Part shown: piece by piece, positions 1 through 52,239 of the stretch | Numbering within the stretch: position 1 is the stretch's first letter | How the letters are laid out: the number at the start of each line of letters is the position of its first letter | DNA from: Elusimicrobiota bacterium | GTDB taxonomy: Bacteria > Elusimicrobiota > Elusimicrobia > 2-02-FULL-39-32 | Assembly (NCBI GenBank): GCA_021730935.1 | Contig: JAKFYJ010000059.1 | Coordinates: forward strand, 1 to 52,239 | Length of the DNA stretch: 52,239 bases | Reading direction: 5' to 3' | Made by a program: the position numbers and the translations under genes | Notes under the pieces: model-generated | What the model saw: only the letters and a program-made list of their open reading frames with translations | The model's database searches: none | What the model was told of the DNA's origin: nothing

Positions 1-1
1 C

Positions 2-2360
2 CACGGTGACGATTCTGTAAAAATAGGTGACGCCTGCGGCGAGGCCTGTGTCGACATAGAAGTTGAAGGGGTGCAGGACGGAGGACGCGAGGACCACATT
101 GGTTTGGGATTTGCTTGAGAAGGAGAATGTGGCCCGATAAACTGCATAGCTTGAGAGGTCCAAGGTGAATGCGGGTGAAACGATGGGGTCCCAGTTGACG
201 CGGATGGAAGACTGGGTGATGTTGGTGGCCGGAGTTGCTGAGGGAGTGGAGATGGAGGGCGGCAAATCTTTGGCCGGGGCGGAGCTGAACATGTTGACTC
301 CGGAGTTGGACCAGGAAGAGAGGTTGCCGCCTTCGTCTCTTGTGACGACGGAGAAATAATAAGTTGAGCCGGGGTTCAATCCCGTGACGAGATATCCCTG
401 TTTGGATCCGGCAGAAGCGGAGGTGGAGAGGGTGGTTGAGAAGTGGAGAGGGACGACGGAATTAAAGTTGCTGATGGGTGAAGTGGACCCCTTGATGGAG
501 AAGAGAGAGCCGGGGAGCAGGTTTCCTGTGGACCCGTCGTTGCCTGGAGACGTCCACTGGAGTTCAATTTCTCCGTCGGATGAGCCGCTGAGAGCTGTGA
601 GGCCTGAGATGGCGTCCGGCGGAGTGGCGTCGAAAGAAATAAATCCGAGGTTCAGGAACGGAGTGTCGAGGCCCATGCGGTTGCGGGCTTTGACTCTGTA
701 GTGGAGGACGACGCTGTTGTTGGCGGGGACAGAAGCGGCATAGAGATTGAAGGTGTCTGTGGAGGTGACAGTGCCTGAGAAACCGGACCAGGTGGAGATC
801 TCGGCGATATAGAGGGTGTCGGGAGTGTTGCTGTTGTCGCCCCAGTTGGCTGTGATGGATGTGAGGGTGACGGTGAAGGTGGAGACCAGTGTCAAAGGAA
901 TGTTTGCGAGAGTTGAAGTTGCGGCAGTCGCTGAGAAATTGGTTTGGCCGCCTGTTCTGTGATAGGTGAGGGCTTTGAAATAATATGAAGTGTTGGGCGA
1001 GAGAGATGCGGTGGTGAGAGAAAGCGAGAATGTGTCGCTCGTCGAGAAAATTCCAAAATTATTGTCTGTGGAAATTCTGACCTGATACGAAGTGGGCGGA
1101 GTGAGTTGGTTGCTGTTGTTGGACCATGTGAGGGTGACGGAGCTGGCGCTGACTTGAGACGAAGTGAAAGTGGTCAGAGTGGGAGGGTTGGCGTATGTGG
1201 CTGTGGCGATGATGAGAGTGGATGAAGAAGGCGTGTTATAGAAGTTCAAGGCTCTCATCTGGACGGTATAGGTTGCGTTTGCCAACAAATTGGAAAGTGT
1301 GAGAGAGGTGAATGCTCCATTGCCCAAGACTCCGACGGTGGAGTTGGAGAGCGCAAACGAGCCTGTGGAGAGAGCGACGGTTGTGCCTTCGGGGTTTCCA
1401 TTGGCTGAGAGAGAGATTGTAATACTGGTGGTATATACACTGAAGCTGACGAATCCGGGAGCGCTTGCGAGAGTGGCGGTGGAGAGAGTGGCATAGCCCG
1501 AGGCGTTTTGGAGAGCATCAGATGAAGCGGAGTTCCAGAGAGCTCTTGAACGGATGTAATAAGTGGTGTTGGGACTGAGAGATGAAGGACTGAAGTGGAG
1601 GCCGAGAGATGAGGGAGCGAATGTTTGTGTGGTGACGCCCGTGAAGAAGTTTCTGTTTGTGGAATAAGAAATCTCGAAGGGCATGGGGCTGTTGTTGGAG
1701 CCTTTGTTGATGGTGACTGTGATGCTGTCCAAGGCGACGGAGACGAGAGAGATTGTTGGAAGCACGGGCAATGTGGCTGTGGAGAGAGTGACATAGCCCG
1801 AGGCGTTGGCGTCGAGAGAGCCTGACGGAGCGAGGTTCCAGAGGGTTCGGGTGCGGATGAAATAAGTGGCGCCTGGGAGCAGGTTGCCATATGTTGTCGC
1901 TGAAGAGGAGAGAGAGCCTGTGGAAGAGAACACGGAGGATCTCAGGAGAACGGATCCGAAGGCGGAGTCGGTGGAGATTTGGAGGTTGTATTGGCCGTAA
2001 GCATTGAGCCCTTTGTCGATGGAAAGGGTGATGGCGTTGGTGCTGACAACTGTGACGGACGGCGAAGGAAGCACGGGATAAGTGATGGTGGTGACAGCGG
2101 AACTGAAGATTTCATCAGATTCCGTGGAAACTTTGACCTTGAAGAAAAATGTGGTGTTGCCGAACAAGTTGGAATAACTCGTGGTGTTCGCTCCGAGGGT
2201 CCCTGTGCCGGAAGAGAAGACCGTCGAGAAATTTGAAGACGATGAAATCACCATGGTGTAGGCGAGGTTGGCGGCGGGATCCCAGATGACGCTCGCAGAA
2301 CTTTGCGTCATGGCAAAGAACCTGACGCCGGACGGAGCAACGGGCGCGGGATAGGCCGTT
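2..2360 (-). other. C-terminal (in-window) Fn3 array, about eight repeats
   Basis: Repeated Fn3-like units run to the edge. Examples are SASVIWDPAANLAYTMVIS, ITLSIDKGLNAYGQYNLQIS, SVTLTWSNNSNQLTPPTSYQ, LQWTSPGDDG-like units near 500-600 (IELQWTSPGNDGSTGNL), and SIRVNWDPIVSPAFTLDLSS, which runs to VTYFYRIVTV at the edge. The protein clearly continues to the left. Confidence 0.8.
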
Positions 2361-5300
2361 TCTGTTCCGGTGCTGTAAAACGCGGAGGGCGAGCCCTGGT
2401 TGTTGTATTCCGTCGCGATCCAGTCGGCGGAGAGGGCGGTGTTTGCGATCCGGACCTCATCGAGGCGCCCGTCGAAGAATTCAATCCTTGAACTGCACCC
2501 TGCGCCGGAACACCCGGCTCCGATGGAGAGAGGAAGATCGTTTGCTCCGGAAAATGCGCCCGACAATGAATCCACCAAAACGCCGTCATAATAAAAATTG
2601 TCCGATGAGCCGGAATTGACAACAACCAACTGGTGCCACGCTCCGGTGGTCACGGCAACGGCGTTTGAAGTGATGTCCCCCGCGTGATGCCGGGAATAGA
2701 GTCCTGAGCCGTTGAGCCCGAAACCATAATTATAAGCCTGAGTGAGGGCCCCCTTTGTGGCGATGGATTTTTTTCCTGAGAGGGTGTCCGCGTTGAACCA
2801 GGCGACCAGGGTGATTTTGCTGGTGATGTCCAGGGACGCGTTGTCGGCGACATTGACCCAGTCCGAACTGCCGTTGAAATTCGCGCTCCCGCCGAACTGT
2901 CCCGCCGCGGCGATTGCCCCGTTGTTGGTTCCGTGGTTTTTGTTGCTCGTGCTGTCCTGAGTTGTGAGCGCTGTCCCGTTCGGGAAATGCCAGACGCCGA
3001 TGTAATTGCTTTCCCAGACGGCTGTTGAGCTGGAAGGGCTCACGGTGATGGAAGGATTGGAATAGAACATATAATAGACCGTGTCCACAGTGTGAGAGAC
3101 CGTCGGGATCTTGACCCAATAGGCCGCGTTTCCGGTGGCCGCGTTCCAGGTTTCCGTGTCAAAAGCGAGGTTCACCGAGCCGTTGGGGTCTGTGGAGAAA
3201 GTGATGTCATAGCCGTTATTGCTGAAGACCTTGCCGCCGTTGGCTTGCGTGGCGAGATAGGAGAAGGTTCCTCTGAAAAGCACGGGGAAGTTGGAGAGGT
3301 CTGAACCGGATATTTTGGTGTTGTCGATCACGATGGTCCGCCGATAGGCATATCCGTTGGGCCAGGCAGTCAATGTCACGGTGGAAATTGCGGAACTATA
3401 CGAAGCTTCTGAATGGCTTGAGAGTTTTACTTTATAGAAATAGGCTGTGTTGGGAGACAGGTTTGAATAACTCGTGGTGTATTGGTTCAGGGCTCCCGTG
3501 CCCGAAGAGATCACGGATGAAAAGTTTGAGACTGAAGACAAAATCATGGTGTACTCGTTGTTGCTGATCAAATCCGACTGGACCGTCAGAGAAGCAAATG
3601 AAACGCCGATGAACCTGACGTTGGACGGGGGCGGTTCGGGAGAGGCGAGGACCGAGGTGGAGAGCACGGGAGTATATCCGGACGCGTTCAGGAGCAGGTT
3701 CGATCCTGCGGAGTTCCAGAGGGCGCGGGCGCGGATGAAATAGGCCGTGTTCGGGGCAAGACCTGAGGAACTGACCCTCACGCCGAACTGCGAAGAACCG
3801 AAAGTTGCGGTGGTGACGGCGGAAGAGAAATTGCTGACGGAGGAGAAGGAAACTTCAAACGGGAAGTTGTTGTTGTTCGCTCCCGTTGACACGGTGACGG
3901 TCAGACTGTCCAGCGCCGCGGACGAAAAGACGAGGACGGGAAGAACGGGGAGCGTGCAGGTTGAGAGGGAAACATATCCCGAGGCGTTATGCTCAAGGTT
4001 CCCTGCCGCCGCTCCGTTCCAAAGAGAGCGCGCTCTGACATAATAAGAGGCGCCGAGGAGGAGGTTGACATAGGCTGTTGAGGCTCCGGAGAGAGCTGAG
4101 GTTGAACTGAAGACCTGAGCGTTGGATGCGAATCCCGAATCCGTCGAAATCTGGAGGTGATAGTTCCCGCTGGAATTGTTTCCGGAACTGATGACGAGCG
4201 TGATGGAATTGGAGGACAGGGCTGTGACGGAGAGCGAAGGGAGAACCGGATGAGTGTATGTTGAAATTGAGGCATAAGTCGAATCGTCGGCGGTGGAGAG
4301 TTTCACTTTGAAATAATAGGGACGATTGGAGGAAAGGTTTGCATAGCTTGTGGTGTTTTGTCCGGAAAATCCCCGACCGGATGAAATCGTGACTGAGAAA
4401 TCAGCCGAAGTTGAAAAAGCCATTTGATAGGCGTTCCCGGAAGCCAGGCTCCACGAGGCGCTGACCGAAGCAGAGGCGACGGCGAAGAAGCCGGAGTTGG
4501 AAACGGGAGTCATGGTGCTGGGGAGGACATAGTCCCTGATCCAAAGGTAATTTGAGGATGTTCCGGCGGCATAGACATGAGTTCCATCCACTGCCGCGAT
4601 TCCATTCCCGTTGTCTATATCGCTTCCGGCAGAGGTATATGAAGTGGTCCATTGAACCAGTCCTCCAGGGGAATATCTCCGAATAAAAATATTGTAGTCT
4701 TGTCCCAGGTCTGAGCGGTTCTCCTGCCCTGTGACATACGCATTTCCTGAAGCGTCGACCGCGACGCTGTGCCCGTAATCTGCTCCATTCCCCGGATCAT
4801 CATAAGAATCTGTCCACAGGACGGAACCATCCGAGGCGTATTTTCTGATGAAAATGTTATAGTTTTGCCCCAGGTCCGTGCGTTCTTCGTATCCCGTGAC
4901 ATAGGCGTTTCCTGAAGCGTCCACCGCGATGCCTTGGCCGTAATCATTCCCATTCCCCGGATCATCATAGAAATCTGTCCACAGGACGGATCCGCTGGCG
5001 GCATATTTCCTGACGAAAATGTTATAGTTTTGTCCCAGGTCGTCGCGTTTTGCATATCCCGTGACATACGCCTTGCCTGAAGCGTCCACCGCGATGCCCT
5101 TTCCGAAATCATCACCATTTCCAGGATCATTATATGAATCTGTCCACAGGAGGGTTCCATTGGGAGCATATTTCCTCACTAAAATATTATAGTTTTGTCC
5201 CAAATCCGTGCGTTCTTCGTAACCCGCAACATAGACATTGCCTGAAGCGTCCACGGCGATGCCGGATCCGGAATCATTTCTATTCCCAGGGTCGTTATAC

Positions 5301-8300
5301 GAGTCCGTCCAAAGGAGGGTTCCGTCAGCGGCATATTTTCTGACGATCAGATTGTCGCGCTGTCCCGAAGCATAGAGATCTTCAGTTCCAGTCACATAGA
5401 CATTGCCTGAAGCATCCGCCGCGATGCCCGCGCCATAGTTGCTTGAATCCGGGTGGTTATCCCGGGAATTATAAAACTTGGTCCACGAGACGGTCCCCGA
5501 GCTGTTCATCTTCCGGACGAACAGATTGTTCGAGACGCCTCCCGTGACGAAAATGTTTCCGGACGCGTCCCTTGCAATGGCATCGCCTTCAGAATCCTGA
5601 TCCGTGATGGAGGATTGCCACCCGATGTCAGCCCCGAAGTTGGAAAGCGATGTCGCGGGAAGAGCGGGCAGGGCAGGTTTGCTGGCGGCCGAATTTGAAA
5701 CAGAAGACAGAGCGTTCGTTTCCGTGGAGATCCAGGCGCGGAAATAATAATTTGGTGATATGTCCGCGTTGGATCCGTCAACGCCGATGTCGAGGCCGCC
5801 GATCGTCCGGCGTCCTTGGGTCCCGCTCGAGGCTTGAGTGCTTTGGACGATCTGGGCGTTGGAGAAGCTCCAGGGTTCAGAGGGGTTGGTGGAATATTGA
5901 ATGTAATAGGATGACCCTGCAGGGAGAGTTTCAGCCCAGGTCCAGCGAAGAGTGACGGCGCCTTCAAAGGGGCCTGTGGAGGCGGAGAGGTCGGTGATCG
6001 CGTAATCGGCGCTGGAGAGGGTGACCGTCCCTGCGGCTGCGGACCAGGAGGAAGCAAGGTTGAAGTAATTGACGGCGCGGACGCGGAAAAAGAAGGAGGT
6101 CCCAAAGGACAGTCCTCGCGTGGAGATGAAAAGCGAGGAAGAGGTTTGGCTGGAAGTGAAAGGAACAAAATCCAAAGAGGTTGACACATTGGCCTGATAA
6201 AGTGTTCCGGACGGATTGCCGTTTGAGAGCCAGCGGAAAGTGATGTGGGTCGCATGAACATCCGACGGGCTGAAGGCGGCGGTCCCGGGGGCCACGACGA
6301 GGGTGGAGGTGGAAGCGGCGGCAAAGGTGTCGTCGGGTTGGGTGGATATTTTGACTCGGAGGGTGTAAATGCCTCCCGGAACAAGGTTGGCATAGCTGGT
6401 GGTGTTCTGGCCGACAGGCGTCAGGCCGGAAGAGAGGATGACGGAGAAATCGTTTGAAGTGGAAATCGCGACGGTATATGCGTTCCCGGAAGCAAGGTCC
6501 CATGCGGCGCTGGCGGAAGACTCGGAGACAGCGAAAAATCTGAGGTTGGAAATGGGAGTCATGGTGCTGGGGAGGACATAGTCCCTGATCCAAAGGTAAT
6601 TTGAGGATGTTCCGGCGGCATAGACATGAGTTCCATCCACTGCCGCGATTCCATTTCCAATGTCTGAATTGCTTCCATCAGAGGTATATGAAGTTGTCCA
6701 TTGAGCCAGCCCGCCTGGGGAGTATCTCCTGATAAAAATATTAAAGTTTTGTCCCAGATCCGTGCGTTCTTCGTAACCCGTAACATACACATTGCCCGAG
6801 GCGTCAACAGCGATGCCCTTTCCGGCATCCTCTCCGTTTCCCGGATCATCATAAGATGATGTCCAAAGGACAGACCCGTCCACGGCGTATTTCCTGACAA
6901 AAAAATTATCGTTTTGTCCGATATCTTCACGATTTTCGCTCCCTGCGATATAAGCACTGCCCGAAGCGTCAACCGCGATGCCTCGGCTATAATCATTCCC
7001 ATTCCCAGGATCGTCATAGGAATCCGTCCAAAGGACAGACCCGTCTGAATTGTATTTCCTGACAAAAATATTATTATTTTGTCCGATATCATCCCGTTTT
7101 TCATATCCCGTGACATACGCTTTGCCTGAAGCGTCCACCGCGATGCCCTTTCCGAAATCATCATCGTTTCCAGGATCATTATATGAATCTGTCCACAGGA
7201 GGGTTCCACTGGGAGCATGTTTCCTCACTAAAATATTAAAGTTTTGTCCCAGATCCGTGCGTTCTTCGTAACCCGTAACATACACATTGCCCGAGGCGTC
7301 AACAGCGATGCCGGATCCGACATCCGCTCCGTTTCCCGGATCATCATAAGAAGATGTCCAAAGAACGGACCCGTCCGCGGCGTATTTCCTGACGAAGAGA
7401 TTGCTCTGCTGTCCCAGGTCTGAGCGGTCTTCAGATCCCGCGACATACGCGTTGCCCGAAACATCGACAGAGATTCCTTGTCCGACATTGCCTCCGCCGC
7501 CATGGTTCGCAGGAGAATTATAAAACTTGGTCCACAAGACAGTTCCTGCGCTGTTCAGCTTCCGGACGAACAGATTGTTTGAGATGTTTCCCGTCACAAA
7601 AATGTTTCCTGACGAGTCCCGCGCAATAGCAAGCGCTTCGGGAGCCTGATCCGTGATGGCGGATTGCCATCCAACGTCAGCTCCGAAATTGGAATATGCC
7701 GTCGAGGGGAGAATGGGCAGGGCGGGCTTGCTGGCGGCTGAGTTTGAAACGGAAGACAGAGCGTTCGTCCCCGAAGATATCCAGGCGCGGAAATAATAAT
7801 TTGGGGATATGTCCGCGTTTGACCCGTCAACGCCGATGTCGAGGCCGCCGATCGTCCGGGATTCCGTGGTCCCGCTTGCGGCTTCCGTGCTCTGGACAAT
7901 CTGGGCATTGGAGGAGTTCCAGGGTTCAGAGGAGTTCGTGGAATATTGAATGTAATAGGTTGATCCTGCGGGCAGAGTTTCAGGCCAGGTCCAAAGAAGA
8001 GTGACGGCGCCTTCAAATGGACCTGTGGAAGCGGAGAGTGTGGAGATCGTGTAATCAACAGTGTGGAGTGTGTTGGTTGAAATCACAGCTGTGTATCCTG
8101 AAGCGCCGAAAAGCAGGTTTGAGCCTGCGGAGTTCCAGAGGGCTCTTGCTCTCACATAATATGATGTGCCGCTCATAAGGCCTGAAGAACTCACATGCAA
8201 ATTCATGGAGGATGCGGGCAGGGTGGCTGTGGTGACAGCGGAAGAGAAGTTGCTGGTTGAGGAGAATGAAATTTCAAAGGGCGACGCGCGAGCGTTCAGG

Positions 8301-11300
8301 CCCGTGCTCACAAAGACCGTGATGCTGTCCACGGCAACAGAGACAATGGTGAGGTCAGGGAGAACGGGGCGAGTGGCGGTGGAGATGGGAACGGAATATG
8401 AAAGATCAGGATTTGTGGAAACCTTCACTTTGAAATAATACGTCGTATTGGATCCAAGGCCAGCGTAGCTGGTGGTGTTGATGTTTAATCCGCCGGTGCC
8501 GGAACCTGCGATCACGATGAAGTCCGATGATGTGGAAACAACGCTCGTATAAGAATTTCCGCTTGCCAGGTCCCATCTGGCGCTGAGCGAAGAGATGTCG
8601 GTGGCGAAAAATTTTACGTTGGAGGGAAGGGCAGGGAAAGCGTTCGCGTTATAAAGCGCGAGAACTTCAGACGCAGAAAGCGCGCGGTTGTAGATACGGA
8701 CATCGTCCATTTGGCCGTCATATGGGAAACCTGCATTGCTCCCATCCCGCCCGATAGACAAACTCTTGTTGTGATTGGAAATGGTTGTTGTTTGGCCAAA
8801 TGTATAAGATGTTCCATTAATATAATACGTGATGATTGTGTCTCCCACCGTCACGCACACATGGCTCCAGGCGTTGTTGCTGATTGTTGTAGGGTTTGAA
8901 TTATATTGATTGGTATCACTGTAAAGAGTGAGATAACGCGCGGCTGATATGTACATAGCATAATCTCGTGTAGAGCCGTCTGATTTTGATAAGAAAAACT
9001 GAGAGACACTAGTTGGATATGCCCAAGCGCACATGCTGATGTCCCCGGATATTTGCAGAGAAGAAGGGTTCCCAATACTGACATATTGCCCCGATGCGCT
9101 TGTAAAGCTTAATGCCCCACTGCTCACGCCGCTCGTCCACAGGGGACCGTTCGTCAGCGTGCCGTTGTTGTTGTATCCCGAAGTGTCCACCGCAACAATC
9201 CCTGACCCATCATCCAATTTCCACCAGCCCACAGGGCCACTGCCCGTCTGCGTGGTGACATAAGCAGAATAATATCCGTCGCTCATGGTGGAGACTTTCA
9301 CTTTGAAATAATAACTCGTGGCTCCCGTGAGCGAAGCATAGCTCGTGACATTTTGGTTGAGTGCGCCTGTGCCTGAAGACCAGTTCACGGAGAAATTGAT
9401 GTCGGTGGAGAGGGCCATGGTGTATGAGCGGGCATCGTGAAGGTCCCACTTGATGCTCATGGAGCTGGAGTTCACGGCAAAGATGCTCACATGAGAGGGA
9501 GCCGCGGCCGCGATGAATGTGGACTGGACTGCGCACCAGGAGCTGTATCCGCCCTGAAGATCGCGAGTGCGGACTGTCCAATAATATGTTGTGTCGTCCA
9601 TGACATTGGTGAGGTTCATGCCGTTCACATTGAGGGCCACGCGATGGTGGTTGGCCCCGCCGAAATAGGGCCACTTGCCTGCGCCTGTGGTGTCTGAGAC
9701 GATGTAAGAGCGGAGAGAGTCTGTGATGTTTTGAGTGGCGACGCGGATTTCATAACCCAAAGAATTCACATTGCTCTCTGCGTCAGAGCCGTTGCCCCAC
9801 CGCAACTGAAGCTGGGCGGAGGAGGAGAAATAATTGCTGTAGAAGCCGCTGGAGGGCGCGGAAGGCGCGGAGTTCGCTGAGCCGCCGGACTGGACGCGGT
9901 TGGAGGTGAAGATGGATCGTGTCCCCCCCGAAGATCCGATGTTCGCTAAATCCAGATCTCCATCATTGTCGGAATCAAAAAACCTTGTTCCGTAGGCAGT
10001 TATAGTATTGGTATATGTGATGAGCAATTGGAAGTTATTGCCGCCCTTGTTTTCATAAATTCTTGTCATTTCGCCTGAAGTAGACGCTCCCAGCACAATA
10101 TCCAAATCTCCGTCATTGTCAATGTCCGCCCAATCCGCAGTTACGTTTGAAGAACCATAGGTGATCGTGGCGGCAAGGGTGAACCCGAAATTTCCGTCAC
10201 CTTGAAACACCTTTACATTGTTCTGGTTTAAAGCAAGTAAATCCAATTTTCCATCATTGTCATAATCCGCAAAGACCGCATCCCGGTTGGCATTAACCAT
10301 GGGGATGGAGACCATTTGGGAAAATGTGTTGTCGCCGTTATTTTTAAATGTGAGAAGATTATTGCTGATTCCATTGCACAGTGCAAAATCAAGCAAGCCA
10401 TCGTTGTTGAAATCGCCCACCGCAATTCTTCCTGAATTATTGTTCGAAGTTCCAACGGGTGTTACTCCCGAGCTTGTGGACTGCCACACCTGAGTAAAGT
10501 TGCTTCCCCCATCATTTCCAAAAAGTCGAATGAAGCCATCATCCTCATAAGCCACCATTAAATCTAGGTCGCCGTCATTGTCAAAATCGCCAAAACGCAT
10601 GCCGCCGTTGGAGGCCAAAGTGTCTGGGCCAGACCACACAGAAGTGAACGTGGCATTTCCATTGTTTTTAACAATCTTGAAATTATTTCCAGCATCGGCC
10701 CCAAGGGCAACGTCCATTATCCCGTCGCCATCAAAGTCTCCCCAATCCATGGATAAGTTAAGGATATCTGTGCCAAGAATTGAGAGTAGCGAGAATGAGC
10801 CATTTTTATTGTTGTTGGCAATTTGTCCCGCTGGTGAAGATCTTCTTGGCATGGCAACATCCATCCAACCGTCATTGTTGATGTCCACAGGCATTGCGTC
10901 GTAAGTGTTTCCTGTGAATGTTGTGAAGGAATTACTCGAAACAAGCGTCATCGGATAACTCGTGGCACCCGGCGACATGCCGCTGACATTCCCCGCCTCG
11001 TCGCGCGTCCACATCCTTATATAGTAAGTTGTGCCGAATGTGAGGCCGGTGAGTTCTTCCACCTGCACCGTGTACGGAGTAACGCCGCTTGTTGCGCGGC
11101 TGACTCTATAAACGAAATCGGGTTGCGCGGCGGAAGGATCCCAGCCTGTGAAGACATCTGATGTGGTGTATTGAACTGTGTATGACGAGCCGGCCACAAG
11201 ATTTCCGCTGAGCGCGTCATCTCCGGGAGACACCCATGTGAGGCGAATGTTGGTGAAGGCGCTTCCTGGGAGAGCGGACAAGCTTGTGATGTCGCTGGGG

Positions 11301-14300
11301 GCTGTGAGGTCTGCAACAGAAGCGGCCCAGGAGATGCGGTTGCCCTGGTCGTTGTTTTCAAAATTGTCGCCATTCAGCACGCCGGTGGAAGCAATGTTGC
11401 TCCACGAAAGTCCCGAGCTCGAACCCAAAATCGTGTAGTTATATTTTGTGGTTGCGGGGCCTGCGTTGCCGAATGTGTTGCCGGTCAAGGTGAATGTGCT
11501 GGGCGTGACGCTGTTCAGTGTGAAGAGAGTGCTGACGCCGCCGTTGGAAGCCACCACATTGAAGCTGGAATAATCAATGGCCACGGCGTTGGGGCCGTTC
11601 AGCCAAATACCATTCGAGTCCATGTTGGTGAATGAAGAGAAGCTTGCGGTGAATGCGCCGCTGTCGGAGAAAGAATAATATTTGCCGGAATCGAGAGAGC
11701 CGATGATTGTGGGATTTGCAGTTGCCGATTGACCGCGCGCCACGAAGCCGCCTGTGCTGTCGATGGAGATTCTGGAGCGGTCGTTGTTATATCCTGAGCC
11801 GGTGGTGGCGACGAACTGAAGTTTTTTCTGCGTGGCGAGATCGTTTGTGGCGGCGATCAAGGCGAAGTCTGCGCGGTCACCTGAAGAAGCGGCGGCTCCG
11901 CCGATGTCGAGGTGGAACTGTGTGGGAGAGCCGCAGTCCGCGCCTGCGCTTGCCCCAATCGTGCAGAGAGTTCCGGTGGTGGAAGAGCCGGTCACAATCC
12001 AGTTGGCGCCGTTATATTCGATGGAGATGAGTTGGGAGACGGCGTTGGCGTCGGAGAGAGCGCTGACAGAAAAATTGGAAACAGACTGAGCTCCCTTCAT
12101 GACTTTGAGATTGAGTGCAACAGCGCTGGAGAGGCGGGTGGCGTAATCGAGAGAGAGTGTGGAACCGGATACAGAATAATCTCCGTAAACTTGGAGGACG
12201 CCGGGGGTGGTGGAGTAGTTGAGGAGGTAAGTTCCGGCAGTGTCGAATCCTGACGTGACGATGCTTCTGACTTTAGAATCCTTAATGACAATTACCTCGG
12301 AGTATCCTGGATACACCCGTAGGTTGCCAAGTAAATTGTCTGCTGATATCCCTGATGAAGAATATCCAATATTACACGATGCGCATATATTTCCATTGGA
12401 ACCCTGGTAATTGAAACCAAAACTCGTATTTGAAAAAATACTTTCAGAAGTAAACACATTATTATCGCTGTTGCCCTGAAAAGAGATGCCGTCTCCAGTG
12501 TTACTGAAAATTAAATTCATGGTCAATAAATTGTTTTTAGAATTCAAAAAGTATACTCCACCCGCCGTGTTTTTGTAGATATTATTTGATGTCAGAGTAT
12601 TACTGCTACCGTCATTGAAAGTCATCCCACTTAGATTGGAGTATATGTTGTTGTTAATGATGGTATTGTTGTTGGATTGATCCTGTAGATACAGTCCTAC
12701 ATCGCCATTTGCATAAATGTTATTTGAGTCAAGTTTATTCCTGACTGCAGTTGTTTGCAAATAAACACCCTTACTGATATTTCGATAGACATTGTTTGAA
12801 ACTATATTGGAATTTATACCCGCATATAGCCGCAAACCTTGAAAACAGTCTCTAATGGTGGAGCTAGAAACAGACCCTGTAGGGTTGCTTGGCACAAAAT
12901 TAATGCCTTTTTTATCAGTTAGATTCGCTCCCAAATAAGCGAACTCGCCGTAGTTGATGTTGAAGTTCGCGTATGTTTGACTGTAGTTTTGTATATACGC
13001 CGTGTTCGTGTTCACATCTGTTCCCGACGATCTCACGAGGACATTGCGCGTCAGGTTGTTGATGCGGATGGGATATGTTGAGAAGTGGACGAGAGTCACG
13101 GGCGTGATGTTAAAATTATTCCCTGCAAGCCCGCTGATATAAACCGCTTCTGTGTCGATGGTGACCAAGTCGCCGTTCTGCCATCCCGTTGCATCTGCCA
13201 CCGTGATGCTCTGATCTGAGGGAGTGATGTTTCCTCCGCCTTGTTTATATCCCGTGGTTGCCGGATTCTTGGCCGCGCCATAAACCGTGAAGACGCCGCC
13301 GTTGCTGACGATCAACCCGAACTGTCCCGCATAATTCCCGCTCGACAAATAGAGTTGCGCCGTCGTCCCTGACGGAATCGGGCTTCCTGAAGTTCCCATG
13401 TCCAGGGTGCCGCCGGAGTTGATGGTGATGTCACCGCTGGAAAGAGTGAGGATGGCGTTGTTGACGGAGCGGCTGAAAGAAAGAGTTCCTGTGATGCTCG
13501 TGGTGCTGGCGACGGCTGAGCTGATGTCGACGGTGACTGTGTGGCCTGAGACGATGGTGACGGAAGAAAGGTTCAGAGGAACGAAGCCGTCCACCCAGGT
13601 GTTGGTGTCGCTCCAGTTTCCTGTCTTCTTGCTCAATGCCCAGGTGGCGTGAGGCGCGCCGATGGTGGTGGAGACGAGGACGGGAGTATATCCCGACGCT
13701 CCGTGGAGGAGATTGTTGCTGGCGGAGTTCCAGAGAGCGCGGGCGCGGATATAATATGTCGCGCTGACATTGAGGCCCGTGGTGCTCACTTGCGTGCCGA
13801 TGAAAGAGGAGCCGTATGTGGTTGTGGTGACATTGGTGAAGAAGTTGGGGGTGGAAGAGACGGAAAGTTCAAACGGCGTGTTGGCTCCGTTGGTTCCTGT
13901 GCCGACGACGACGGTGATGGAATAAGACGAAACGCTCACGAGAGAGAGTGTGGGCAGAACAGGTTTGGTGGCTGTGGAGATGTATCCGCTGTATGAGAGA
14001 TCAGGGTTTGTGGAGACTTTGACTTTGAAGAAGTATGTGGTGTTGGCGCCCAAACCGGCATAGCTGGTGGTGACTTGGTTCAACGAGCCGGTGAAAGAGG
14101 AGGATGTTGCAACGAAATCTGAAGTGGTGGAGAGGACCATGGTGTATGAGTTGCCCGTGGCCAGGGACCAGTTGGCGCTGATGGAGGAGATGTCGGTGGA
14201 GAAGAAGTTTACATTTGAAGGAACTGCAGGAACTCCATAAGATGTATATAGATTTGCAACCTCAGATGCTGACAATGCACGATTATAAATGCGAACATCA

Positions 14301-17300
14301 TCAATAAAGCCGTTAAAGGCAACCGCCCCACCTCTCGAACCCAGATAAAGGTTATCTCCTGTTCCGCTCAGAGTTCCTGTGATAGAATTCGAACCAACAC
14401 TTGCTCCATTAAAATAATATGTCACGGTATATCCATCCCAGGTATACCCGATATAATTCCATGCATTTATTGCAAAATTGGAATAACAGTTGAAAGGACT
14501 TTGGGCTACTGTTCCGATAGTATTTTTTAAATAGACATAAATTTTTTGAGAGTCACTTGATGGTGTCCTTTGGATTAAGTCACCGAACGGACTTGTCCAG
14601 TACCCATTGCTATAAATATCCCCCGAACCTGTTCCATTCACCCACATAAAAACAGATTTTTGGGTGTAGTTGGTGAGGCTGGAAGAGTTAGTGATTCCAA
14701 CATAATCATTAACCCCATCAAATTGAACCGCCCCACTGCTCACGCCAGATGTCCATGTTGGGCCAAGCGTGAGCGTTCCGTTATTCCCATACCCCGAAGT
14801 GTCCACCGCCACAATCCCTGACCCGTCATCCAGTTTCCACCAGCCCACAGGGCCACTGCCTGTCTGTGTGGTGACATAAGCAGAATAATATCCGTCGCCC
14901 ATGGTGGAGACTTTCACCTTGAAGTAATAACTCGTCGCTCCCGTGAGTGAGGCATAGCTCGTGACATTTTGGTTGAGGGCGCCTGTGCCTGAAGAAGCGT
15001 TGACGGAGAAATTGATGTCGGTGGAGAGGGCCATGGTATATGAGCGGGCATCGTGAAGGTCCCACTTGATGCTGATGGAGCTTGAGTTCACATTGAATAT
15101 GCTCACATGTGAAGGAGCGGCGGCGGCGATGAATGTGGATTGAACTGCGCACCAGGAGCTGTATCCGCCTTGCAGATCGCGAGTTCTCACGGTCCAATAA
15201 TATGTGGTGTCGTCCATGACATTGGTGAGGTTCATGCCGTTCACATTGAGAGCCACGCGATGATGGTTGGCCCCGCCGAAATAGGGCCATTTGCCCGCGC
15301 CTGTGGTGTCTGAGACGATGTAAGAGCGGAGAGAGTCCGTGATGTTCTGAGTGGCGACGCGGATTTCATAACCCAAGGCGTTAACATTGCTCTCAGCATC
15401 AGAGCCGTTGCCCCACCGCAACTGAAGCTGGGCAGAGGTGGAGAAATAATTGCTGTAGAAGCCGCTTGAAGGCGTGGAGGGCGCGGAGTTCGCTGAGCCG
15501 CCGGATTGGACGCGGTTGGAGGCGTAGATCCCGTCCCCTCCATTTCCACCAGATGTATTAACAATGTCGAGATCTCCATCATTATCAGAATCCATGAGTT
15601 GAATGCCCACAACATAGCCCACTCGAGATTGGGATATGAGATTAAAATTGTTTCCACCACGATTTTCATAGACATTCAAACTTGCAACACTACTATTGCT
15701 GCGGGCGACAATATCCAAATCTCCATCATTGTCGATATCAGCCCAGTCCGCACCTTCCCCGCCGAATCCGTCGCCGGTGATTGTGGCGACTGAAGTAAAT
15801 GAGAAATTTCCATCGTTTCTCCACACTTGCATTTTGACTGGGTCATAGACCAACAGGTCGAGATCGCCGTCATTGTCATAGTCGCCTGTCACAACATTTC
15901 TGGGATTTTCCCCGCTTGCAGAAAGAGTGGCCGCCTGGGTAAATGAGTTGTCACCATTGTTTTTAAATATGAGGGTATTGTGACTTGTGTTATTGGGCAT
16001 GGCAAAATCCAGATAACCGTCGTTATTAAAATCTCCGACAACAAATGCTCTCCATAGTGTAATTGTATTGGTAGATTGCCAAACTAGACTAAAACTGTTG
16101 CCGCCATTGTTTTTATAAAGACGCATAAAGTTGGAATCATAAAGCACCATAAGGTCCAGGCTTCCGTCGTTGTCAAAGTCGCCAAAGCGAGCGTTATATG
16201 TTCCCAAAGTGTCCGGAGCCATCCACGTGGTTGTGAATGTGCCATCTCCGTTATTTCTCATGACACGAAGATTGTTTCCCACAGATGCTCCAAGGACGAC
16301 GTCAAGATATCCGTCACCGTCGAAATCACCCCAGTCCATTGCCGCGTTGCCTATGTTTGAACCATACAAAGCGATCTCTGTAAATGTTCCGTTCTTGTTA
16401 TTCCGCCAGGCAGCAGGCTGTCCGCTGCTGGAGAAACTTGAGCCCGCACCGATGTCCAGATATCCGTCATTATTGAAATCTCCAGGGACCGTGTCATATT
16501 TGGTCCCGAGTGAAGCAGTTAACGTTTGACTCGAATAAAACGTCATCGGATAACTCGTGGCTCCCGGAGACATTCCGCTCACATTCCCCGCCTCGTCGCG
16601 GGTCCACATCCTTATATAGTAAGTCGTGCCGAATGTGAGCCCCGTGATTTCTTCCACCTGCACGGTGTATGGTGTGACGCCGCTTGTCGCGCGGTTCACT
16701 CTGTAGACGAAATTGGGTTGCGCGGCTGAAGGGTCCCAGCCTGTGAACACATCTGATGTGGTGTATTGCACGGTGTATGAAGACCCCGCCACCAGGTTGC
16801 CTGTGAGAGCGTCGTCGCCAGGAGACACCCATGTGAGGCGGATGTTGGTGAAGGCGGAGCCGGGGAGGGCTGACAAGCTGGTGATGGCGGATGGGGATGA
16901 GACATCTGGGCCGGAGAGGGTCATGGTGCTGGAGAGGTCGAAATAGGCGGAGTCGTTGCCGTAATAACTGCGGGCTTTGACTTTGAAATAATAGCTGGTT
17001 TGTGAGAGGAGCCCTGCGGTGGTGACATTGGTGACGAATGTTCCGCTGGAAGTGACGGCGCCTGTGAAGCCGTTCCAGGTGGAGATGAGGACATAATAAG
17101 TCGTGAGAGTATCTCCTGGGTTTCCGTTGGCGCTCCAGGCCACCGTGATGGACGAGATTCCCACGAATGTGAATGTGGATGCGGCAAAACTTGGGATGGC
17201 GGGATATGTGGTGGAAGAAATGGTGGGGCTATATGAATCATCTCCCGCGGAGGAGAGTTTGACCTTGAAGTTATAGAGCGTGCCTGGCACGAGGTTGGAA

Positions 17301-20300
17301 TAGCTCGTGGTGTTTTGATTTGTCATGCCGATGCCGGAAGAGGCGACGAGAGAGAAATCTGATTTTGAAGAGATGACCATGTTATACGCATTGCCGACGA
17401 CATTGTCCCAGATGAGTGATGCTGATGAGGCAGTGGTGCCGATGAAGCGGACATTGGCGGGAGAAGCGGGAATGGCGATGGCGAGAGACTGCACGGCAGA
17501 CCACGCGCTGGTTTTGAATCCGTTGTCGCGAGTGCGGACGCGCCAATAATAAGTCTGCTGGCCCTGGACATTGGAGAGGTTGAAGCCCACGGAGCCGTTG
17601 GCATAGCGAGCGTTGCCGAAGAGGGGTGACGCGCCTGCGCCTGTGGTGGGAGAGACGACGAAATGTCTGAGAGAGTCCGTGATGGTTTCTGTGGCGACTT
17701 GCAGGTCATAATAAAGCCCGTTGGCGGAAGTCTCCGCGTCGGCGGCACCGGACCACCGCATTTGGAGCTGGGCGGCGGTGGAATAATAAAGAGTGGAGAA
17801 TGTGTTGGGCGCGGAGGGCGCAGTGTTGGCGGCCGAGCCGGATTCCACATGGTTGGATTTGTAATAATAAGTTTGGCCGACAAATTCGGGGTATATGAAA
17901 TCCACATCGCCGTCTGCATCAAAGTCACCGGGGATCAGCCCTGCAGCCGTTCCTCTTCCGGACAGGATTGAGGTTGTTTGAAAATTATTGCTTCCCTTGT
18001 TTAAATAAATTATCGGAGAGATGACCCCGCCGCCTGAGAGGATGTCGAGATTTCCGTCGTTGTCAAAATCAGCCCATTTTAAAACTGGGCTCGCGTCTGT
18101 TTGAGGAGCCGACCAGACGGAAGTGAACGTGAAGTTCCCGTCATTCCTGAGGACCGCAGAGGTGACGCCGCAACAGTTTAAAGCGGAAATGATGTCCAAA
18201 TCTCCATCATTATCATAATCGCCGACACCCACTAAAATGACATCAGAGGATGCCTGCGCGGCTCTCGTGAATGTGAGATCGCCGTTGTTCTTGAAAACAT
18301 ATCGGCCCAACGCAAAGTCCAGATATCCGTCATTATTATAATCACCCGGCAAAATGGATGTTATGCCATTCCCGATGCTTGTTTCTGTTGATGCCCAAAC
18401 CATGGTGAAGTTTCCATTGCCTTCATTGCGATAAACTTTCGTCGGAGTTTCCACAAAATCCAGGTCTCCATCATTATCAAAATCTCCCCACTTGGCCGCG
18501 CCAATATTTTGTGAATTTGTTGTGTCAAAAGGGGATGACCATGCAAGAGAGAAAGTTCCCCCGTCGTTTCTAAAGATCTGAGTGAAAGCATTTGGGCCGC
18601 TGAAATGAGATTCAAGGAGGTCCGGGTCTCCATCCCCGTCATAATCCCCCATGTCTATTTGCCCGATGAAATTAGATTGCGGAGCAGTCCAGGAAAGAGT
18701 GAAACTCCCATTTCCATTGTTTATCCATGTTTTTGTGAATCCAGCGGGACCAACCTCAACGAGATCCAAATCTCCATCGTTATCCAAGTCACTGGCGATT
18801 GATCCGACGGGGGTCGCAACCCCGCCAAACATAGAAATTAATTCAAACCCATGAGCATAACTCGTCGCTCCCACTGACATGCCGCTCACATTCCCAGTCT
18901 CGTCCCGTGTCCACATCCTTATATAGTATGTCGTGCTGAATGTGAGACCCGTGATTTCTTCAACCTGCACTGTGTATGGCGCAATGTTTGCGGTGGCGCG
19001 ATTGACCGTGTAAACATAAGCATATTGGCTCCCTGTGGAGGCCCAGCCCGTGAACACATCGGATGTGGTGTATTGCACTGTGTATGACGAGCCGGCAACC
19101 AGGTTTCCGCTGAGAGCATCATCGCCAGGAGACACCCAGGTGAGACGGATGTTGGTGAAGGCGGAGCCGGGGAGAGCGGAGAGACTTGTGATGGCGGACG
19201 GAGCTGTGTTGGGAATGAGGGTGCTGATAACGGTGGTGAGGTTGCTCTCAAGGCGCGTGCTGAAAAGGCCGTTGCCCTGGTTGCCCAAGTCGACGGCGGT
19301 GATGCGATAGTATACGGTTGAACCTTCGGCTGAAGCTGTGACTGTGGAGGTTGGACTGAGATAATCCACCGTGGCGACATGAGTGACAAAAGGATCGGTT
19401 TTGGAGTTAAAAGAATATGTGGCGCGATAGATCCAATATTTGTCGAGGTCGTTCACATAAGTTGGAGCCAGGGCATCGACCCAGTTGAGCGTGATGCTGG
19501 TGGCGTTCACGGAGAAGAAGCTGACGCCTGTGGGCGCATTGGGCGCGACATCTCTGACGGGCGCGGACGAGAGGCGGTTCACATTGCTGGCAATTCCCCA
19601 GGTGGACCAGTTGGAATTGTCGTCGCGGGTTTTGAGAGCGAAGAAATAAGAAGTGCCAGGGTTCAATCCCGTGAGGAGATATCCCTGCTTGGATCCGACG
19701 GAAACGGAGGTGGAAATGTCCGTAATGAATGTCACGGGCGGAGGCGAGGCGAAATTGGAAGCAGTGATTTGGGTTGATGAGGCCAAGATTCTGAAGAGGC
19801 CGCCTCCGATGTTTCCAGTCAATTCGTCGTCTCCGGGGGCTGTCCAGTTGAGCAGGATTCTGCCTTCGGAAGAGTCGGTCAATGCGGTCAGGTCGCTGAC
19901 TGCGGCGGGAGAGATGGCGTCGTTGAGAGTATATCCTGTTGCGGCGTCGGGAATGCCGGACCAGTTGGCGGCCTCGTCCATGGCCCAGATGCGGAAGAAA
20001 TAGGTTGAAGAGGGCAGAAGGCCTGTCACGATTTTGCCTTGAGGGGTTGTGACGATGGATTGCGTGGGAATATAGACATGGAAAGTTTGGCCTGCATCAT
20101 TCAATGAAGAAGTTGAAGGGTTCAGAATCCAAGTGGAAACCTGGATGGCGAACTGAGCGGGGCTGGCGAGGTTGCCTGTGACGGGAGCGTCGTCGCCGGG
20201 AGAAATCCAGGTGAGCTCCACCTTGTCGGAAGCTGTGACCGTGAGCTGAGTGAGGCTGGTGATGGTGTCGGGGGCCGTGACATCAGAGGCGTCCCAGGCG

Positions 20301-23300
20301 ATTTTGTTGCCGAGATCATATTCAAAACTCGGGCCGCCCCTGTTTCCGCTCCAGTTGGTGAAGGTCCAGTTTGGATTGTTTCTGGCTCCCGCGTTCACGC
20401 GCACATTGCTGGGGCTGGCGCCATCGCTGTCTCTGAAAGCAATGCCGTCCCATGTTGCGGTGTTGGTGACGCTGGAGAGCTGGATGAGAGTGCGTGTGGA
20501 ACCGGCTGACATGCCATAATCAAAGATCCCGTTTCTGAGAGTCATGGTGGACGGAGTGGAGATGAACTTGAATCCGTCTGTGTCGATGTGGGCGATATAG
20601 AAATCCTGGAGCTGGACGATGCCGGAACCGGAGGAGAGCAAAGTGTAATAGGTGTTCGAAGAATCGATTCGGTCGATGATCGTGGGATATGCGGCTGTGC
20701 CGATGGCCTTGAAGGTGCCGGTGCTGTTGATGGTGAGGCGCGAACGGCCGCTGTTCCAGGTGGAATCGACGCTGTGAAAATAAAGTTTCTTCTGGACATT
20801 GGCGTCGCCTGCGGCGGCGATCAGGGCAAAATCCAGGCGGTCATCCTGCTGGGGCGAGGCGGACGGCGTGAATGTCAGGTTGAACTGAGTATTGGTGATG
20901 GGGACAGGATAATTCACAAGACTGCCGGTGAAAGGAGCGATCATGTCCGCGCCGGATTCCGTGCCGTCGATGTGCCACTGTCCTGAACGATATTCGATGA
21001 CGATGATCTGGGAAACGGCGAAGGCATCGCTTGACCGCGTCACGCTTGCGCTGTGTCCCGTCCCCATCATCACTTTGGGAATTGTGACGGTTGAGGAATA
21101 AAGCTGATTGGCATATTCAAGAGAAAGTGTGGAGCCGAAAGTATTATAGTCCCCCCACAGGTGGACTTCCCCGGGAACTTGATTGTGCTGATAGGAAAGA
21201 ACATAGGCTTCCGGAGTATTCATTCCGGAGGTGGCAATCCCGCCGCTGTTGATCTTGTTATTCTTCAGGATTGTTATTCCTCCGTATATCGGATATATTT
21301 CGTTGAGAGAGTTGGGCTTGCTGTTGCCGAACTCATCATAACCCAGGCTGTTATTTGCATAGGTATGTTGGATCCCTCCGTTGGCATACAAGCCGTAATT
21401 GCTGTTATTGTAAAGCTTGTTCGCAATGAAGACATTGCTTCCTGTGTAATACTCCTGGTATATCCCGTTAGAATTGTTGAAAAACAGATTGGAAGCCAGC
21501 AGGTTTCCGGTGGTTCGGATATAGACGCCGTTGGAACCGTTATACGCCACATTGGAAATCAAAGTGTTATTGGAACCGCCGTATAGATCGATGCTCCCGA
21601 TGTTCGAAGTCATCGGGATGCGGTTTCCAATCAATGTCGTGAAACTGCCTTCCACATCAATGTCATCAAAATTGTTAAAGAAGGCAACATTTGAAATCAG
21701 CTTGTTGCGGACGCTTGACACCTGGATCCCCAACGAAAACAAACAGCAGTGAGAGTGGACCTGATTATAAGAGAGAGTGTTTTCCACGGAATTATTGACC
21801 AGGCCGATGCCCAGGTTGCCGTTGTTTGCATAGATTTGATTTGAAGTGAAAAGATTTCTGAACGAAGTGTCAAGATAAACTCCGCGATTCGCGTTGGCAA
21901 ATATTTGGTTTGAAGCAAATGTGTTCGAGGCAGACAGAACCATATAAATTCCGTCCCACGAATTCCCATAGATGAGAGTGTTTGAAAAAGTGTTTGTTGA
22001 GGATTGGTACAGATACAGCCCGGCATAACCTTCGTGGATTGATGATCCGTCTATGGAACCGAGGGAGTTGGTTGTGAAAGTCACTCCCCACTTGTCATTG
22101 ACTTGCTGTCCCAGATACGCCATTTCGGTGTTCCTGATTTTGAAGTTGTTTTGAGAGGTCTGGTTTTTATTGAGAAGATATGCGGGGAAACCCGAAGCGT
22201 TCGCGCGGATCACGACATTGCGTGTTAAATTCGTGATGCTGCAGGAAGAAAAATGAGTATAGGTTAAAGCGCTGTCCAGATTGATTTGGCTGCCGGAGAT
22301 GGAAGCCACAGCCCTTTTTTCAGTTGCGATGCTGTTATTCCCGCGTTCCTGTTCCGCCACCGTGATCCAATCCCCCGCTTTCCAATCCGCGATGTCCGCC
22401 GCATTTGCCGCAAGGATGGAAACGCTTCCGGCGGCAGATTGAGACAGGAGCCAGGCGGCATTGTTTTTGGCGGCGCCCTGAGTGAGGAGTGTTCCTCCGT
22501 TGTATACCGTCAGGCCATAGGGATTCGCCGTGGAGGTTGAAGCCAGGATGAGAGAGGCCGCGTATCCCGCAGGAACGGCGGAACCTTCAGACCCCATGAC
22601 GAGAGAGCCTCCTGACATGATTTCAACCGATCCTCTGGCTGTGAGGGTGACGCTCGATGTCGGTGTTCCCCAGGTGAGCGTGCCCAAAACCTTGACGGCA
22701 GTGGAGACGATGTCATCTCCCACCGTGACGCTTTGGTCCAAAGTGACAATGTGCGCCGCGGAAATCTGGACCGTGTCGCCTGAACCTGGGACAACGCCTC
22801 CAACCCAGGTGGCCGGGTTTGACCAGTTGGATGGGCTCGCGGCCGGATTCGACAGGATCAAAGTTCCCCTCGGCACATAACTTGTGGCGCCGTTTGAAAT
22901 GGCGCTCATGAGCCCCGCTTCATCCAAAGTCCAGAGGCGGAAATAATGAGTTTTTCCGGATGTCAATCCATTGATTTGATATGTGACCGTGGACCCTTGA
23001 ACGACCGAGGCCGTGGCGATTGAGACTTGAGCGGTGGTTGGGGACCACAATCCCTGAAGGTTTCCGTTCGCGCTTGTGGAAAATTGGATCAGGAATGTGG
23101 AGCTCGTGAGCACACCGGCATATCCGTTGTCCCCCGGCGAGGTCCAAGTGAGGATGGCGGTTCCTGCGGCGCTCACGCTTGAGACGCTCAAGTTTGTGAC
23201 GGCGCCGGGAGCTGAAACATCATTCACATAAGCCGTGCCGCCCGCAGAAAGAGCAGACCAGTTGCCTTCAGGGTCCGAGGTCCAGGCCCGGAAATATTGG

Positions 23301-26300
23301 ACTCTTCCGCTCAGGAGATTGTTCACCAGATATCCCTGAGTGGTTCCTGCGGAGACTCCGTTTGTCGAAATGGCGACCTGGGCATTGGCTGTCGACCATG
23401 GAATTTGGTCAGGATTTGTCCAGCTGGAATATTGAATTTTATATTGACTGCCGCTCACGAGCTGGCCTGACCAACCATCATCTCCGGGACTTGCCCATTG
23501 GAGCTGGACCGTGTCATTGGTGTCTGTGAGAGCCGTCAGGGCAGTGATGAACCCGGGACTTGTTGCATCCGCAATCCAGGAGATCTTGTCCGAATGATCA
23601 AAATCAAAACTTTCTCCGCCTCTTGTTCCTCCCCAGTTTGTGAAGGTCCAGGCGGGATTGTTGCCGGCGCCCGGGTTCACGCGAACATTGCTGGGACTGG
23701 AAACATAAACGGCGTCGCTGTCTCTGAAAGAGATTCCGTCCCAGGTTGCGGTGTTGGTGACGCTGGAGAGTTGGATCAGGGTTCTGGTGGAACCGGCTGA
23801 CATGCCATAATCAAAAATTCCGTTTCTGAGAGTCATGGTGGAGGGAGTGGAGATGAACTTGAATCCGTCTGTGTCCACATGCGCGACATAAAAATCCTGC
23901 ATCTGAATGATGCCGGAGCCTGAAGAGAGCAAAGTGTAATAGGTGTTAGAAGAGTCGATTCTGTCGATGAGGGTGGGATATTGAGCGGTGCCGATGGCTT
24001 TGAATGTGCCTGTGCTGTTGATGGTCAAGCGGGAATGGCCGTTGTTCCAGGCTGAGGCGGCGTTGCCCATATACAATTTTTTCTGAATGCCGGAGTCTCC
24101 TGAAGCGGCAATCGTGACGAAGTCCACAAAATCTCCGTCCTGAGGCGACGGCCCTTGAGTGAAGTTCAGAGTGAATTGCGATCCGGCAGGAGACCATCCT
24201 CCGGGTTGGCTGCCCGAGAATGTGCCCATGAGACCGGAGACAGTTCCTGATGCCAACCAGACTCCGCCGGAAAAAGTGATGGAAACATATTCCGATTGCG
24301 CTGCGGAATCATTGGTGGCGGTCACAGTGGCTCCGTGCCCCAGCCCGCGCATGAGTTTGGGAGAGGTCCAGGTGGAGACATAAAGCTGATTGGCATATTC
24401 CAGAGAAAGAGTGGATCCGAAGGTTTGATAGTCCCCCCACAACTGCACGAGGCCGGGGGTCTGGTTGTGAGAATATGAAAGAAGATAATTATCCGAGCGG
24501 TTCAATACCGAGGTGTCAACGCCATTCGATGGGTTAATCCTGGAGTTTTTGCTGACCGCATTTGCCGGGCCGGAATAATCAAAATAAATCTCGGATGACG
24601 AGTTGGGCAGGCTGTTGCCGCTTGCATCGTAACCCATCGAACAATTGACCAGGGTATCGTTGACCGCATTGTTGAGATAAATGCCGTTGTATGTGTTTCC
24701 ATAAATCTGGTTTGAGACGAGGATATCACTGAATGAGTAGTAAAGATGTATACCGCCGTTTCGATTTCCATATACCAGGTTGGAAGCCAAGATATTGTTG
24801 GCTCTTCCGCTCGCTCCCCACAATAAGACGCCTTGGTTGGTGTTTCCGAATATCTGATTGGACCTGATCGTATTGTTATTGAGCTGACTGCTGTATCCAT
24901 ACAAAGTTATGCCGTAAACATTCGCATAAATTTGGTTGGAACTGAAGGAGTTGTTGTTGACTCTCTGTCCTTCAAAATATATTCCAGCTCCTGAATTGTT
25001 GTGAATTTGGTTGGACGCGAAAATGTTGTTGCTGATCTGACAGGAACCTCCGCCATAGAAAAAGACCCCTGCTCCCCCGTTTTCATAAATGTGATTTGAA
25101 TCGAAGGTGTTGGAATTAAGCTGTCCATTGGTTCCGCTGAAATAGATGCCGTAATTTGAAAGACCATTCACCTGATTGGAGGTCAGGGTGTTGTTATTGG
25201 CCTGTCCCGAATCAGCATTAACATAGATCCCGTAAGAAGCTAAATTGTTGTAAACCTTGTTTGAAGCGAGGACGTTATTGTTGACTTGTCCGGACTGACC
25301 GTTAAAATAGATGCCGTAATCTGTATTGTAATAAAGATGATTGGCGGTGAATGTGTTGGATGTTCCCAAAGTCAGATAAATTCCGTTTGCCGAGTTTCGA
25401 TATGCCAGATTGTTGCTGAAACTGTTGCTGGAAGATTTTTGCAGGAACAGGCCGTATTGGCCTTCATGAAGCGAAGAGTAATCAACGGTTCCGCGCGCGT
25501 TGGTGGTGAAGGTGACGCCCCATTTGTTGGTGATGTTTTGGCCCATATAAGAAATCTGCGCAAAGTCCAGATTGAAATTCGCGAGGGCTGTGACATTGTT
25601 GTTCAAGATGTATCCTCGATACGTTGAATCCGCGCCTTTGATCACTGCATTCCGGGTGAGGTTGGAGACAATGGCGGGTGCGGCGTGAGTATTAATCAAG
25701 GCGCTGTCCAAGGTGATTTGGGTCCCCGCAATGTTCGTGATGGTTCTTTTTTCTGTTGAGGGACCTTTCGCATATTTCCCCACCGTGATTTCATCGCCGA
25801 TATTCCAGCCGTCAATTTCCGAAGCGCTGTTGATGGAGATCGCTGTGTCTCCAAAGCCCGCGGACGCAGAAAGAGTGGTCGTATAATCCCTCGCCGCGCC
25901 CTGAGCGATGAGGGTGCCGCCGTCATAAATCGTGAGGCCATAGGGGTTCGCTGTTGCTGTGGAGTTGAGCACCAACGTCGCAATCCTGTTGGCCGGAATC
26001 GGAGAGGCGACACTGCCCATGAGCAAGGAACCGCCGCTCATCACTTCCACGGATCCGCGAGCCGTCAGGGTGAAATTGTCCGCAGGCGGAGTTCCCCAGG
26101 TGAGGGTTCCCAAAATTTTGACTGCCGTGGTGGAGATGTCGTCACCGACGGTGGCATTTTGGTCCAGCATCACGATGTGTCCGGCATCAATGCTCACTTT
26201 GTTGCCGCTCACGGGCACGACATTGCCCAGCCAGGTTCCTGGACTGCTCCAGTTGCCGCTCCGGGCGCTGGTGATGAGCGCGTTCGTGACGGTGATGAAT

Positions 26301-29300
26301 GTGGAGATGCTTGCCGTATACCCCGAAGCGCCCAAGAGCAGATTGCTTCCTGCGCTGTTCCAAAGCGCGCGGGCGCGGATGAAATAAGTCCCCCCGGTGG
26401 TCAGGCCGGAGAAACTTGAGATTCCAGACAAGACATTGGAAGTGCTGACGGGCGTGACGAAATTGACGCTCGTGGAATAAGAAATTTCATAGAGGCCCTC
26501 TGCATTGTTGCCGCCTTTGGCGACGCTCACCGTGAAGCTGGAGAGGGCTGTGCCGACGAGGGAGATCGCGGGCAACACGGGTTTGCAGGCGGTGGAGATG
26601 GAATTGGCGTATGTTGTTGCGGAACCATAAACGGCGCCTGTCCTGAAATAATAAGTCGTGTTGGAGTTCAAAGATGCGATGGATAAGGCGGGCAGGACAT
26701 TGTTGATCGTGGACGAAGTGAACACGATGTTTTGCGGCGCAAAGGCGCTGTCGGTGGAGGCGTCGAGCGTGTATCCGTCGGGGTTGGAAGCAGGGCTCCA
26801 GGCGACGGTGACGGAGGTGATCGACACAACCGTGACGCTGGAGAACTGCGGCGGGCCGAAGACCCAGTTTATGTTGTTGCCGGAATTGACCGACGAAGAA
26901 TCTGCGTATATGGTTTGGCCGAGCGATGCGTCGGAATCCTTCACATCGACATTGCGGACCTGCTGGGTGGCGCCCGAAACAAGAGCGATTTTCCAGCGCG
27001 TGCCTTCGCTTGCGCTCCGGAGCCCCACTTTTGTTCCTGACAAAGATCCCAGGTCAAGGCGGCCCGTGACGGTGACGCTGGAGTTTCCGGTTGCAAACTG
27101 AATTGTGGATCCAGGCGTGAGAGCGGAGAAGGTGGAGGCGGTGATGCTCTCCAGAAATTTAACTCCGTTTATCCAAGTATTCGTGATGGAAAGATAAGCA
27201 AAAGTGTTGGTGGAGGCGCGGATCGTTTGTGTTCCCGTGCCGTTGAATGTGAAAGTGCTGGTCCCCGCATTGAACTGGGCGGAACCGGTGCTGGTGAAGT
27301 TTCCCGCGATGCTGAAGGAAGAGTTTTGTGCGTTGAAGGTTCCGGAAGAAAGGACCATATTGCTTGCAATTCTCCACTGGCTGGAACCGGCATTGAATGT
27401 GAAGGGGAGAGACGGGTTGAAGGTGAGGTTGGTCGCGGACACGCTGGGGTTGTTGGTGTTGGCGTCCAAAGTGAGGTTCCCGCTCGCGCCGTTGTCGGTG
27501 ACCGTGAGAGCAGTTCCATAAGCATGGGTGCCCGCGGCCATCACAGCCTGGATGCCCGAATTTCCATTCACATTTGAGATTTCAACACCGGAGCCGGCAT
27601 AAGATCTTGCCGGAATTATTGTCGTGTTGTCGTCCAGCCAGAACTTCGTGATGATGTTCATGCTTCCTGCGGAGTCAAAGATGACGCCCCGGTTGAGGAT
27701 CACTTTTCCGAAGCCCGCCTGGTTGATTGAACCCGTGACAGTGAGAGTGGAGCCAGGGACTGCATACAAAGCGACCGCAGTGATCGTGAGGGTTCCCCGG
27801 ACACTCATTTGTCCGCTGAAACAGGCGTCGTTGCTGGAAAGAGTGGCGGTGCCGAGGAGGTTGAAGTCGTTGAAATAACACGGGCTCGTTGTTGTGGCGC
27901 TGAGACGGGTGATGGTTTTGCTTGCGCCGATCATGTTGATGGTTCCGGTCCCCCTGTCCCACGGGCCCACGGGGACATTGATCGCGAGGTTGCCGCTGAG
28001 CGTGAGGGTGGAGCTTCCAGAGTTGAAGAATCCGTCGTTGATCGTGAAATTGCCCAAAGATCCTCGGAGCGTGATGGAAGACGCGTTGGCGTTGAAGGTT
28101 CCACTGCTCACCTTGAAAGGTCCGTCTATCGTGAACGTCGATGTCCGCGCATAAAAAGTTCCGCAATGGATGCTTATGCTCGAAGCGGTAATGGAAAAAC
28201 TCGAAGTGTCCACGGACCCGGGATATCCTCCGATGGTGGAAGTGCTGAGGGTGAGGGTGGAGACTGTGATGTCGGAATCCAGTTTGCAGGCGCCCGCGCC
28301 GTGAGAATCAAAAAATGCGGCAGAGCCTGTGCTGGGAACTCCCACGCCTCCCGGCCCGCCGGAAGCATAGGACCAGTTGGCGGCGTTGCTCCAAACTCCC
28401 GGAGCAGAAGCCACCCAATAGAATGTTCCGCCCGAAAAGAGCCAATTGACATTGTTTCCGGAATCGGTGCAGGAGCCGGAGCAGTATATGGGCGCGCCGC
28501 TGGAAGCGTCCGAATCCGCAACATCGACATTCTGAACCTGTTGAGCGGCGCCGGGAGTGAGCGTGAGGTTCCAGCGGTTTCCTGGGACTCTGCTTCGGAG
28601 CCCCACTTTGGCTCCTGACGTCGGGCCCAGAGCCAGGCGGCTCGTGACGGTCAGGCTGGAGGTCCCGGTGTTGAATTGCAGAGTGGTTCCGGCAGAAAGC
28701 GCGGTGAATGTGGAGACCGACAAACTGTCTTTGAAGCGCACGCCGTTCACGGAAGTGTTGGTGATGTCCATATAGGCGAAGGTTTGGGTGGAGGCGGTGA
28801 TGTTTTGCTGAGCGGAACCGTTCAGGGAGAAGGTGCTCATGGCGGCGGCAAAAATGCTGTCGGTGCTGAAGGTCACATCTCCGCCCACAGAGAAGATGGT
28901 CCCGTCGCCTTCGTTCGCGGGAGCCGTGTCCGCGGCATCGATGGTTCCTGATCCGATCACCACGAGGTCTCCCGTGAGAGTGACTTCATACCCCTTGGTG
29001 TTATAAACATCGCCCATATTCACCGTGAGACTGGCCGCGCTCAGATCGCTCCCAAGAGTGATCGTGTCGGGGCTGGCGCCGATGATCACATTTCCCAGGT
29101 CCTGGTTGTTGCTGGTGAGAGTGAGGTTTCCCGCGAATTTGATTTTTCCCGTTCCCGCGTCTTTGGTGAATGTTCCCGGAGCCAGAACCGTGTGGCTGGT
29201 GATGACGAGATTATTGTTCGTCCCCTGAATGAACGAGCTCCCGCTCTGCGCCGTGAGGTTATAAAAAGTCGCCGGCCCTGAAAGTTCCAGAGTGTTTCCG

Positions 29301-30046
29301 CTTGCGAGAGTCATGGTGGACACACAGTTCACGCGCGACATATAAATTTTATTTCCGTTCAGGTTGATCGGAGTTCCCTGCAAGGTGAACCCGCCGCCCG
29401 CTTCGCCCTGCAGAGTCACGCTGTTGGCGGAGTTGGAAACTTTGATGGTCCCGGAATTGACGAAGACAGACCCTGTCCGCATCGTGATCGTCACAGATTG
29501 TCCGGACCCGTCCAGGTCCAGCTCTCCGTTGACCGTGAGCGAAGACATCGTCACGGGCGCTGTGGCTGTCAGCACGCTCCCAACCTTGATGTTGACCGCG
29601 TCGCCGGAACTTGGAACGATGCCCCAGGCCCAGGTGGCCGGATCATTCCAGAGCCCGTTGCCCTGGTTCACATATGCGGCGAGAGTCTGGGTGGAAGTGG
29701 GGAGCGTGTATTCCGGTTCAGTGGAAATCTTGACCTGAAAATAATAATAGACATTCGGAGAAAGCCCGGAATAGCTTGTGGTGTTCCCATTCAGAGGCCC
29801 GGTCCCGGAAGACAGGAGCGTGGAGAAGTTGGAGTTGGTGGAGAGGATCATGGTGAAGGAGTTCCCGCTATACTGGGACCAGTTGATGCTGATGGAATCT
29901 GTCGCGACGGAAAACACCTGGAGTCCCGGCATGGGAAGAAGGATGGAGGCCTGCGCGCGAGCGAACAATCCGAACAATGCGAGACCCGCAAGCATGAAGC
30001 GCTTGCAAGCTGATTTTTTTTGGAAAAGTTTTTTTAGAATGCGCAT
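2..30046 (-). CDS. Giant secreted multidomain protein (Fn3/G8/beta-helix/FG-GAP/LamG/SBBP), 3' end outside window
   Basis: A single minus-strand frame is open from the ATG at 30046 to the window edge, at least 10,015 codons. I decoded it near 28.4, 22.9, 17.9, 13.6, 10.1, 9.2, 4.9, 3.4 and 0.1 kb and always found the same phase. I did not hand-translate every codon, but no stop-terminated minus-strand frame of comparable length exists here. It starts with a signal peptide (residues 1-33). Approximate residue order is: Fn3 36-116; stitched beta-helix-like region 123-1063; Fn3 pair; G8/helix cassette I 1253-2156; Fn3; cassette II 2390-3253; Fn3; FG-GAP 3730-4066; Fn3; FG-GAP 4503-4850; Fn3; LamG 5053-5273; Fn3; cassette III 5463-6236; Fn3; FG-GAP 6363-6710; Fn3; LamG 6936-7146; Fn3; SBBP 7450-7830; Fn3; SBBP 8120-8513; Fn3; DUF2341 and LamG 8893-9226; Fn3 to the edge. 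The composition is rich in Ser, Thr, Asn and Tyr and poor in Cys. The likely role is a surface or secreted adhesin or glycan-binding giant; no catalytic site was recognised. How it is anchored or exported cannot be seen because the C terminus lies outside. Confidence 0.93.
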   Translation of the reverse strand, partial: MRILKKLFQKKSACKRFMLAGLALFGLFARAQASILLPMPGLQVFSVATDSISINWSQYSGNSFTMILSTNSNFSTLLSSGTGPLNGNTTSYSGLSPNVYYYFQVKISTEPEYTLPTSTQTLAAYVNQGNGLWNDPATWAWGIVPSSGDAVNIKVGSVLTATAPVTMSSLTVNGELDLDGSGQSVTITMRTGSVFVNSGTIKVSNSANSVTLQGEAGGGFTLQGTPINLNGNKIYMSRVNCVSTMTLASGNTLELSGPATFYNLTAQSGSSFIQGTNNNLVITSHTVLAPGTFTKDAGTGKIKFAGNLTLTSNNQDLGNVIIGASPDTITLGSDLSAASLTVNMGDVYNTKGYEVTLTGDLVVIGSGTIDAADTAPANEGDGTIFSVGGDVTFSTDSIFAAAMSTFSLNGSAQQNITASTQTFAYMDITNTSVNGVRFKDSLSVSTFTALSAGTTLQFNTGTSSLTVTSRLALGPTSGAKVGLRSRVPGNRWNLTLTPGAAQQVQNVDVADSDASSGAPIYCSGSCTDSGNNVNWLFSGGTFYWVASAPGVWSNAANWSYASGGPGGVGVPSTGSAAFFDSHGAGACKLDSDITVSTLTLSTSTIGGYPGSVDTSSFSITASSISIHCGTFYARTSTFTIDGPFKVSSGTFNANASSITLRGSLGNFTINDGFFNSGSSTLTLSGNLAINVPVGPWDRGTGTINMIGASKTITRLSATTTSPCYFNDFNLLGTATLSSNDACFSGQMSVRGTLTITAVALYAVPGSTLTVTGSINQAGFGKVILNRGVIFDSAGSMNIITKFWLDDNTTIIPARSYAGSGVEISNVNGNSGIQAVMAAGTHAYGTALTVTDNGASGNLTLDANTNNPSVSATNLTFNPSLPFTFNAGSSQWRIASNMVLSSGTFNAQNSSFSIAGNFTSTGSAQFNAGTSTFTFNGTGTQTIRASTNTFAYLSITNTWINGVKFLESITASTFSALTPGSTIQFATGNSSVTVTGRLDLGSLSGTKVGLRSASEGTRWKIALVSGATQQVRNVDVKDSDASLGQTIYADSSSVNSGNNINWVFGPPQFSSVTVVSITSVTVAWSPASNPDGYTLDASTDSAFAPQNIVFTSSTINNVLPALSIASLNSNTTYYFRTGAVYGSATTYANSISTACKPVLPAISLVGTALSSFTVSVAKGGNNAEGLYEISYSTSVNFVTPVSTSNVLSGISSFSGLTTGGTYFIRARALWNSAGSNLLLGASGYTASISTFITVTNALITSARSGNWSSPGTWLGNVVPVSGNKVSIDAGHIVMLDQNATVGDDISTTAVKILGTLTWGTPPADNFTLTARGSVEVMSGGSLLMGSVASPIPANRIATLVLNSTATANPYGLTIYDGGTLIAQGAARDYTTTLSASAGFGDTAISINSASEIDGWNIGDEITVGKYAKGPSTEKRTITNIAGTQITLDSALINTHAAPAIVSNLTRNAVIKGADSTYRGYILNNNVTALANFNLDFAQISYMGQNITNKWGVTFTTNARGTVDYSSLHEGQYGLFLQKSSSNSFSNNLAYRNSANGIYLTLGTSNTFTANHLYYNTDYGIYFNGQSGQVNNNVLASNKVYNNLASYGIYVNADSGQANNNTLTSNQVNGLSNYGIYFSGTNGQLNSNTFDSNHIYENGGAGVFFYGGGSCQISNNIFASNQIHNNSGAGIYFEGQRVNNNSFSSNQIYANVYGITLYGYSSQLNNNTIRSNQIFGNTNQGVLLWGASGRANNILASNLVYGNRNGGIHLYYSFSDILVSNQIYGNTYNGIYLNNAVNDTLVNCSMGYDASGNSLPNSSSEIYFDYSGPANAVSKNSRINPSNGVDTSVLNRSDNYLLSYSHNQTPGLVQLWGDYQTFGSTLSLEYANQLYVSTWTSPKLMRGLGHGATVTATNDSAAQSEYVSITFSGGVWLASGTVSGLMGTFSGSQPGGWSPAGSQFTLNFTQGPSPQDGDFVDFVTIAASGDSGIQKKLYMGNAASAWNNGHSRLTINSTGTFKAIGTAQYPTLIDRIDSSNTYYTLLSSGSGIIQMQDFYVAHVDTDGFKFISTPSTMTLRNGIFDYGMSAGSTRTLIQLSSVTNTATWDGISFRDSDAVYVSSPSNVRVNPGAGNNPAWTFTNWGGTRGGESFDFDHSDKISWIADATSPGFITALTALTDTNDTVQLQWASPGDDGWSGQLVSGSQYKIQYSSWTNPDQIPWSTANAQVAISTNGVSAGTTQGYLVNNLLSGRVQYFRAWTSDPEGNWSALSAGGTAYVNDVSAPGAVTNLSVSSVSAAGTAILTWTSPGDNGYAGVLTSSTFLIQFSTSANGNLQGLWSPTTAQVSIATASVVQGSTVTYQINGLTSGKTHYFRLWTLDEAGLMSAISNGATSYVPRGTLILSNPAASPSNWSNPATWVGGVVPGSGDTVQISAAHIVTLDQSVTVGDDIVSTAVKVLGTLTWGTPTSSVTLTARGSVEIMSGGSLVMGSEGSAVPAGYAASLILASTSTANPYGLTVYNGGTLLTQGAAKNNAAWLLSQSAAGSVSILAANAADIADWKAGDWITVAEQERGNNSIATEKRAVASISGSQINLDSALTYTHFSSCSITNLTRNVVIRANASGFPAYLLNKNQTSQNNFKIRNTEMAYLGQQVNDKWGVTFTTNSLGSIDGSSIHEGYAGLYLYQSSTNTFSNTLIYGNSWDGIYMVLSASNTFASNQIFANANRGVYLDTSFRNLFTSNQIYANNGNLGIGLVNNSVENTLSYNQVHSHCCLFSLGIQVSSVRNKLISNVAFFNNFDDIDVEGSFTTLIGNRIPMTSNIGSIDLYGGSNNTLISNVAYNGSNGVYIRTTGNLLASNLFFNNSNGIYQEYYTGSNVFIANKLYNNSNYGLYANGGIQHTYANNSLGYDEFGNSKPNSLNEIYPIYGGITILKNNKINSGGIATSGMNTPEAYVLSYQHNQVPGEVHLWGDYNTFGSTLSLEYANQLYSSTVTIPKVMMGTGHSASVTRSSDAFAVSQIIVIEYRSGQWHIDGTESGADMIAPFTGSLVNYPVPITNTQFNLTFTPSASPQQDDRLDFALIAAAGDANVQKKLYFHSVDSTWNSGRSRLTINSTGTFKAIGTAAYPTIIDRIDSSNTYYTLLSSGSGIVQLQDFYIAHIDTDGFKFISTPSTMTLRNGIFDYGMSAGSTRTLIQLSSVTNTATWDGIAFRDSDGASPSNVRVNAGARNNPNWTFTNWSGNRGGPSFEYDLGNKIAWDASDVTAPDTITSLTQLTVTASDKVELTWISPGDDAPVTGNLASPAQFAIQVSTWILNPSTSSLNDAGQTFHVYIPTQSIVTTPQGKIVTGLLPSSTYFFRIWAMDEAANWSGIPDAATGYTLNDAISPAAVSDLTALTDSSEGRILLNWTAPGDDELTGNIGGGLFRILASSTQITASNFASPPPVTFITDISTSVSVGSKQGYLLTGLNPGTSYFFALKTRDDNSNWSTWGIASNVNRLSSAPVRDVAPNAPTGVSFFSVNATSITLNWVDALAPTYVNDLDKYWIYRATYSFNSKTDPFVTHVATVDYLSPTSTVTASAEGSTVYYRITAVDLGNQGNGLFSTRLESNLTTVISTLIPNTAPSAITSLSALPGSAFTNIRLTWVSPGDDALSGNLVAGSSYTVQYTTSDVFTGWASTGSQYAYVYTVNRATANIAPYTVQVEEITGLTFSTTYYIRMWTRDETGNVSGMSVGATSYAHGFELISMFGGVATPVGSIASDLDNDGDLDLVEVGPAGFTKTWINNGNGSFTLSWTAPQSNFIGQIDMGDYDGDGDPDLLESHFSGPNAFTQIFRNDGGTFSLAWSSPFDTTNSQNIGAAKWGDFDNDGDLDFVETPTKVYRNEGNGNFTMVWASTETSIGNGITSILPGDYNNDGYLDFALGRYVFKNNGDLTFTRAAQASSDVILVGVGDYDNDGDLDIISALNCCGVTSAVLRNDGNFTFTSVWSAPQTDASPVLKWADFDNDGNLDILSGGGVISPIIYLNKGSNNFQTTSILSGRGTAAGLIPGDFDADGDVDFIYPEFVGQTYYYKSNHVESGSAANTAPSAPNTFSTLYYSTAAQLQMRWSGAADAETSANGLYYDLQVATETITDSLRHFVVSPTTGAGASPLFGNARYANGSVGFNLSNVQGQQTYYWRVRTRDNGFKTSAWSAVQSLAIAIPASPANVRFIGTTASSASLIWDNVVGNAYNMVISSKSDFSLVASSGIGMTNQNTTSYSNLVPGTLYNFKVKLSSAGDDSYSPTISSTTYPAIPSFAASTFTFVGISSITVAWSANGNPGDTLTTYYVLISTWNGFTGAVTSSGTFVTNVTTAGLLSQTSYYFKVKARSYYGNDSAYFDLSSTMTLSGPDVSSPSAITSLSALPGSAFTNIRLTWVSPGDDALTGNLVAGSSYTVQYTTSDVFTGWDPSAAQPNFVYRVNRATSGVTPYTVQVEEITGLTFGTTYYIRMWTRDEAGNVSGMSPGATSYPMTFYSSQTLTASLGTKYDTVPGDFNNDGYLDIGAGSSFSSSGQPAAWRNNKNGTFTEIALYGSNIGNAAMDWGDFDGDGYLDVVLGASVGNNLRVMRNNGDGTFTTTWMAPDTLGTYNARFGDFDNDGSLDLMVLYDSNFMRLYKNNGGNSFSLVWQSTNTITLWRAFVVGDFNNDGYLDFAMPNNTSHNTLIFKNNGDNSFTQAATLSASGENPRNVVTGDYDNDGDLDLLVYDPVKMQVWRNDGNFSFTSVATITGDGFGGEGADWADIDNDGDLDIVARSNSSVASLNVYENRGGNNFNLISQSRVGYVVGIQLMDSDNDGDLDIVNTSGGNGGDGIYASNRVQSGGSANSAPSTPSSGFYSNYFSTSAQLQLRWGNGSDAESNVNALGYEIRVATQNITDSLRSYIVSDTTGAGKWPYFGGANHHRVALNVNGMNLTNVMDDTTYYWTVRTRDLQGGYSSWCAVQSTFIAAAAPSHVSIFNVNSSSISIKWDLHDARSYTMALSTDINFSVNASSGTGALNQNVTSYASLTGATSYYFKVKVSTMGDGYYSAYVTTQTGSGPVGWWKLDDGSGIVAVDTSGYGNNGTLTLGPTWTSGVSSGAVQFDGVNDYVGITNSSSLTNYTQKSVFMWVNGTGSGDIYSNGYWTSPFGDLIQRTPSSDSQKIYVYLKNTIGTVAQSPFNCYSNFAINAWNYIGYTWDGYTVTYYFNGASVGSNSITGTLSGTGDNLYLGSRGGAVAFNGFIDDVRIYNRALSASEVANLYTSYGVPAVPSNVNFFSTDISSISANWSLATGNSYTMVLSTTSDFVATSSSFTGSLNQVTTSYAGLGANTTYFFKVKVSTNPDLSYSGYISTATKPVLPTLSLVSVSSYSITVVVGTGTNGANTPFELSVSSTPNFFTNVTTTTYGSSFIGTQVSTTGLNVSATYYIRARALWNSASNNLLHGASGYTPVLVSTTIGAPHATWALSKKTGNWSDTNTWVDGFVPLNLSSVTIVSGHTVTVDISSAVASTTSITGTLSFSRSVNNAILTLSSGDITINSGGTLDMGTSGSPIPSGTTAQLYLSSGNYAGQFGLIVSNGGVFTVYGAAKNPATTGYKQGGGNITPSDQSITVADATGWQNGDLVTIDTEAVYISGLAGNNFNITPVTLVHFSTYPIRINNLTRNVLVRSSGTDVNTNTAYIQNYSQTYANFNINYGEFAYLGANLTDKKGINFVPSNPTGSVSSSTIRDCFQGLRLYAGINSNIVSNNVYRNISKGVYLQTTAVRNKLDSNNIYANGDVGLYLQDQSNNNTIINNNIYSNLSGMTFNDGSSNTLTSNNIYKNTAGGVYFLNSKNNLLTMNLIFSNTGDGISFQGNSDNNVFTSESIFSNTSFGFNYQGSNGNICASCNIGYSSSGISADNLLGNLRVYPGYSEVIVIKDSKVRSIVTSGFDTAGTYLLNYSTTPGVLQVYGDYSVSGSTLSLDYATRLSSAVALNLKVMKGAQSVSNFSVSALSDANAVSQLISIEYNGANWIVTGSSTTGTLCTIGASAGADCGSPTQFHLDIGGAAASSGDRADFALIAATNDLATQKKLQFVATTGSGYNNDRSRISIDSTGGFVARGQSATANPTIIGSLDSGKYYSFSDSGAFTASFSSFTNMDSNGIWLNGPNAVAIDYSSFNVVASNGGVSTLFTLNSVTPSTFTLTGNTFGNAGPATTKYNYTILGSSSGLSWSNIASTGVLNGDNFENNDQGNRISWAASVADLTAPSDITSLSALPGSAFTNIRLTWVSPGDDALSGNLVAGSSYTVQYTTSDVFTGWDPSAAQPDFVYRVSRATSGVTPYTVQVEELTGLTFGTTYYIRMWTRDEAGNVSGMSPGATSYPMTLVSSNSFTTFTGNTYDAMPVDINNDGWMDVAMPRRSSPAGQIANNNKNGSFSLLSILGTDILNLSMDWGDFDGDGIMDVALGADAGNNFKIVKNNGNATFTSVWSGPDTLASNGGMRFGDFDNDGDLDLMVAYEDDGFIRLFGNDGGSNFTQVWQSTSSGVTPVGTSNNNSGRIAVGDFNNDGLLDFALCNGISNNLLTFKNNGDNTFSQMVSIPMVNANRDAVFADYDNDGKLDLLALNQNNVKVFQGDGNFGFTLAATITYGSSNVTADWADIDNDGDLDIVLGASTSGEMTRIYENKGGNNFQLLITYTNTITAYGTRFFDSDNDGDLDLANIGSSGGTRSIFTSNRVQSGGSANSAPSAPSSGFYSNYFSSSAQLQLRWGNGSDAESNVNSLGYEIRVATQNITDSLRSYIVSDTTGAGKWPYFGGANHHRVALNVNGMNLTNVMDDTTYYWTVRTRDLQGGYSSWCAVQSTFIAAAAPSHVSIFAVNSSSMSIKWDLHDARSYTMALSTDINFSVNWSSGTGALNQNVTSYASLTGATSYYFKVKVSTMSDGYYSAYVTTQTGSGPVGWWKLDDGSGIVAVDTSGYNNNGTLTNGPLWTSGVSSGALSFTSASGQYVSIGNPSSLQISGDISMCAWAYPTSVSQFFLSKSDGSTRDYAMYISAARYLTLYSDTNQYNSNPTTISNNAWSHVCVTVGDTIITYYINGTSYTFGQTTTISNHNKSLSIGRDGSNAGFPYDGQMDDVRIYNRALSASEVLALYNANAFPALPSNVKFFATDISSLSARWDLASGNSYTSVVSTSSDFIVIAGSGTGGLNINTTSYAGLGSNTTYYFKVKVSTNPDLSYSVPISTATRPVLPDLTIVSVAVDSITVFVSTGLNARASPFEISFSSTSNFSSAVTTATLPASSMNLHVSSSGLMSGTSYYVRARALWNSAGSNLLFGASGYTAVISTNTLHTVDYTISTLSASTGPFEGAVTLLWTWPETLPAGSTYYIQYSTNSSEPWNSSNAQIVQSTEAASGTTESRTIGGLDIGVDGSNADISPNYYFRAWISSGTNALSSVSNSAASKPALPILPSTAYSNFGADVGWQSAITDQAPEALAIARDSSGNIFVTGNISNNLFVRKLNSAGTVLWTKFYNSPANHGGGGNVGQGISVDVSGNAYVAGSEDRSDLGQQSNLFVRKYAADGSVLWTSSYDDPGNGADVGSGIAVDASGNVYVTGYEERTDLGQNFNILVRKHAPSGTLLWTDSYNDPGNDDDFGKGIAVDASGKAYVTGYEKRDDIGQNNNIFVRKYNSDGSVLWTDSYDDPGNGNDYSRGIAVDASGSAYIAGSENREDIGQNDNFFVRKYAVDGSVLWTSSYDDPGNGEDAGKGIAVDASGNVYVTGYEERTDLGQNFNIFIRRYSPGGLAQWTTSYTSDGSNSDIGNGIAAVDGTHVYAAGTSSNYLWIRDYVLPSTMTPISNLRFFAVSESSASAAWDLASGNAYTVAISTSNDFSVILSSGLTPVGQNTTSYANLVPGGIYTLRVKISTQPDDTFAAASTSTLVVAPGTAAFSPSDVHATHITFRWLSNGNPSGTLYQANVSTSLDFVPFTSSQTSSSLFISTRGLSFGTSFFFRVRAVNYFNLASSWSAAAGTVTLSSADYAITDLSASTGPFEGAVTLRWTWAETLPAGSSYYIQYSTNPSEPWSFSNAQIVQSTQASSGTQGRRTIGGLDIGVDGSNADISPNYYFRAWISTETNALSSVSNSAASKPALPALPATSLSNFGADIGWQSSITDQDSEGDAIARDASGNIFVTGGVSNNLFVRKMNSSGTVSWTKFYNSRDNHPDSSNYGAGIAADASGNVYVTGTEDLYASGQRDNLIVRKYAADGTLLWTDSYNDPGNRNDSGSGIAVDASGNVYVAGYEERTDLGQNYNILVRKYAPNGTLLWTDSYNDPGNGDDFGKGIAVDASGKAYVTGYAKRDDLGQNYNIFVRKYAASGSVLWTDFYDDPGNGNDYGQGIAVDASGNAYVTGYEERTDLGQNYNIFIRKYASDGSVLWTDSYDDPGNGADYGHSVAVDASGNAYVTGQENRSDLGQDYNIFIRRYSPGGLVQWTTSYTSAGSDIDNGNGIAAVDGTHVYAAGTSSNYLWIRDYVLPSTMTPVSNSGFFAVASASVSASWSLASGNAYQMAFSTSADFSVTISSGRGFSGQNTTSYANLSSNRPYYFKVKLSTADDSTYASISTYTHPVLPSLSVTALSSNSITLVISSGNNSSGNYHLQISTDSGFASNAQVFSSTSALSGASTAYVNLLLGASYYVRARSLWNGAAAGNLEHNASGYVSLSTCTLPVLPVLVFSSAALDSLTVTVSTGANNNNFPFEVSFSSVSNFSSAVTTATFGSSQFGVRVSSSGLAPNTAYFIRARALWNSAGSNLLLNASGYTPVLSTSVLASPEPPPSNVRFIGVSFASLTVQSDLISNNEYTMILSSVSNFSSVISSGTGALNQYTTSYSNLSPNTAYFYKVKLSSHSEASYSSAISTVTLTAWPNGYAYRRTIVIDNTKISGSDLSNFPVLFRGTFSYLATQANGGKVFSNNGYDITFSTDPNGSVNLAFDTETWNAATGNAAYWVKIPTVSHTVDTVYYMFYSNPSITVSPSSSTAVWESNYIGVWHFPNGTALTTQDSTSNKNHGTNNGAIAAAGQFGGSANFNGSSDWVNVADNASLDITSKITLVAWFNADTLSGKKSIATKGALTQAYNYGFGLNGSGLYSRHHAGDITSNAVAVTTGAWHQLVVVNSGSSDNFYYDGVLVDSLSGAFSGANDLPLSIGAGCSGAGCSSRIEFFDGRLDEVRIANTALSADWIATEYNNQGSPSAFYSTGTETAYPAPVAPSGVRFFAMTQSSASVIWDPAANLAYTMVISSSSNFSTVFSSGTGTLGANTTSYSNLFGNTTFFFKVKVSTESDEIFSSAVTTITYPVLPSPSVTVVSTNAITLSIDKGLNAYGQYNLQISTDSAFGSVLLRSSVFSSTGSLSSSATTYGNLLPGATYFIRTRTLWNLAPSGSLDANASGYVTLSTATLPVLPTISLVSVALDSITVTINKGSNNSPMPFEISYSTNRNFFTGVTTQTFAPSSLGLHFSPSSLSPNTTYYIRSRALWNSASSDALQNASGYATLSTATLASAPGFVSFSVYTTSITISLSANGNPEGTTVALSTGSFALSNSTVGVLGNGAFTSLTLSNLLANATYTVQMRALNFYNTPSSSTLIIATATYANPPTLTTFTSSQVSASSVTLTWSNNSNQLTPPTSYQVRISTDNNFGIFSTSDTFSLSLTTASLSPNTSYYFKALTYHRTGGQTNFSATAATSTLANIPLTLVSTFTVTLTSITANWGDNSNTPDTLYIAEISTWSGFSGTVTSTDTFNLYAASVPANNSVVLHYRVKARNRMGLDTPFLNLGFISFDATPPDAISGLTALSGSSDGEIELQWTSPGNDGSTGNLLPGSLFSIKGSTSPISNFNSVVPLHFSTTLSTSASAGSKQGYLVTGLNPGSTYYFSVVTRDEGGNLSSWSNSGVNMFSSAPAKDLPPSISTPSATPATNITQSSIRVNWDPIVSPAFTLDLSSYAVYRATFSFSSKSQTNVVLASSVLHPFNFYVDTGLAAGVTYFYRIVTV
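2370..3020 (-). other. LamG/concanavalin-like domain after DUF2341
   Basis: The domain reads NYIGVWHFPNGTALTTQDST, NHGTNNGAIAAAGQFGGSAN, FNGSSDWVNVADNASLD, ITLVAWFNADTLSG, WHQLVVVN and FYYDGVLVDS. It ends GRLDEVRIANTALSADWIAT, EYNNQGSPSAFYS. The DUF2341-LamG pairing is a common one in secreted bacterial proteins. It contains GAGCSGAGCSS, one of the few Cys clusters. Confidence 0.82.
3020..3370 (-). other. DUF2341 domain
   Basis: Reads WPNGYAYRRTIVIDNTKISG, then DLSNFPVLFRGTFS, FSNNGYDITFSTDPNGSVNL, WVKIPTVSHTVDTVYYMFYS. The YRRxIxIDN opening and the DITFSTDPNGxxxLxFDxE core are characteristic of DUF2341, often found directly before a LamG domain as here. Confidence 0.8.
3370..4500 (-). other. 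Fn3 array between SBBP II and DUF2341
   Basis: About four Fn3-like repeats with alternating subtypes. One type ends TSYANLSSNRPYYFKVKLS. The other carries YYVRARSLWNGAAAGNL or YFIRARALWNSAGSNLLL, a RALWNSAGS signature that recurs at 8090-8170, 13680-13760, 26330-26400 and 1500-1900. Confidence 0.75.
4510..5680 (-). other. SBBP seven-bladed propeller II
   Basis: Seven blades; the blade at about 4800-4930 was decoded directly (IAVDASGNAYVTGYEERTDL, then GQNYNIFIRKY and GSVLWTDSY). The last about 100 bp (4508-4604) are identical to the end of propeller I, and the flanking Fn3 domain is also shared, so this is a recent in-frame duplication at an offset of about 2.05 kb. Confidence 0.82.
5690..6550 (-). 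other. Fn3 domains between the SBBP propellers
   Basis: Decodes to about three Fn3-like repeats, such as ASAAWDLASGNAYTVAISTS, ITFRWLSNGNPSGTLYQANV and GAVTLRWTWAETLPAGSSYY. A near-identical copy of the last unit (GAVTLLWTWPETLPAGSTYY) precedes SBBP propeller I at about 7690-8060. Confidence 0.75.
6560..7690 (-). other. SBBP seven-bladed propeller I
   Basis: Seven repeats of about 54 residues of the type GIAVDASGNVYVTGYEERTD, LGQNxNIFVRKY, GSVLWTDSYDDPGNG. The last blade reads GIAAVDGTHVYAAGTSSNYL, then WIRDYVLP. This is the SBBP (beta-propeller repeat, PF06739-like) pattern; seven units should close one propeller. Confidence 0.8.
8610..9240 (-). other. LamG/concanavalin-like domain
   Basis: Decoded directly as GPVGWWKLDDGSGIVAVDTS, followed by CAWAYPTSVSQFF, WSHVCVTVGDTIITYYING and LSIGRDGSNAGFPYDGQMDD, ending VRIYNRALSASEV. 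This is a typical LamG_3 jelly-roll of about 200 residues. Nearly the same as the domain at 14230-14880 at both ends, with a diverged centre. Confidence 0.82.
9920..10960 (-). other. FG-GAP/VCBS beta-propeller III (seven Ca-loop repeats)
   Basis: The loops are DINNDGWMDVAM, DFDGDGIMDVAL, DFDNDGDLDLM, DFNNDGLLDFAL, DYDNDGKLDLLA, DIDNDGDLDIVL and DSDNDGDLDLAN. I decoded ADWADIDNDGDLDIVLGAS directly from 10081-10138. Seven loops match a complete seven-bladed propeller. Confidence 0.82.
11340..13660 (-). other. Cassette III: G8 domain, parallel beta-helix, beta-sandwich
   Basis: The G8 part reads GNWSDTNTWVDGFVPLNLSS ... ITGTLSF ... ITINSGGTLDMGTSG (about 13370-13655). The beta-helix (about 12280-13000) has rungs such as NNTIINNNIYSNLSGM and FTSESIFSNTSFGFNYQG and contains ICASCNIGYSSSG. 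A sandwich part follows, including SGSTLSLDYATRL and FALIAATNDLATQKKLQF. It is the most diverged of the three cassettes and its helix is shorter. Confidence 0.75.
14230..14880 (-). other. LamG/concanavalin-like domain
   Basis: The domain opens with GPVGWWKLDDGSGIVAVDTS and GNNGTLT. It contains VFMWVNG, WNYIGYTWDGYTVTYYFNG and LYLGSRGG, and closes with FIDDVRIYNRALSASEV, the usual end of LamG_3 (laminin-G/concanavalin A-like jelly-roll) domains. It is expected to bind carbohydrate or calcium. Closely related to the domain at 8610-9240. Confidence 0.8.
15500..16540 (-). other. FG-GAP/VCBS beta-propeller II (seven Ca-loop repeats)
   Basis: Seven loops are read in order: DFNNDGYLDIG, DFDGDGYLDVVL, DFDNDGSLDLM, DFNNDGYLDFAM, DYDNDGDLDLLV, DIDNDGDLDIVA and DSDNDGDLDIVN. 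The layout and spacing equal propeller III, but the sequences between the loops have diverged more than the flanking Fn3 domains. Confidence 0.8.
16540..17840 (-). other. Fn3 array between FG-GAP propellers I and II
   Basis: This stretch decodes to Fn3-like repeats, including the long NTAPSAP...QLQMRWSGAADAETSANG unit that ends in TYYWRVRTRDNGF. It then has two or more shorter repeats with TSYSNLVPGTLYNFKVKLSS signatures and the IRLTWVSPGDDAL type next to the propeller. Confidence 0.7.
17850..18850 (-). other. FG-GAP/VCBS beta-propeller I (seven Ca-loop repeats)
   Basis: Seven aspartate loops of the DxDxDGxxD type can be read: DLDNDGDLDLVE, DYDGDGDPDLLE, DFDNDGDLDFVE, DYNNDGYLDFAL, DYDNDGDLDIIS, DFDNDGNLDILS and DFDADGDVDFIYP. 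Between them lie VWxNNGNxxFTxVW-type strands. Seven such loops match one seven-bladed, calcium-binding propeller of the integrin-alpha/FG-GAP type. The flanking Fn3 domains are shared with propellers II and III. Confidence 0.8.
18860..20290 (-). other. Fn3 array (about four repeats)
   Basis: The frame decodes to several Fn3 units: DKVELTWISPGDDAPVTGNL, GRILLNWTAPGDDELTGNI, SITLNWVDALAPTYVNDLDK and IRLTWVSPGDDALSGNLVAG. Each is followed by the family's YYFRxW or YYIRMWTRDE strand. The last one is repeated almost unchanged upstream of the FG-GAP modules at 15500-16540 and 9920-10960. Confidence 0.75.
20290..22880 (-). other. Cassette II: G8 domain, parallel beta-helix, beta-sandwich
   Basis: The G8 part reads NWSNPATWVGGVVPGSGD ... 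VKVLGTLTWGTP ... GSVEIMSGGSLVMG (about 22590-22870). The beta-helix (about 21230-22260) has repeats such as NTFASNQIFANANRGVYLD and LISNVAYNGSNGVYI. The sandwich and terminal block (about 20290-21230) is nearly the same as in cassette I: the DNA at about 20400-20690 matches 23690-23980 with few changes and encodes DTDGFKFISTPSTMTLRNG in both. Confidence 0.75.
22880..23580 (-). other. Fn3 pair between G8 cassettes I and II
   Basis: Two Fn3-like repeats of the subtype LQWASPGDDG...YKIQYSSW and LTWTSPGDNG...FLIQFSTS, each ending in YFRAWTSDPEGNWS or YFRLWTLDEAGLMS. This SPGDD-type Fn3 recurs at 18860-20290, 16540-17300 and 10960-11340, always next to a G8 cassette or an FG-GAP propeller. Confidence 0.75.
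23580..26290 (-). other. Cassette I: G8 domain, parallel beta-helix, beta-sandwich
   Basis: The cassette begins with a G8-type domain (GNWSSPGTWLGNVVPVSG, then VKILGTLTWGTP and GSVEVMSGGSLLMG, roughly 25990-26285). It continues with many PbH1-like turns of the type NNNTLTSNQVNG/SNQIYGNTYNGIYL (roughly 24540-25640), the regular Asn ladder of a right-handed parallel beta-helix. It ends in a beta-sandwich-rich part containing LWGDYQTFGSTLSLEYANQL and a second helix-like block. G8 domains are known from PKHD1, CEMIP/KIAA1199 and TMEM2, where they precede beta-helices. Homologous to cassettes II and III. Confidence 0.75.
26860..29690 (-). other. N-terminal stitched G8-like/beta-helix-like region (two related halves)
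   Basis: After the first Fn3 come long runs of short Ser/Thr-rich beta strands typical of right-handed beta-helix or passenger-type folds. They open with a G8-like stretch (WNDPATWAWGIVPSSGD). Two halves each end in a related block: NVDVADSDASSGAPIY followed by SGNNVNWLF near 28440-28540, and NVDVKDSDASLGQTIY followed by SGNNINWVFG near 26860-26960. The DNA around 28566-28700 and 26986-27115 is clearly homologous, so this part arose by in-frame duplication. A few Cys occur in the first half (CSGSC near 28470). No enzymatic motif was recognised. Confidence 0.65.
29948..30046 (-). other. Signal peptide of the giant protein
   Basis: The N terminus has a Lys/Arg-rich n-region (MRILKKLFQKKSACKR), a hydrophobic core (FMLAGLALFGLFA) and a plausible signal peptidase I site ARAQA|S after residue 33. 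No lipobox Cys is placed for signal peptidase II. The mature chain begins at once with the first Fn3 domain. No clear Shine-Dalgarno lies within 15 nt of the ATG; an AAGGAA is about 20 nt upstream. Confidence 0.85.
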
Positions 30047-30069
30047 TTTTATCAGGGCGTTTTAATTTC

Positions 30070-30097
30070 CTTATATATAACGGTTTCCCTGTAACAA
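30070..30097 (-). promoter_or_regulatory. Candidate promoter of the giant gene
   Basis: On the minus strand a TTGTTA (30092-30097) is separated by 16 bp from TATAAG (30070-30075). Transcription would begin near 30063, giving a leader of about 17 nt without a Shine-Dalgarno in the usual place. The -35 overlaps the first unit of the 11-bp repeat array. Confidence 0.5.
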
Positions 30098-30150
30098 ATG
30101 CGTATAAATTTCGTAACTTTTTTGTAACATTCCTGTCACAAAATCGTCAA
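30091..30150. promoter_or_regulatory. Six-unit 11-bp phased repeat array (OmpR/PhoB-type operator candidate)
   Basis: On the plus strand the units GTAAC, GTATA, GTAAC, GTAAC, GTCAC and GTCAA start at 30091, 30102, 30113, 30124, 30135 and 30146, exactly 11 bp apart. The separating six bases are AT-rich. Winged-helix response regulators of the OmpR/PhoB family bind direct repeats of this period (a Pho box is built from TGTCA units every 11 bp). It overlaps the -35 of the giant gene, so it probably controls that gene. Confidence 0.6.
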
Positions 30151-30224
30151 TAAACGGCTTAATTTGGAGATTTAGGGTCTGGCGGAGAGGACGAGAATTT
30201 TGGTATATTGCTTGTGAAGTTTTC

Positions 30225-30298
30225 GGGCCCGTAGCTCAGTTGGATAGAGCATCTGCCTTCTAAGCAGAGGGTCGTGCGTTCGAATCGCGCCGGGCCCA
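30225..30298 (+). tRNA. tRNA-Arg (anticodon TCT)
   Basis: Full cloverleaf: acceptor GGGCCCG/CGGGCCC, D stem GCTC/GAGC, anticodon stem TCTGC/GCAGA with loop CTTCTAA giving anticodon TCT (reads AGA), T stem GTGCG/CGCGC with TTCGAAT loop, and discriminator A at 30298. CCA is not encoded directly after it. A TATATT at 30204-30209 is a likely -10. The gene is divergent from the giant ORF and convergent with alkD; a T-run at 30305-30310 follows it. Confidence 0.95.
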
Positions 30299-30308
30299 CC
30301 CCACCTTT

Positions 30309-31019
30309 TTATTGTTCTAAATATTTCTTTCTTTTCTGCGGAGAAAAACGCTCGATGGCGTATCGAAGCATGGTGCGCGGCATGGAGGAGGCGTGACGGT
30401 CTAAAAATTTTTCCTCAGATTCCTCGGAACACCTTTTCCCCACTTCCCTCAGCATCCAGCCCACCGCCTTGTGGATCAGGTCGTGTTCGTCTCGCAGGAG
30501 GAGTTTTGCGATCTTGAGCGTGGGAGCGGGGTTCTGATTTTTGATTTCATAAAAAGTGGCGATGATGGAGATCCTCCGTTCCCACACATTGGATGAGCGC
30601 GCAATCTTTTCAAGGACCGCTTTGTCTTTTCCGTCGAGGAACGCGCCGACAATTTGCTCCGCGCTGGAATCCACCAGGTCCCAGTTGTTGACGCGCTTTG
30701 CCATCCTCAGATAAAAATCATAAATTTCTTTCCTCTTCGCGGGTCCGGATTTTTGAAATTGTCCGACCAGGATCAGAAGCGCGCTCAGGCGCTCTTCATG
30801 AATTTTGCTTTCCAGGAGCGATTGAATGTCGGACAGGGACAAGTCCGGATATTTTTGGACAAGTTTTCTTTGCTGCGGAACCGTGATGCCGTAAAAAACG
30901 TCGCCTTCGCCGTATTGGCCTTTCCCCGTCTTGAAAAAACTTTGGCATATTTGAATTTTCTCCGGATTTTTTAAAGAAAGGATTTCTGAGCGAAAGAGAT
31001 TGAGGCGTGAAGGACTCAT
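30309..31019 (-). CDS. alkD: DNA alkylation repair protein, AlkD-like DNA glycosylase
   Basis: A 236-residue protein of the HEAT-like-repeat AlkD family, which excises alkylated purines such as N7-methylguanine and N3-methyladenine. Visible family signatures are NNWDLVDSSAEQI (near residue 110), containing the conserved Trp-Asp pair, WERRISIIATF, HKAVGWMLREVGKR and MPRTMLRYAIERF. The length is usual for the family. It is a single gene on the minus strand, starting 58 bp from the divergent TPR gene, and its stop lies 10 bp from the end of the tRNA. No signal peptide, so cytoplasmic. Confidence 0.92.
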   Translation of the reverse strand: MSPSRLNLFRSEILSLKNPEKIQICQSFFKTGKGQYGEGDVFYGITVPQQRKLVQKYPDLSLSDIQSLLESKIHEERLSALLILVGQFQKSGPAKRKEIYDFYLRMAKRVNNWDLVDSSAEQIVGAFLDGKDKAVLEKIARSSNVWERRISIIATFYEIKNQNPAPTLKIAKLLLRDEHDLIHKAVGWMLREVGKRCSEESEEKFLDRHASSMPRTMLRYAIERFSPQKRKKYLEQ

Positions 31020-31077
31020 GCGGAAATTATATTAAATATTTCCGTCTGGAATTTAAAGGGTTCTTCAGTTATATTCA
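31020..31077. promoter_or_regulatory. Divergent promoter region between alkD and the exosortase operon
   Basis: A 58-bp AT-rich spacer. For the plus strand a TATATT at 31070-31075 sits directly before the first ATG of the TPR gene (31078). If this is the -10, transcription would start near 31082 and the message would begin almost at the second in-frame ATG (31084). AAATTATATTAAATATTT on the left side could serve alkD. No clear operator was seen. Confidence 0.35.
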
Positions 31078-32913
31078 ATGGATATGACTGCGCCTCAAAA
31101 GAATAAAGCGGTTTTGATCGCTGGGCTTGGAGCATTCTTAGCCGTTAACGCGTGGGCCGATGTTGTTTCCCAGCTTGATCAGGCCAAAGCTCTGCGGGCG
31201 AAAGGCGCCTATGAACAGTCGATCCCGTTTTATCAGCAGGCGCTCGTCAAGGATCCCGATAACGCGGATGTTCTGATTGAGTTCGCGCAAACCGCGGCCT
31301 GGGCGGGGCATTATGACAAAGCGTTGGAAATATATGATCAGGTCCTCAGGCTCCATCCCAACCATGCGGATGCCTATATAGGGAAGGCGTTCGTGCTCTC
31401 CTGGCAGAAAAAATTTGACGAAGCGGAAAAGAATTTTGAGACGGTAATTGCGCTTTCCCCGGATTATGAAGACGCCTATCTCGGCCTGGCTCGACTCTAT
31501 GCCTGGAAAGGGAATTTCAAGGATGCCGCGGCGCTTCTGGACACCTTCACGAAAAAAGAGAACCATAAAAATGATATCAGCCTGATCCTCACTCTGGCCC
31601 GAGCGCAAAGGGACGGAGGAGAAACGAAAGAAGCGATCGTGAATTACCGCCGCGCCCTGGCGGTTGATCCCTCAAGGCAGGACATCCATGCCGAACTGGG
31701 GCAAGCCCTCGCCCAGGCGCAGAAACTCGACGACGCCATCACGGAACTCGAGAAAGCCATCGCGGTCAAGTCTGCCAATGTCGACGATTTCGTGTCTCTG
31801 GGTCGGGTCTATTCATATAAAAACCGGCTGGACGATTCGAAGCGTCTCTATAAGGAAGCCCTCGCAAAGGATCCCAACAACCTGGACGCGCTGAACGGCC
31901 TGGCCAGGACGCACGGATATGCGCACGAGTGGGAAAATTCCCGAAAAATATTTATGGATGTGCTTAAAAAAAATCCTTCGAACATCGAAGCGAGGGACGG
32001 GATCGAGCGCCTCAACCGCGCGAAGGGGCCGGAATTTGACGCCAGATATAATTTCTTCAGGTCCGAGACGAATGATCCGGAAAGCGCTCCGCAGATTGAA
32101 TCTTTGGATTATGGCCCCGACGCGGAGTGGACGATCCGCACGGACCCGGACACGGCATTTTTTGTGCGGACGGGAAGGTTCGTCAGTCTCGAGAACAACC
32201 TCGACAGAAACATCACCCGAATCCGAACGGATCGGACCGAACTGGGGCTCGGAAGCCGGCTATTCCTCCCCGGAAAAATCCGCTTTGTGGGCCGGGCTGA
32301 TTGGATCCAGTTCAAGGACAATGGAGCGAACCAAGTCACGAGGGACGGCAAAGTTTCCGTTGGAGCCGGGTTCGCTGTGCTCGAGCGCGAGTGGGGCCGC
32401 CAACTTTGGAGCGCGTCTTTGTCGCAGGACGCTTTCGTCAGAAAACTCGCGGGAACCAACACCTGGGACCCCTCTCTGATAAACGCCTATGCGGTGGCCG
32501 ACGACATCAGCTGGACAGATGAGATTTCCACTCTTTTACAGGGCGGTCAGGATTTTTATCCGTATCTTTCTTCAAGCCAGGCGGACACCCTTGGAAGGAT
32601 CCGATATCGCCCGACAAAACTCCCCGCGGTCCTGGAGTTTCAGGCGAGATATCGAAGCGAGCCGGACCACTGGAACTATACCGGATTCCTGACCGTGAAA
32701 ACTGAAATCTTCAAACCCTGGCTCCGGATGGAAATCAAAACATCCCTCGACCGCGACACTTATGTCGGGACCACGGGATATGGGCTCGGCGGGCTCTTGA
32801 CCTGGAAATTGTCGCCCCGTTTTTCGCTTTATCAGACCGCGGCATACCGCAGAGACTTCGGGTTCAAAGGAAATTCGCTGTTCGGGAGCGCGCATGTCGG
32901 ATATGATTTTTAA
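31078..32913 (+). CDS. TPR-repeat protein with C-terminal outer-membrane beta-barrel
   Basis: 611 residues. A signal peptide (residues 1-27, ending NAWA) is followed by about eight TPR units (roughly 30-330), with repeats such as YEQSIPFYQQALVKDPDNAD, YDKALEIYDQVLRLHPNHAD and DDAITELEKAIAV. Residues about 345-611 are made of alternating amphipathic strands (FFVRTGRFVS, LGLGSRLFLPGKIRFVGRAD, GRIRYRPTKLPAVLEFQARY) and end in Phe (GSAHVGYDF), typical of an outer-membrane barrel. The layout recalls YaiO/PgaA-like TPR-barrel export proteins; the exact function is unknown. First gene of the exosortase operon; its end overlaps the next gene by 20 nt. No strong Shine-Dalgarno; the start at 31084 is an alternative. 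Confidence 0.75.
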   Translation: MDMTAPQKNKAVLIAGLGAFLAVNAWADVVSQLDQAKALRAKGAYEQSIPFYQQALVKDPDNADVLIEFAQTAAWAGHYDKALEIYDQVLRLHPNHADAYIGKAFVLSWQKKFDEAEKNFETVIALSPDYEDAYLGLARLYAWKGNFKDAAALLDTFTKKENHKNDISLILTLARAQRDGGETKEAIVNYRRALAVDPSRQDIHAELGQALAQAQKLDDAITELEKAIAVKSANVDDFVSLGRVYSYKNRLDDSKRLYKEALAKDPNNLDALNGLARTHGYAHEWENSRKIFMDVLKKNPSNIEARDGIERLNRAKGPEFDARYNFFRSETNDPESAPQIESLDYGPDAEWTIRTDPDTAFFVRTGRFVSLENNLDRNITRIRTDRTELGLGSRLFLPGKIRFVGRADWIQFKDNGANQVTRDGKVSVGAGFAVLEREWGRQLWSASLSQDAFVRKLAGTNTWDPSLINAYAVADDISWTDEISTLLQGGQDFYPYLSSSQADTLGRIRYRPTKLPAVLEFQARYRSEPDHWNYTGFLTVKTEIFKPWLRMEIKTSLDRDTYVGTTGYGLGGLLTWKLSPRFSLYQTAAYRRDFGFKGNSLFGSAHVGYDF

Positions 32914-33733
32914 GCGCCTTGTTTTCGCTGTCGGCTTTGCTCTTTCCGCGGCCTCGGCGGAAGCCGGGAAATTTGAGAAAGTCCTGGACTGGAACGGGAC
33001 GGAGATTGAGTGGACCCTTGAGGGAGGTTCGTTCATTAAAGATGGAAAACTCCAGGAGCGCTCTAAAAATATTGCCGTGCCCCCGGTCCCCGCGGGATAC
33101 GAGTTCCGGGCCTATCTGCTCTGGAGCGGAGAAACGGGGCATCTGGACGAATCGACGAAAAGAATAACGCTCGCAAATTCTCAAGGGACCCGAGAAATAA
33201 AAGCGCAAAAAATATACAGCGAACGATCAACGGGGATCATTTATACGGCTGTCGCGGATGTCACAGACTTTTTGAAAAAATCCAGAGGGCCGATGGTCCT
33301 CTCAGGCCTTCGCTCCGACGCCATGGATTACGCGCGCGGAAACCAGTTTTCCCAGGCAGGATGGACCTTATTCACTGTGCGGCGCAAAGGGACGGCTGGC
33401 CCCAAAAAAATCAGATTTTTTGCCGGAACAGAAGCGGTTGCTCCGGGAGAACCCTTTGAGCTCCCGCTATGGAATGAACCCAAAGCCGCGAGGATCATGA
33501 GGCTTGGCGTTTCCGGGGGCCACGGAATTGCTGGGAACGCCGGAGGAACTCTCGTTAACGGAAAGTCCGTCTCCGGCGGCGACGACTGGCGGGGCAGCAG
33601 CGGGGAACTTTGGGACTGCCACATTTATGACCTGTCGAAATGGCAAAAAAAACGCGCCTGGACAGCCGCATTTGACCCCCTCCTTGAATGGATTTTTCCC
33701 TCTTGCGCGATCGCCGAATTCCTGTTATATTGA
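32894..33733 (+). CDS. Secreted beta-sandwich protein of unknown function
   Basis: 279 residues with a signal peptide (IFKRLVFAVGFALSAASAEA). The middle has the pattern YEFRAYLLWSGE ... IIYTAVADVTDFLKKSRG ... SQAGWTLFTVRRKG ... KKIRFFAGTEAV. That is like a recurring secreted bacterial domain in which AYLYWxG, (Y)xAxADVT and AGWSLVVVY motifs mark a jelly-roll (DUF3344-like proteins); I make that link from memory. The C terminus (PLLEWIFPSCAIAEFLLY) is hydrophobic. GGGAG five bases before the ATG at 32894 supports this start inside the end of the TPR gene. The stop is four bases before the PEP-CTERM gene. It probably acts in the periplasm or at the surface. Confidence 0.6.
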   Translation: MSDMIFKRLVFAVGFALSAASAEAGKFEKVLDWNGTEIEWTLEGGSFIKDGKLQERSKNIAVPPVPAGYEFRAYLLWSGETGHLDESTKRITLANSQGTREIKAQKIYSERSTGIIYTAVADVTDFLKKSRGPMVLSGLRSDAMDYARGNQFSQAGWTLFTVRRKGTAGPKKIRFFAGTEAVAPGEPFELPLWNEPKAARIMRLGVSGGHGIAGNAGGTLVNGKSVSGGDDWRGSSGELWDCHIYDLSKWQKKRAWTAAFDPLLEWIFPSCAIAEFLLY

Positions 33734-33737
33734 AAAG

Positions 33738-34088
33738 ATGAAACGGCTGAGCGGGATCCTGCTTTTTCTCCTGATTTTTGGGCTGAATCCCTCTCAAAAA
33801 CTGTTCCGCGGCATCGCCACGAACCTGGCGTTCGCCGACAGCAAAAGCGATGATCAAAAAGCCGCAGAAGAAGCGGCAAAAGAAGCAGAAAAGGCCGCAC
33901 AAGAAGCCGCAAAAGAGGCAGAGAAAGCGGCCAAAGAAGCTGAAAAAGAAAAGGAAAAAGGGGATGACAAAGACCCCAAAGATCCCCCCACTGTTCCTGA
34001 ACCTTCGACCGCAGTTCAATTCGGCGCAGGCGCCCTGGCCATCCTGACCGCGGCCTATCTCATCAAACGCAAACGGAGCAACGCATAA
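33738..34088 (+). CDS. Small PEP-CTERM protein with Lys/Ala/Glu-rich helical stalk (exosortase substrate)
   Basis: 116 residues. A signal peptide (MKRLSGILLFLLIFGL ... NLAFA) is followed by heptad-like repeats of AAKEAEKAAQEAAKEAEK and KAAKEAEKEKEK (about residues 38-75), then an acidic-basic spacer KGDDKDPKDPP. A complete PEP-CTERM sorting signal ends the protein: VPEPST, a hydrophobic helix (FGAGALAILTAAYLI) and a basic tail KRKRSNA. It should be cut and attached by the exosortase encoded next to it. The frame is open further upstream to 33504, but that part lies inside the previous gene; the ATG at 33738 gives a proper signal peptide. Its stop codon overlaps the proposed exosortase start. 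Confidence 0.85.
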   Translation: MKRLSGILLFLLIFGLNPSQKLFRGIATNLAFADSKSDDQKAAEEAAKEAEKAAQEAAKEAEKAAKEAEKEKEKGDDKDPKDPPTVPEPSTAVQFGAGALAILTAAYLIKRKRSNA

Positions 34089-36778
34089 GCGACACTCTGC
34101 GGTGGCTCTGGATTTCCTGGCGCGAGAGCCAATATTATAGCCACGCATTCCTCCTGATCCTTTCCTCATTCATCGCCGCGATCGTTCAATACCAGCGAAC
34201 CCCGCAAGCCCCCCTGCATCCAAAAAGCAAAATCATCCATTTGACCGCGGGTCTCGTCCTTGCCTGCGCCGGGCTGTATACGGGCCTCAACGCTTTTAAA
34301 GTTTGGGGCGCAGTCCTTTTCGTTTACGGCTCTTCGGCGTTCATCCTCGACGAAAAAATGCAGAACAGCCTGAAAACTTTCCTGATGCTCTTCGCCTGCG
34401 CCGTGCCCTTTCCATTTCTGCCGCAAATCCTCTATGCTCTCCAAAGTTCCGTGACAGCCTGCTCCGCCGCGCTGTTGACGCCTTTGGGCATCGTCAGAGA
34501 AACGCAGGGGAACCTGGTGATCCTTGGAAACGGCGAATCGATTTTTGTCGCAGAGGCCTGCAGCGGATATAAATCGATCCTGATTTTTTTCACTCTGACC
34601 CTCCTGGCTTCCTGCTTGCTTAACTTCAAGCCCAAAGAGCGTTGGCTGATGCTGGCGCTTTCCCTTCCCTGCGCATGGACTCTCAATCTCGTCAGGGTCG
34701 CGTGCGTCCTGACGATCGGGAATGTCTGGGGAGCAGGACGGGCATTCGCCGTCTGGGAATTCAGCGCAGGCATATTTTTTTATATGATTGGGATGATCTC
34801 CATGGCGGGAATATTCTTGACGCTTAAAAAGCATCTGAGAGGCGCTCTCCTCATCCTGCCCGCGTTCATTTTCATTTCCGTCTGCAGACTCAGCGCCGGC
34901 CAGAATTATACGGACACGAGCGCATACACTTTCACCTCACACGAAGGGCGCTGGCAGACGGTCTCCGACCTGTTTCATCAATCCAATATGTCGCGGCTCC
35001 CGATGCGGCTCGGGTCCTGGAACGGAGTGAATGTCCCGATTTCGGACCCTCTCCCCTTTTATCTCCGTCGCTACAGACACGATAAAACAAAGACTTATCT
35101 TTATCTCCAGCCTGTTTATGGGCGCGAAGAGACAGCGTTTCACACGGCGGAAGTCTGTTATATCAACGCGGGCTGGAAGATGGATGAGCGGGGATATAAA
35201 ACGCTTTCGGTCCGGGGACAAAATCTCCAGGTCCGATACGCCACTGCGATTTTCGGAAACCACCGCCACCTTGTGCTTTATTGGTATGCCTGGCCGGCAT
35301 CCCGCAGAGCGATCACTGATGGGTGCCTGATGTTCCGGATTTCCGTGGAAATTCAGGGTTCTGAATCTGCCGCGCTTGAGTTGGCATCCGATTTCATATC
35401 CGAAATGTCCCGGGCGCAGTTCGGAACGGCGTCCGCAGAGGTCCAAAAAATTCCCAAACCCGATCTCTCCGTTTGGAAAGCAACCATTAAGTCTTCCATA
35501 TCCAAGTCTCAGACTCTTCCCCCCGAACTTTCCCATAAAAGGGATTTGGCTCTCTCATGGATTTTGGGCCAGCTCGTGCCCAATGGCGTGGTGAGGAAAC
35601 CCTCGGGAGAGAGGCGGAATTTAATTTTAAGTTACCGCTCAGACCCTTCCTCGCCCGACTATAAATATGTGTTCTCCAAATCCGCGCTTTATGACAACGC
35701 TCTGGCGGCGATCGCGCTCACGATCTCAGGCCATGAGGCGAGAGCGGCGGACATCTTGAGCACGGTTGAGAGGATTTCCGACGAGAATGGGGATCTCTTT
35801 TTCTCGTTCAACACACACAACAGCTGGCCGAACGCGAAGGATTTTGACGGAGCCGTTGTGCGGACCGGAGCTTCAGCCTGGGCGGGATATGCGGCCTGTT
35901 TCCATCTGGCCTATCGGCTCATGAAAGACCCGAACCTTTTCACAACAGACCGAGGCGCCCTGCAGATTTTGAAATTCGCGGAAACCACGGCAAACGCTCT
36001 CATGAAGAGGCAAGTCACAGCGGAGGGCGACATAAGAAAAGGATTGGTTACAGGAGGGAAAGGTTCTTACACGCTGAGAGTCAAAGACGGCAAAGTGACG
36101 GAAGAATTTGTGAACGGCGAAGTGACCTGGTGCAGTGTTGAGCACAACATCGATGTTTATTTTTTCCTCACCGCGCTTGGGCGGGTGTCCGGAGACGCGA
36201 AGTGGACCCAAAAAGCCGATGAAGTCAAGGCCGCCCTGATCTCCTCGTGCTGGAACCCAAGGCTGAAACAGTTCAACCGGGGCATAAACATCCTTCAGGC
36301 AGACAGGTCAGAAGCCCTGGATTGCGCCTCATGGGGAAGCGCAGCGCTCTTGTCTTTCGGCGAGACGGAAAAGGCGGCGGCGGCTCTCAAAAGTATGGTC
36401 AAATTTAAGAGTCGGGATTCGGGACGCTGGGGGTTTAAACCTTATTCTTCCGGGACTGTATATGAAGAACCTGCCGCGCAAAAACATTTTTTTCCCGACG
36501 GAAATTCCGGTTTATGGCAGAACATAGGCATGGTTTGGCCTGAAGGAACATTAGGCGCTGGGCTGGCCTGCTGGAAAGGCGGTGACAGGAATCAAGCGCT
36601 TGCCATCCTTAACGAAATCGGAAAACTTCAGGATGAAACAGGAGGGATCGCCTACGCCACGCGGCAATATAAATTTCAGTTTTCAACTTCCCCATCCGCC
36701 GCTTCCGCCGGCTGGTTTCTCATCCTTGCCGGAGTCCTCGAAGACCCCATCGCCGACGCCCTGTTCTGGGACAGATAA
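34085..36778 (+). CDS. Exosortase-EpsI(DUF3485)-alpha/alpha-toroid glycosidase-like fusion
   Basis: A three-part protein of about 897 residues. Part 1 (1-265) is a multipass exosortase: WRESQYYSHAFLLIL near the N terminus, VAEACSGYKSI with the catalytic Cys near residue 159, and NLVRVACV with the conserved Arg near 204. Part 2 (about 270-445) is an EpsI/DUF3485 domain (HTAEVCYINAGW, LVLYWYAW). Part 3 (about 480-897) looks like a six-hairpin (alpha/alpha) toroid as in many glycosidases: YDNALAAIALTISGHE, FDGAVVRTGASAWAGYAACF, CSVEHNIDVYFFLTALG, GLWQNIGMVWPEGTLGAG. The conserved YSHAF segment lies before the first canonical start (TTG 34241). The only start with a well-placed Shine-Dalgarno (GGAG 34075-34078) is an ATA at 34085, overlapping the previous stop; CTG 34097 is an alternative. 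Function of part 3 unknown; its stop is 4 bp from the convergent macB stop. Confidence 0.8.
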   Translation: MSDTLRWLWISWRESQYYSHAFLLILSSFIAAIVQYQRTPQAPLHPKSKIIHLTAGLVLACAGLYTGLNAFKVWGAVLFVYGSSAFILDEKMQNSLKTFLMLFACAVPFPFLPQILYALQSSVTACSAALLTPLGIVRETQGNLVILGNGESIFVAEACSGYKSILIFFTLTLLASCLLNFKPKERWLMLALSLPCAWTLNLVRVACVLTIGNVWGAGRAFAVWEFSAGIFFYMIGMISMAGIFLTLKKHLRGALLILPAFIFISVCRLSAGQNYTDTSAYTFTSHEGRWQTVSDLFHQSNMSRLPMRLGSWNGVNVPISDPLPFYLRRYRHDKTKTYLYLQPVYGREETAFHTAEVCYINAGWKMDERGYKTLSVRGQNLQVRYATAIFGNHRHLVLYWYAWPASRRAITDGCLMFRISVEIQGSESAALELASDFISEMSRAQFGTASAEVQKIPKPDLSVWKATIKSSISKSQTLPPELSHKRDLALSWILGQLVPNGVVRKPSGERRNLILSYRSDPSSPDYKYVFSKSALYDNALAAIALTISGHEARAADILSTVERISDENGDLFFSFNTHNSWPNAKDFDGAVVRTGASAWAGYAACFHLAYRLMKDPNLFTTDRGALQILKFAETTANALMKRQVTAEGDIRKGLVTGGKGSYTLRVKDGKVTEEFVNGEVTWCSVEHNIDVYFFLTALGRVSGDAKWTQKADEVKAALISSCWNPRLKQFNRGINILQADRSEALDCASWGSAALLSFGETEKAAAALKSMVKFKSRDSGRWGFKPYSSGTVYEEPAAQKHFFPDGNSGLWQNIGMVWPEGTLGAGLACWKGGDRNQALAILNEIGKLQDETGGIAYATRQYKFQFSTSPSAASAGWFLILAGVLEDPIADALFWDR

Positions 36779-36782
36779 AAAA

Positions 36783-38768
36783 CTATTCGTATCTCAGCGC
36801 TTCAATCGGCGAGAGGAGAGACGCCTTCCTCGCGGGCCAAAACCCGAAAAGGACGCCCACGCTCGCGGAGAAAATGAAAGCGAGCAGGACGGAATCCATC
36901 GACACGACAGCGGCCCAGCCAGCGAACTTCGATAAAAAAAGCGAGACGGAAACGCCGAATATAATCCCGCAGATGCCTCCCAGCGTTGAGAGGACAGCGG
37001 ATTCGATCAAAAATTGGGAGAGGATCGCGCGCCTTGGAGCGCCCACGGCTTTCCGGAGGCCGATTTCGCGCGTGCGTTCGCTCACGGAGACCAGCATGAT
37101 GTTCATGATGCCGATGCCGCCCACGAGAAGCGAAATTGCGGCCACGATTCCGAGCAGGAGCGTGAAGGTCTGAGTCGTTCCAGAGAGAGCGGCCTGGAGG
37201 TCCGCCATATTGCGGATTTCGAAATCGTCGTCTTTATAGTCCGGCAGATGATGTTTCCTCCGCATCAGGGCCTTGATGTCCGCCATCACTTGCGGAATAT
37301 TTTCCCCCTTGTCGCACTCGACGAAAATGGTGTTCAAATAAATCATCCCGAAAGCGCGCTTCATGGCGGTATTCAGAGGGATCAGGGCCATGTCGTCCTG
37401 GTCGCGGAACCCCGTGGAACCCTTGATGGGGAGCACGCCGATGACTTTGAAATTGATGCGGTTGAGCTTGATGATTTTGTCGACGGGATTTTCTTTGCCG
37501 AAAAGATTGTTGATGACGGTCTGGCCCAAAAGAACCACGCGCTCTTTCCTCTGGTCTTCCTGGTCCGTGAAAAACCGTCCGTAATAGGGCATGGAATTGC
37601 GCATAGAAGCATAAAGAGGCGTGGCTCCAGTCACCTGCGTGTTCGCGTTCTTGGCGCCATAAACCACCTGAGCGTTGCCCTGAACATTCCCTTCGGCTCT
37701 CACGACATGAGGGACCGAGGAAACCAGTTTAACATCGTCGAGCGTCAAGCGGCTGACAGACCCGGACGCGCTCCTCACCCCTCCGACATTCGGACTTTCG
37801 GGACGGATCATGAGGAGATTGGAACCCAGACTCGCGATGCGGGATTCTATGGCTTTCTGCGCTCCCTGCCCCACGGCGAGCATGGCGATGACGGCCGCGA
37901 CCCCGATCAAAATTCCCAGCATGGAAAGAGCGCTTCTCACTTTATTTGAGGCCATCGCGCGGATGGCTGAGCCGCCATATTCTTTGAACTGGGAAAGGCT
38001 GACGGGCACTGAAGGCCGAGACGGTGCCGCGGCCGTGATTTTGGGTTTAACCGCCAGGGTTTGAACCGATTTTGAGCCTCTCTGGCTGTGTCCAGCGTCG
38101 TCGGAAACCACCACTCCGTCTTTCAATTTTATGATGCGCCTGGCGTGTTCGGCGATGTCCTGCTCGTGCGTGACCATAATCACGGTGATGCCGCTTTTGT
38201 TGAGGAGTTCCAGCTGGCGCAGAATGTCTTCGGCTTGATCTGAAGCGAGGTTTCCCGTCGGCTCATCCGCAAACAAGATCCTGGGACGATTCACGAGGGC
38301 GCGCGCAATGGCCACGCGCTGCTGCTGCCCGCCGGAAAGCTCGTTGGGCTTGTGAAGCATACGGTCTGTCAAGCCCACATCTTTCAGAAGTTCTCTGGCC
38401 CGCTCTTCGCGGTTGGGGACAGCGGAATAAATCATCGGGAGGATGACATTGTCGAGCGCGGAAGTTCTGGCCAGGAGATTGAACATCTGGAATATAAACC
38501 CGATGGTCTTGGAGCGTATGGCGGCGCCTTCGTCGTCGGAAAGTTGGGAAACATCCAGGCCGGTCAGCAGATAAGTCCCCGCCGTCGGACGGTCCAAAAG
38601 TCCCAGGATCTGCATCAAGGTGGATTTGCCCGAGCCGGAAGGACCCATGATCGCGACGAACTCGCCTTCTTCGATCTCCAGATCAATCCCTTTCAGGATC
38701 TTGAGTTCCTCTTTTTCTTTGCCGATCCAATAAGACTTGGTGATGCCTTTGATGTCGATGATGGCCAT
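36783..38768 (-). CDS. macB: MacB-like ABC transporter, fused ATPase and permease
   Basis: 661 residues. The N-terminal ATPase (1-230) has Walker [10 protein letters not shown], the signature [15 protein letters not shown], Walker [12 protein letters not shown] and the switch His in VTHEQD. A linker of about 40 residues leads to the permease: a TM helix near 280, a large periplasmic domain (about 310-530, MacB_PCD type) and three C-terminal helices with FtsX-like [20 protein letters not shown] and [12 protein letters not shown]. MacB-type pumps drive export of peptides, macrolides or lipoproteins through a TolC channel. Last gene of the operon; its start is 9 bp after macA. Confidence 0.93.
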
Positions 38769-38777
38769 GAAATCAGG

Positions 38778-39776
38778 TTATTGCGCTTGCCGCCTCTGTT
38801 TGGGAGCTTGTCCCGAATTTCCGTTTTGGGGACGGCCGCCCATCGTGAGCGGGCTGGTTTGAGGCCCCTGCTGGGGCGTATATTTTCCTCGGGTGAGCAA
38901 AACTTCGTCGCCAGGCCTGAGGCCCGAAAGGATTTCAATTTTATCGCCGCTCTCAATGCCGGTGGTGACCTCTTTCTGAACGGGTTTACCGTCGGGCCCG
39001 GGGACAGAAACTTGTTTGCCGCCTCCCTGAACTTCGCGCACGGCGGAGGCAGAGAGCAAAACGGCATTCTCCTTGCTCCTCATGATGAAACTCACATTCG
39101 CGGTCATTTGAGATCTCAGAAACGGCGGCGCGTTGATGGGCCTGACTTTCACGCCATAAGTGATGACATTGGAAACATTTTTGCCTTCATATAAGATGTC
39201 CGACACGGCGCCTTTGATCGGCTTATCGGGATAAGCATCGAGAGTAATTTTAGCGTTCATACCTTTTTTGATGTGCCCGATGTCGGACTCGTCCACCTGG
39301 GCGATCACGATCAGACTGTCGCTCATCGCATAAAGAACGGTGCCCGCTTCCACAGTCTGTCCTACGACGACGTTTTTGAGGATCATGGCGCCAGAGAGAG
39401 GAGCCAAAATCGGAGTCGCTTTATAATCGTCTTCCCAGTGTTTATAAACTTCCGGTCCCTGGGCGCGGGCGGCGTCCAGAATGGCGGCCCTGTCGCTAGA
39501 ACTCATCCAGGCCAGCACTTGGCCCGACTGCACGCGGTCACCTTCATCCGCCAGAAGTTTTTCTATGCGCCCTGAAATCGGCGGCTTGATCTCCACGCGG
39601 TTGAGAGGCAAAACAGACCCCGTCGCTTCGATGCTCTCCTGGATCGGCCCTTCGGTCACGGTCACTTTGCGCGCTCCAGGCTCCTGTGTTTTGGCGGAAT
39701 TTTTTTTATAAAACAAATATCCCCCAGCGGCAAGGAAGATCGCGGCGGCGAGAACTGCATATTTTTTCTTGTTCAT
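38778..39776 (-). CDS. macA: MacA-like periplasmic adaptor (HlyD/RND-type MFP)
   Basis: 332 residues. N-terminal membrane anchor (KYAVLAAAIFLAAGGYLFY), then the biotinyl-lipoyl half (IQESIEATGSVLPLNRVEIK, SGRIEKLLADEGDRVQSGQV), a very short insertion of about 30 residues in place of the long alpha-helical hairpin, the second lipoyl half (PILAPLSGAMILKNVVVGQT), the beta-barrel (IAQVDESDIGHIKKGMNAKI) and the membrane-proximal domain. The C-terminal tail is rich in Gln, Pro and Gly. It links MacB with the TolC-like protein. GGGGA seven bases before the ATG marks the start; TolC ends 1 nt before it. Confidence 0.9.
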   Translation of the reverse strand: MNKKKYAVLAAAIFLAAGGYLFYKKNSAKTQEPGARKVTVTEGPIQESIEATGSVLPLNRVEIKPPISGRIEKLLADEGDRVQSGQVLAWMSSSDRAAILDAARAQGPEVYKHWEDDYKATPILAPLSGAMILKNVVVGQTVEAGTVLYAMSDSLIVIAQVDESDIGHIKKGMNAKITLDAYPDKPIKGAVSDILYEGKNVSNVITYGVKVRPINAPPFLRSQMTANVSFIMRSKENAVLLSASAVREVQGGGKQVSVPGPDGKPVQKEVTTGIESGDKIEILSGLRPGDEVLLTRGKYTPQQGPQTSPLTMGGRPQNGNSGQAPKQRRQAQ

Positions 39777-39777
39777 A

Positions 39778-41049
39778 TTATTCCCCTAATTTTTTGCCGA
39801 TGGCGTTTTCCCACAAGGCTTCCGAGACGGACAAATCAAGCTGGGATTGAATGGCGCGCCGTTCCTGATTCACGCGGTCAGACGCAATGATTTCCCAGTT
39901 GTCATAAGTCAAAAGCCCGCTGTTATAGCGCACATCCGCCTCTTCATTTCTCTGACGGGCGGCTTCCAGCAAGGCGGACTGAACCTTGAACTGGTCAACG
40001 GAACCCGCGAAAGACGACCATGTGCTTTCAATTTCTGAAATGGCGTCGTTTTGGATGGCCCGCAAAGTCTGTCTGGCTTTCTCGAGATTGTTCTGGGCGG
40101 CTGAAACAGCAAAAAAGGTGTCGGTGGGCCCCCCCACGAAAAGAGGATAAGACAAAACTCCCGAAAAGCTCCAGCCGCTGTTGGCTGAGGGAAATTCCTT
40201 GTTGTCTGAGAGAGAACGGGAATAATTCGCCGAAAGTTTCGGCCACAAACTGCTTTTCGCGCTCGAGAGAGAGACTTCGGAATTTTTCAGAACGGCAGAT
40301 TGGACCGCAACATCCGGGCGATTGAGAGTCAGAGGTTTCGCATCATCGGGCAAATCTGGGATGTTGGCGCCGTTAAAGGTTCCGGTGACACTCAACACCC
40401 GGAAAGTTTCAAGCCCGAGCTGGGCGCAAAGAGATTTTTGGGAAGCGCGCAGGAAGCGGAGAGACTGTGAAAGATCGGCATCCGCCTGGAGAAGCTGGGC
40501 CCTGGCGCGGAGCATGTTGCCTTTGGATTCTCGGCCGGAATTATAGCGCAAGGTCACGAGCTGGGAACTTTTTTGCCTCATTTTTTGAATGCTTTGCGAG
40601 ACCTCCACGCTGTTTTGGGCATAAAGGAGCTGAGAAAACGCGCGTCTCAAACTCAAGCGGAGCTGAGCGGAAGTCTGCCATAAATTCGCTTCAGAAAGAT
40701 CAATCTGGGCTTTGGCGCCTCTTATTTTTGAGACGCTGGAGAGGTTCAGGAGGTCCAGGCTGGCCTCGGCCCTTGCGCTCCAACCGGAGCTGTCAGGAGA
40801 ACTGTTGCTCCCGCTTTGAGTATAAGCGTTCGACAATCCAACCTGCGGCATCAACCCGTTCCAGGTTTGTTTATAGGATGCGCGGCTGGCTTCGCGTGCA
40901 GAAGATGATGCGGACAGAGAAGGATTTTGGCGCAGGGCAATGGCAACGGCGTCGGTCCAGGTTAGAGGAGAATTGATGGGCTGATCAGCGCTCCGAACAT
41001 TCGAGGCCGTCCATAAAACAAGGGAAAGGACAGCCCAGGCTTTTTTCAT
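39778..41049 (-). CDS. TolC-family outer-membrane channel
   Basis: 423 residues from the ATG at 41049, which overlaps the stop of the previous gene (TAATG). The frame extends 12 codons further up, but MKKAWAVLSLVLWTASNVRSA is a proper signal peptide. The outer-membrane efflux protein pattern is clear: LTWTDAVAIALRQNPSLSAS at the N terminus, two internally repeated helical halves (AKAQIDLSEANLWQTSAQL, LLEAARQRNEEADVRYNSGL) and barrel strands such as SGWSFSGVLSYPLF. It forms the exit duct for the MacAB pump encoded next. Confidence 0.9.
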   Translation of the reverse strand: MKKAWAVLSLVLWTASNVRSADQPINSPLTWTDAVAIALRQNPSLSASSSAREASRASYKQTWNGLMPQVGLSNAYTQSGSNSSPDSSGWSARAEASLDLLNLSSVSKIRGAKAQIDLSEANLWQTSAQLRLSLRRAFSQLLYAQNSVEVSQSIQKMRQKSSQLVTLRYNSGRESKGNMLRARAQLLQADADLSQSLRFLRASQKSLCAQLGLETFRVLSVTGTFNGANIPDLPDDAKPLTLNRPDVAVQSAVLKNSEVSLSSAKSSLWPKLSANYSRSLSDNKEFPSANSGWSFSGVLSYPLFVGGPTDTFFAVSAAQNNLEKARQTLRAIQNDAISEIESTWSSFAGSVDQFKVQSALLEAARQRNEEADVRYNSGLLTYDNWEIIASDRVNQERRAIQSQLDLSVSEALWENAIGKKLGE

Positions 41050-41450
41050 TATTTGCCGTTCCAGTTCGTCTCCCGCATTTCCCACTTCTTGTTTCTTTCA
41101 TCAACGATTTTCTCAAATGCGGGCTTCTGCTCTTCGGTCAGGAGTGAGCGGACCTGGGACTGAACTTCTCCCCGCATCTGCTTGAATTGAGCGCGGGCTG
41201 TGCCTCTGAACTCATCCATCTTTTTGTGCCTGGCGTCCAGAATTTCAACGACTTTTTGGTGCTGGTCGGGCGTGAGCCGGAGTTTGGAGTTCAGTTCGTT
41301 CAAAAATTCCCTGCGGCGGGAATCGTGATTCGCCTGCCAGTTTTGATTTTTCCAGTGACAGAAATAATAATGAGAGGACACGCCCATGGCCGCGGCGCCC
41401 ACGAGAATTCCCAGGATGAATGAAAGGGTCCAGCGCCGTTTATCACTCAT
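41049..41450 (-). CDS. Spy/CpxP-like periplasmic protein (LTxxQ type)
   Basis: 133 residues: one N-terminal TM or uncleaved signal (WTLSFILGILVGAAAMGVSS), then an all-helical, charged domain with LTPDQHQKVVEILDARHKKM and LLTEEQKPAFEKIVDER, the two LTxxQ-like motifs of the Spy/CpxP family. Such proteins act as periplasmic chaperones or stress sensors. It starts 8 nt inside the end of the anti-sigma gene and is followed by tolC with 1 nt overlap, so it is part of the stress operon. The anchor suggests that it stays at the inner membrane. Confidence 0.8.
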   Translation of the reverse strand: MSDKRRWTLSFILGILVGAAAMGVSSHYYFCHWKNQNWQANHDSRRREFLNELNSKLRLTPDQHQKVVEILDARHKKMDEFRGTARAQFKQMRGEVQSQVRSLLTEEQKPAFEKIVDERNKKWEMRETNWNGK

Positions 41451-41802
41451 TGGACAAGCCCTCCATCAAATCCTCGTCGCTTTCAAGCATGGCCAAATCC
41501 ACTTCGCCTGAACCGACATCATTTTCATCCGTGATGTTCACCTGTCTGGCGATTGAGCTCACGGCCTGGGCTTTGGGGTGAGGCAAAACCGCATAGCCCG
41601 CGACGACGGCAAAAACACAGGCCGCGGCCATGGCTTCCCACTGCACGGCGCGGAGATCGTCCAGCCAGGACTTCCAGGCTTTTCCCAGCGACCCTTTTTC
41701 CTCGATGCCGGCCATGACGCGGTCGGAAAAATCGGAGGACGGAGACGCTTTGAAACGGCTCATTTCCGAGGCAATTTTTTTATACAGATCTTCATCATTC
41801 AC
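41443..41802 (-). CDS. Putative anti-sigma factor (single TM, no zinc motif)
   Basis: About 119 residues. The cytoplasmic N-terminal part (DEDLYKKIASEMSRFKASPS, DFSDRVMAGI) is followed by a single TM (WEAMAAACVFAVVAGYAVL) and an acidic periplasmic tail (GEVDLAMLESDEDLMEGLSN). Topology and place directly after an ECF sigma gene fit an anti-sigma factor, but the His/Cys zinc motif of ZAS domains is absent. Two GTG starts are possible: 41811 is only 1 nt from GGAG, while 41802 has a 10-nt spacing and is preferred. The preceding spacer to the sigma gene is about 40 bp. Confidence 0.65.
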   Translation of the reverse strand: MNDEDLYKKIASEMSRFKASPSSDFSDRVMAGIEEKGSLGKAWKSWLDDLRAVQWEAMAAACVFAVVAGYAVLPHPKAQAVSSIARQVNITDENDVGSGEVDLAMLESDEDLMEGLSNE

Positions 41803-41848
41803 GGGATTCACGCTCCTTTAGACGGTTCCGGGACGGATAATGTTACAT

Positions 41849-42403
41849 TCATTTTATGAGGTGATGGCTCTTCGCTTTATCGACGAGAGATTCCCTGGCC
41901 CGATAAAGCCTTATTTTGACGGTTTCAAGGGAAATTTCGAGGGTTTCGGCAATCTCATCATAGGTGAGGCCTTCCTGTTCCCTCAAAACCAGGATGATTT
42001 TCTCGTCGGGCGAGAGCCGGTCCAGCAGGAATTTTACAGTTTCGCGCTTTTCGACGTCGGTTGTGAAGGACGATTTGTCGGCGAACAGCCAGGAGGAGTC
42101 TCCCGTCTCAGAGGTCATTTTTTCGAGCGACTCTTCGCGCTGGGCGCGGCGCTTCTTGATCATGTCGAGGCAATGGTTGGAGGCGATGCGATAGAGCCAG
42201 GTGGAAAACTGGGACTGGCCGTTGAAGCGGGAAAGGTTTTTATAGGCCTTGAGAAAGGATTCCTGAGCGGCATCGTCGGCGTTGCTGTCTCCGACCATCC
42301 CCGCGCAAAGCCGGAAAATCTTGTCCTGGTGGCGTTCGAGGATATCGCGAAAGGCGGAAGAATCGCCGTCGAGGACCTTTTTAATTGACTCGCCGTCGGT
42401 CAT
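41849..42403 (-). CDS. ECF-type RNA polymerase sigma-70 factor (SigE/RpoE-like)
   Basis: 184 residues with region 2 (FRDILERHQDKIFRLCAGMV, DDAAQESFLKAYKNL, STWLYRIASNHCLDMIKKR) and region 4 (LSPDEKIILVLREQEGLTYD, EIAETLEISLETVKIRLYRA). This is the length and layout of a classical ECF sigma factor that directs transcription of envelope-stress genes. It is followed by a membrane protein fitting an anti-sigma factor and by spy/tolC/macAB. Its ATG overlaps the cca stop by 1 nt (TAATG), showing coupling with housekeeping genes upstream. Confidence 0.93.
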   Translation of the reverse strand: MTDGESIKKVLDGDSSAFRDILERHQDKIFRLCAGMVGDSNADDAAQESFLKAYKNLSRFNGQSQFSTWLYRIASNHCLDMIKKRRAQREESLEKMTSETGDSSWLFADKSSFTTDVEKRETVKFLLDRLSPDEKIILVLREQEGLTYDEIAETLEISLETVKIRLYRARESLVDKAKSHHLIK

Positions 42404-43809
42404 TATTGCCGCAATTTCGACGCCGCGTCGACAGCCTGCGCAAGATCTGAGACGGTTCCGTCCAACTGCATTTCATAAACCGCCTTCAAGACCCTGCCCA
42501 TCTCGGGGCCGGGCTGCCAGCCATGCTCAAGCAGGTGACGGCCCATCAGGATGGGGTCCGGACCGCCGCTTTTGAGTTCAAGAATTCTGAGCTGTTCCCG
42601 GAGCCAGTCCGCGGCGGGGAACCCCGGGTCCAGTTTGAGCGTGCGGCCGAAATAGTCCGCCTCCGCGACATACAACAGCTCGTCGAAAGACGCGGGAAAA
42701 AGGCGGACGGCCAGGCGGCGGACCGTGGCGGGTTTGATTTCTTCGCGGTGTTTATAAAGATAAAGAGGATTCAAATGTTCAATCACGAGGTTGCGGACTT
42801 TCTTCTCCGTCTCTTCGCTCACGCGGAGGGTTTTTAAAAATGATGAAGCAGGCCTCATGCCCTGTTCCGAATGAAACGGACTCCGGATTCTTCCATCGGG
42901 GTCTTTGCGGGTGGTTGAGGGCTTGCCGAAATCGTGGCAGAGGGCGCCGAGCAGGGTTGTCCAGGCGGAATCATCGTCGAGATTTTCTCTCCGGACAATT
43001 TGCGCCGCAACATCGGTCACCATGCAGGTGTGGATCCAGACGCTCCCTTCCGGATGCCATTCGGGTTCCTGGGGACAGTTCACGAGGGCTTCCAGTTCAG
43101 GGTGGATCACTTTTGACACCCCGAGGTTTCGGACCGCTTCAAGGCCGATGGAGGGTCTCCGGCTTTTCATCAGGAGTTTTTTCCATTCTTCTCCGACGCG
43201 TTCCTGAGACAGTTCTTTGAGGGTCGGGGCGATCTTCCGGCATATTTCGACGGTGGCCGGTTCAATTTCAAACTCAAAGCGGGCCGCGAACTGGCAGACC
43301 CGCAAAACCCGGAGGGGGTCTTCTCCGAACAGATTTTCGTCGGTGGCGCGGATGATTTTATTTTTAATGTCCGCCATCCCGCTGAAAGGATCCACGATTT
43401 CGCCCGTGAGAGGATCTTCCAAAATCGAGTTGACCGTGATGTCCCTGCGGCGCGCGGCTTCTTTGACGGGCAGGTCGGGATCTCCGGTCACTTCAAAGCC
43501 GCGGTGACCGAGGCCCCGCTTGGAATCTTTGCGGGGAATCGAGATATCAAAGGTGATGTCTTTGAAAGACGGATGGACGACGCGGTGGATGCAGAAGGAT
43601 TTTCCGACGGTGTTCACGTGCCCGAATTTTTGAAGCGCGGATTCCATTTTGTCGGCCGGGACTCCGAAAACTTCGATATCGAAATCCTTCGGAGTTTTCC
43701 CCATCAGTTTGTCGCGGACACAGCCGCCCACGAGGAACGCGCGCCCTCCCAGAGCCTTGAAGGCCTGGGCGATGCCGGTTATGACTTCTTGTTCCGTTTT
43801 ATAAACCAT
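42403..43809 (-). CDS. cca: CCA tRNA nucleotidyltransferase / poly(A) polymerase family with HD domain
   Basis: About 468 residues. Nucleotidyltransferase head AFLVGGCVRDKLMGKTPKDF followed by DIEVFG (metal-binding DxD), RRRDITVNSILED and DPLRVLRVCQFAARF; the neck/body domain; then an HD phosphohydrolase domain with LLGALCHDFGKPSTT and FHSEQGMRPA. It adds or repairs the 3' CCA of tRNAs, which fits the tRNA-Arg here that lacks an encoded CCA. A start at 43875 is also open but would overlap the previous gene by 97 nt; the ATG at 43809 overlaps it by 31 nt and directly precedes the conserved part. Confidence 0.92.
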   Translation of the reverse strand: MVYKTEQEVITGIAQAFKALGGRAFLVGGCVRDKLMGKTPKDFDIEVFGVPADKMESALQKFGHVNTVGKSFCIHRVVHPSFKDITFDISIPRKDSKRGLGHRGFEVTGDPDLPVKEAARRRDITVNSILEDPLTGEIVDPFSGMADIKNKIIRATDENLFGEDPLRVLRVCQFAARFEFEIEPATVEICRKIAPTLKELSQERVGEEWKKLLMKSRRPSIGLEAVRNLGVSKVIHPELEALVNCPQEPEWHPEGSVWIHTCMVTDVAAQIVRRENLDDDSAWTTLLGALCHDFGKPSTTRKDPDGRIRSPFHSEQGMRPASSFLKTLRVSEETEKKVRNLVIEHLNPLYLYKHREEIKPATVRRLAVRLFPASFDELLYVAEADYFGRTLKLDPGFPAADWLREQLRILELKSGGPDPILMGRHLLEHGWQPGPEMGRVLKAVYEMQLDGTVSDLAQAVDAASKLRQ

Positions 43810-44990
43810 GGGATCCAGATCCAGACCAAAATGCTTGCGCAGTGAGACAGGGGCAAACTTCTTGCCGCCTCCCAAAACTGGCGGAGGGGGTCCACGGCGA
43901 GCCAGAGCAGATTGTCTTTGGGCTCCGCCTTCACGCGGACGAAAATTTGGTTTGCGTTGTCTTTTTCTTTCCGCAAATGTTCGATCAGGACTGTGTCAAG
44001 CTTTTCCCGGGACAGGGCGCGCCAGCCCGGGAGACGCGTGACGTTCCAGACATAAACCGTGGAACCCCAGCCGTGGTTGTCCGTCACGCCGGTCATGATG
44101 AGATGCTTCTCGCGGCAAAGAGCGAGTATTTCCGAGCGCATGGACGGAGGAAAATCCATGGAAACGGGAGGTGAATTGATGAGCTCAAAACCATGGATCC
44201 CCCAATTGATGAAGAAAGGTTTGGTCTTCCACTGATAAAACCAATACTCCGGGAGAGAAGCGATGACGAGGGCGTGCGAGCTCTTCATGACGGACAGAAA
44301 TTTATGGGTGCCGGGAATCGAGCCGTCATAGGTGGAATTGCTGATCTCATAAGCGTTTCCGATCACGGCGAGGTGGCAGTTCTGCAGGCTGACTTCTTCT
44401 CCTGAAAGCGGGATCGTCCCCTGGCGGCCCTGCGCGTCAAAATTGATTTTGGCCCGCGAAACGCCGTCCACGCGGTTGTGGTCCGTGATGAAGGCGGCGT
44501 GGAACCCGGCCTCATGGTGCCACTCCAAATTTTTTTCGGGAGTGAACGCTTTGCGTCCGTCCCAGGAAAAGCTCGTGTGGCTGTGAGAGTCATAAATCAA
44601 AGCATCAGGATCCAAAACCGTGAGACTGGCCATGGGCCTGTGGACCAAAACGACCGCGGCGGCAAAAAGCGCGAGGAGGAAGTTGTATAAAACGAAAAGG
44701 AAAACGCCCCTGAATATCGACGGAAAACGATAGCCTTCTTTTTTGGATTGGCGGACGAGTGAAAAGATCCAGACGGCGTTAAGGGTGAGGACAAACGCGA
44801 TGTGCTGGTTCAGGCTCAAAATCGTGAGGTGGTCCGACAGGTGAAGGAACGGCGCGAAGAGGGTATATTGCCACGGATAGGCAAGGCCCACGCCCGGGAC
44901 GAACGAACCGCTGATCACTTCTCGGACGGCTTCAGGATAACGAAAAACCTGCCCGAGGATCAAAATCAAAGTTGCGATAAGCGTCAGCAT
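43779..44990 (-). CDS. Membrane-anchored PHP-domain metallophosphoesterase-like protein
   Basis: 403 residues from the ATG at 44990. The first 130 residues contain about four TM helices (MLTLIATLILILGQVF, LTILSLNQHIAFVLTLNAVW, VFLFVLYNFLLALFAAAVVL). From residue 133 a PHP domain begins: YDSHSHTSFSWDG (metal-binding HxH), FHAAFITDHNRVDG, LSGEEVSLQNCHLAVIGNAY and TGVTDNHGWGSTVY. PHP enzymes hydrolyse phosphate esters with two or three metal ions; the substrate is unknown. A C-terminal hydrophobic segment (ASILVWIWIPWFIK) ends the protein. The frame runs open to 45404 upstream, but that part is antisense to the L,D-transpeptidase gene. First gene of the minus-strand operon. Confidence 0.82.
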   Translation of the reverse strand: MLTLIATLILILGQVFRYPEAVREVISGSFVPGVGLAYPWQYTLFAPFLHLSDHLTILSLNQHIAFVLTLNAVWIFSLVRQSKKEGYRFPSIFRGVFLFVLYNFLLALFAAAVVLVHRPMASLTVLDPDALIYDSHSHTSFSWDGRKAFTPEKNLEWHHEAGFHAAFITDHNRVDGVSRAKINFDAQGRQGTIPLSGEEVSLQNCHLAVIGNAYEISNSTYDGSIPGTHKFLSVMKSSHALVIASLPEYWFYQWKTKPFFINWGIHGFELINSPPVSMDFPPSMRSEILALCREKHLIMTGVTDNHGWGSTVYVWNVTRLPGWRALSREKLDTVLIEHLRKEKDNANQIFVRVKAEPKDNLLWLAVDPLRQFWEAARSLPLSHCASILVWIWIPWFIKRNKKS

Positions 44991-45026
44991 GAGATCACTT
45001 ATTTTATTAAATTTGATATCATTAAT
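44991..45026. promoter_or_regulatory. AT-rich divergent promoter region
   Basis: A short, strongly AT-rich spacer between the divergent PHP gene and the L,D-transpeptidase gene. On the minus strand TTGTGT and a TATTAA/TATCAA box at about 17 bp could drive the stress operon. On the plus strand ATTTGATATCATTAATATTC has -10-like boxes. It is so short that promoter and start region of the transpeptidase must overlap. Confidence 0.35.
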
Positions 45027-45794
45027 ATTCTGAATACACAAAAAACATATTCCTTTGTCCTCATTCTGTGGCTGGCGGGATTCCTCGTTCTCACCCTCGG
45101 CCTGAAACGTCAGATTTCCGAAATCTTCCATAACCAGGACGCGATCGAATCCCTGCAGACTTCGCTCGACAAGGGCGCAGAAGAGTCTCTCAGGCTTTCC
45201 AGCGAGACCCGAGCCAAGGCGAGAGAGCTCGAAACTCTCCTGGGGCTCGTCAATCTCCTTCCCCAGGACAAGGGGTTCCTCCGCACCCAAAAAGTCATCT
45301 CCGATGAAGTGAGCACGCTCCGGCGCAAAATGAGCCGGTGGGTGGGCAAAGACAAGGTCTATATTTTGGTCGACACCAAGGCCAACAAGCTTTATCTTAA
45401 ACAAGGCCTCAACCTCCTCCTGGACGCGGACTGTTCCGTGGGACGGGGCGGGCGATTGACGGACAAGGTGACGGGACGCACCTGGGAGTTCGTGACGCCT
45501 CTCGGAGAATTCAATGTCCAGAGAAAAATCGAAAACCCTGTTTGGACCAAGCCGGACTGGGCCTTCGTGGAATCCAAAGAGCCGATCCCCCCGCCGGACG
45601 ATCCGTCGCGCAAAGTCGAAGGCGAACTCGGGGCCTTTTTATTGAGCCTGGGGGACGGTTATCTCATCCACGGCACAAAAAATGAAGCGGCTCTGGGCAC
45701 CGCGGTGTCACATGGGTGCGTCAGGCTCGGAGCGGACAACCTCAAAAAAGTTTATGAAAGCGTTCCCGTCGGAACGAAGGTGTATATTTACTGA
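45027..45794 (+). CDS. L,D-transpeptidase (YkuD family), membrane-anchored
   Basis: About 255 residues. N-terminal TM (TYSFVLILWLAGFLVLTLGL), a coiled-coil stem (IESLQTSLDKGAEESLRLSS, ETRAKARELETLLGLV) and a YkuD catalytic domain with VDTKANKLYL, TPLGEFNV and the active-site motif HGTKNEAALGTAVSHGCVRL. It forms 3-3 cross-links in peptidoglycan or attaches proteins to it. The start is unresolved: between the PHP gene and the TM there is no in-frame ATG, GTG or TTG; ATT at 45027 or CTG at 45030 are possible. Canonical starts (GTG 44802, 44829, 44841, TTG 44868) all lie inside the divergent PHP gene. Stop overlaps the next gene (TGATG). Confidence 0.88.
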   Translation: MLNTQKTYSFVLILWLAGFLVLTLGLKRQISEIFHNQDAIESLQTSLDKGAEESLRLSSETRAKARELETLLGLVNLLPQDKGFLRTQKVISDEVSTLRRKMSRWVGKDKVYILVDTKANKLYLKQGLNLLLDADCSVGRGGRLTDKVTGRTWEFVTPLGEFNVQRKIENPVWTKPDWAFVESKEPIPPPDDPSRKVEGELGAFLLSLGDGYLIHGTKNEAALGTAVSHGCVRLGADNLKKVYESVPVGTKVYIY

Positions 45795-46552
45795 TGAAAA
45801 ACGCATCTCCCGCTTTTGTGCTGGCCGCAGGCGTTCTGGTCCTCTGCGGGCTTTTCGGGCTGAACTATAAACTTTCAGGCCACCTCGCTCTCCAAAAACA
45901 GATGATCGCCTCGCTCGCAAAAGAAGCGGACACCATGAACGAAGCGCTCACGGACATGCGTTCGGTCAAGGCCATGAAAGAGCGGGACATGGCGCTTTTC
46001 ACTTCCGGGATGAGCTCCATCGCCCAGACGAAAAAGGCCGTCTATGAATCGGGCCTCGCGCTCCAGGAAGAAAAGCGCCTCCTTGAAAAACAGCTCGAGA
46101 TCATCACCACTTCCATCCGCGTTGACCTCGAGAACAGCAAGATTTCCCTCATGCGCGAAGACCACTCTCTGGCGGATTATCCCGTGGTGTTCACCTCCAC
46201 TCACGCCGTGACCGACGCCGTCAAAAAATCGGGGCTCAGGATCATATCCAAAGAAAGGTTCGCTCATCCCGAACGCGGAAAACTCGAGGAGAAAGACGGG
46301 GTCCTGACCTGGATCCCGCCCCAGGTGGGCCAATCTCTCCGGAGCAACGCGCTTGGCGAGTTCGTCATGTTCACCAATTCCAATGTCGTCATCCACGGCC
46401 CCTTCAAAAAACTCGCCGAGCATCAGGCCTATCCCCACGCCTGCCTGGGATTGACGCCCGCGAACGCAAGGAAACTTTATCAGAGCAGTTTCATCGGCAC
46501 CCGAATCCTTTTTGTGAAAGACTCATCTAATCAAGCAGGCACGGCACCCTAA
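45794..46552 (+). CDS. Divergent L,D-transpeptidase-like protein, degenerate active site
   Basis: 252 residues with the same layout as the preceding gene: N-terminal TM (AFVLAAGVLVLCGLFGLNY), long coiled coil (about 35-110, IASLAKEADTMNEALTDM, EEKRLLEKQLEIITTS), then a YkuD-like C-terminal part. The equivalent of the active-site stretch reads VVIHGPFKKL ... AYPHACLGLTPANARKLYQS, followed by GTRILFV. The His and Cys positions are kept, but the Ser-x-Gly-Cys-x-Arg form is changed (HACLG instead of HGCVR), so activity is doubtful. It starts on the stop of the previous gene, so the two are translated together and may form a pair. Confidence 0.7.
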   Translation: MKNASPAFVLAAGVLVLCGLFGLNYKLSGHLALQKQMIASLAKEADTMNEALTDMRSVKAMKERDMALFTSGMSSIAQTKKAVYESGLALQEEKRLLEKQLEIITTSIRVDLENSKISLMREDHSLADYPVVFTSTHAVTDAVKKSGLRIISKERFAHPERGKLEEKDGVLTWIPPQVGQSLRSNALGEFVMFTNSNVVIHGPFKKLAEHQAYPHACLGLTPANARKLYQSSFIGTRILFVKDSSNQAGTAP

Positions 46553-46563
46553 CGGAGGAACAC

Positions 46564-47439
46564 ATGATCGTCATCACAGCGGCCACAGGCAACATCGGTT
46601 CAAAACTGACAGAAATCCTTTTATCCAAAGGCAAGAAACTCCGGGTGGTGGGACGGGACGCCAAGAAGCTCGAAAAGTTTAAAGGCGCAGAACCTTTTGC
46701 CGGAAACGCCGCGAACGCGGACGAAATGACGAAAGCCTTCACGGGCGCGGAGTCGGTGTTCATGCTGATCCCCCCCAAATATGACGCCGAAGACATCCGC
46801 GTCCACTATAAACAAGTCGGCGAAGCTTATGTCCAGGCGGTCAGGAATTCAGGCGTCAAAGAAATCGTTTTTCTCTCGAGCATCGGGGCGCACACGGACA
46901 AAAACAACGGACCGATCGCGGCGCTCCATGACCAGGAACAGAGGCTGAATGCGCTCAAAGACGTTAAAACGCTCCATCTCCGCCCGGGATATTTTATGGA
47001 AAATCTCTTTTGGGGAATTCCCGTCATCAAGCAAAGCGGCATCAACGGAAGCGCGCTCAAAGGCAATGTGCCGCTCAACATGATCGCGACCCGGGACATC
47101 GCCCAATACGCCGCGGTTCGGCTCATGACCGGCATTGACCGGACCACTTCACAAGAACTGTTGGGAGAGCGGGATGTGACGCTTGAGACCGCGACGGAAC
47201 TGATCGGGAAAGAAATCGGGAAACCGGATTTGAAATATGTGCAGTTTTCTTATGAGGACGCGGAAAAAGCCATGATCGGCATGGGGATGGGCAAGACGAC
47301 CGCGAAAATCATGAACGAGATGAACAAAGGTTTCAACGAAGGACTGGTCAAGCCGACGGAACGGAGAACGAAAGACAACACGACCCTCACTTCGATCGAG
47401 GCCTTCGCGAAAATATTTGCTGAAGTTTATAAACACTAA
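46564..47439 (+). CDS. NmrA-like NAD(P)-binding oxidoreductase (atypical SDR)
   Basis: 291 residues. The N terminus MIVITAATGNIGSKLTEILL has the Gly-rich Rossmann motif (TxxTGxxG type, here AATGNIG). It continues with LRVVGRDAKKL, the VFMLIPP strand, VKEIVFLSSIGAH, LRPGYFMENLFW and IATRDIAQYAAVRL, as in NmrA and quinone oxidoreductase-2-like atypical SDRs. These bind NAD(P)H; some act as redox sensors, others reduce quinones or dyes. GGAGG lies before the ATG (CGGAGGAACACATG). The gene follows the L,D-transpeptidase pair by 11 bp; a functional link is not evident. Confidence 0.85.
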   Translation: MIVITAATGNIGSKLTEILLSKGKKLRVVGRDAKKLEKFKGAEPFAGNAANADEMTKAFTGAESVFMLIPPKYDAEDIRVHYKQVGEAYVQAVRNSGVKEIVFLSSIGAHTDKNNGPIAALHDQEQRLNALKDVKTLHLRPGYFMENLFWGIPVIKQSGINGSALKGNVPLNMIATRDIAQYAAVRLMTGIDRTTSQELLGERDVTLETATELIGKEIGKPDLKYVQFSYEDAEKAMIGMGMGKTTAKIMNEMNKGFNEGLVKPTERRTKDNTTLTSIEAFAKIFAEVYKH

Positions 47440-47448
47440 TCAAGAAAG

Positions 47449-47457
47449 GGAGGTGAT
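47449..47457 (+). promoter_or_regulatory. Near-perfect Shine-Dalgarno of the micro-ORF
   Basis: GGAGGTGAT is complementary to the 3' end of 16S rRNA over nine bases. It is far stronger than any other ribosome site seen in this window, and lies six bases before ATG 47464. The following gene uppP has none of its own. Confidence 0.7.
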
Positions 47458-47463
47458 GATTCC

Positions 47464-47493
47464 ATGGGTCCTAAAGGCGGATGCGGCTGCTAA
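47464..47493 (+). CDS. Nine-codon micro-ORF (MGPKGGCGC) upstream of uppP
   Basis: ATG to TAA encodes Met-Gly-Pro-Lys-Gly-Gly-Cys-Gly-Cys. It has the strongest Shine-Dalgarno in the window at ideal distance. Its stop is seven bases before the GTG of uppP, which lacks a ribosome site, so ribosomes could re-initiate there. It may be a leader peptide coupling or controlling uppP, or a tiny Cys/Gly peptide that binds metal or is modified. No homologue is known to me. Confidence 0.55.
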   Translation: MGPKGGCGC

Positions 47494-47500
47494 GTAATCA

Positions 47501-48304
47501 GTGAATTATTCTGCGGCAATTATTTTGGGCCTGGTCGAAGGGTTGACGGAGTTTCTTCCCGTCTCTTCGACCGGGCACTTAATTATTGCAGGGCACTATC
47601 TCCATTTCGAGGGCGAAGCGGCAGGCGCTTTCGAAATTTTTATTCAGCTGGGCGCGATTTTGGCCGTGGCGTGGCTTTATCGGGAACGGTTCATCAAACT
47701 CTTCGATTTTAAAAGCACCGACGGGTTCGAAGGGGTCAACGGCCTCAAACTTCTTTTCCTCACCACTCTCCCCGCTCTGGTGTTCGGCGCGGTCCTCCAC
47801 AGTTTCATCAAACACCATCTTTTTAATGTCTTCACCGTCACGCTGGGCCTGGGACTGGGAGGCATCGCCATTCTGCTCACGGAAAAATTCATGCCGTCCT
47901 CCAGGAAAATCGGGCTGGACATGCTGAGCGCGGCCGACGCTCTCAAAATCGGATGTTTTCAGTGTCTCGCCCTTTGGCCCGGAGTTTCCAGAAGCGCGTC
48001 CACGATTTTGGGCGCCATGGGCATCGGGATCGACAGAAAAACGGCGGTGGAATATTCTTTCTTCGCGGCGGTCCCCGTCCTTTGCGCGGCCAGCGCTTTG
48101 GACCTCCTGAAAAGCCGACATGCCCTCCGCGCCTCAGACATCCCCTTCTTCGCGGCAGGGTTTGCAACCGCCTTCGTCTCGGCCCTGCTTTCCGTGAAAT
48201 GGTTCGTCGGCCGGGTGAGCGGCAAAAACCTGAACGCGTTCGGGTGGTATCGGATCCTCCTGGCCTCGGCCCTGATTTTCCTCGGAAATTCCTTGACATT
48301 TTGA
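47501..48304 (+). CDS. uppP: Undecaprenyl-diphosphate phosphatase (UppP/BacA)
   Basis: 267 residues, multipass membrane protein. Both family motifs are present: GLVEGLTEFLPVSSTGHLII near the N terminus, with the catalytic Glu and the Ser-Ser-Thr-Gly-His segment, and WPGVSRSASTILGAMG in the second half. It removes one phosphate from undecaprenyl diphosphate to recycle the lipid carrier for peptidoglycan and surface polysaccharides. Starts with GTG and has no Shine-Dalgarno of its own; translation probably depends on the micro-ORF just upstream. Its location near two L,D-transpeptidases fits a cell-wall neighbourhood. Confidence 0.93.
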   Translation: MNYSAAIILGLVEGLTEFLPVSSTGHLIIAGHYLHFEGEAAGAFEIFIQLGAILAVAWLYRERFIKLFDFKSTDGFEGVNGLKLLFLTTLPALVFGAVLHSFIKHHLFNVFTVTLGLGLGGIAILLTEKFMPSSRKIGLDMLSAADALKIGCFQCLALWPGVSRSASTILGAMGIGIDRKTAVEYSFFAAVPVLCAASALDLLKSRHALRASDIPFFAAGFATAFVSALLSVKWFVGRVSGKNLNAFGWYRILLASALIFLGNSLTF

Positions 48305-48322
48305 GACGGGCTTTGATACGAT
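48293..48322 (+). promoter_or_regulatory. Promoter of the outer-membrane protein gene, possibly leaderless transcript
   Basis: A perfect -35 TTGACA (48293-48298), inside the end of uppP, and a -10 TACGAT (48317-48322) are 18 bp apart. Only seven bases separate the -10 from the ATG at 48330, so the transcript would start at or next to the start codon. Confidence 0.55.
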
Positions 48323-48329
48323 CTTAACC

Positions 48330-49094
48330 ATGAAAAAACAAACAGCCAAACTCGCATTCGCCGCTGCCGTTCTCCTCGGAATGAAGGTTGCCGCGCAGGC
48401 CCAGATCGGCGCTGAAGTCGGCATCGGAGTGAACCAGATTTATCCCTGGGGCACTGTCGGATACAAAGGCGCCGCCCTCGACATGAGGAACGATCTCAAC
48501 CTCGGCCAGATCAACACCTATATGGCCCGCGTGAAAATTGAACTGCCCCTCTTTTTCCCCAATCTTTATATGATCGCCAACCCCATGAAGTTTGAAGGCA
48601 CTCAAGTGCGGACAACCTCTTTCCAATATGGCGACAGGACTTTCAGCGCGGCTTTGCCTTATACCACCACCCTCAAGCTGGACCATTATGACCTCACGAT
48701 GTTTTATAGCGTGCCGATGCTTAAAACCGCGACGGACGGGATCCTGAATGTGGATTACGGCATCAACCTCCGCGTGATTGATTTCAAAGGCGAGATCGTT
48801 CAGCCGGACAGCGGAGTTTCCCAGTCCAAATCCATGGCCATCCCCGTGCCCATGGGATATTTCGCGCTCCAGGTTTCCCCCATCGATTTCCTTGAGATCG
48901 ACGGAGAACTGCAGGGCATCGGATACGGCTCGAACCGTTATGTGGACGCGATCGGCCTGGTTAAAATCAAACCCATCCCCCTCTTTTTCATCGCCGGCGG
49001 ATACAGTTTCCAAAACATCGCCGTGAACCAAAGCGACCTCGTCACTGACCTCCGTTTCGGCGGGCCCGTCGCTGAAATCGGCATCCAGTTCTAA
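48330..49094 (+). CDS. Outer-membrane beta-barrel protein (TIGR04219-like)
   Basis: 254 residues. Signal peptide MKKQTAKLAFAAAVLLGMKV followed by AAQAQ|IGAEVGIG. The mature part consists of alternating strands (GKxxxYxARVKIELPLFFPNL-like segment INTYMARVKIELPLFFPN, YDLTMFYSVPML, INLRVIDFKGEIVQP, GLVKIKPIPLFFIAGGYSFQ) and ends in Phe (EIGIQF), the usual signature for the barrel assembly machinery. The opening IGAEVGIG and the LPNLY segment recall TIGR04219 outer-membrane proteins; the role is unknown. It has its own strong promoter and no Shine-Dalgarno. Confidence 0.75.
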   Translation: MKKQTAKLAFAAAVLLGMKVAAQAQIGAEVGIGVNQIYPWGTVGYKGAALDMRNDLNLGQINTYMARVKIELPLFFPNLYMIANPMKFEGTQVRTTSFQYGDRTFSAALPYTTTLKLDHYDLTMFYSVPMLKTATDGILNVDYGINLRVIDFKGEIVQPDSGVSQSKSMAIPVPMGYFALQVSPIDFLEIDGELQGIGYGSNRYVDAIGLVKIKPIPLFFIAGGYSFQNIAVNQSDLVTDLRFGGPVAEIGIQF

Positions 49095-49099
49095 ATAAA

Positions 49100-49765
49100 A
49101 TGCCCCCTGCCCTTCTGAATGTCGAACAATCCGATCTTCAGACGCGGGAACTGATCACAGAACTCTGCCGGCTTTTTTATCACAAAGGCTGGGCAAGCGG
49201 GACAGGCGGCGGCATCTCCATCCGGCGCGACAATCAGATTTATATGGCGCCTTCCGGCGTGCAGAAAGAGAGGCTCAGCATCGAAGATGTTTTCGTGCTG
49301 GACCTGGAAGGCGATGTGCTTCAGCCGGCCAAAAACCTCAGCCTCAAAGTTTCCGAATGCAAACCGCTTTTCATGCACGCCTTTCACCTGAGGAACGCCG
49401 GAGCCGTGCTTCACAGCCATTCCCTCAACGCCATGGCCGTCACCTGGCTCTATGACACCCATTTTCGAATTTCCAACCATGAAATGCAGAAGGGCATTGA
49501 AGGGACAGGCGCCTTTGACACGCTTGAAGTTCCGATCATCCCCAACACCCCCAAAGAGCATCAGCTGAGCGATGCCATCGAGCAAGCCATCCGCGAGAAT
49601 CCCAAAACGCAGGCCGTCCTCGTCCGAGGCCACGGGGTTTATGTCTGGGGCAAAGATTGGGTCCAGGCCAAGACCCAGGCGGAATGTTATGACTATCTTT
49701 TTGAAGCCGCGGTGAAACTCAAACAGCTCGGACTCGACCCTCTGAAACTCAAAGGAGACCAGTGA
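49100..49765 (+). CDS. mtnB: Methylthioribulose-1-phosphate dehydratase
   Basis: 221 residues, class II aldolase/adducin fold. Family signatures: GWASGTGGGISIR, YMAPSGVQKERL, AVLHSHSLNAMAV (zinc-binding His-x-His) and VLVRGHGVYVWGKDW with the third His. It dehydrates 5-methylthioribulose-1-phosphate in the methionine salvage pathway. The next gene encodes the acireductone dioxygenase of the same pathway and overlaps its stop by 1 nt. The enzymes in between (mtnA, mtnC or mtnW/X) are not in the window. It follows the outer-membrane protein gene by five bases. Confidence 0.92.
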   Translation: MPPALLNVEQSDLQTRELITELCRLFYHKGWASGTGGGISIRRDNQIYMAPSGVQKERLSIEDVFVLDLEGDVLQPAKNLSLKVSECKPLFMHAFHLRNAGAVLHSHSLNAMAVTWLYDTHFRISNHEMQKGIEGTGAFDTLEVPIIPNTPKEHQLSDAIEQAIRENPKTQAVLVRGHGVYVWGKDWVQAKTQAECYDYLFEAAVKLKQLGLDPLKLKGDQ

Positions 49766-50211
49766 TGAAAGCGACCTGGAAGGACACCCAAATTGAGCTG
49801 ACTCCCGAGGAACTCAAATCCGAGGGAATTCATTATGAAAAAATTTCCGCGGAAAATTATCAGCCGGCCCTTGACCGCATAAAATCAGACTGGAAATACA
49901 GCGCTCAGGACATTGTGGAACTTTCCACCCAAACGCCGAACCTGGAATCCATCTGCGCCAAGTTTGACAAAGAACACCTCCACACCGACGACGAAGTGCG
50001 TTTCGTGCTCTCCGGCGAAGGGGTTTTCGACGTCCGATCCTCCAACGACCGGTGGATGAGCGTCTTCGTGCAAAAGGGAGATTTCATCCTCGTTCCCGCC
50101 GACCGCAACCATTTGTTTTATCTGACCGAAAAAAAACATATCCAGTGCGTGCGCCTCTTCAAAGACAATCCGAGCTGGACGCCGGTCTATCGCCGGACGG
50201 TGAGCGCTTAA
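49765..50211 (+). CDS. mtnD: Acireductone dioxygenase
   Basis: 148 residues, cupin fold. The metal ligands are visible: HLHTDDEVRFVLSGEGVF (His-x-His and Glu) and VPADRNHLFYL (last His). It oxidises the acireductone intermediate to the keto acid precursor of methionine plus formate with Fe, or makes a dead-end product with Ni. GGAG seven bases upstream supports the ATG at 49765, which overlaps the mtnB stop (TGATG). The aceB start lies one base after its stop codon. Confidence 0.93.
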   Translation: MKATWKDTQIELTPEELKSEGIHYEKISAENYQPALDRIKSDWKYSAQDIVELSTQTPNLESICAKFDKEHLHTDDEVRFVLSGEGVFDVRSSNDRWMSVFVQKGDFILVPADRNHLFYLTEKKHIQCVRLFKDNPSWTPVYRRTVSA

Positions 50212-50212
50212 T

Positions 50213-51769
50213 TTGGCTTCCGGGCTGAAAGTCGTCCCGCCCGTATCGGCAGAGTTCGCCGAAATCCTCACGCCGGAAGCGCTCAAATTCACTGAAAATA
50301 TCATCGCGAAATTTTCAGCCCGCAGAGATGAACTTTTGCTCGCCCGCGATCTCCGCCAAGCGCGCATCGATGCCGGCGAAATGCCGGACTTCCTGAAAGA
50401 CACCCAAACCATAAGACAATCTGATTGGAAAGTCGCCCCCGCCCCCAAAGACCTTCTGGACCGCAGAGTTGAAATCACGGGGCCATCGGCGGACATCAAA
50501 ATGGTGATCAACGCGTTCAATTCCGGCGCAAGCGTTTATATGACCGATTTCGAAGATTCTCAAACGCCCACCTGGGAAAACACCCTCCAGGGCCAAATCA
50601 ACCTGAAAGCGGCTGTGCGCGGGACCCTGAAATTCACGAACCCCGAGGGAAAGACTTATTCGTTAAATCCAAAGACCGCTGTGCTGATGACCCGTCCCAG
50701 AGGGTGGCACCTTCCTGAGAAGCATGTGCTTTATCAGGGCCAACCCGTTCCGGGCGGACTGTTTGATTTCTCTCTTTTTTTCTTCCATAACGCCCAGGCG
50801 CTCCTGAGCAAAGGTTCGGGCCCCTATTTTTATCTCCCCAAGATGGAAAGCCGGCTCGAAGCGCGCCTCTGGAACGATGTCTTCAATTTCGCGCAGGATG
50901 AACTCAAAATCCCCCGGGGGAGCATCCGCGCCACGGTCCTGATCGAAACGATTTTGGCCGCCTTCGAGATGGACGAGATTTTGTATGAACTCAAAGACCA
51001 TTCCGCGGGCCTCAACTGCGGCAGGTGGGATTATATTTTCAGTTTTATAAAAAAGTTCGGCAAGAATCCGAACCTCATTCTTCCGGACCGCGGGCAAGTG
51101 ACCATGGACAAGGCCTTTTTAAAGTCCTATGTTGAACTGCTCATCCAAACCTGTCACCGCCGAGGAGCCCACGCCATGGGCGGGATGGCCGCGCAAATCC
51201 CCATCAAGAGCGATCCCAAGGCGAACGAAGAGGCGCTCGGCAAAGTCCGCGCCGACAAGGAACGCGAAGTGAAAGCCGGACACGACGGCACCTGGGTGGC
51301 TCATCCGGGACTCGTCGCGGTCGCGAAAGACATTTTTGACGCTCACATGAAAACGCCCAACCAGCTCCACATCCTCCGCGAAGACGTGAAGGCATCGGCC
51401 TCGGACCTCCTCAAAGTGCATGAGGGGACACTCTCCGAAGACGGCCTCCGAAAAAACATATCCATCGGGTTTCAATATTTGGACGCCTGGCTCAAGGGCA
51501 CGGGCTGTGTGCCGCTTTATAACCTCATGGAAGACGCCGCAACGGCCGAAATTTCGCGCTCGCAAGTCTGGCAATGGCTCAGGCATCAGGTGCCGCTGAA
51601 AGAGGGCGGAACCGTCACGGAACCGCTCGTCAGAAAAATCATGGACGAGGAACTCGCCAAACTCAAATGCGATCCCAAAGGGCTTGCGGGAAAACTTTTT
51701 TGGGACATGATGACCAGTCAGGAATTCAAGCCGTTCCTCACACTGATCGCGTATGAACACATCCAATAA
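50213..51769 (+). CDS. aceB: Malate synthase A
   Basis: 518 residues, the length of malate synthase A. Typical segments: VYMTDFEDSQTPTWENTLQG, LMTRPRGWHLPEKHVL, GPYFYLPKMESRLEARLWND, RATVLIETILAAFEMDEILY, HSAGLNCGRWDYIFSFIKKF, GGMAAQIPIKSD and GTWVAHPGLVAVAKDIFDAH. The catalytic Arg and Glu of the glyoxylate site lie in the first and fourth regions. It condenses glyoxylate with acetyl-CoA to malate. Start is TTG one base after mtnD; the segment ends next to an inverted repeat, after which isocitrate lyase begins, so the complete glyoxylate shunt is here. Confidence 0.95.
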   Translation: MASGLKVVPPVSAEFAEILTPEALKFTENIIAKFSARRDELLLARDLRQARIDAGEMPDFLKDTQTIRQSDWKVAPAPKDLLDRRVEITGPSADIKMVINAFNSGASVYMTDFEDSQTPTWENTLQGQINLKAAVRGTLKFTNPEGKTYSLNPKTAVLMTRPRGWHLPEKHVLYQGQPVPGGLFDFSLFFFHNAQALLSKGSGPYFYLPKMESRLEARLWNDVFNFAQDELKIPRGSIRATVLIETILAAFEMDEILYELKDHSAGLNCGRWDYIFSFIKKFGKNPNLILPDRGQVTMDKAFLKSYVELLIQTCHRRGAHAMGGMAAQIPIKSDPKANEEALGKVRADKEREVKAGHDGTWVAHPGLVAVAKDIFDAHMKTPNQLHILREDVKASASDLLKVHEGTLSEDGLRKNISIGFQYLDAWLKGTGCVPLYNLMEDAATAEISRSQVWQWLRHQVPLKEGGTVTEPLVRKIMDEELAKLKCDPKGLAGKLFWDMMTSQEFKPFLTLIAYEHIQ

Positions 51770-51898
51770 AAAAATAGAATCATTCGTTTTTACGAAGACT
51801 CGCTCGCCCGAGTGCGGGGCTCGCTTGGATCTCGCGAAAGCGTATGCCAGTCTTTCGCTCGATACAGTCTTCGTAAAAACGAATGACCCTATTTTTTT
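51768..51898. repeat. 131-bp inverted repeat (terminator or miniature mobile hairpin)
   Basis: The arms 51768-51799 and 51867-51898 pair over 32 bases with a single internal AA/CC mismatch: 10 bp of A/T-rich flank (AAAAAAATAG with CTATTTTTTT) and 20 perfect bp. The 67-nt loop contains a further 7-bp stem (GCGAAAG/CTTTCGC). The A and T runs at both ends make it a possible bidirectional terminator between aceB and aceA. The left arm overlaps the aceB stop codon. Confidence 0.8.
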
Positions 51899-51917
51899 AT
51901 AAGAGAGGTTTAATCGA

Positions 51918-52239
51918 TTGCTAAACGAATTACAGATAGAAAAAGAATGGAAAGAGAATCCGCGGTGGAAAGGGATCGTGAGGACCTATTCGGCGAAAGA
52001 CGTCGTGCGCCTGCGGGGAAGCGTTGAAATTCACTGCACTCTGGCCAAACTGGGCTCGGAAAAGCTCTGGAAACTTTTCGGCGCTCAGGATTATGTTCCG
52101 GCGCTCGGCGCCATGACGGGCCTTCAGGCGGTGGAGATGGTGCAGGCGGGATTGAAAGCGATTTATGTTTCGGGCTGGCAGGTGGCCGCTGACGCCAATT
52201 TCGCCTGGCAGACTTATCCGGACCAGAGCTTATATCCCG
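51918..52239 (+). CDS. aceA: Isocitrate lyase, 5' part (cut by window end)
   Basis: The first 107 residues are present. They read [86 protein letters not shown] and QSLYP, which closely follow the N terminus of AceA, including the GWQVAADAN segment of the active site. It splits isocitrate into glyoxylate and succinate, providing the substrate for the malate synthase just upstream. The start is TTG, with AGAGAGG ten bases before it. It lies behind the inverted repeat, so it may have separate expression from aceB. Confidence 0.95.

What the first reader, a model, noticed from the sequence alone, without database searches (positions are those of the whole stretch)
2..30046. One reading frame of more than 10,000 codons, still open at the window edge
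Seen: the same minus-strand phase decodes into recognisable domains at ten or more points from 30046 to 2, with a signal peptide at the start. Known: giant genes occur in few lineages, for example Omnitrophota. Inference: a secreted or surface giant of at least 1 MDa whose domains (LamG, G8, FG-GAP, Fn3) all point to adhesion or glycan contact, perhaps for predation or attachment. Its mix of five propellers and three G8/helix cassettes may be undescribed.
Basis: partly seen in the sequence, partly recalled or inferred. Interest (0 to 1): 0.9.

Follow-up and report, generated by a model that had tools for sequence, protein, structure and literature searches.

The report
Giant Elusimicrobial surface adhesin, probably SprA-exported
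This is the first 10,015 codons of a real, selected-for giant bacterial surface protein, at least 1.06 megadaltons and cut off by the contig end; its relatives carry a sorting tail and sit beside carrier and pore genes of a secretion system usually described only from Bacteroidetes and their allies.

Summary
Minus-strand 30046..2 is one frame of 10,015 codons without a stop. It opens with a Sec-type signal peptide and runs off the end of contig C16 (the window is the whole contig). It is under purifying selection (dN/dS 0.06-0.23 between internal repeats) and contains no exact repeat over 102 bp. Content: three G8/right-handed-helix cassettes, a two-copy N-terminal module with a fourth weak G8, three FG-GAP and two SBBP propellers, three LamG domains, DUF2341, many Fn3/Ig linkers.

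The organism belongs to Elusimicrobiota, where giant genes are already reported. The new part is the likely export route. The genome has an SprA-like translocon (76/80 genomes of the class; its profile finds only Flavobacterium SprA in the PDB), at least 18 PorV-family carriers, and about 27 T9SS-type tails. 13 of 27 tails are followed directly by a PorV gene, as are two sister giants; complete G8-bearing relatives in two genomes show the same. Best explanation: a Ca-stiffened, glycan-binding adhesin exported through SprA and held by its own PorV. This giant's own C terminus is missing, so that step is inferred. A shared promoter box suggests co-regulation. Predation is unsupported.

The parts
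2..30046 (-). giant reading frame, 10,015 codons, open at contig end
30102..30129 (-). promoter box TGTTACAAAAAAGTTACGAAATTTATAC, shared with another giant, a T9SS-type cargo operon and a two-component operon
29945..30046 (-). Sec signal peptide MRILKKLFQKKSACKRFMLAGLALFGLFARAQA-S
   Evidence: sequence; no lipobox; same type of start in the C11 giant
29675..29962 (-). first Fn3-like module (the family recurs through the protein)
   Evidence: own profile; Pfam fn3 only weakly
26852..29716 (-). N-terminal two-copy module (aa 111-545 and 541-1065, 41% identical), partial G8 at 29375-29635; otherwise no Pfam match
23597..26272 (-). cassette 1: G8 + right-handed beta-helix + unnamed conserved ~300-aa module
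20312..22861 (-). cassette 2: G8 + beta-helix + unnamed module; AF2 model, Foldseek to polysaccharide lyases/tailspikes and TMEM2
18827..20281 (-). run of Fn3 domains
17822..18826 (-). FG-GAP beta-propeller 1 (6 DxDxDG)
15497..16546 (-). FG-GAP beta-propeller 2 (5 DxDxDG)
14252..14854 (-). LamG/ConA-like domain 1
11327..13651 (-). cassette 3: G8 + beta-helix + unnamed module (most divergent)
9872..10951 (-). FG-GAP beta-propeller 3 (5 DxDxDG)
8627..9226 (-). LamG/ConA-like domain 2
6557..7666 (-). SBBP beta-propeller 1 (55-aa repeats)
4517..5626 (-). SBBP beta-propeller 2 (55-aa repeats)
2357..3379 (-). DUF2341 + LamG/ConA-like domain 3
2..2359 (-). C-terminal run of Fn3 domains, cut by the contig end

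Best explanation
The frame encodes a giant extracellular adhesin of an uncultured Elusimicrobiota bacterium. Shown: one intact frame, signal peptide, domain content, purifying selection, paralogous giants, an SprA homologue, PorV genes paired with tail-bearing genes, and a shared promoter box. Inferred: the protein crosses the inner membrane by Sec. Its missing C terminus carries a T9SS type A-like tail (FlgD-like Ig fold), as in complete G8-bearing relatives. The tail is taken up by an SprA-type outer-membrane pore and handed to a PorV-family barrel encoded just downstream, which keeps the protein on the surface. Outside, Ca-binding propellers and Fn3/Ig linkers make a long stalk, and LamG domains and G8/helix cassettes bind polysaccharide on particles, matrix or other cells. 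A sensor kinase and OmpR-type regulators whose operon carries the same promoter box probably switch it on.
For: Intact, selected frame. Domains. Fold of cassette 2 matches polysaccharide lyases/tailspikes, and TMEM2, a G8 protein. SprA-like protein in own genome and in 76/80 class genomes; a profile of 17 of them finds only F. johnsoniae SprA in the PDB, E 6e-17. TIGR04183 tails: 27 hits, 25 over cut-off. PorV_fam: 18 over cut-off. A PorV gene follows within 600 bp in 13 of 27 tails, against ~0.1 expected, and follows sister giants C13 and C46. Five complete-ended G8 proteins in G018/G019 end in TIGR04183 over cut-off; a PorV-like gene is next in four and one gene further on in the fifth; four of the PorV genes were scanned and all exceed the cut-off. 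The promoter box has 5 sites with at most 1 mismatch in 2.7 Mb and none in the reversed control; one site precedes a histidine kinase/OmpR-family operon.
Against: This frame's own C terminus is not in the assembly. Some related giants end otherwise: a 5,915-aa G8 protein (G020) and C41 lack the tail, and several G018 proteins have a diverged tail not scored here. The SprA hits are below the family's cut-off of 200 bits. The PorU peptidase was not found, but that search was silent in controls too. Motor parts GldK-N were not searched. TIGR04183 also hits the Deinobacterium control, so the tail alone is not specific. No expression data.
Confidence: 0.62

Rival explanations
1. A giant surface adhesin, but anchored or released by another route, through the second C-terminal domain type seen in the same genome (C41) and in the G020 G8 protein, without T9SS-type tail or PorV.
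For: The complete 5,915-aa G8 protein of G020 and the 3,264-aa C41 protein share a different C-terminal domain (by eye); the G020 one has no NCBIfam match.
Against: Five complete-ended G8 proteins in two other genomes have the tail with PorV close by; the promoter box is shared with a tail-bearing cargo operon.
Confidence: 0.2
2. The exosortase encoded in the window (34241-36778) processes the giant through a PEP-CTERM-like signal.
For: Exosortase/EpsI fusion and a PrsT-like TPR protein lie 1-7 kb upstream of the giant.
Against: No PEP-CTERM match in the genome, though controls were silent too; no complete sister giant read here ends in such a signal. Exosortase with EpsI commonly belongs to exopolysaccharide loci (own knowledge).
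Confidence: 0.04
3. The giant is a secreted polysaccharide-degrading weapon for predation, the G8/helix cassettes being enzymes.
For: Cassette 2 folds like capsule lyases and tailspikes; giants in Omnitrophota and related phyla have been read as predatory.
Against: No lytic domain; the conserved HEG stretch of close cassettes is RDC in cassette 3; model confidence is moderate (pLDDT 66).
Confidence: 0.1
4. The long frame is an assembly artefact or a decaying gene.
For: Metagenome-type assembly with repeats; the contig breaks inside the gene.
Against: Longest exact repeat 102 bp; repeats keep frame; dN/dS 0.06-0.23; no stop; other giants of 6,181 and 15,660 codons in the same genome.
Confidence: 0.03

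Closest known systems
Giant genes of Omnitrophota/Elusimicrobia (PMC10066038; West-Roberts et al. preprint as cited in PMC12057145; PMC11573180)
   Same: Very long single frames in the same or neighbouring phyla; LamG and adhesion domains in some
   Different: Omnitrophota giants often have many TM helices and few known domains; this one shows no strong internal TM segment, is dense in named domains, and its relatives have T9SS-type tails and PorV genes
T9SS type A cargo (Bacteroidota)
   Same: Sec signal peptide; complete relatives have a TIGR04183 tail; PorV-family partner; SprA homologue present
   Different: Own tail not seen; many PorV paralogues next to single cargos instead of one general PorV; no PorU peptidase found; SprA below cut-off
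T9SS type B adhesins such as SprB with carrier SprF
   Same: Large adhesins, each with its own carrier (PMC12635249 states dedicated carriers)
   Different: Carriers here are PorV family, tails are type A-like
CEMIP/TMEM2 (animal G8 plus beta-helix proteins)
   Same: G8 domain followed by right-handed helix; TMEM2 ectodomain among Foldseek matches, E 1.5e-6
   Different: About 10% identity, low TM-score, no known catalytic match; capsule lyases score better

Membership tests
T9SS type A cargo | N-terminal Sec signal peptide | tested here: met
   read directly from the sequence; no predictor run
T9SS type A cargo | C-terminal sorting domain (TIGR04183) in this protein | not testable with these tools
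   contig ends first; present in complete-ended G8-bearing relatives
T9SS type A cargo | PorV carrier in the genome | tested here: met
   NF033709, 18 over cut-off
T9SS | SprA/Sov translocon | tested here: inconclusive
   129.6 bits against cut-off 200; profile finds only SprA in PDB, E 6e-17; homology clear, equivalence not
T9SS | PorU sortase peptidase | tested here: inconclusive
   PF01364 0 of 21 genomes, controls silent; NF033707 matched only by tails
T9SS | GldK-N/PorK-N energising core | not tested
PEP-CTERM/exosortase substrate | PEP-CTERM signal at C terminus | not testable with these tools
   C terminus missing; none in genome but controls silent
Giant genes of the Omnitrophota/Elusimicrobia kind | single ORF longer than 20 kb in such a lineage | tested here: met
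   30 kb frame; relatives are Elusimicrobia MAGs
CEMIP/TMEM2-like G8 proteins | G8 followed by right-handed beta-helix | tested here: met
   Pfam G8 and Beta_helix in all three cassettes
CEMIP/TMEM2-like G8 proteins | hyaluronan-degrading activity | not testable with these tools
   needs biochemistry

The most novel reading that the evidence does not exclude
Elusimicrobiota possess a class-wide SprA/PorV export system outside the FCB superphylum, in which each giant adhesin travels with and stays bound to its own PorV paralogue (carrier-per-cargo), and this explains how megadalton proteins reach and stay on their surface.
Probability: 0.5. Interest if true: 0.82.

Novelty: new variant of a known kind. 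Interest (0 to 1): 0.62.

Why it matters
How bacteria export proteins of a megadalton or more is an open question for the giant genes of Elusimicrobiota, Omnitrophota and allies. The library's papers place T9SS in Bacteroidetes or the FCB superphylum only. An SprA homologue across the class, with PorV genes paired to tail-bearing cargos including giants, gives a concrete and testable export route. It also hints that the system is older or more widespread than described.

Tried and rejected
Contig continuation: first 127 bp of C16 not found elsewhere. Candidate tails at the broken ends of C22, C43, C51, C78 and C87 were read, but none can be tied to C16. C43 looks like another, glycine-rich gene type. 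PorU: only the tail part matches; Peptidase_C25 none, controls silent. PEP-CTERM none, controls silent. phmmer of the single SprA-like protein against the PDB found nothing; the 17-member profile did. Plasmids hold no relative of cassette 2. No paper found in the library describes T9SS in Elusimicrobiota. Poribacteria are reported to carry TIGR04183 tails without the machinery, a warning against using the tail alone. The N-terminal two-copy module was aligned but not folded.

Full report
OBSERVATION. The minus-strand frame 30046..2 is 10,015 codons long without a stop. The window is the whole 52,239-bp contig C16 of a 2.7-Mb, 96-contig, 95%-complete genome, so the gene is cut by the contig end. 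About 388 stops would be expected by chance (P ~1e-172), and the other five frames carry 243-605. Pairs of internal repeats differ mostly at silent sites (dN/dS 0.06-0.23 over the long pairs, 0.35 over one short pair). The longest exact repeats are 102 and 83 bp and keep frame. A misassembly or decaying gene is therefore unlikely. The visible part weighs 1.06 MDa, pI 4.6.

ANATOMY. After a Sec signal peptide and an Fn3-like module comes a two-copy module (41% identical) with a partial G8. Then follow, separated by Fn3 and Ig-like domains: two G8/right-handed-helix cassettes, FG-GAP propellers 1 and 2, LamG 1, cassette 3, FG-GAP 3, LamG 2, two SBBP propellers, DUF2341 with LamG 3, and a last run of Fn3. 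The FG-GAP propellers carry 16 DxDxDG calcium motifs. No strong internal transmembrane segment appears: the top hydrophobic 19-residue windows score 1.8 at most and lie in Fn3 regions. Each cassette ends in an unnamed conserved module. The AF2 model of cassette 2 is moderate (pLDDT 66; G8 and helix well modelled). Foldseek gives capsule lyases and tailspikes first, and the TMEM2 ectodomain.

ORGANISM AND SISTERS. The same genome holds further giants: 15,660 codons (C1), 6,181 (C46), over 6,000 and cut (C11), 3,264 (C41), 3,040 (C13). Those above 5,000 make up about 4.2% of the assembly. Giant genes in this phylum are already reported.

EXPORT. C46, C13 and C1 end in a FlgD/T9SS-type tail (C1 judged by eye and by the match). 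TIGR04183 has 27 hits in the genome. PorV_fam has 38 hits, 18 over cut-off. In 13 of 27 cases a PorV gene follows the tail on the same strand within 600 bp, where about 0.1 is expected; the same holds for C13 and C46. An SprA-like protein of 1,917 aa lies on C30. SprA matches occur in 76 of 80 genomes of the class. A profile of 17 finds only F. johnsoniae SprA in the PDB at E 6e-17. G8-bearing proteins with complete C termini in G018 and G019 end in TIGR04183 over its cut-off. The next gene is PorV-like in four of the five and one gene further on in the fifth; the four PorV genes scanned are over their cut-off. The window giant's own end is missing, and other end types exist (G020 5,915 aa, C41), so its tail is an inference.

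REGULATION. The box TGTTACANNNNNGTTACRAAATTTAYAC occurs at five independent places with at most one mismatch, none in the reversed control: before this giant, before the C11 giant, before a tail/PorV operon on C9, before the adjacent histidine kinase and OmpR-type regulators, and on C43. Direct repeats at 11-bp spacing are typical of OmpR/PhoB-type regulators (own knowledge). The link is inferred.

FUNCTION. Binding domains and calcium-stabilised propellers point to an adhesin. The helix cassettes could be enzymes, but the conserved HEG stretch of close cassettes reads RDC in cassette 3. Predation is not supported by any domain found.

NOVELTY. The giant itself is a new member of a known kind. 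The paired SprA/PorV/tail arrangement in Elusimicrobiota appears undescribed in the papers available here, which place T9SS in Bacteroidetes or the FCB group. Preprints were not searchable.

Noticed in passing
G000:C1:13327-60306 (L128-L130): A complete 15,660-codon frame in the same genome, with signal peptide and T9SS-type tail but no PorV gene directly downstream.
   Followed up: partly
G000:C9:25176-28937 (L090): A small gene that is little more than signal peptide plus T9SS-type tail, followed by PorV, diverging from a sensor kinase (Cache, HAMP) and response regulators; both sides carry the promoter box.
   Followed up: partly
window 34241-36778 (+): Exosortase/EpsI fusion next to a PrsT-like TPR protein (31078-32913).
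   Followed up: partly
G000:C41 C terminus (L040) and G020:C7:193099-210843 (L050, L051): A second kind of C-terminal domain on Elusimicrobia giants; the G020 copy has no NCBIfam match.
   Followed up: no
window 14855-15496 and 9227-9871: Ig/Fn3 blocks 97% identical in protein but with dS 0.34: strong constraint after duplication.
   Followed up: partly
G000:C8 and C81, 519-3761 (L069, L070): Contig ends encoding near-identical proteins at the same coordinates, possibly strain variants in the MAG.
   Followed up: no
G000:C51, C78, C87 contig ends: Contigs break inside T9SS-type tails, in two cases nearly identical ones, so repeated tails probably fragment these genes in short-read assemblies.
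   Followed up: partly
G020:C14:98109-130904 (L046, L047): Another giant, 10,932 codons and open at the contig end, with cassettes 30-33% identical to those of the window.
   Followed up: no

Follow-up and report, generated by a model that had tools for sequence, protein, structure and literature searches.

The PNAG (Pga), cellulose (Bcs), alginate and Pel systems of exopolysaccharide secretion use a GT2 synthase. A layout known from such synthase-dependent systems is a TPR-bearing outer-membrane barrel with a periplasmic glycosidase, and PgaA and PgaB work together (PMC9384988). The exosortase, or EpsH, system was described with an EpsI protein, substrates that end in a tripartite PEP-CTERM tail and a link to exopolysaccharide; the enzyme motifs are given as C-x-G, N-x-x-R and H-x-x-x-G and the number of substrates as a median of eight (Haft 2006, PMC1569441). 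For archaeosortase A, the catalytic residues are Cys, Arg and Arg (PMC9263693). Rhombosortase cassettes place the enzyme gene next to its sole target (PMC3237569).

Here, we analyzed a locus in the window, which is the whole of contig C16 (52,239 bases) from a draft genome of 2.71 Mb that is 95.5% complete. The locus resembles the EpsH system in its exosortase fold, an EpsI domain that is fused or encoded downstream, the tripartite tail and the exopolysaccharide link. It differs in having a single substrate, where the median is eight, a fused glycosidase-like domain (predicted) and no named Xrt class above cut-off. The PEP motif is degenerate in most relatives, and the third catalytic residue or the Cys is replaced in some of the enzymes. 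As in the Pga, Bcs, alginate and Pel systems, a TPR-bearing barrel and a putative periplasmic glycosidase are found together, as judged by profile, homology and predicted fold. In contrast to those systems, there are an additional HEAT partner and a beta protein, and an exosortase with its substrate, which the accessible part of the source does not describe for them (PMC9384988). The enzyme gene adjoins its sole target as in the rhombosortase cassettes, but the enzyme belongs to another family and is surrounded by a whole conserved glycan-handling set. Literature searches for an exosortase together with PEP-CTERM, a glycoside hydrolase or EpsI, a synthase-dependent glycosyltransferase and a covalent polysaccharide acceptor named no such locus among the matches listed, and none were found for exosortases in Elusimicrobia.

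All four genes of the locus, encoding the barrel, the beta protein, the small protein and the exosortase fusion, lie on the plus strand between 31078 and 36778 (Table 1). The barrel gene runs 20 bases into the beta gene, the small gene follows the beta gene after four bases, and its stop codon overlaps the likely exosortase start by four bases (ATAA), in agreement with an earlier note on this DNA, which had described the genes as overlapping or abutting in one operon. The left neighbour is a DNA-alkylation-repair gene (30309-31019, minus strand) and the right neighbour a MacB-type ABC transporter gene (36783-38768, minus strand). Inspection of these flanking genes revealed no glycosyltransferase adjoining the window locus, and the statement of the earlier note that polysaccharide-synthesis genes are missing next to it was thus correct. 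A recent foreign origin was considered from base composition and rejected, since a GC content of 54.1% in the locus and 53.2% in the window gives no signal. Elsewhere in the window, positions 1-30046 on the minus strand form a single open reading frame of 10,015 codons with a signal-peptide-like beginning, suggesting a giant secreted protein.

Table 1. Features of the exosortase locus, in window coordinates
Feature	Position	Strand	Details and basis
TPR and outer-membrane beta-barrel protein	31078..32913	+	611 aa; candidate exit pore
Secreted beta protein, jelly-roll-like	32894..33733	+	279 aa; marker gene of the locus type
Small substrate protein	33738..34088	+	116 aa; signal peptide, Lys/Ala/Glu-rich middle, PEP-CTERM tail (TIGR02595)
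C-terminal sorting tail, PPTVPEPS with TM helix and basic end	33981..34085	+	TIGR02595; tail model of the locus type
Likely exosortase start: GGAG, six-base spacer, ATA	34075..34087	+	Sequence
Exosortase domain	34094..34816	+	PF09721, alignment of 10 proteins, hydropathy
EpsI (DUF3485) domain	34967..35290	+	PF11984, E 3.1e-12
Predicted (alpha/alpha)6 glycosidase-like domain	35507..36775	+	AlphaFold model and structural comparison

The exosortase matched PF09721 with 98.7 bits (E 4.8e-28, cut-off 25.7). It is the first of three parts of a fusion protein, followed by EpsI and a C-terminal part, in a frame that stays open for 897 codons and ends at 36778; among the loci of this type, only the window has the exosortase fused to the EpsI-glycosidase. 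The first standard start codon is a TTG at 34241, yet homology begins at about 34094, and there is no in-frame ATG, GTG or TTG between the stop at 33998 and 34241. The gene likely starts with an ATA at 34085, with GGAG six bases upstream. The ATAA found there is one base from the usual overlap, and an ATG at this position would form ATGA. The ATA could reflect a sequencing error, a rare start codon or decay. The exosortase fusion recognized in the earlier note was thereby confirmed, with its start amended to the likely ATA and its unnamed C-terminal part now predicted to be glycosidase-like.

Two of the three motifs are kept in the window exosortase, CSG with the Cys at 34559-34561 and NLVR with the Arg at 34694-34696, and H-x-x-x-G reads E-x-x-x-G, with a Glu at 34757-34759 where His is expected. 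In an alignment of 10 exosortases, the Arg was present in all, the Cys in eight and the His in eight, the exceptions being Glu in the window and Lys in L033. An exosortase is expected to have eight TM helices, the first of them ahead of the Y-x-H loop; hydropathy showed that this helix is absent in the window protein and present in 9/9 others. By sequence, the protein is a member of PF09721, and by its active site it is a variant. None of the nine singly scored exosortases reached the curated cut-off of a named class (XrtA-XrtZ, cyanoexosortases), and the generic TIGR04178 alone passes. Ser replaces the catalytic Cys, with Arg and His kept, in the exosortases at 567-1445 of L016 (a Nitrospinota MAG) and 5590-6423 of L073, which could be either natural serine exosortases or inactive ones.

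The lack of an ATG, of the first TM helix and of the His suggests that this copy may be altered or inactive. We give somewhat less than an even chance to the explanation that the exosortase is decaying or no longer cuts, that the protein now mainly serves as a membrane-held EpsI-glycosidase and that the PEP-CTERM tail is left over. The ATA in place of ATG, the absence of the helix that 9/9 relatives have and the Glu as third catalytic residue would all fit with this. However, 897 codons are open, Cys and Arg are kept, the Shine-Dalgarno spacing is good at the ATA and the small protein retains an intact PEP tail. Variation of the third residue is also seen elsewhere, with Lys in L033 and Arg in archaeosortase A (PMC9263693). 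A frameshift fusion in which the small protein supplies the missing helix was rejected by reasoning on topology, because the PEP-CTERM helix runs from out to in and would invert the catalytic side.

The small protein scored 17.9 and 19.5 bits with TIGR02595 in two scans, in both cases above the cut-off of 16, as expected for the 116-residue PEP-CTERM protein of the earlier note; with PF07589 it was below that model's cut-off. Whole-genome profile searches found one exosortase and one PEP-CTERM protein above the TIGR02595 cut-off in the window genome. No other PEP-CTERM protein passed the cut-off in this count, which the earlier note had called for, and its proposal of a single dedicated substrate held. 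A second TIGR02595 match, on C29, was not counted as it had 13.6 bits, below the cut-off, and an internal stop. A PEP tail arising by chance or mis-annotation was rejected because the tail stands beside the only exosortase of the genome. A tail model for the locus type, built from nine small proteins, was then run on six genomes and gave one strong tail each in G000 (the window genome), G332, G340, G633 and G415 and two in G341, a genome with two exosortases. No further tails were found in the six genomes by this model, with everything else at E 0.2 or worse. The strong matches were themselves members of the model, and the result therefore speaks to the absence of others. There was one tail per exosortase locus in 6/6 genomes, with exosortases counted in G000, G332, G340 and G341 only.

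Two of nine small proteins passed in the TIGR02595 scan, those of the window and L033, the latter being the sole one among the eight relatives. Across the loci, the small proteins are 98-199 residues long. They share an N-terminus that is hydrophobic, a motif rich in Pro, which contains Glu in most of them, and a TM helix with a basic end. When inspected by eye, the middle was rich in Lys/Ala/Glu in the window, Arg/Gly in G332, Gly/His in G340, His/Gly/Glu in L018 of G341 and Arg/Asp in G415, and the small proteins of the G629-G633 group had a common conserved segment in its place. The middle thus differs completely between genomes and, on this comparison of sequences, what is conserved is not the Lys/Ala/Glu rod. 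The rod-like peptide that the earlier note had placed at the centre of the system was accordingly given up as its key feature.

The set of beta, small, exosortase and EpsI genes was found at 11 loci in 10 genomes (EpsI is off the contig at L071), and among the hosts are MAGs with the labels Elusimicrobia, Nitrospinota and Deltaproteobacteria. When 84,980 species genomes were scanned once with an EpsI-glycosidase alignment, three loci were obtained, namely L016 in a Nitrospinota MAG, L017 in an Elusimicrobia MAG (its contig is also that of L012) and L018 in a Deltaproteobacteria MAG (G341), all with the gene order beta, small, exosortase, EpsI-glycosidase. G341 carries a second set, L033 (6574-9499), without the glycosidase domain and with a divergent small gene (a canonical PEP-CTERM) on the opposite strand. 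Among 368 genomes of the phylum of G341, the beta profile matched nine, of which seven had strong matches at eight loci, all beside an exosortase, and this search added L070-L075. Weak beta matches in G355 and G409 were not counted, as no exosortase was present in the DNA read. Some loci are incomplete: L071 ends in the exosortase, L075 in the EpsI-glycosidase gene, L074 and L075 in the barrel and L016 in the beta gene. The search for the gene set in other genomes, suggested in the earlier note, thus found it conserved. The note had set many PEP-CTERM proteins in the genome and no joint conservation of the genes against its own proposal; we found one such protein and a conserved set.

Within the phylum of the window, PF09721 exosortases were present in 6/340 genomes and the beta protein in 2/340 (G000 and G332), exactly those two with this type of exosortase. 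This rare and scattered occurrence is what a moving or often-lost module would be expected to show. The beta proteins of distant loci are ~24-35% identical, so any transfer would be old. Similarity matrices of the components agreed partly, with Spearman coefficients of 0.19 for barrel and glycosidase and 0.87 for beta protein and barrel. In two genomes of the same class, at 4465-7904 of L014 (G020) and 7421-10692 of L015 (G075), an exosortase gene overlaps that of a long protein ending in IPEPE, a TM helix and basic residues, which by eye looks like a further dedicated pair of enzyme and target; the preceding gene is presumably PadR-like. In the same phylum, L013 (6737-14303, G326) is an exosortase locus of the usual type, with an EpsI-like gene and, by eye, at least two proteins with IPEPA/VPEPA tails.

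The EpsI domain of the window scored 47 bits with PF11984 (cut-off 26.1), and this family matched 9/9 locus proteins at E <= 10. Beyond EpsI, no Pfam family was above cut-off in the window protein. An AlphaFold model derived from four relatives had a mean pLDDT of 70, with higher values across much of the C-terminal part, and was compared with solved structures. It aligned with the dextran dextrinase 9ju0 over 333 residues (Z 32.9, rmsd 3.1), with the methylmannose polysaccharide hydrolase 7qsj over 313 residues (Z 31.1) and with 5z3b (Z 27.9). The part beyond EpsI is thus predicted to be an (alpha/alpha)6 glycosidase-like domain, which we take to be of a different fold class from PgaB. The fold matches span several glycosidase families (GH15, GH63 and MmpH-like were compared), and searches of PDB sequences with the domain gave no match even at E 10. 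D258, D307, E407, D411, D461, D467 and E541, numbered as in the 618-residue model, are invariant in 9/9 proteins; E407 and E541 are candidate catalytic glutamates, chosen by invariance only. Distant matches to the domain (28% and 35%) were seen in L005 and L006, in proteins of 909 and 933 aa from G011 and G032.

The TPR repeats of the barrel protein matched their families with E down to 4.8e-36, and matches to the PgaA and BcsC models were weak and below cut-off. The window barrel is 28% identical to the L012/L017 barrel. Outer-membrane barrels typically end in F, and F is the C-terminal residue here. A role of the TPR-barrel as an exit, proposed in the earlier note for a peptide, is plausible, but the protein resembles a polysaccharide exit of the PgaA/BcsC type equally well. 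The beta protein has no Pfam family and is predicted to be mostly beta (pLDDT 76.6). Naming it by fold was rejected, and it was left unnamed because the Foldseek TM to double jelly-roll capsids was ~0.25 and VIA Z was < 8 for all solved folds compared. Its homologues adjoin an exosortase at all 11 loci.

A GT2 polysaccharide synthase adjoins the set at 6/8 loci where the flank is on the contig (L017, L018, L070, L071, L072 and L073), and none adjoins it at the window or L033; L016, L074 and L075 are cut by contig ends. At L072, a GH94 phosphorylase and a CBM30/CBM11 protein are encoded upstream, which points to a beta-glucan at that locus. The earlier note had viewed the locus as self-contained, a small system for the export and anchoring of a rod-like peptide, with the TPR-barrel as exit or partner and no part for polysaccharide. 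The single exosortase and single PEP-CTERM protein of the window genome, the lack of an adjoining synthase at the locus and the core of beta, small, exosortase and EpsI genes at L033, which stands with GT2, barrel and glycosidase domain all absent within 16 kb, are in line with that reading. It is nevertheless quite unlikely in our judgement, as the glycosidase-like domain is predicted in the same polypeptide as the exosortase, GT2 adjoins the set at 6/8 loci, a HEAT+GT2 pair is present on contig C13 of the window genome and the Lys/Ala/Glu middle is not kept between genomes.

The GT2 on C13 (8820-10184) was found with a profile built from two GT2 proteins, those of L017 and L018, and is a full-length relative of both (E 9.8e-146). 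Its gene overlaps a HEAT gene, with histidine kinase- and response regulator-like genes upstream, and no barrel gene was recognized in the 19.9 kb of C13 read. This HEAT+GT2 region (L032, 4304-12009) has counterparts in the phylum, where the GT2 recurs widely, often with a HEAT neighbour. At E <= 1e-60, the GT2 was present in 22/96 related genomes, for most of which no exosortase had been found. In 14 regions read (GT2 was among the called genes in 13), none of the genes beside it encoded a homologue of the beta protein, the exosortase or EpsI. Such a GT2 was absent at E <= 1e-30 from three of six genomes searched (G340, G630 and G632, all drafts). The same-genus genome G001 (79% complete) has GT2 and HEAT and no exosortase match and, together with the occurrence of GT2 mostly without exosortase, this means that the link in trans in the window genome may be accidental. 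The pair on C13 could then belong to an unrelated, older polysaccharide system, with the window locus acquired separately for another glycan or none. The scatter of the exosortase locus over phyla is also consistent with this, but we regard it as unlikely given the full-length relationship to GT2s that adjoin the set in L017 and L018 and the C13 region read, with no barrel gene recognized.

The explanation that we favour, and hold to be fairly probable, is a synthase-dependent exopolysaccharide system that comes with an exosortase of its own and a single substrate, the locus representing its export and processing half. In this model, the GT2 synthase, in the window genome that of C13 with its HEAT partner, would make the glycan and translocate it through the inner membrane. 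In the periplasm, the glycosidase-like domain would trim it, and the TPR-barrel would release it to the outside. The small protein would be exported by Sec, its tail keeping it in the inner membrane until the exosortase cuts it at the tail, after which it would leave with, or become part of, the glycan layer, and the EpsI domain and the beta protein would assist. Direct support comes from the gene content, its conservation, the single tail per exosortase and the predicted folds. We infer the partnership with the C13 GT2 in trans, the sequence of steps and what becomes of the small protein.

As for what exosortases attach their substrates to, a 2025 paper goes no further than to suggest, for cyanobacteria, a covalent link to polysaccharide as one possibility (PMC12188702). 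For the small protein described here, the glycan would be the obvious candidate acceptor. As a rather unlikely hypothesis, the exosortase could cut the small protein and join the C-terminus so formed to the glycan while it grows or once it is trimmed, and a peptide-tipped polysaccharide would leave through the TPR-barrel. If so, one exosortase-EpsI-glycosidase chain would unite the cutting of the peptide with the trimming of its glycan acceptor, and it would represent a new class of exosortase whose acceptor is known. Because the system combines a single enzyme with a single tiny substrate and, in several genomes, a clustered synthase, it offers a simple place to test the attachment target. 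The results also point to an exosortase class that has no name so far, for which the beta protein serves as a marker gene and whose tails current PEP-CTERM models miss, and they record natural exosortases in which Ser replaces the catalytic Cys.
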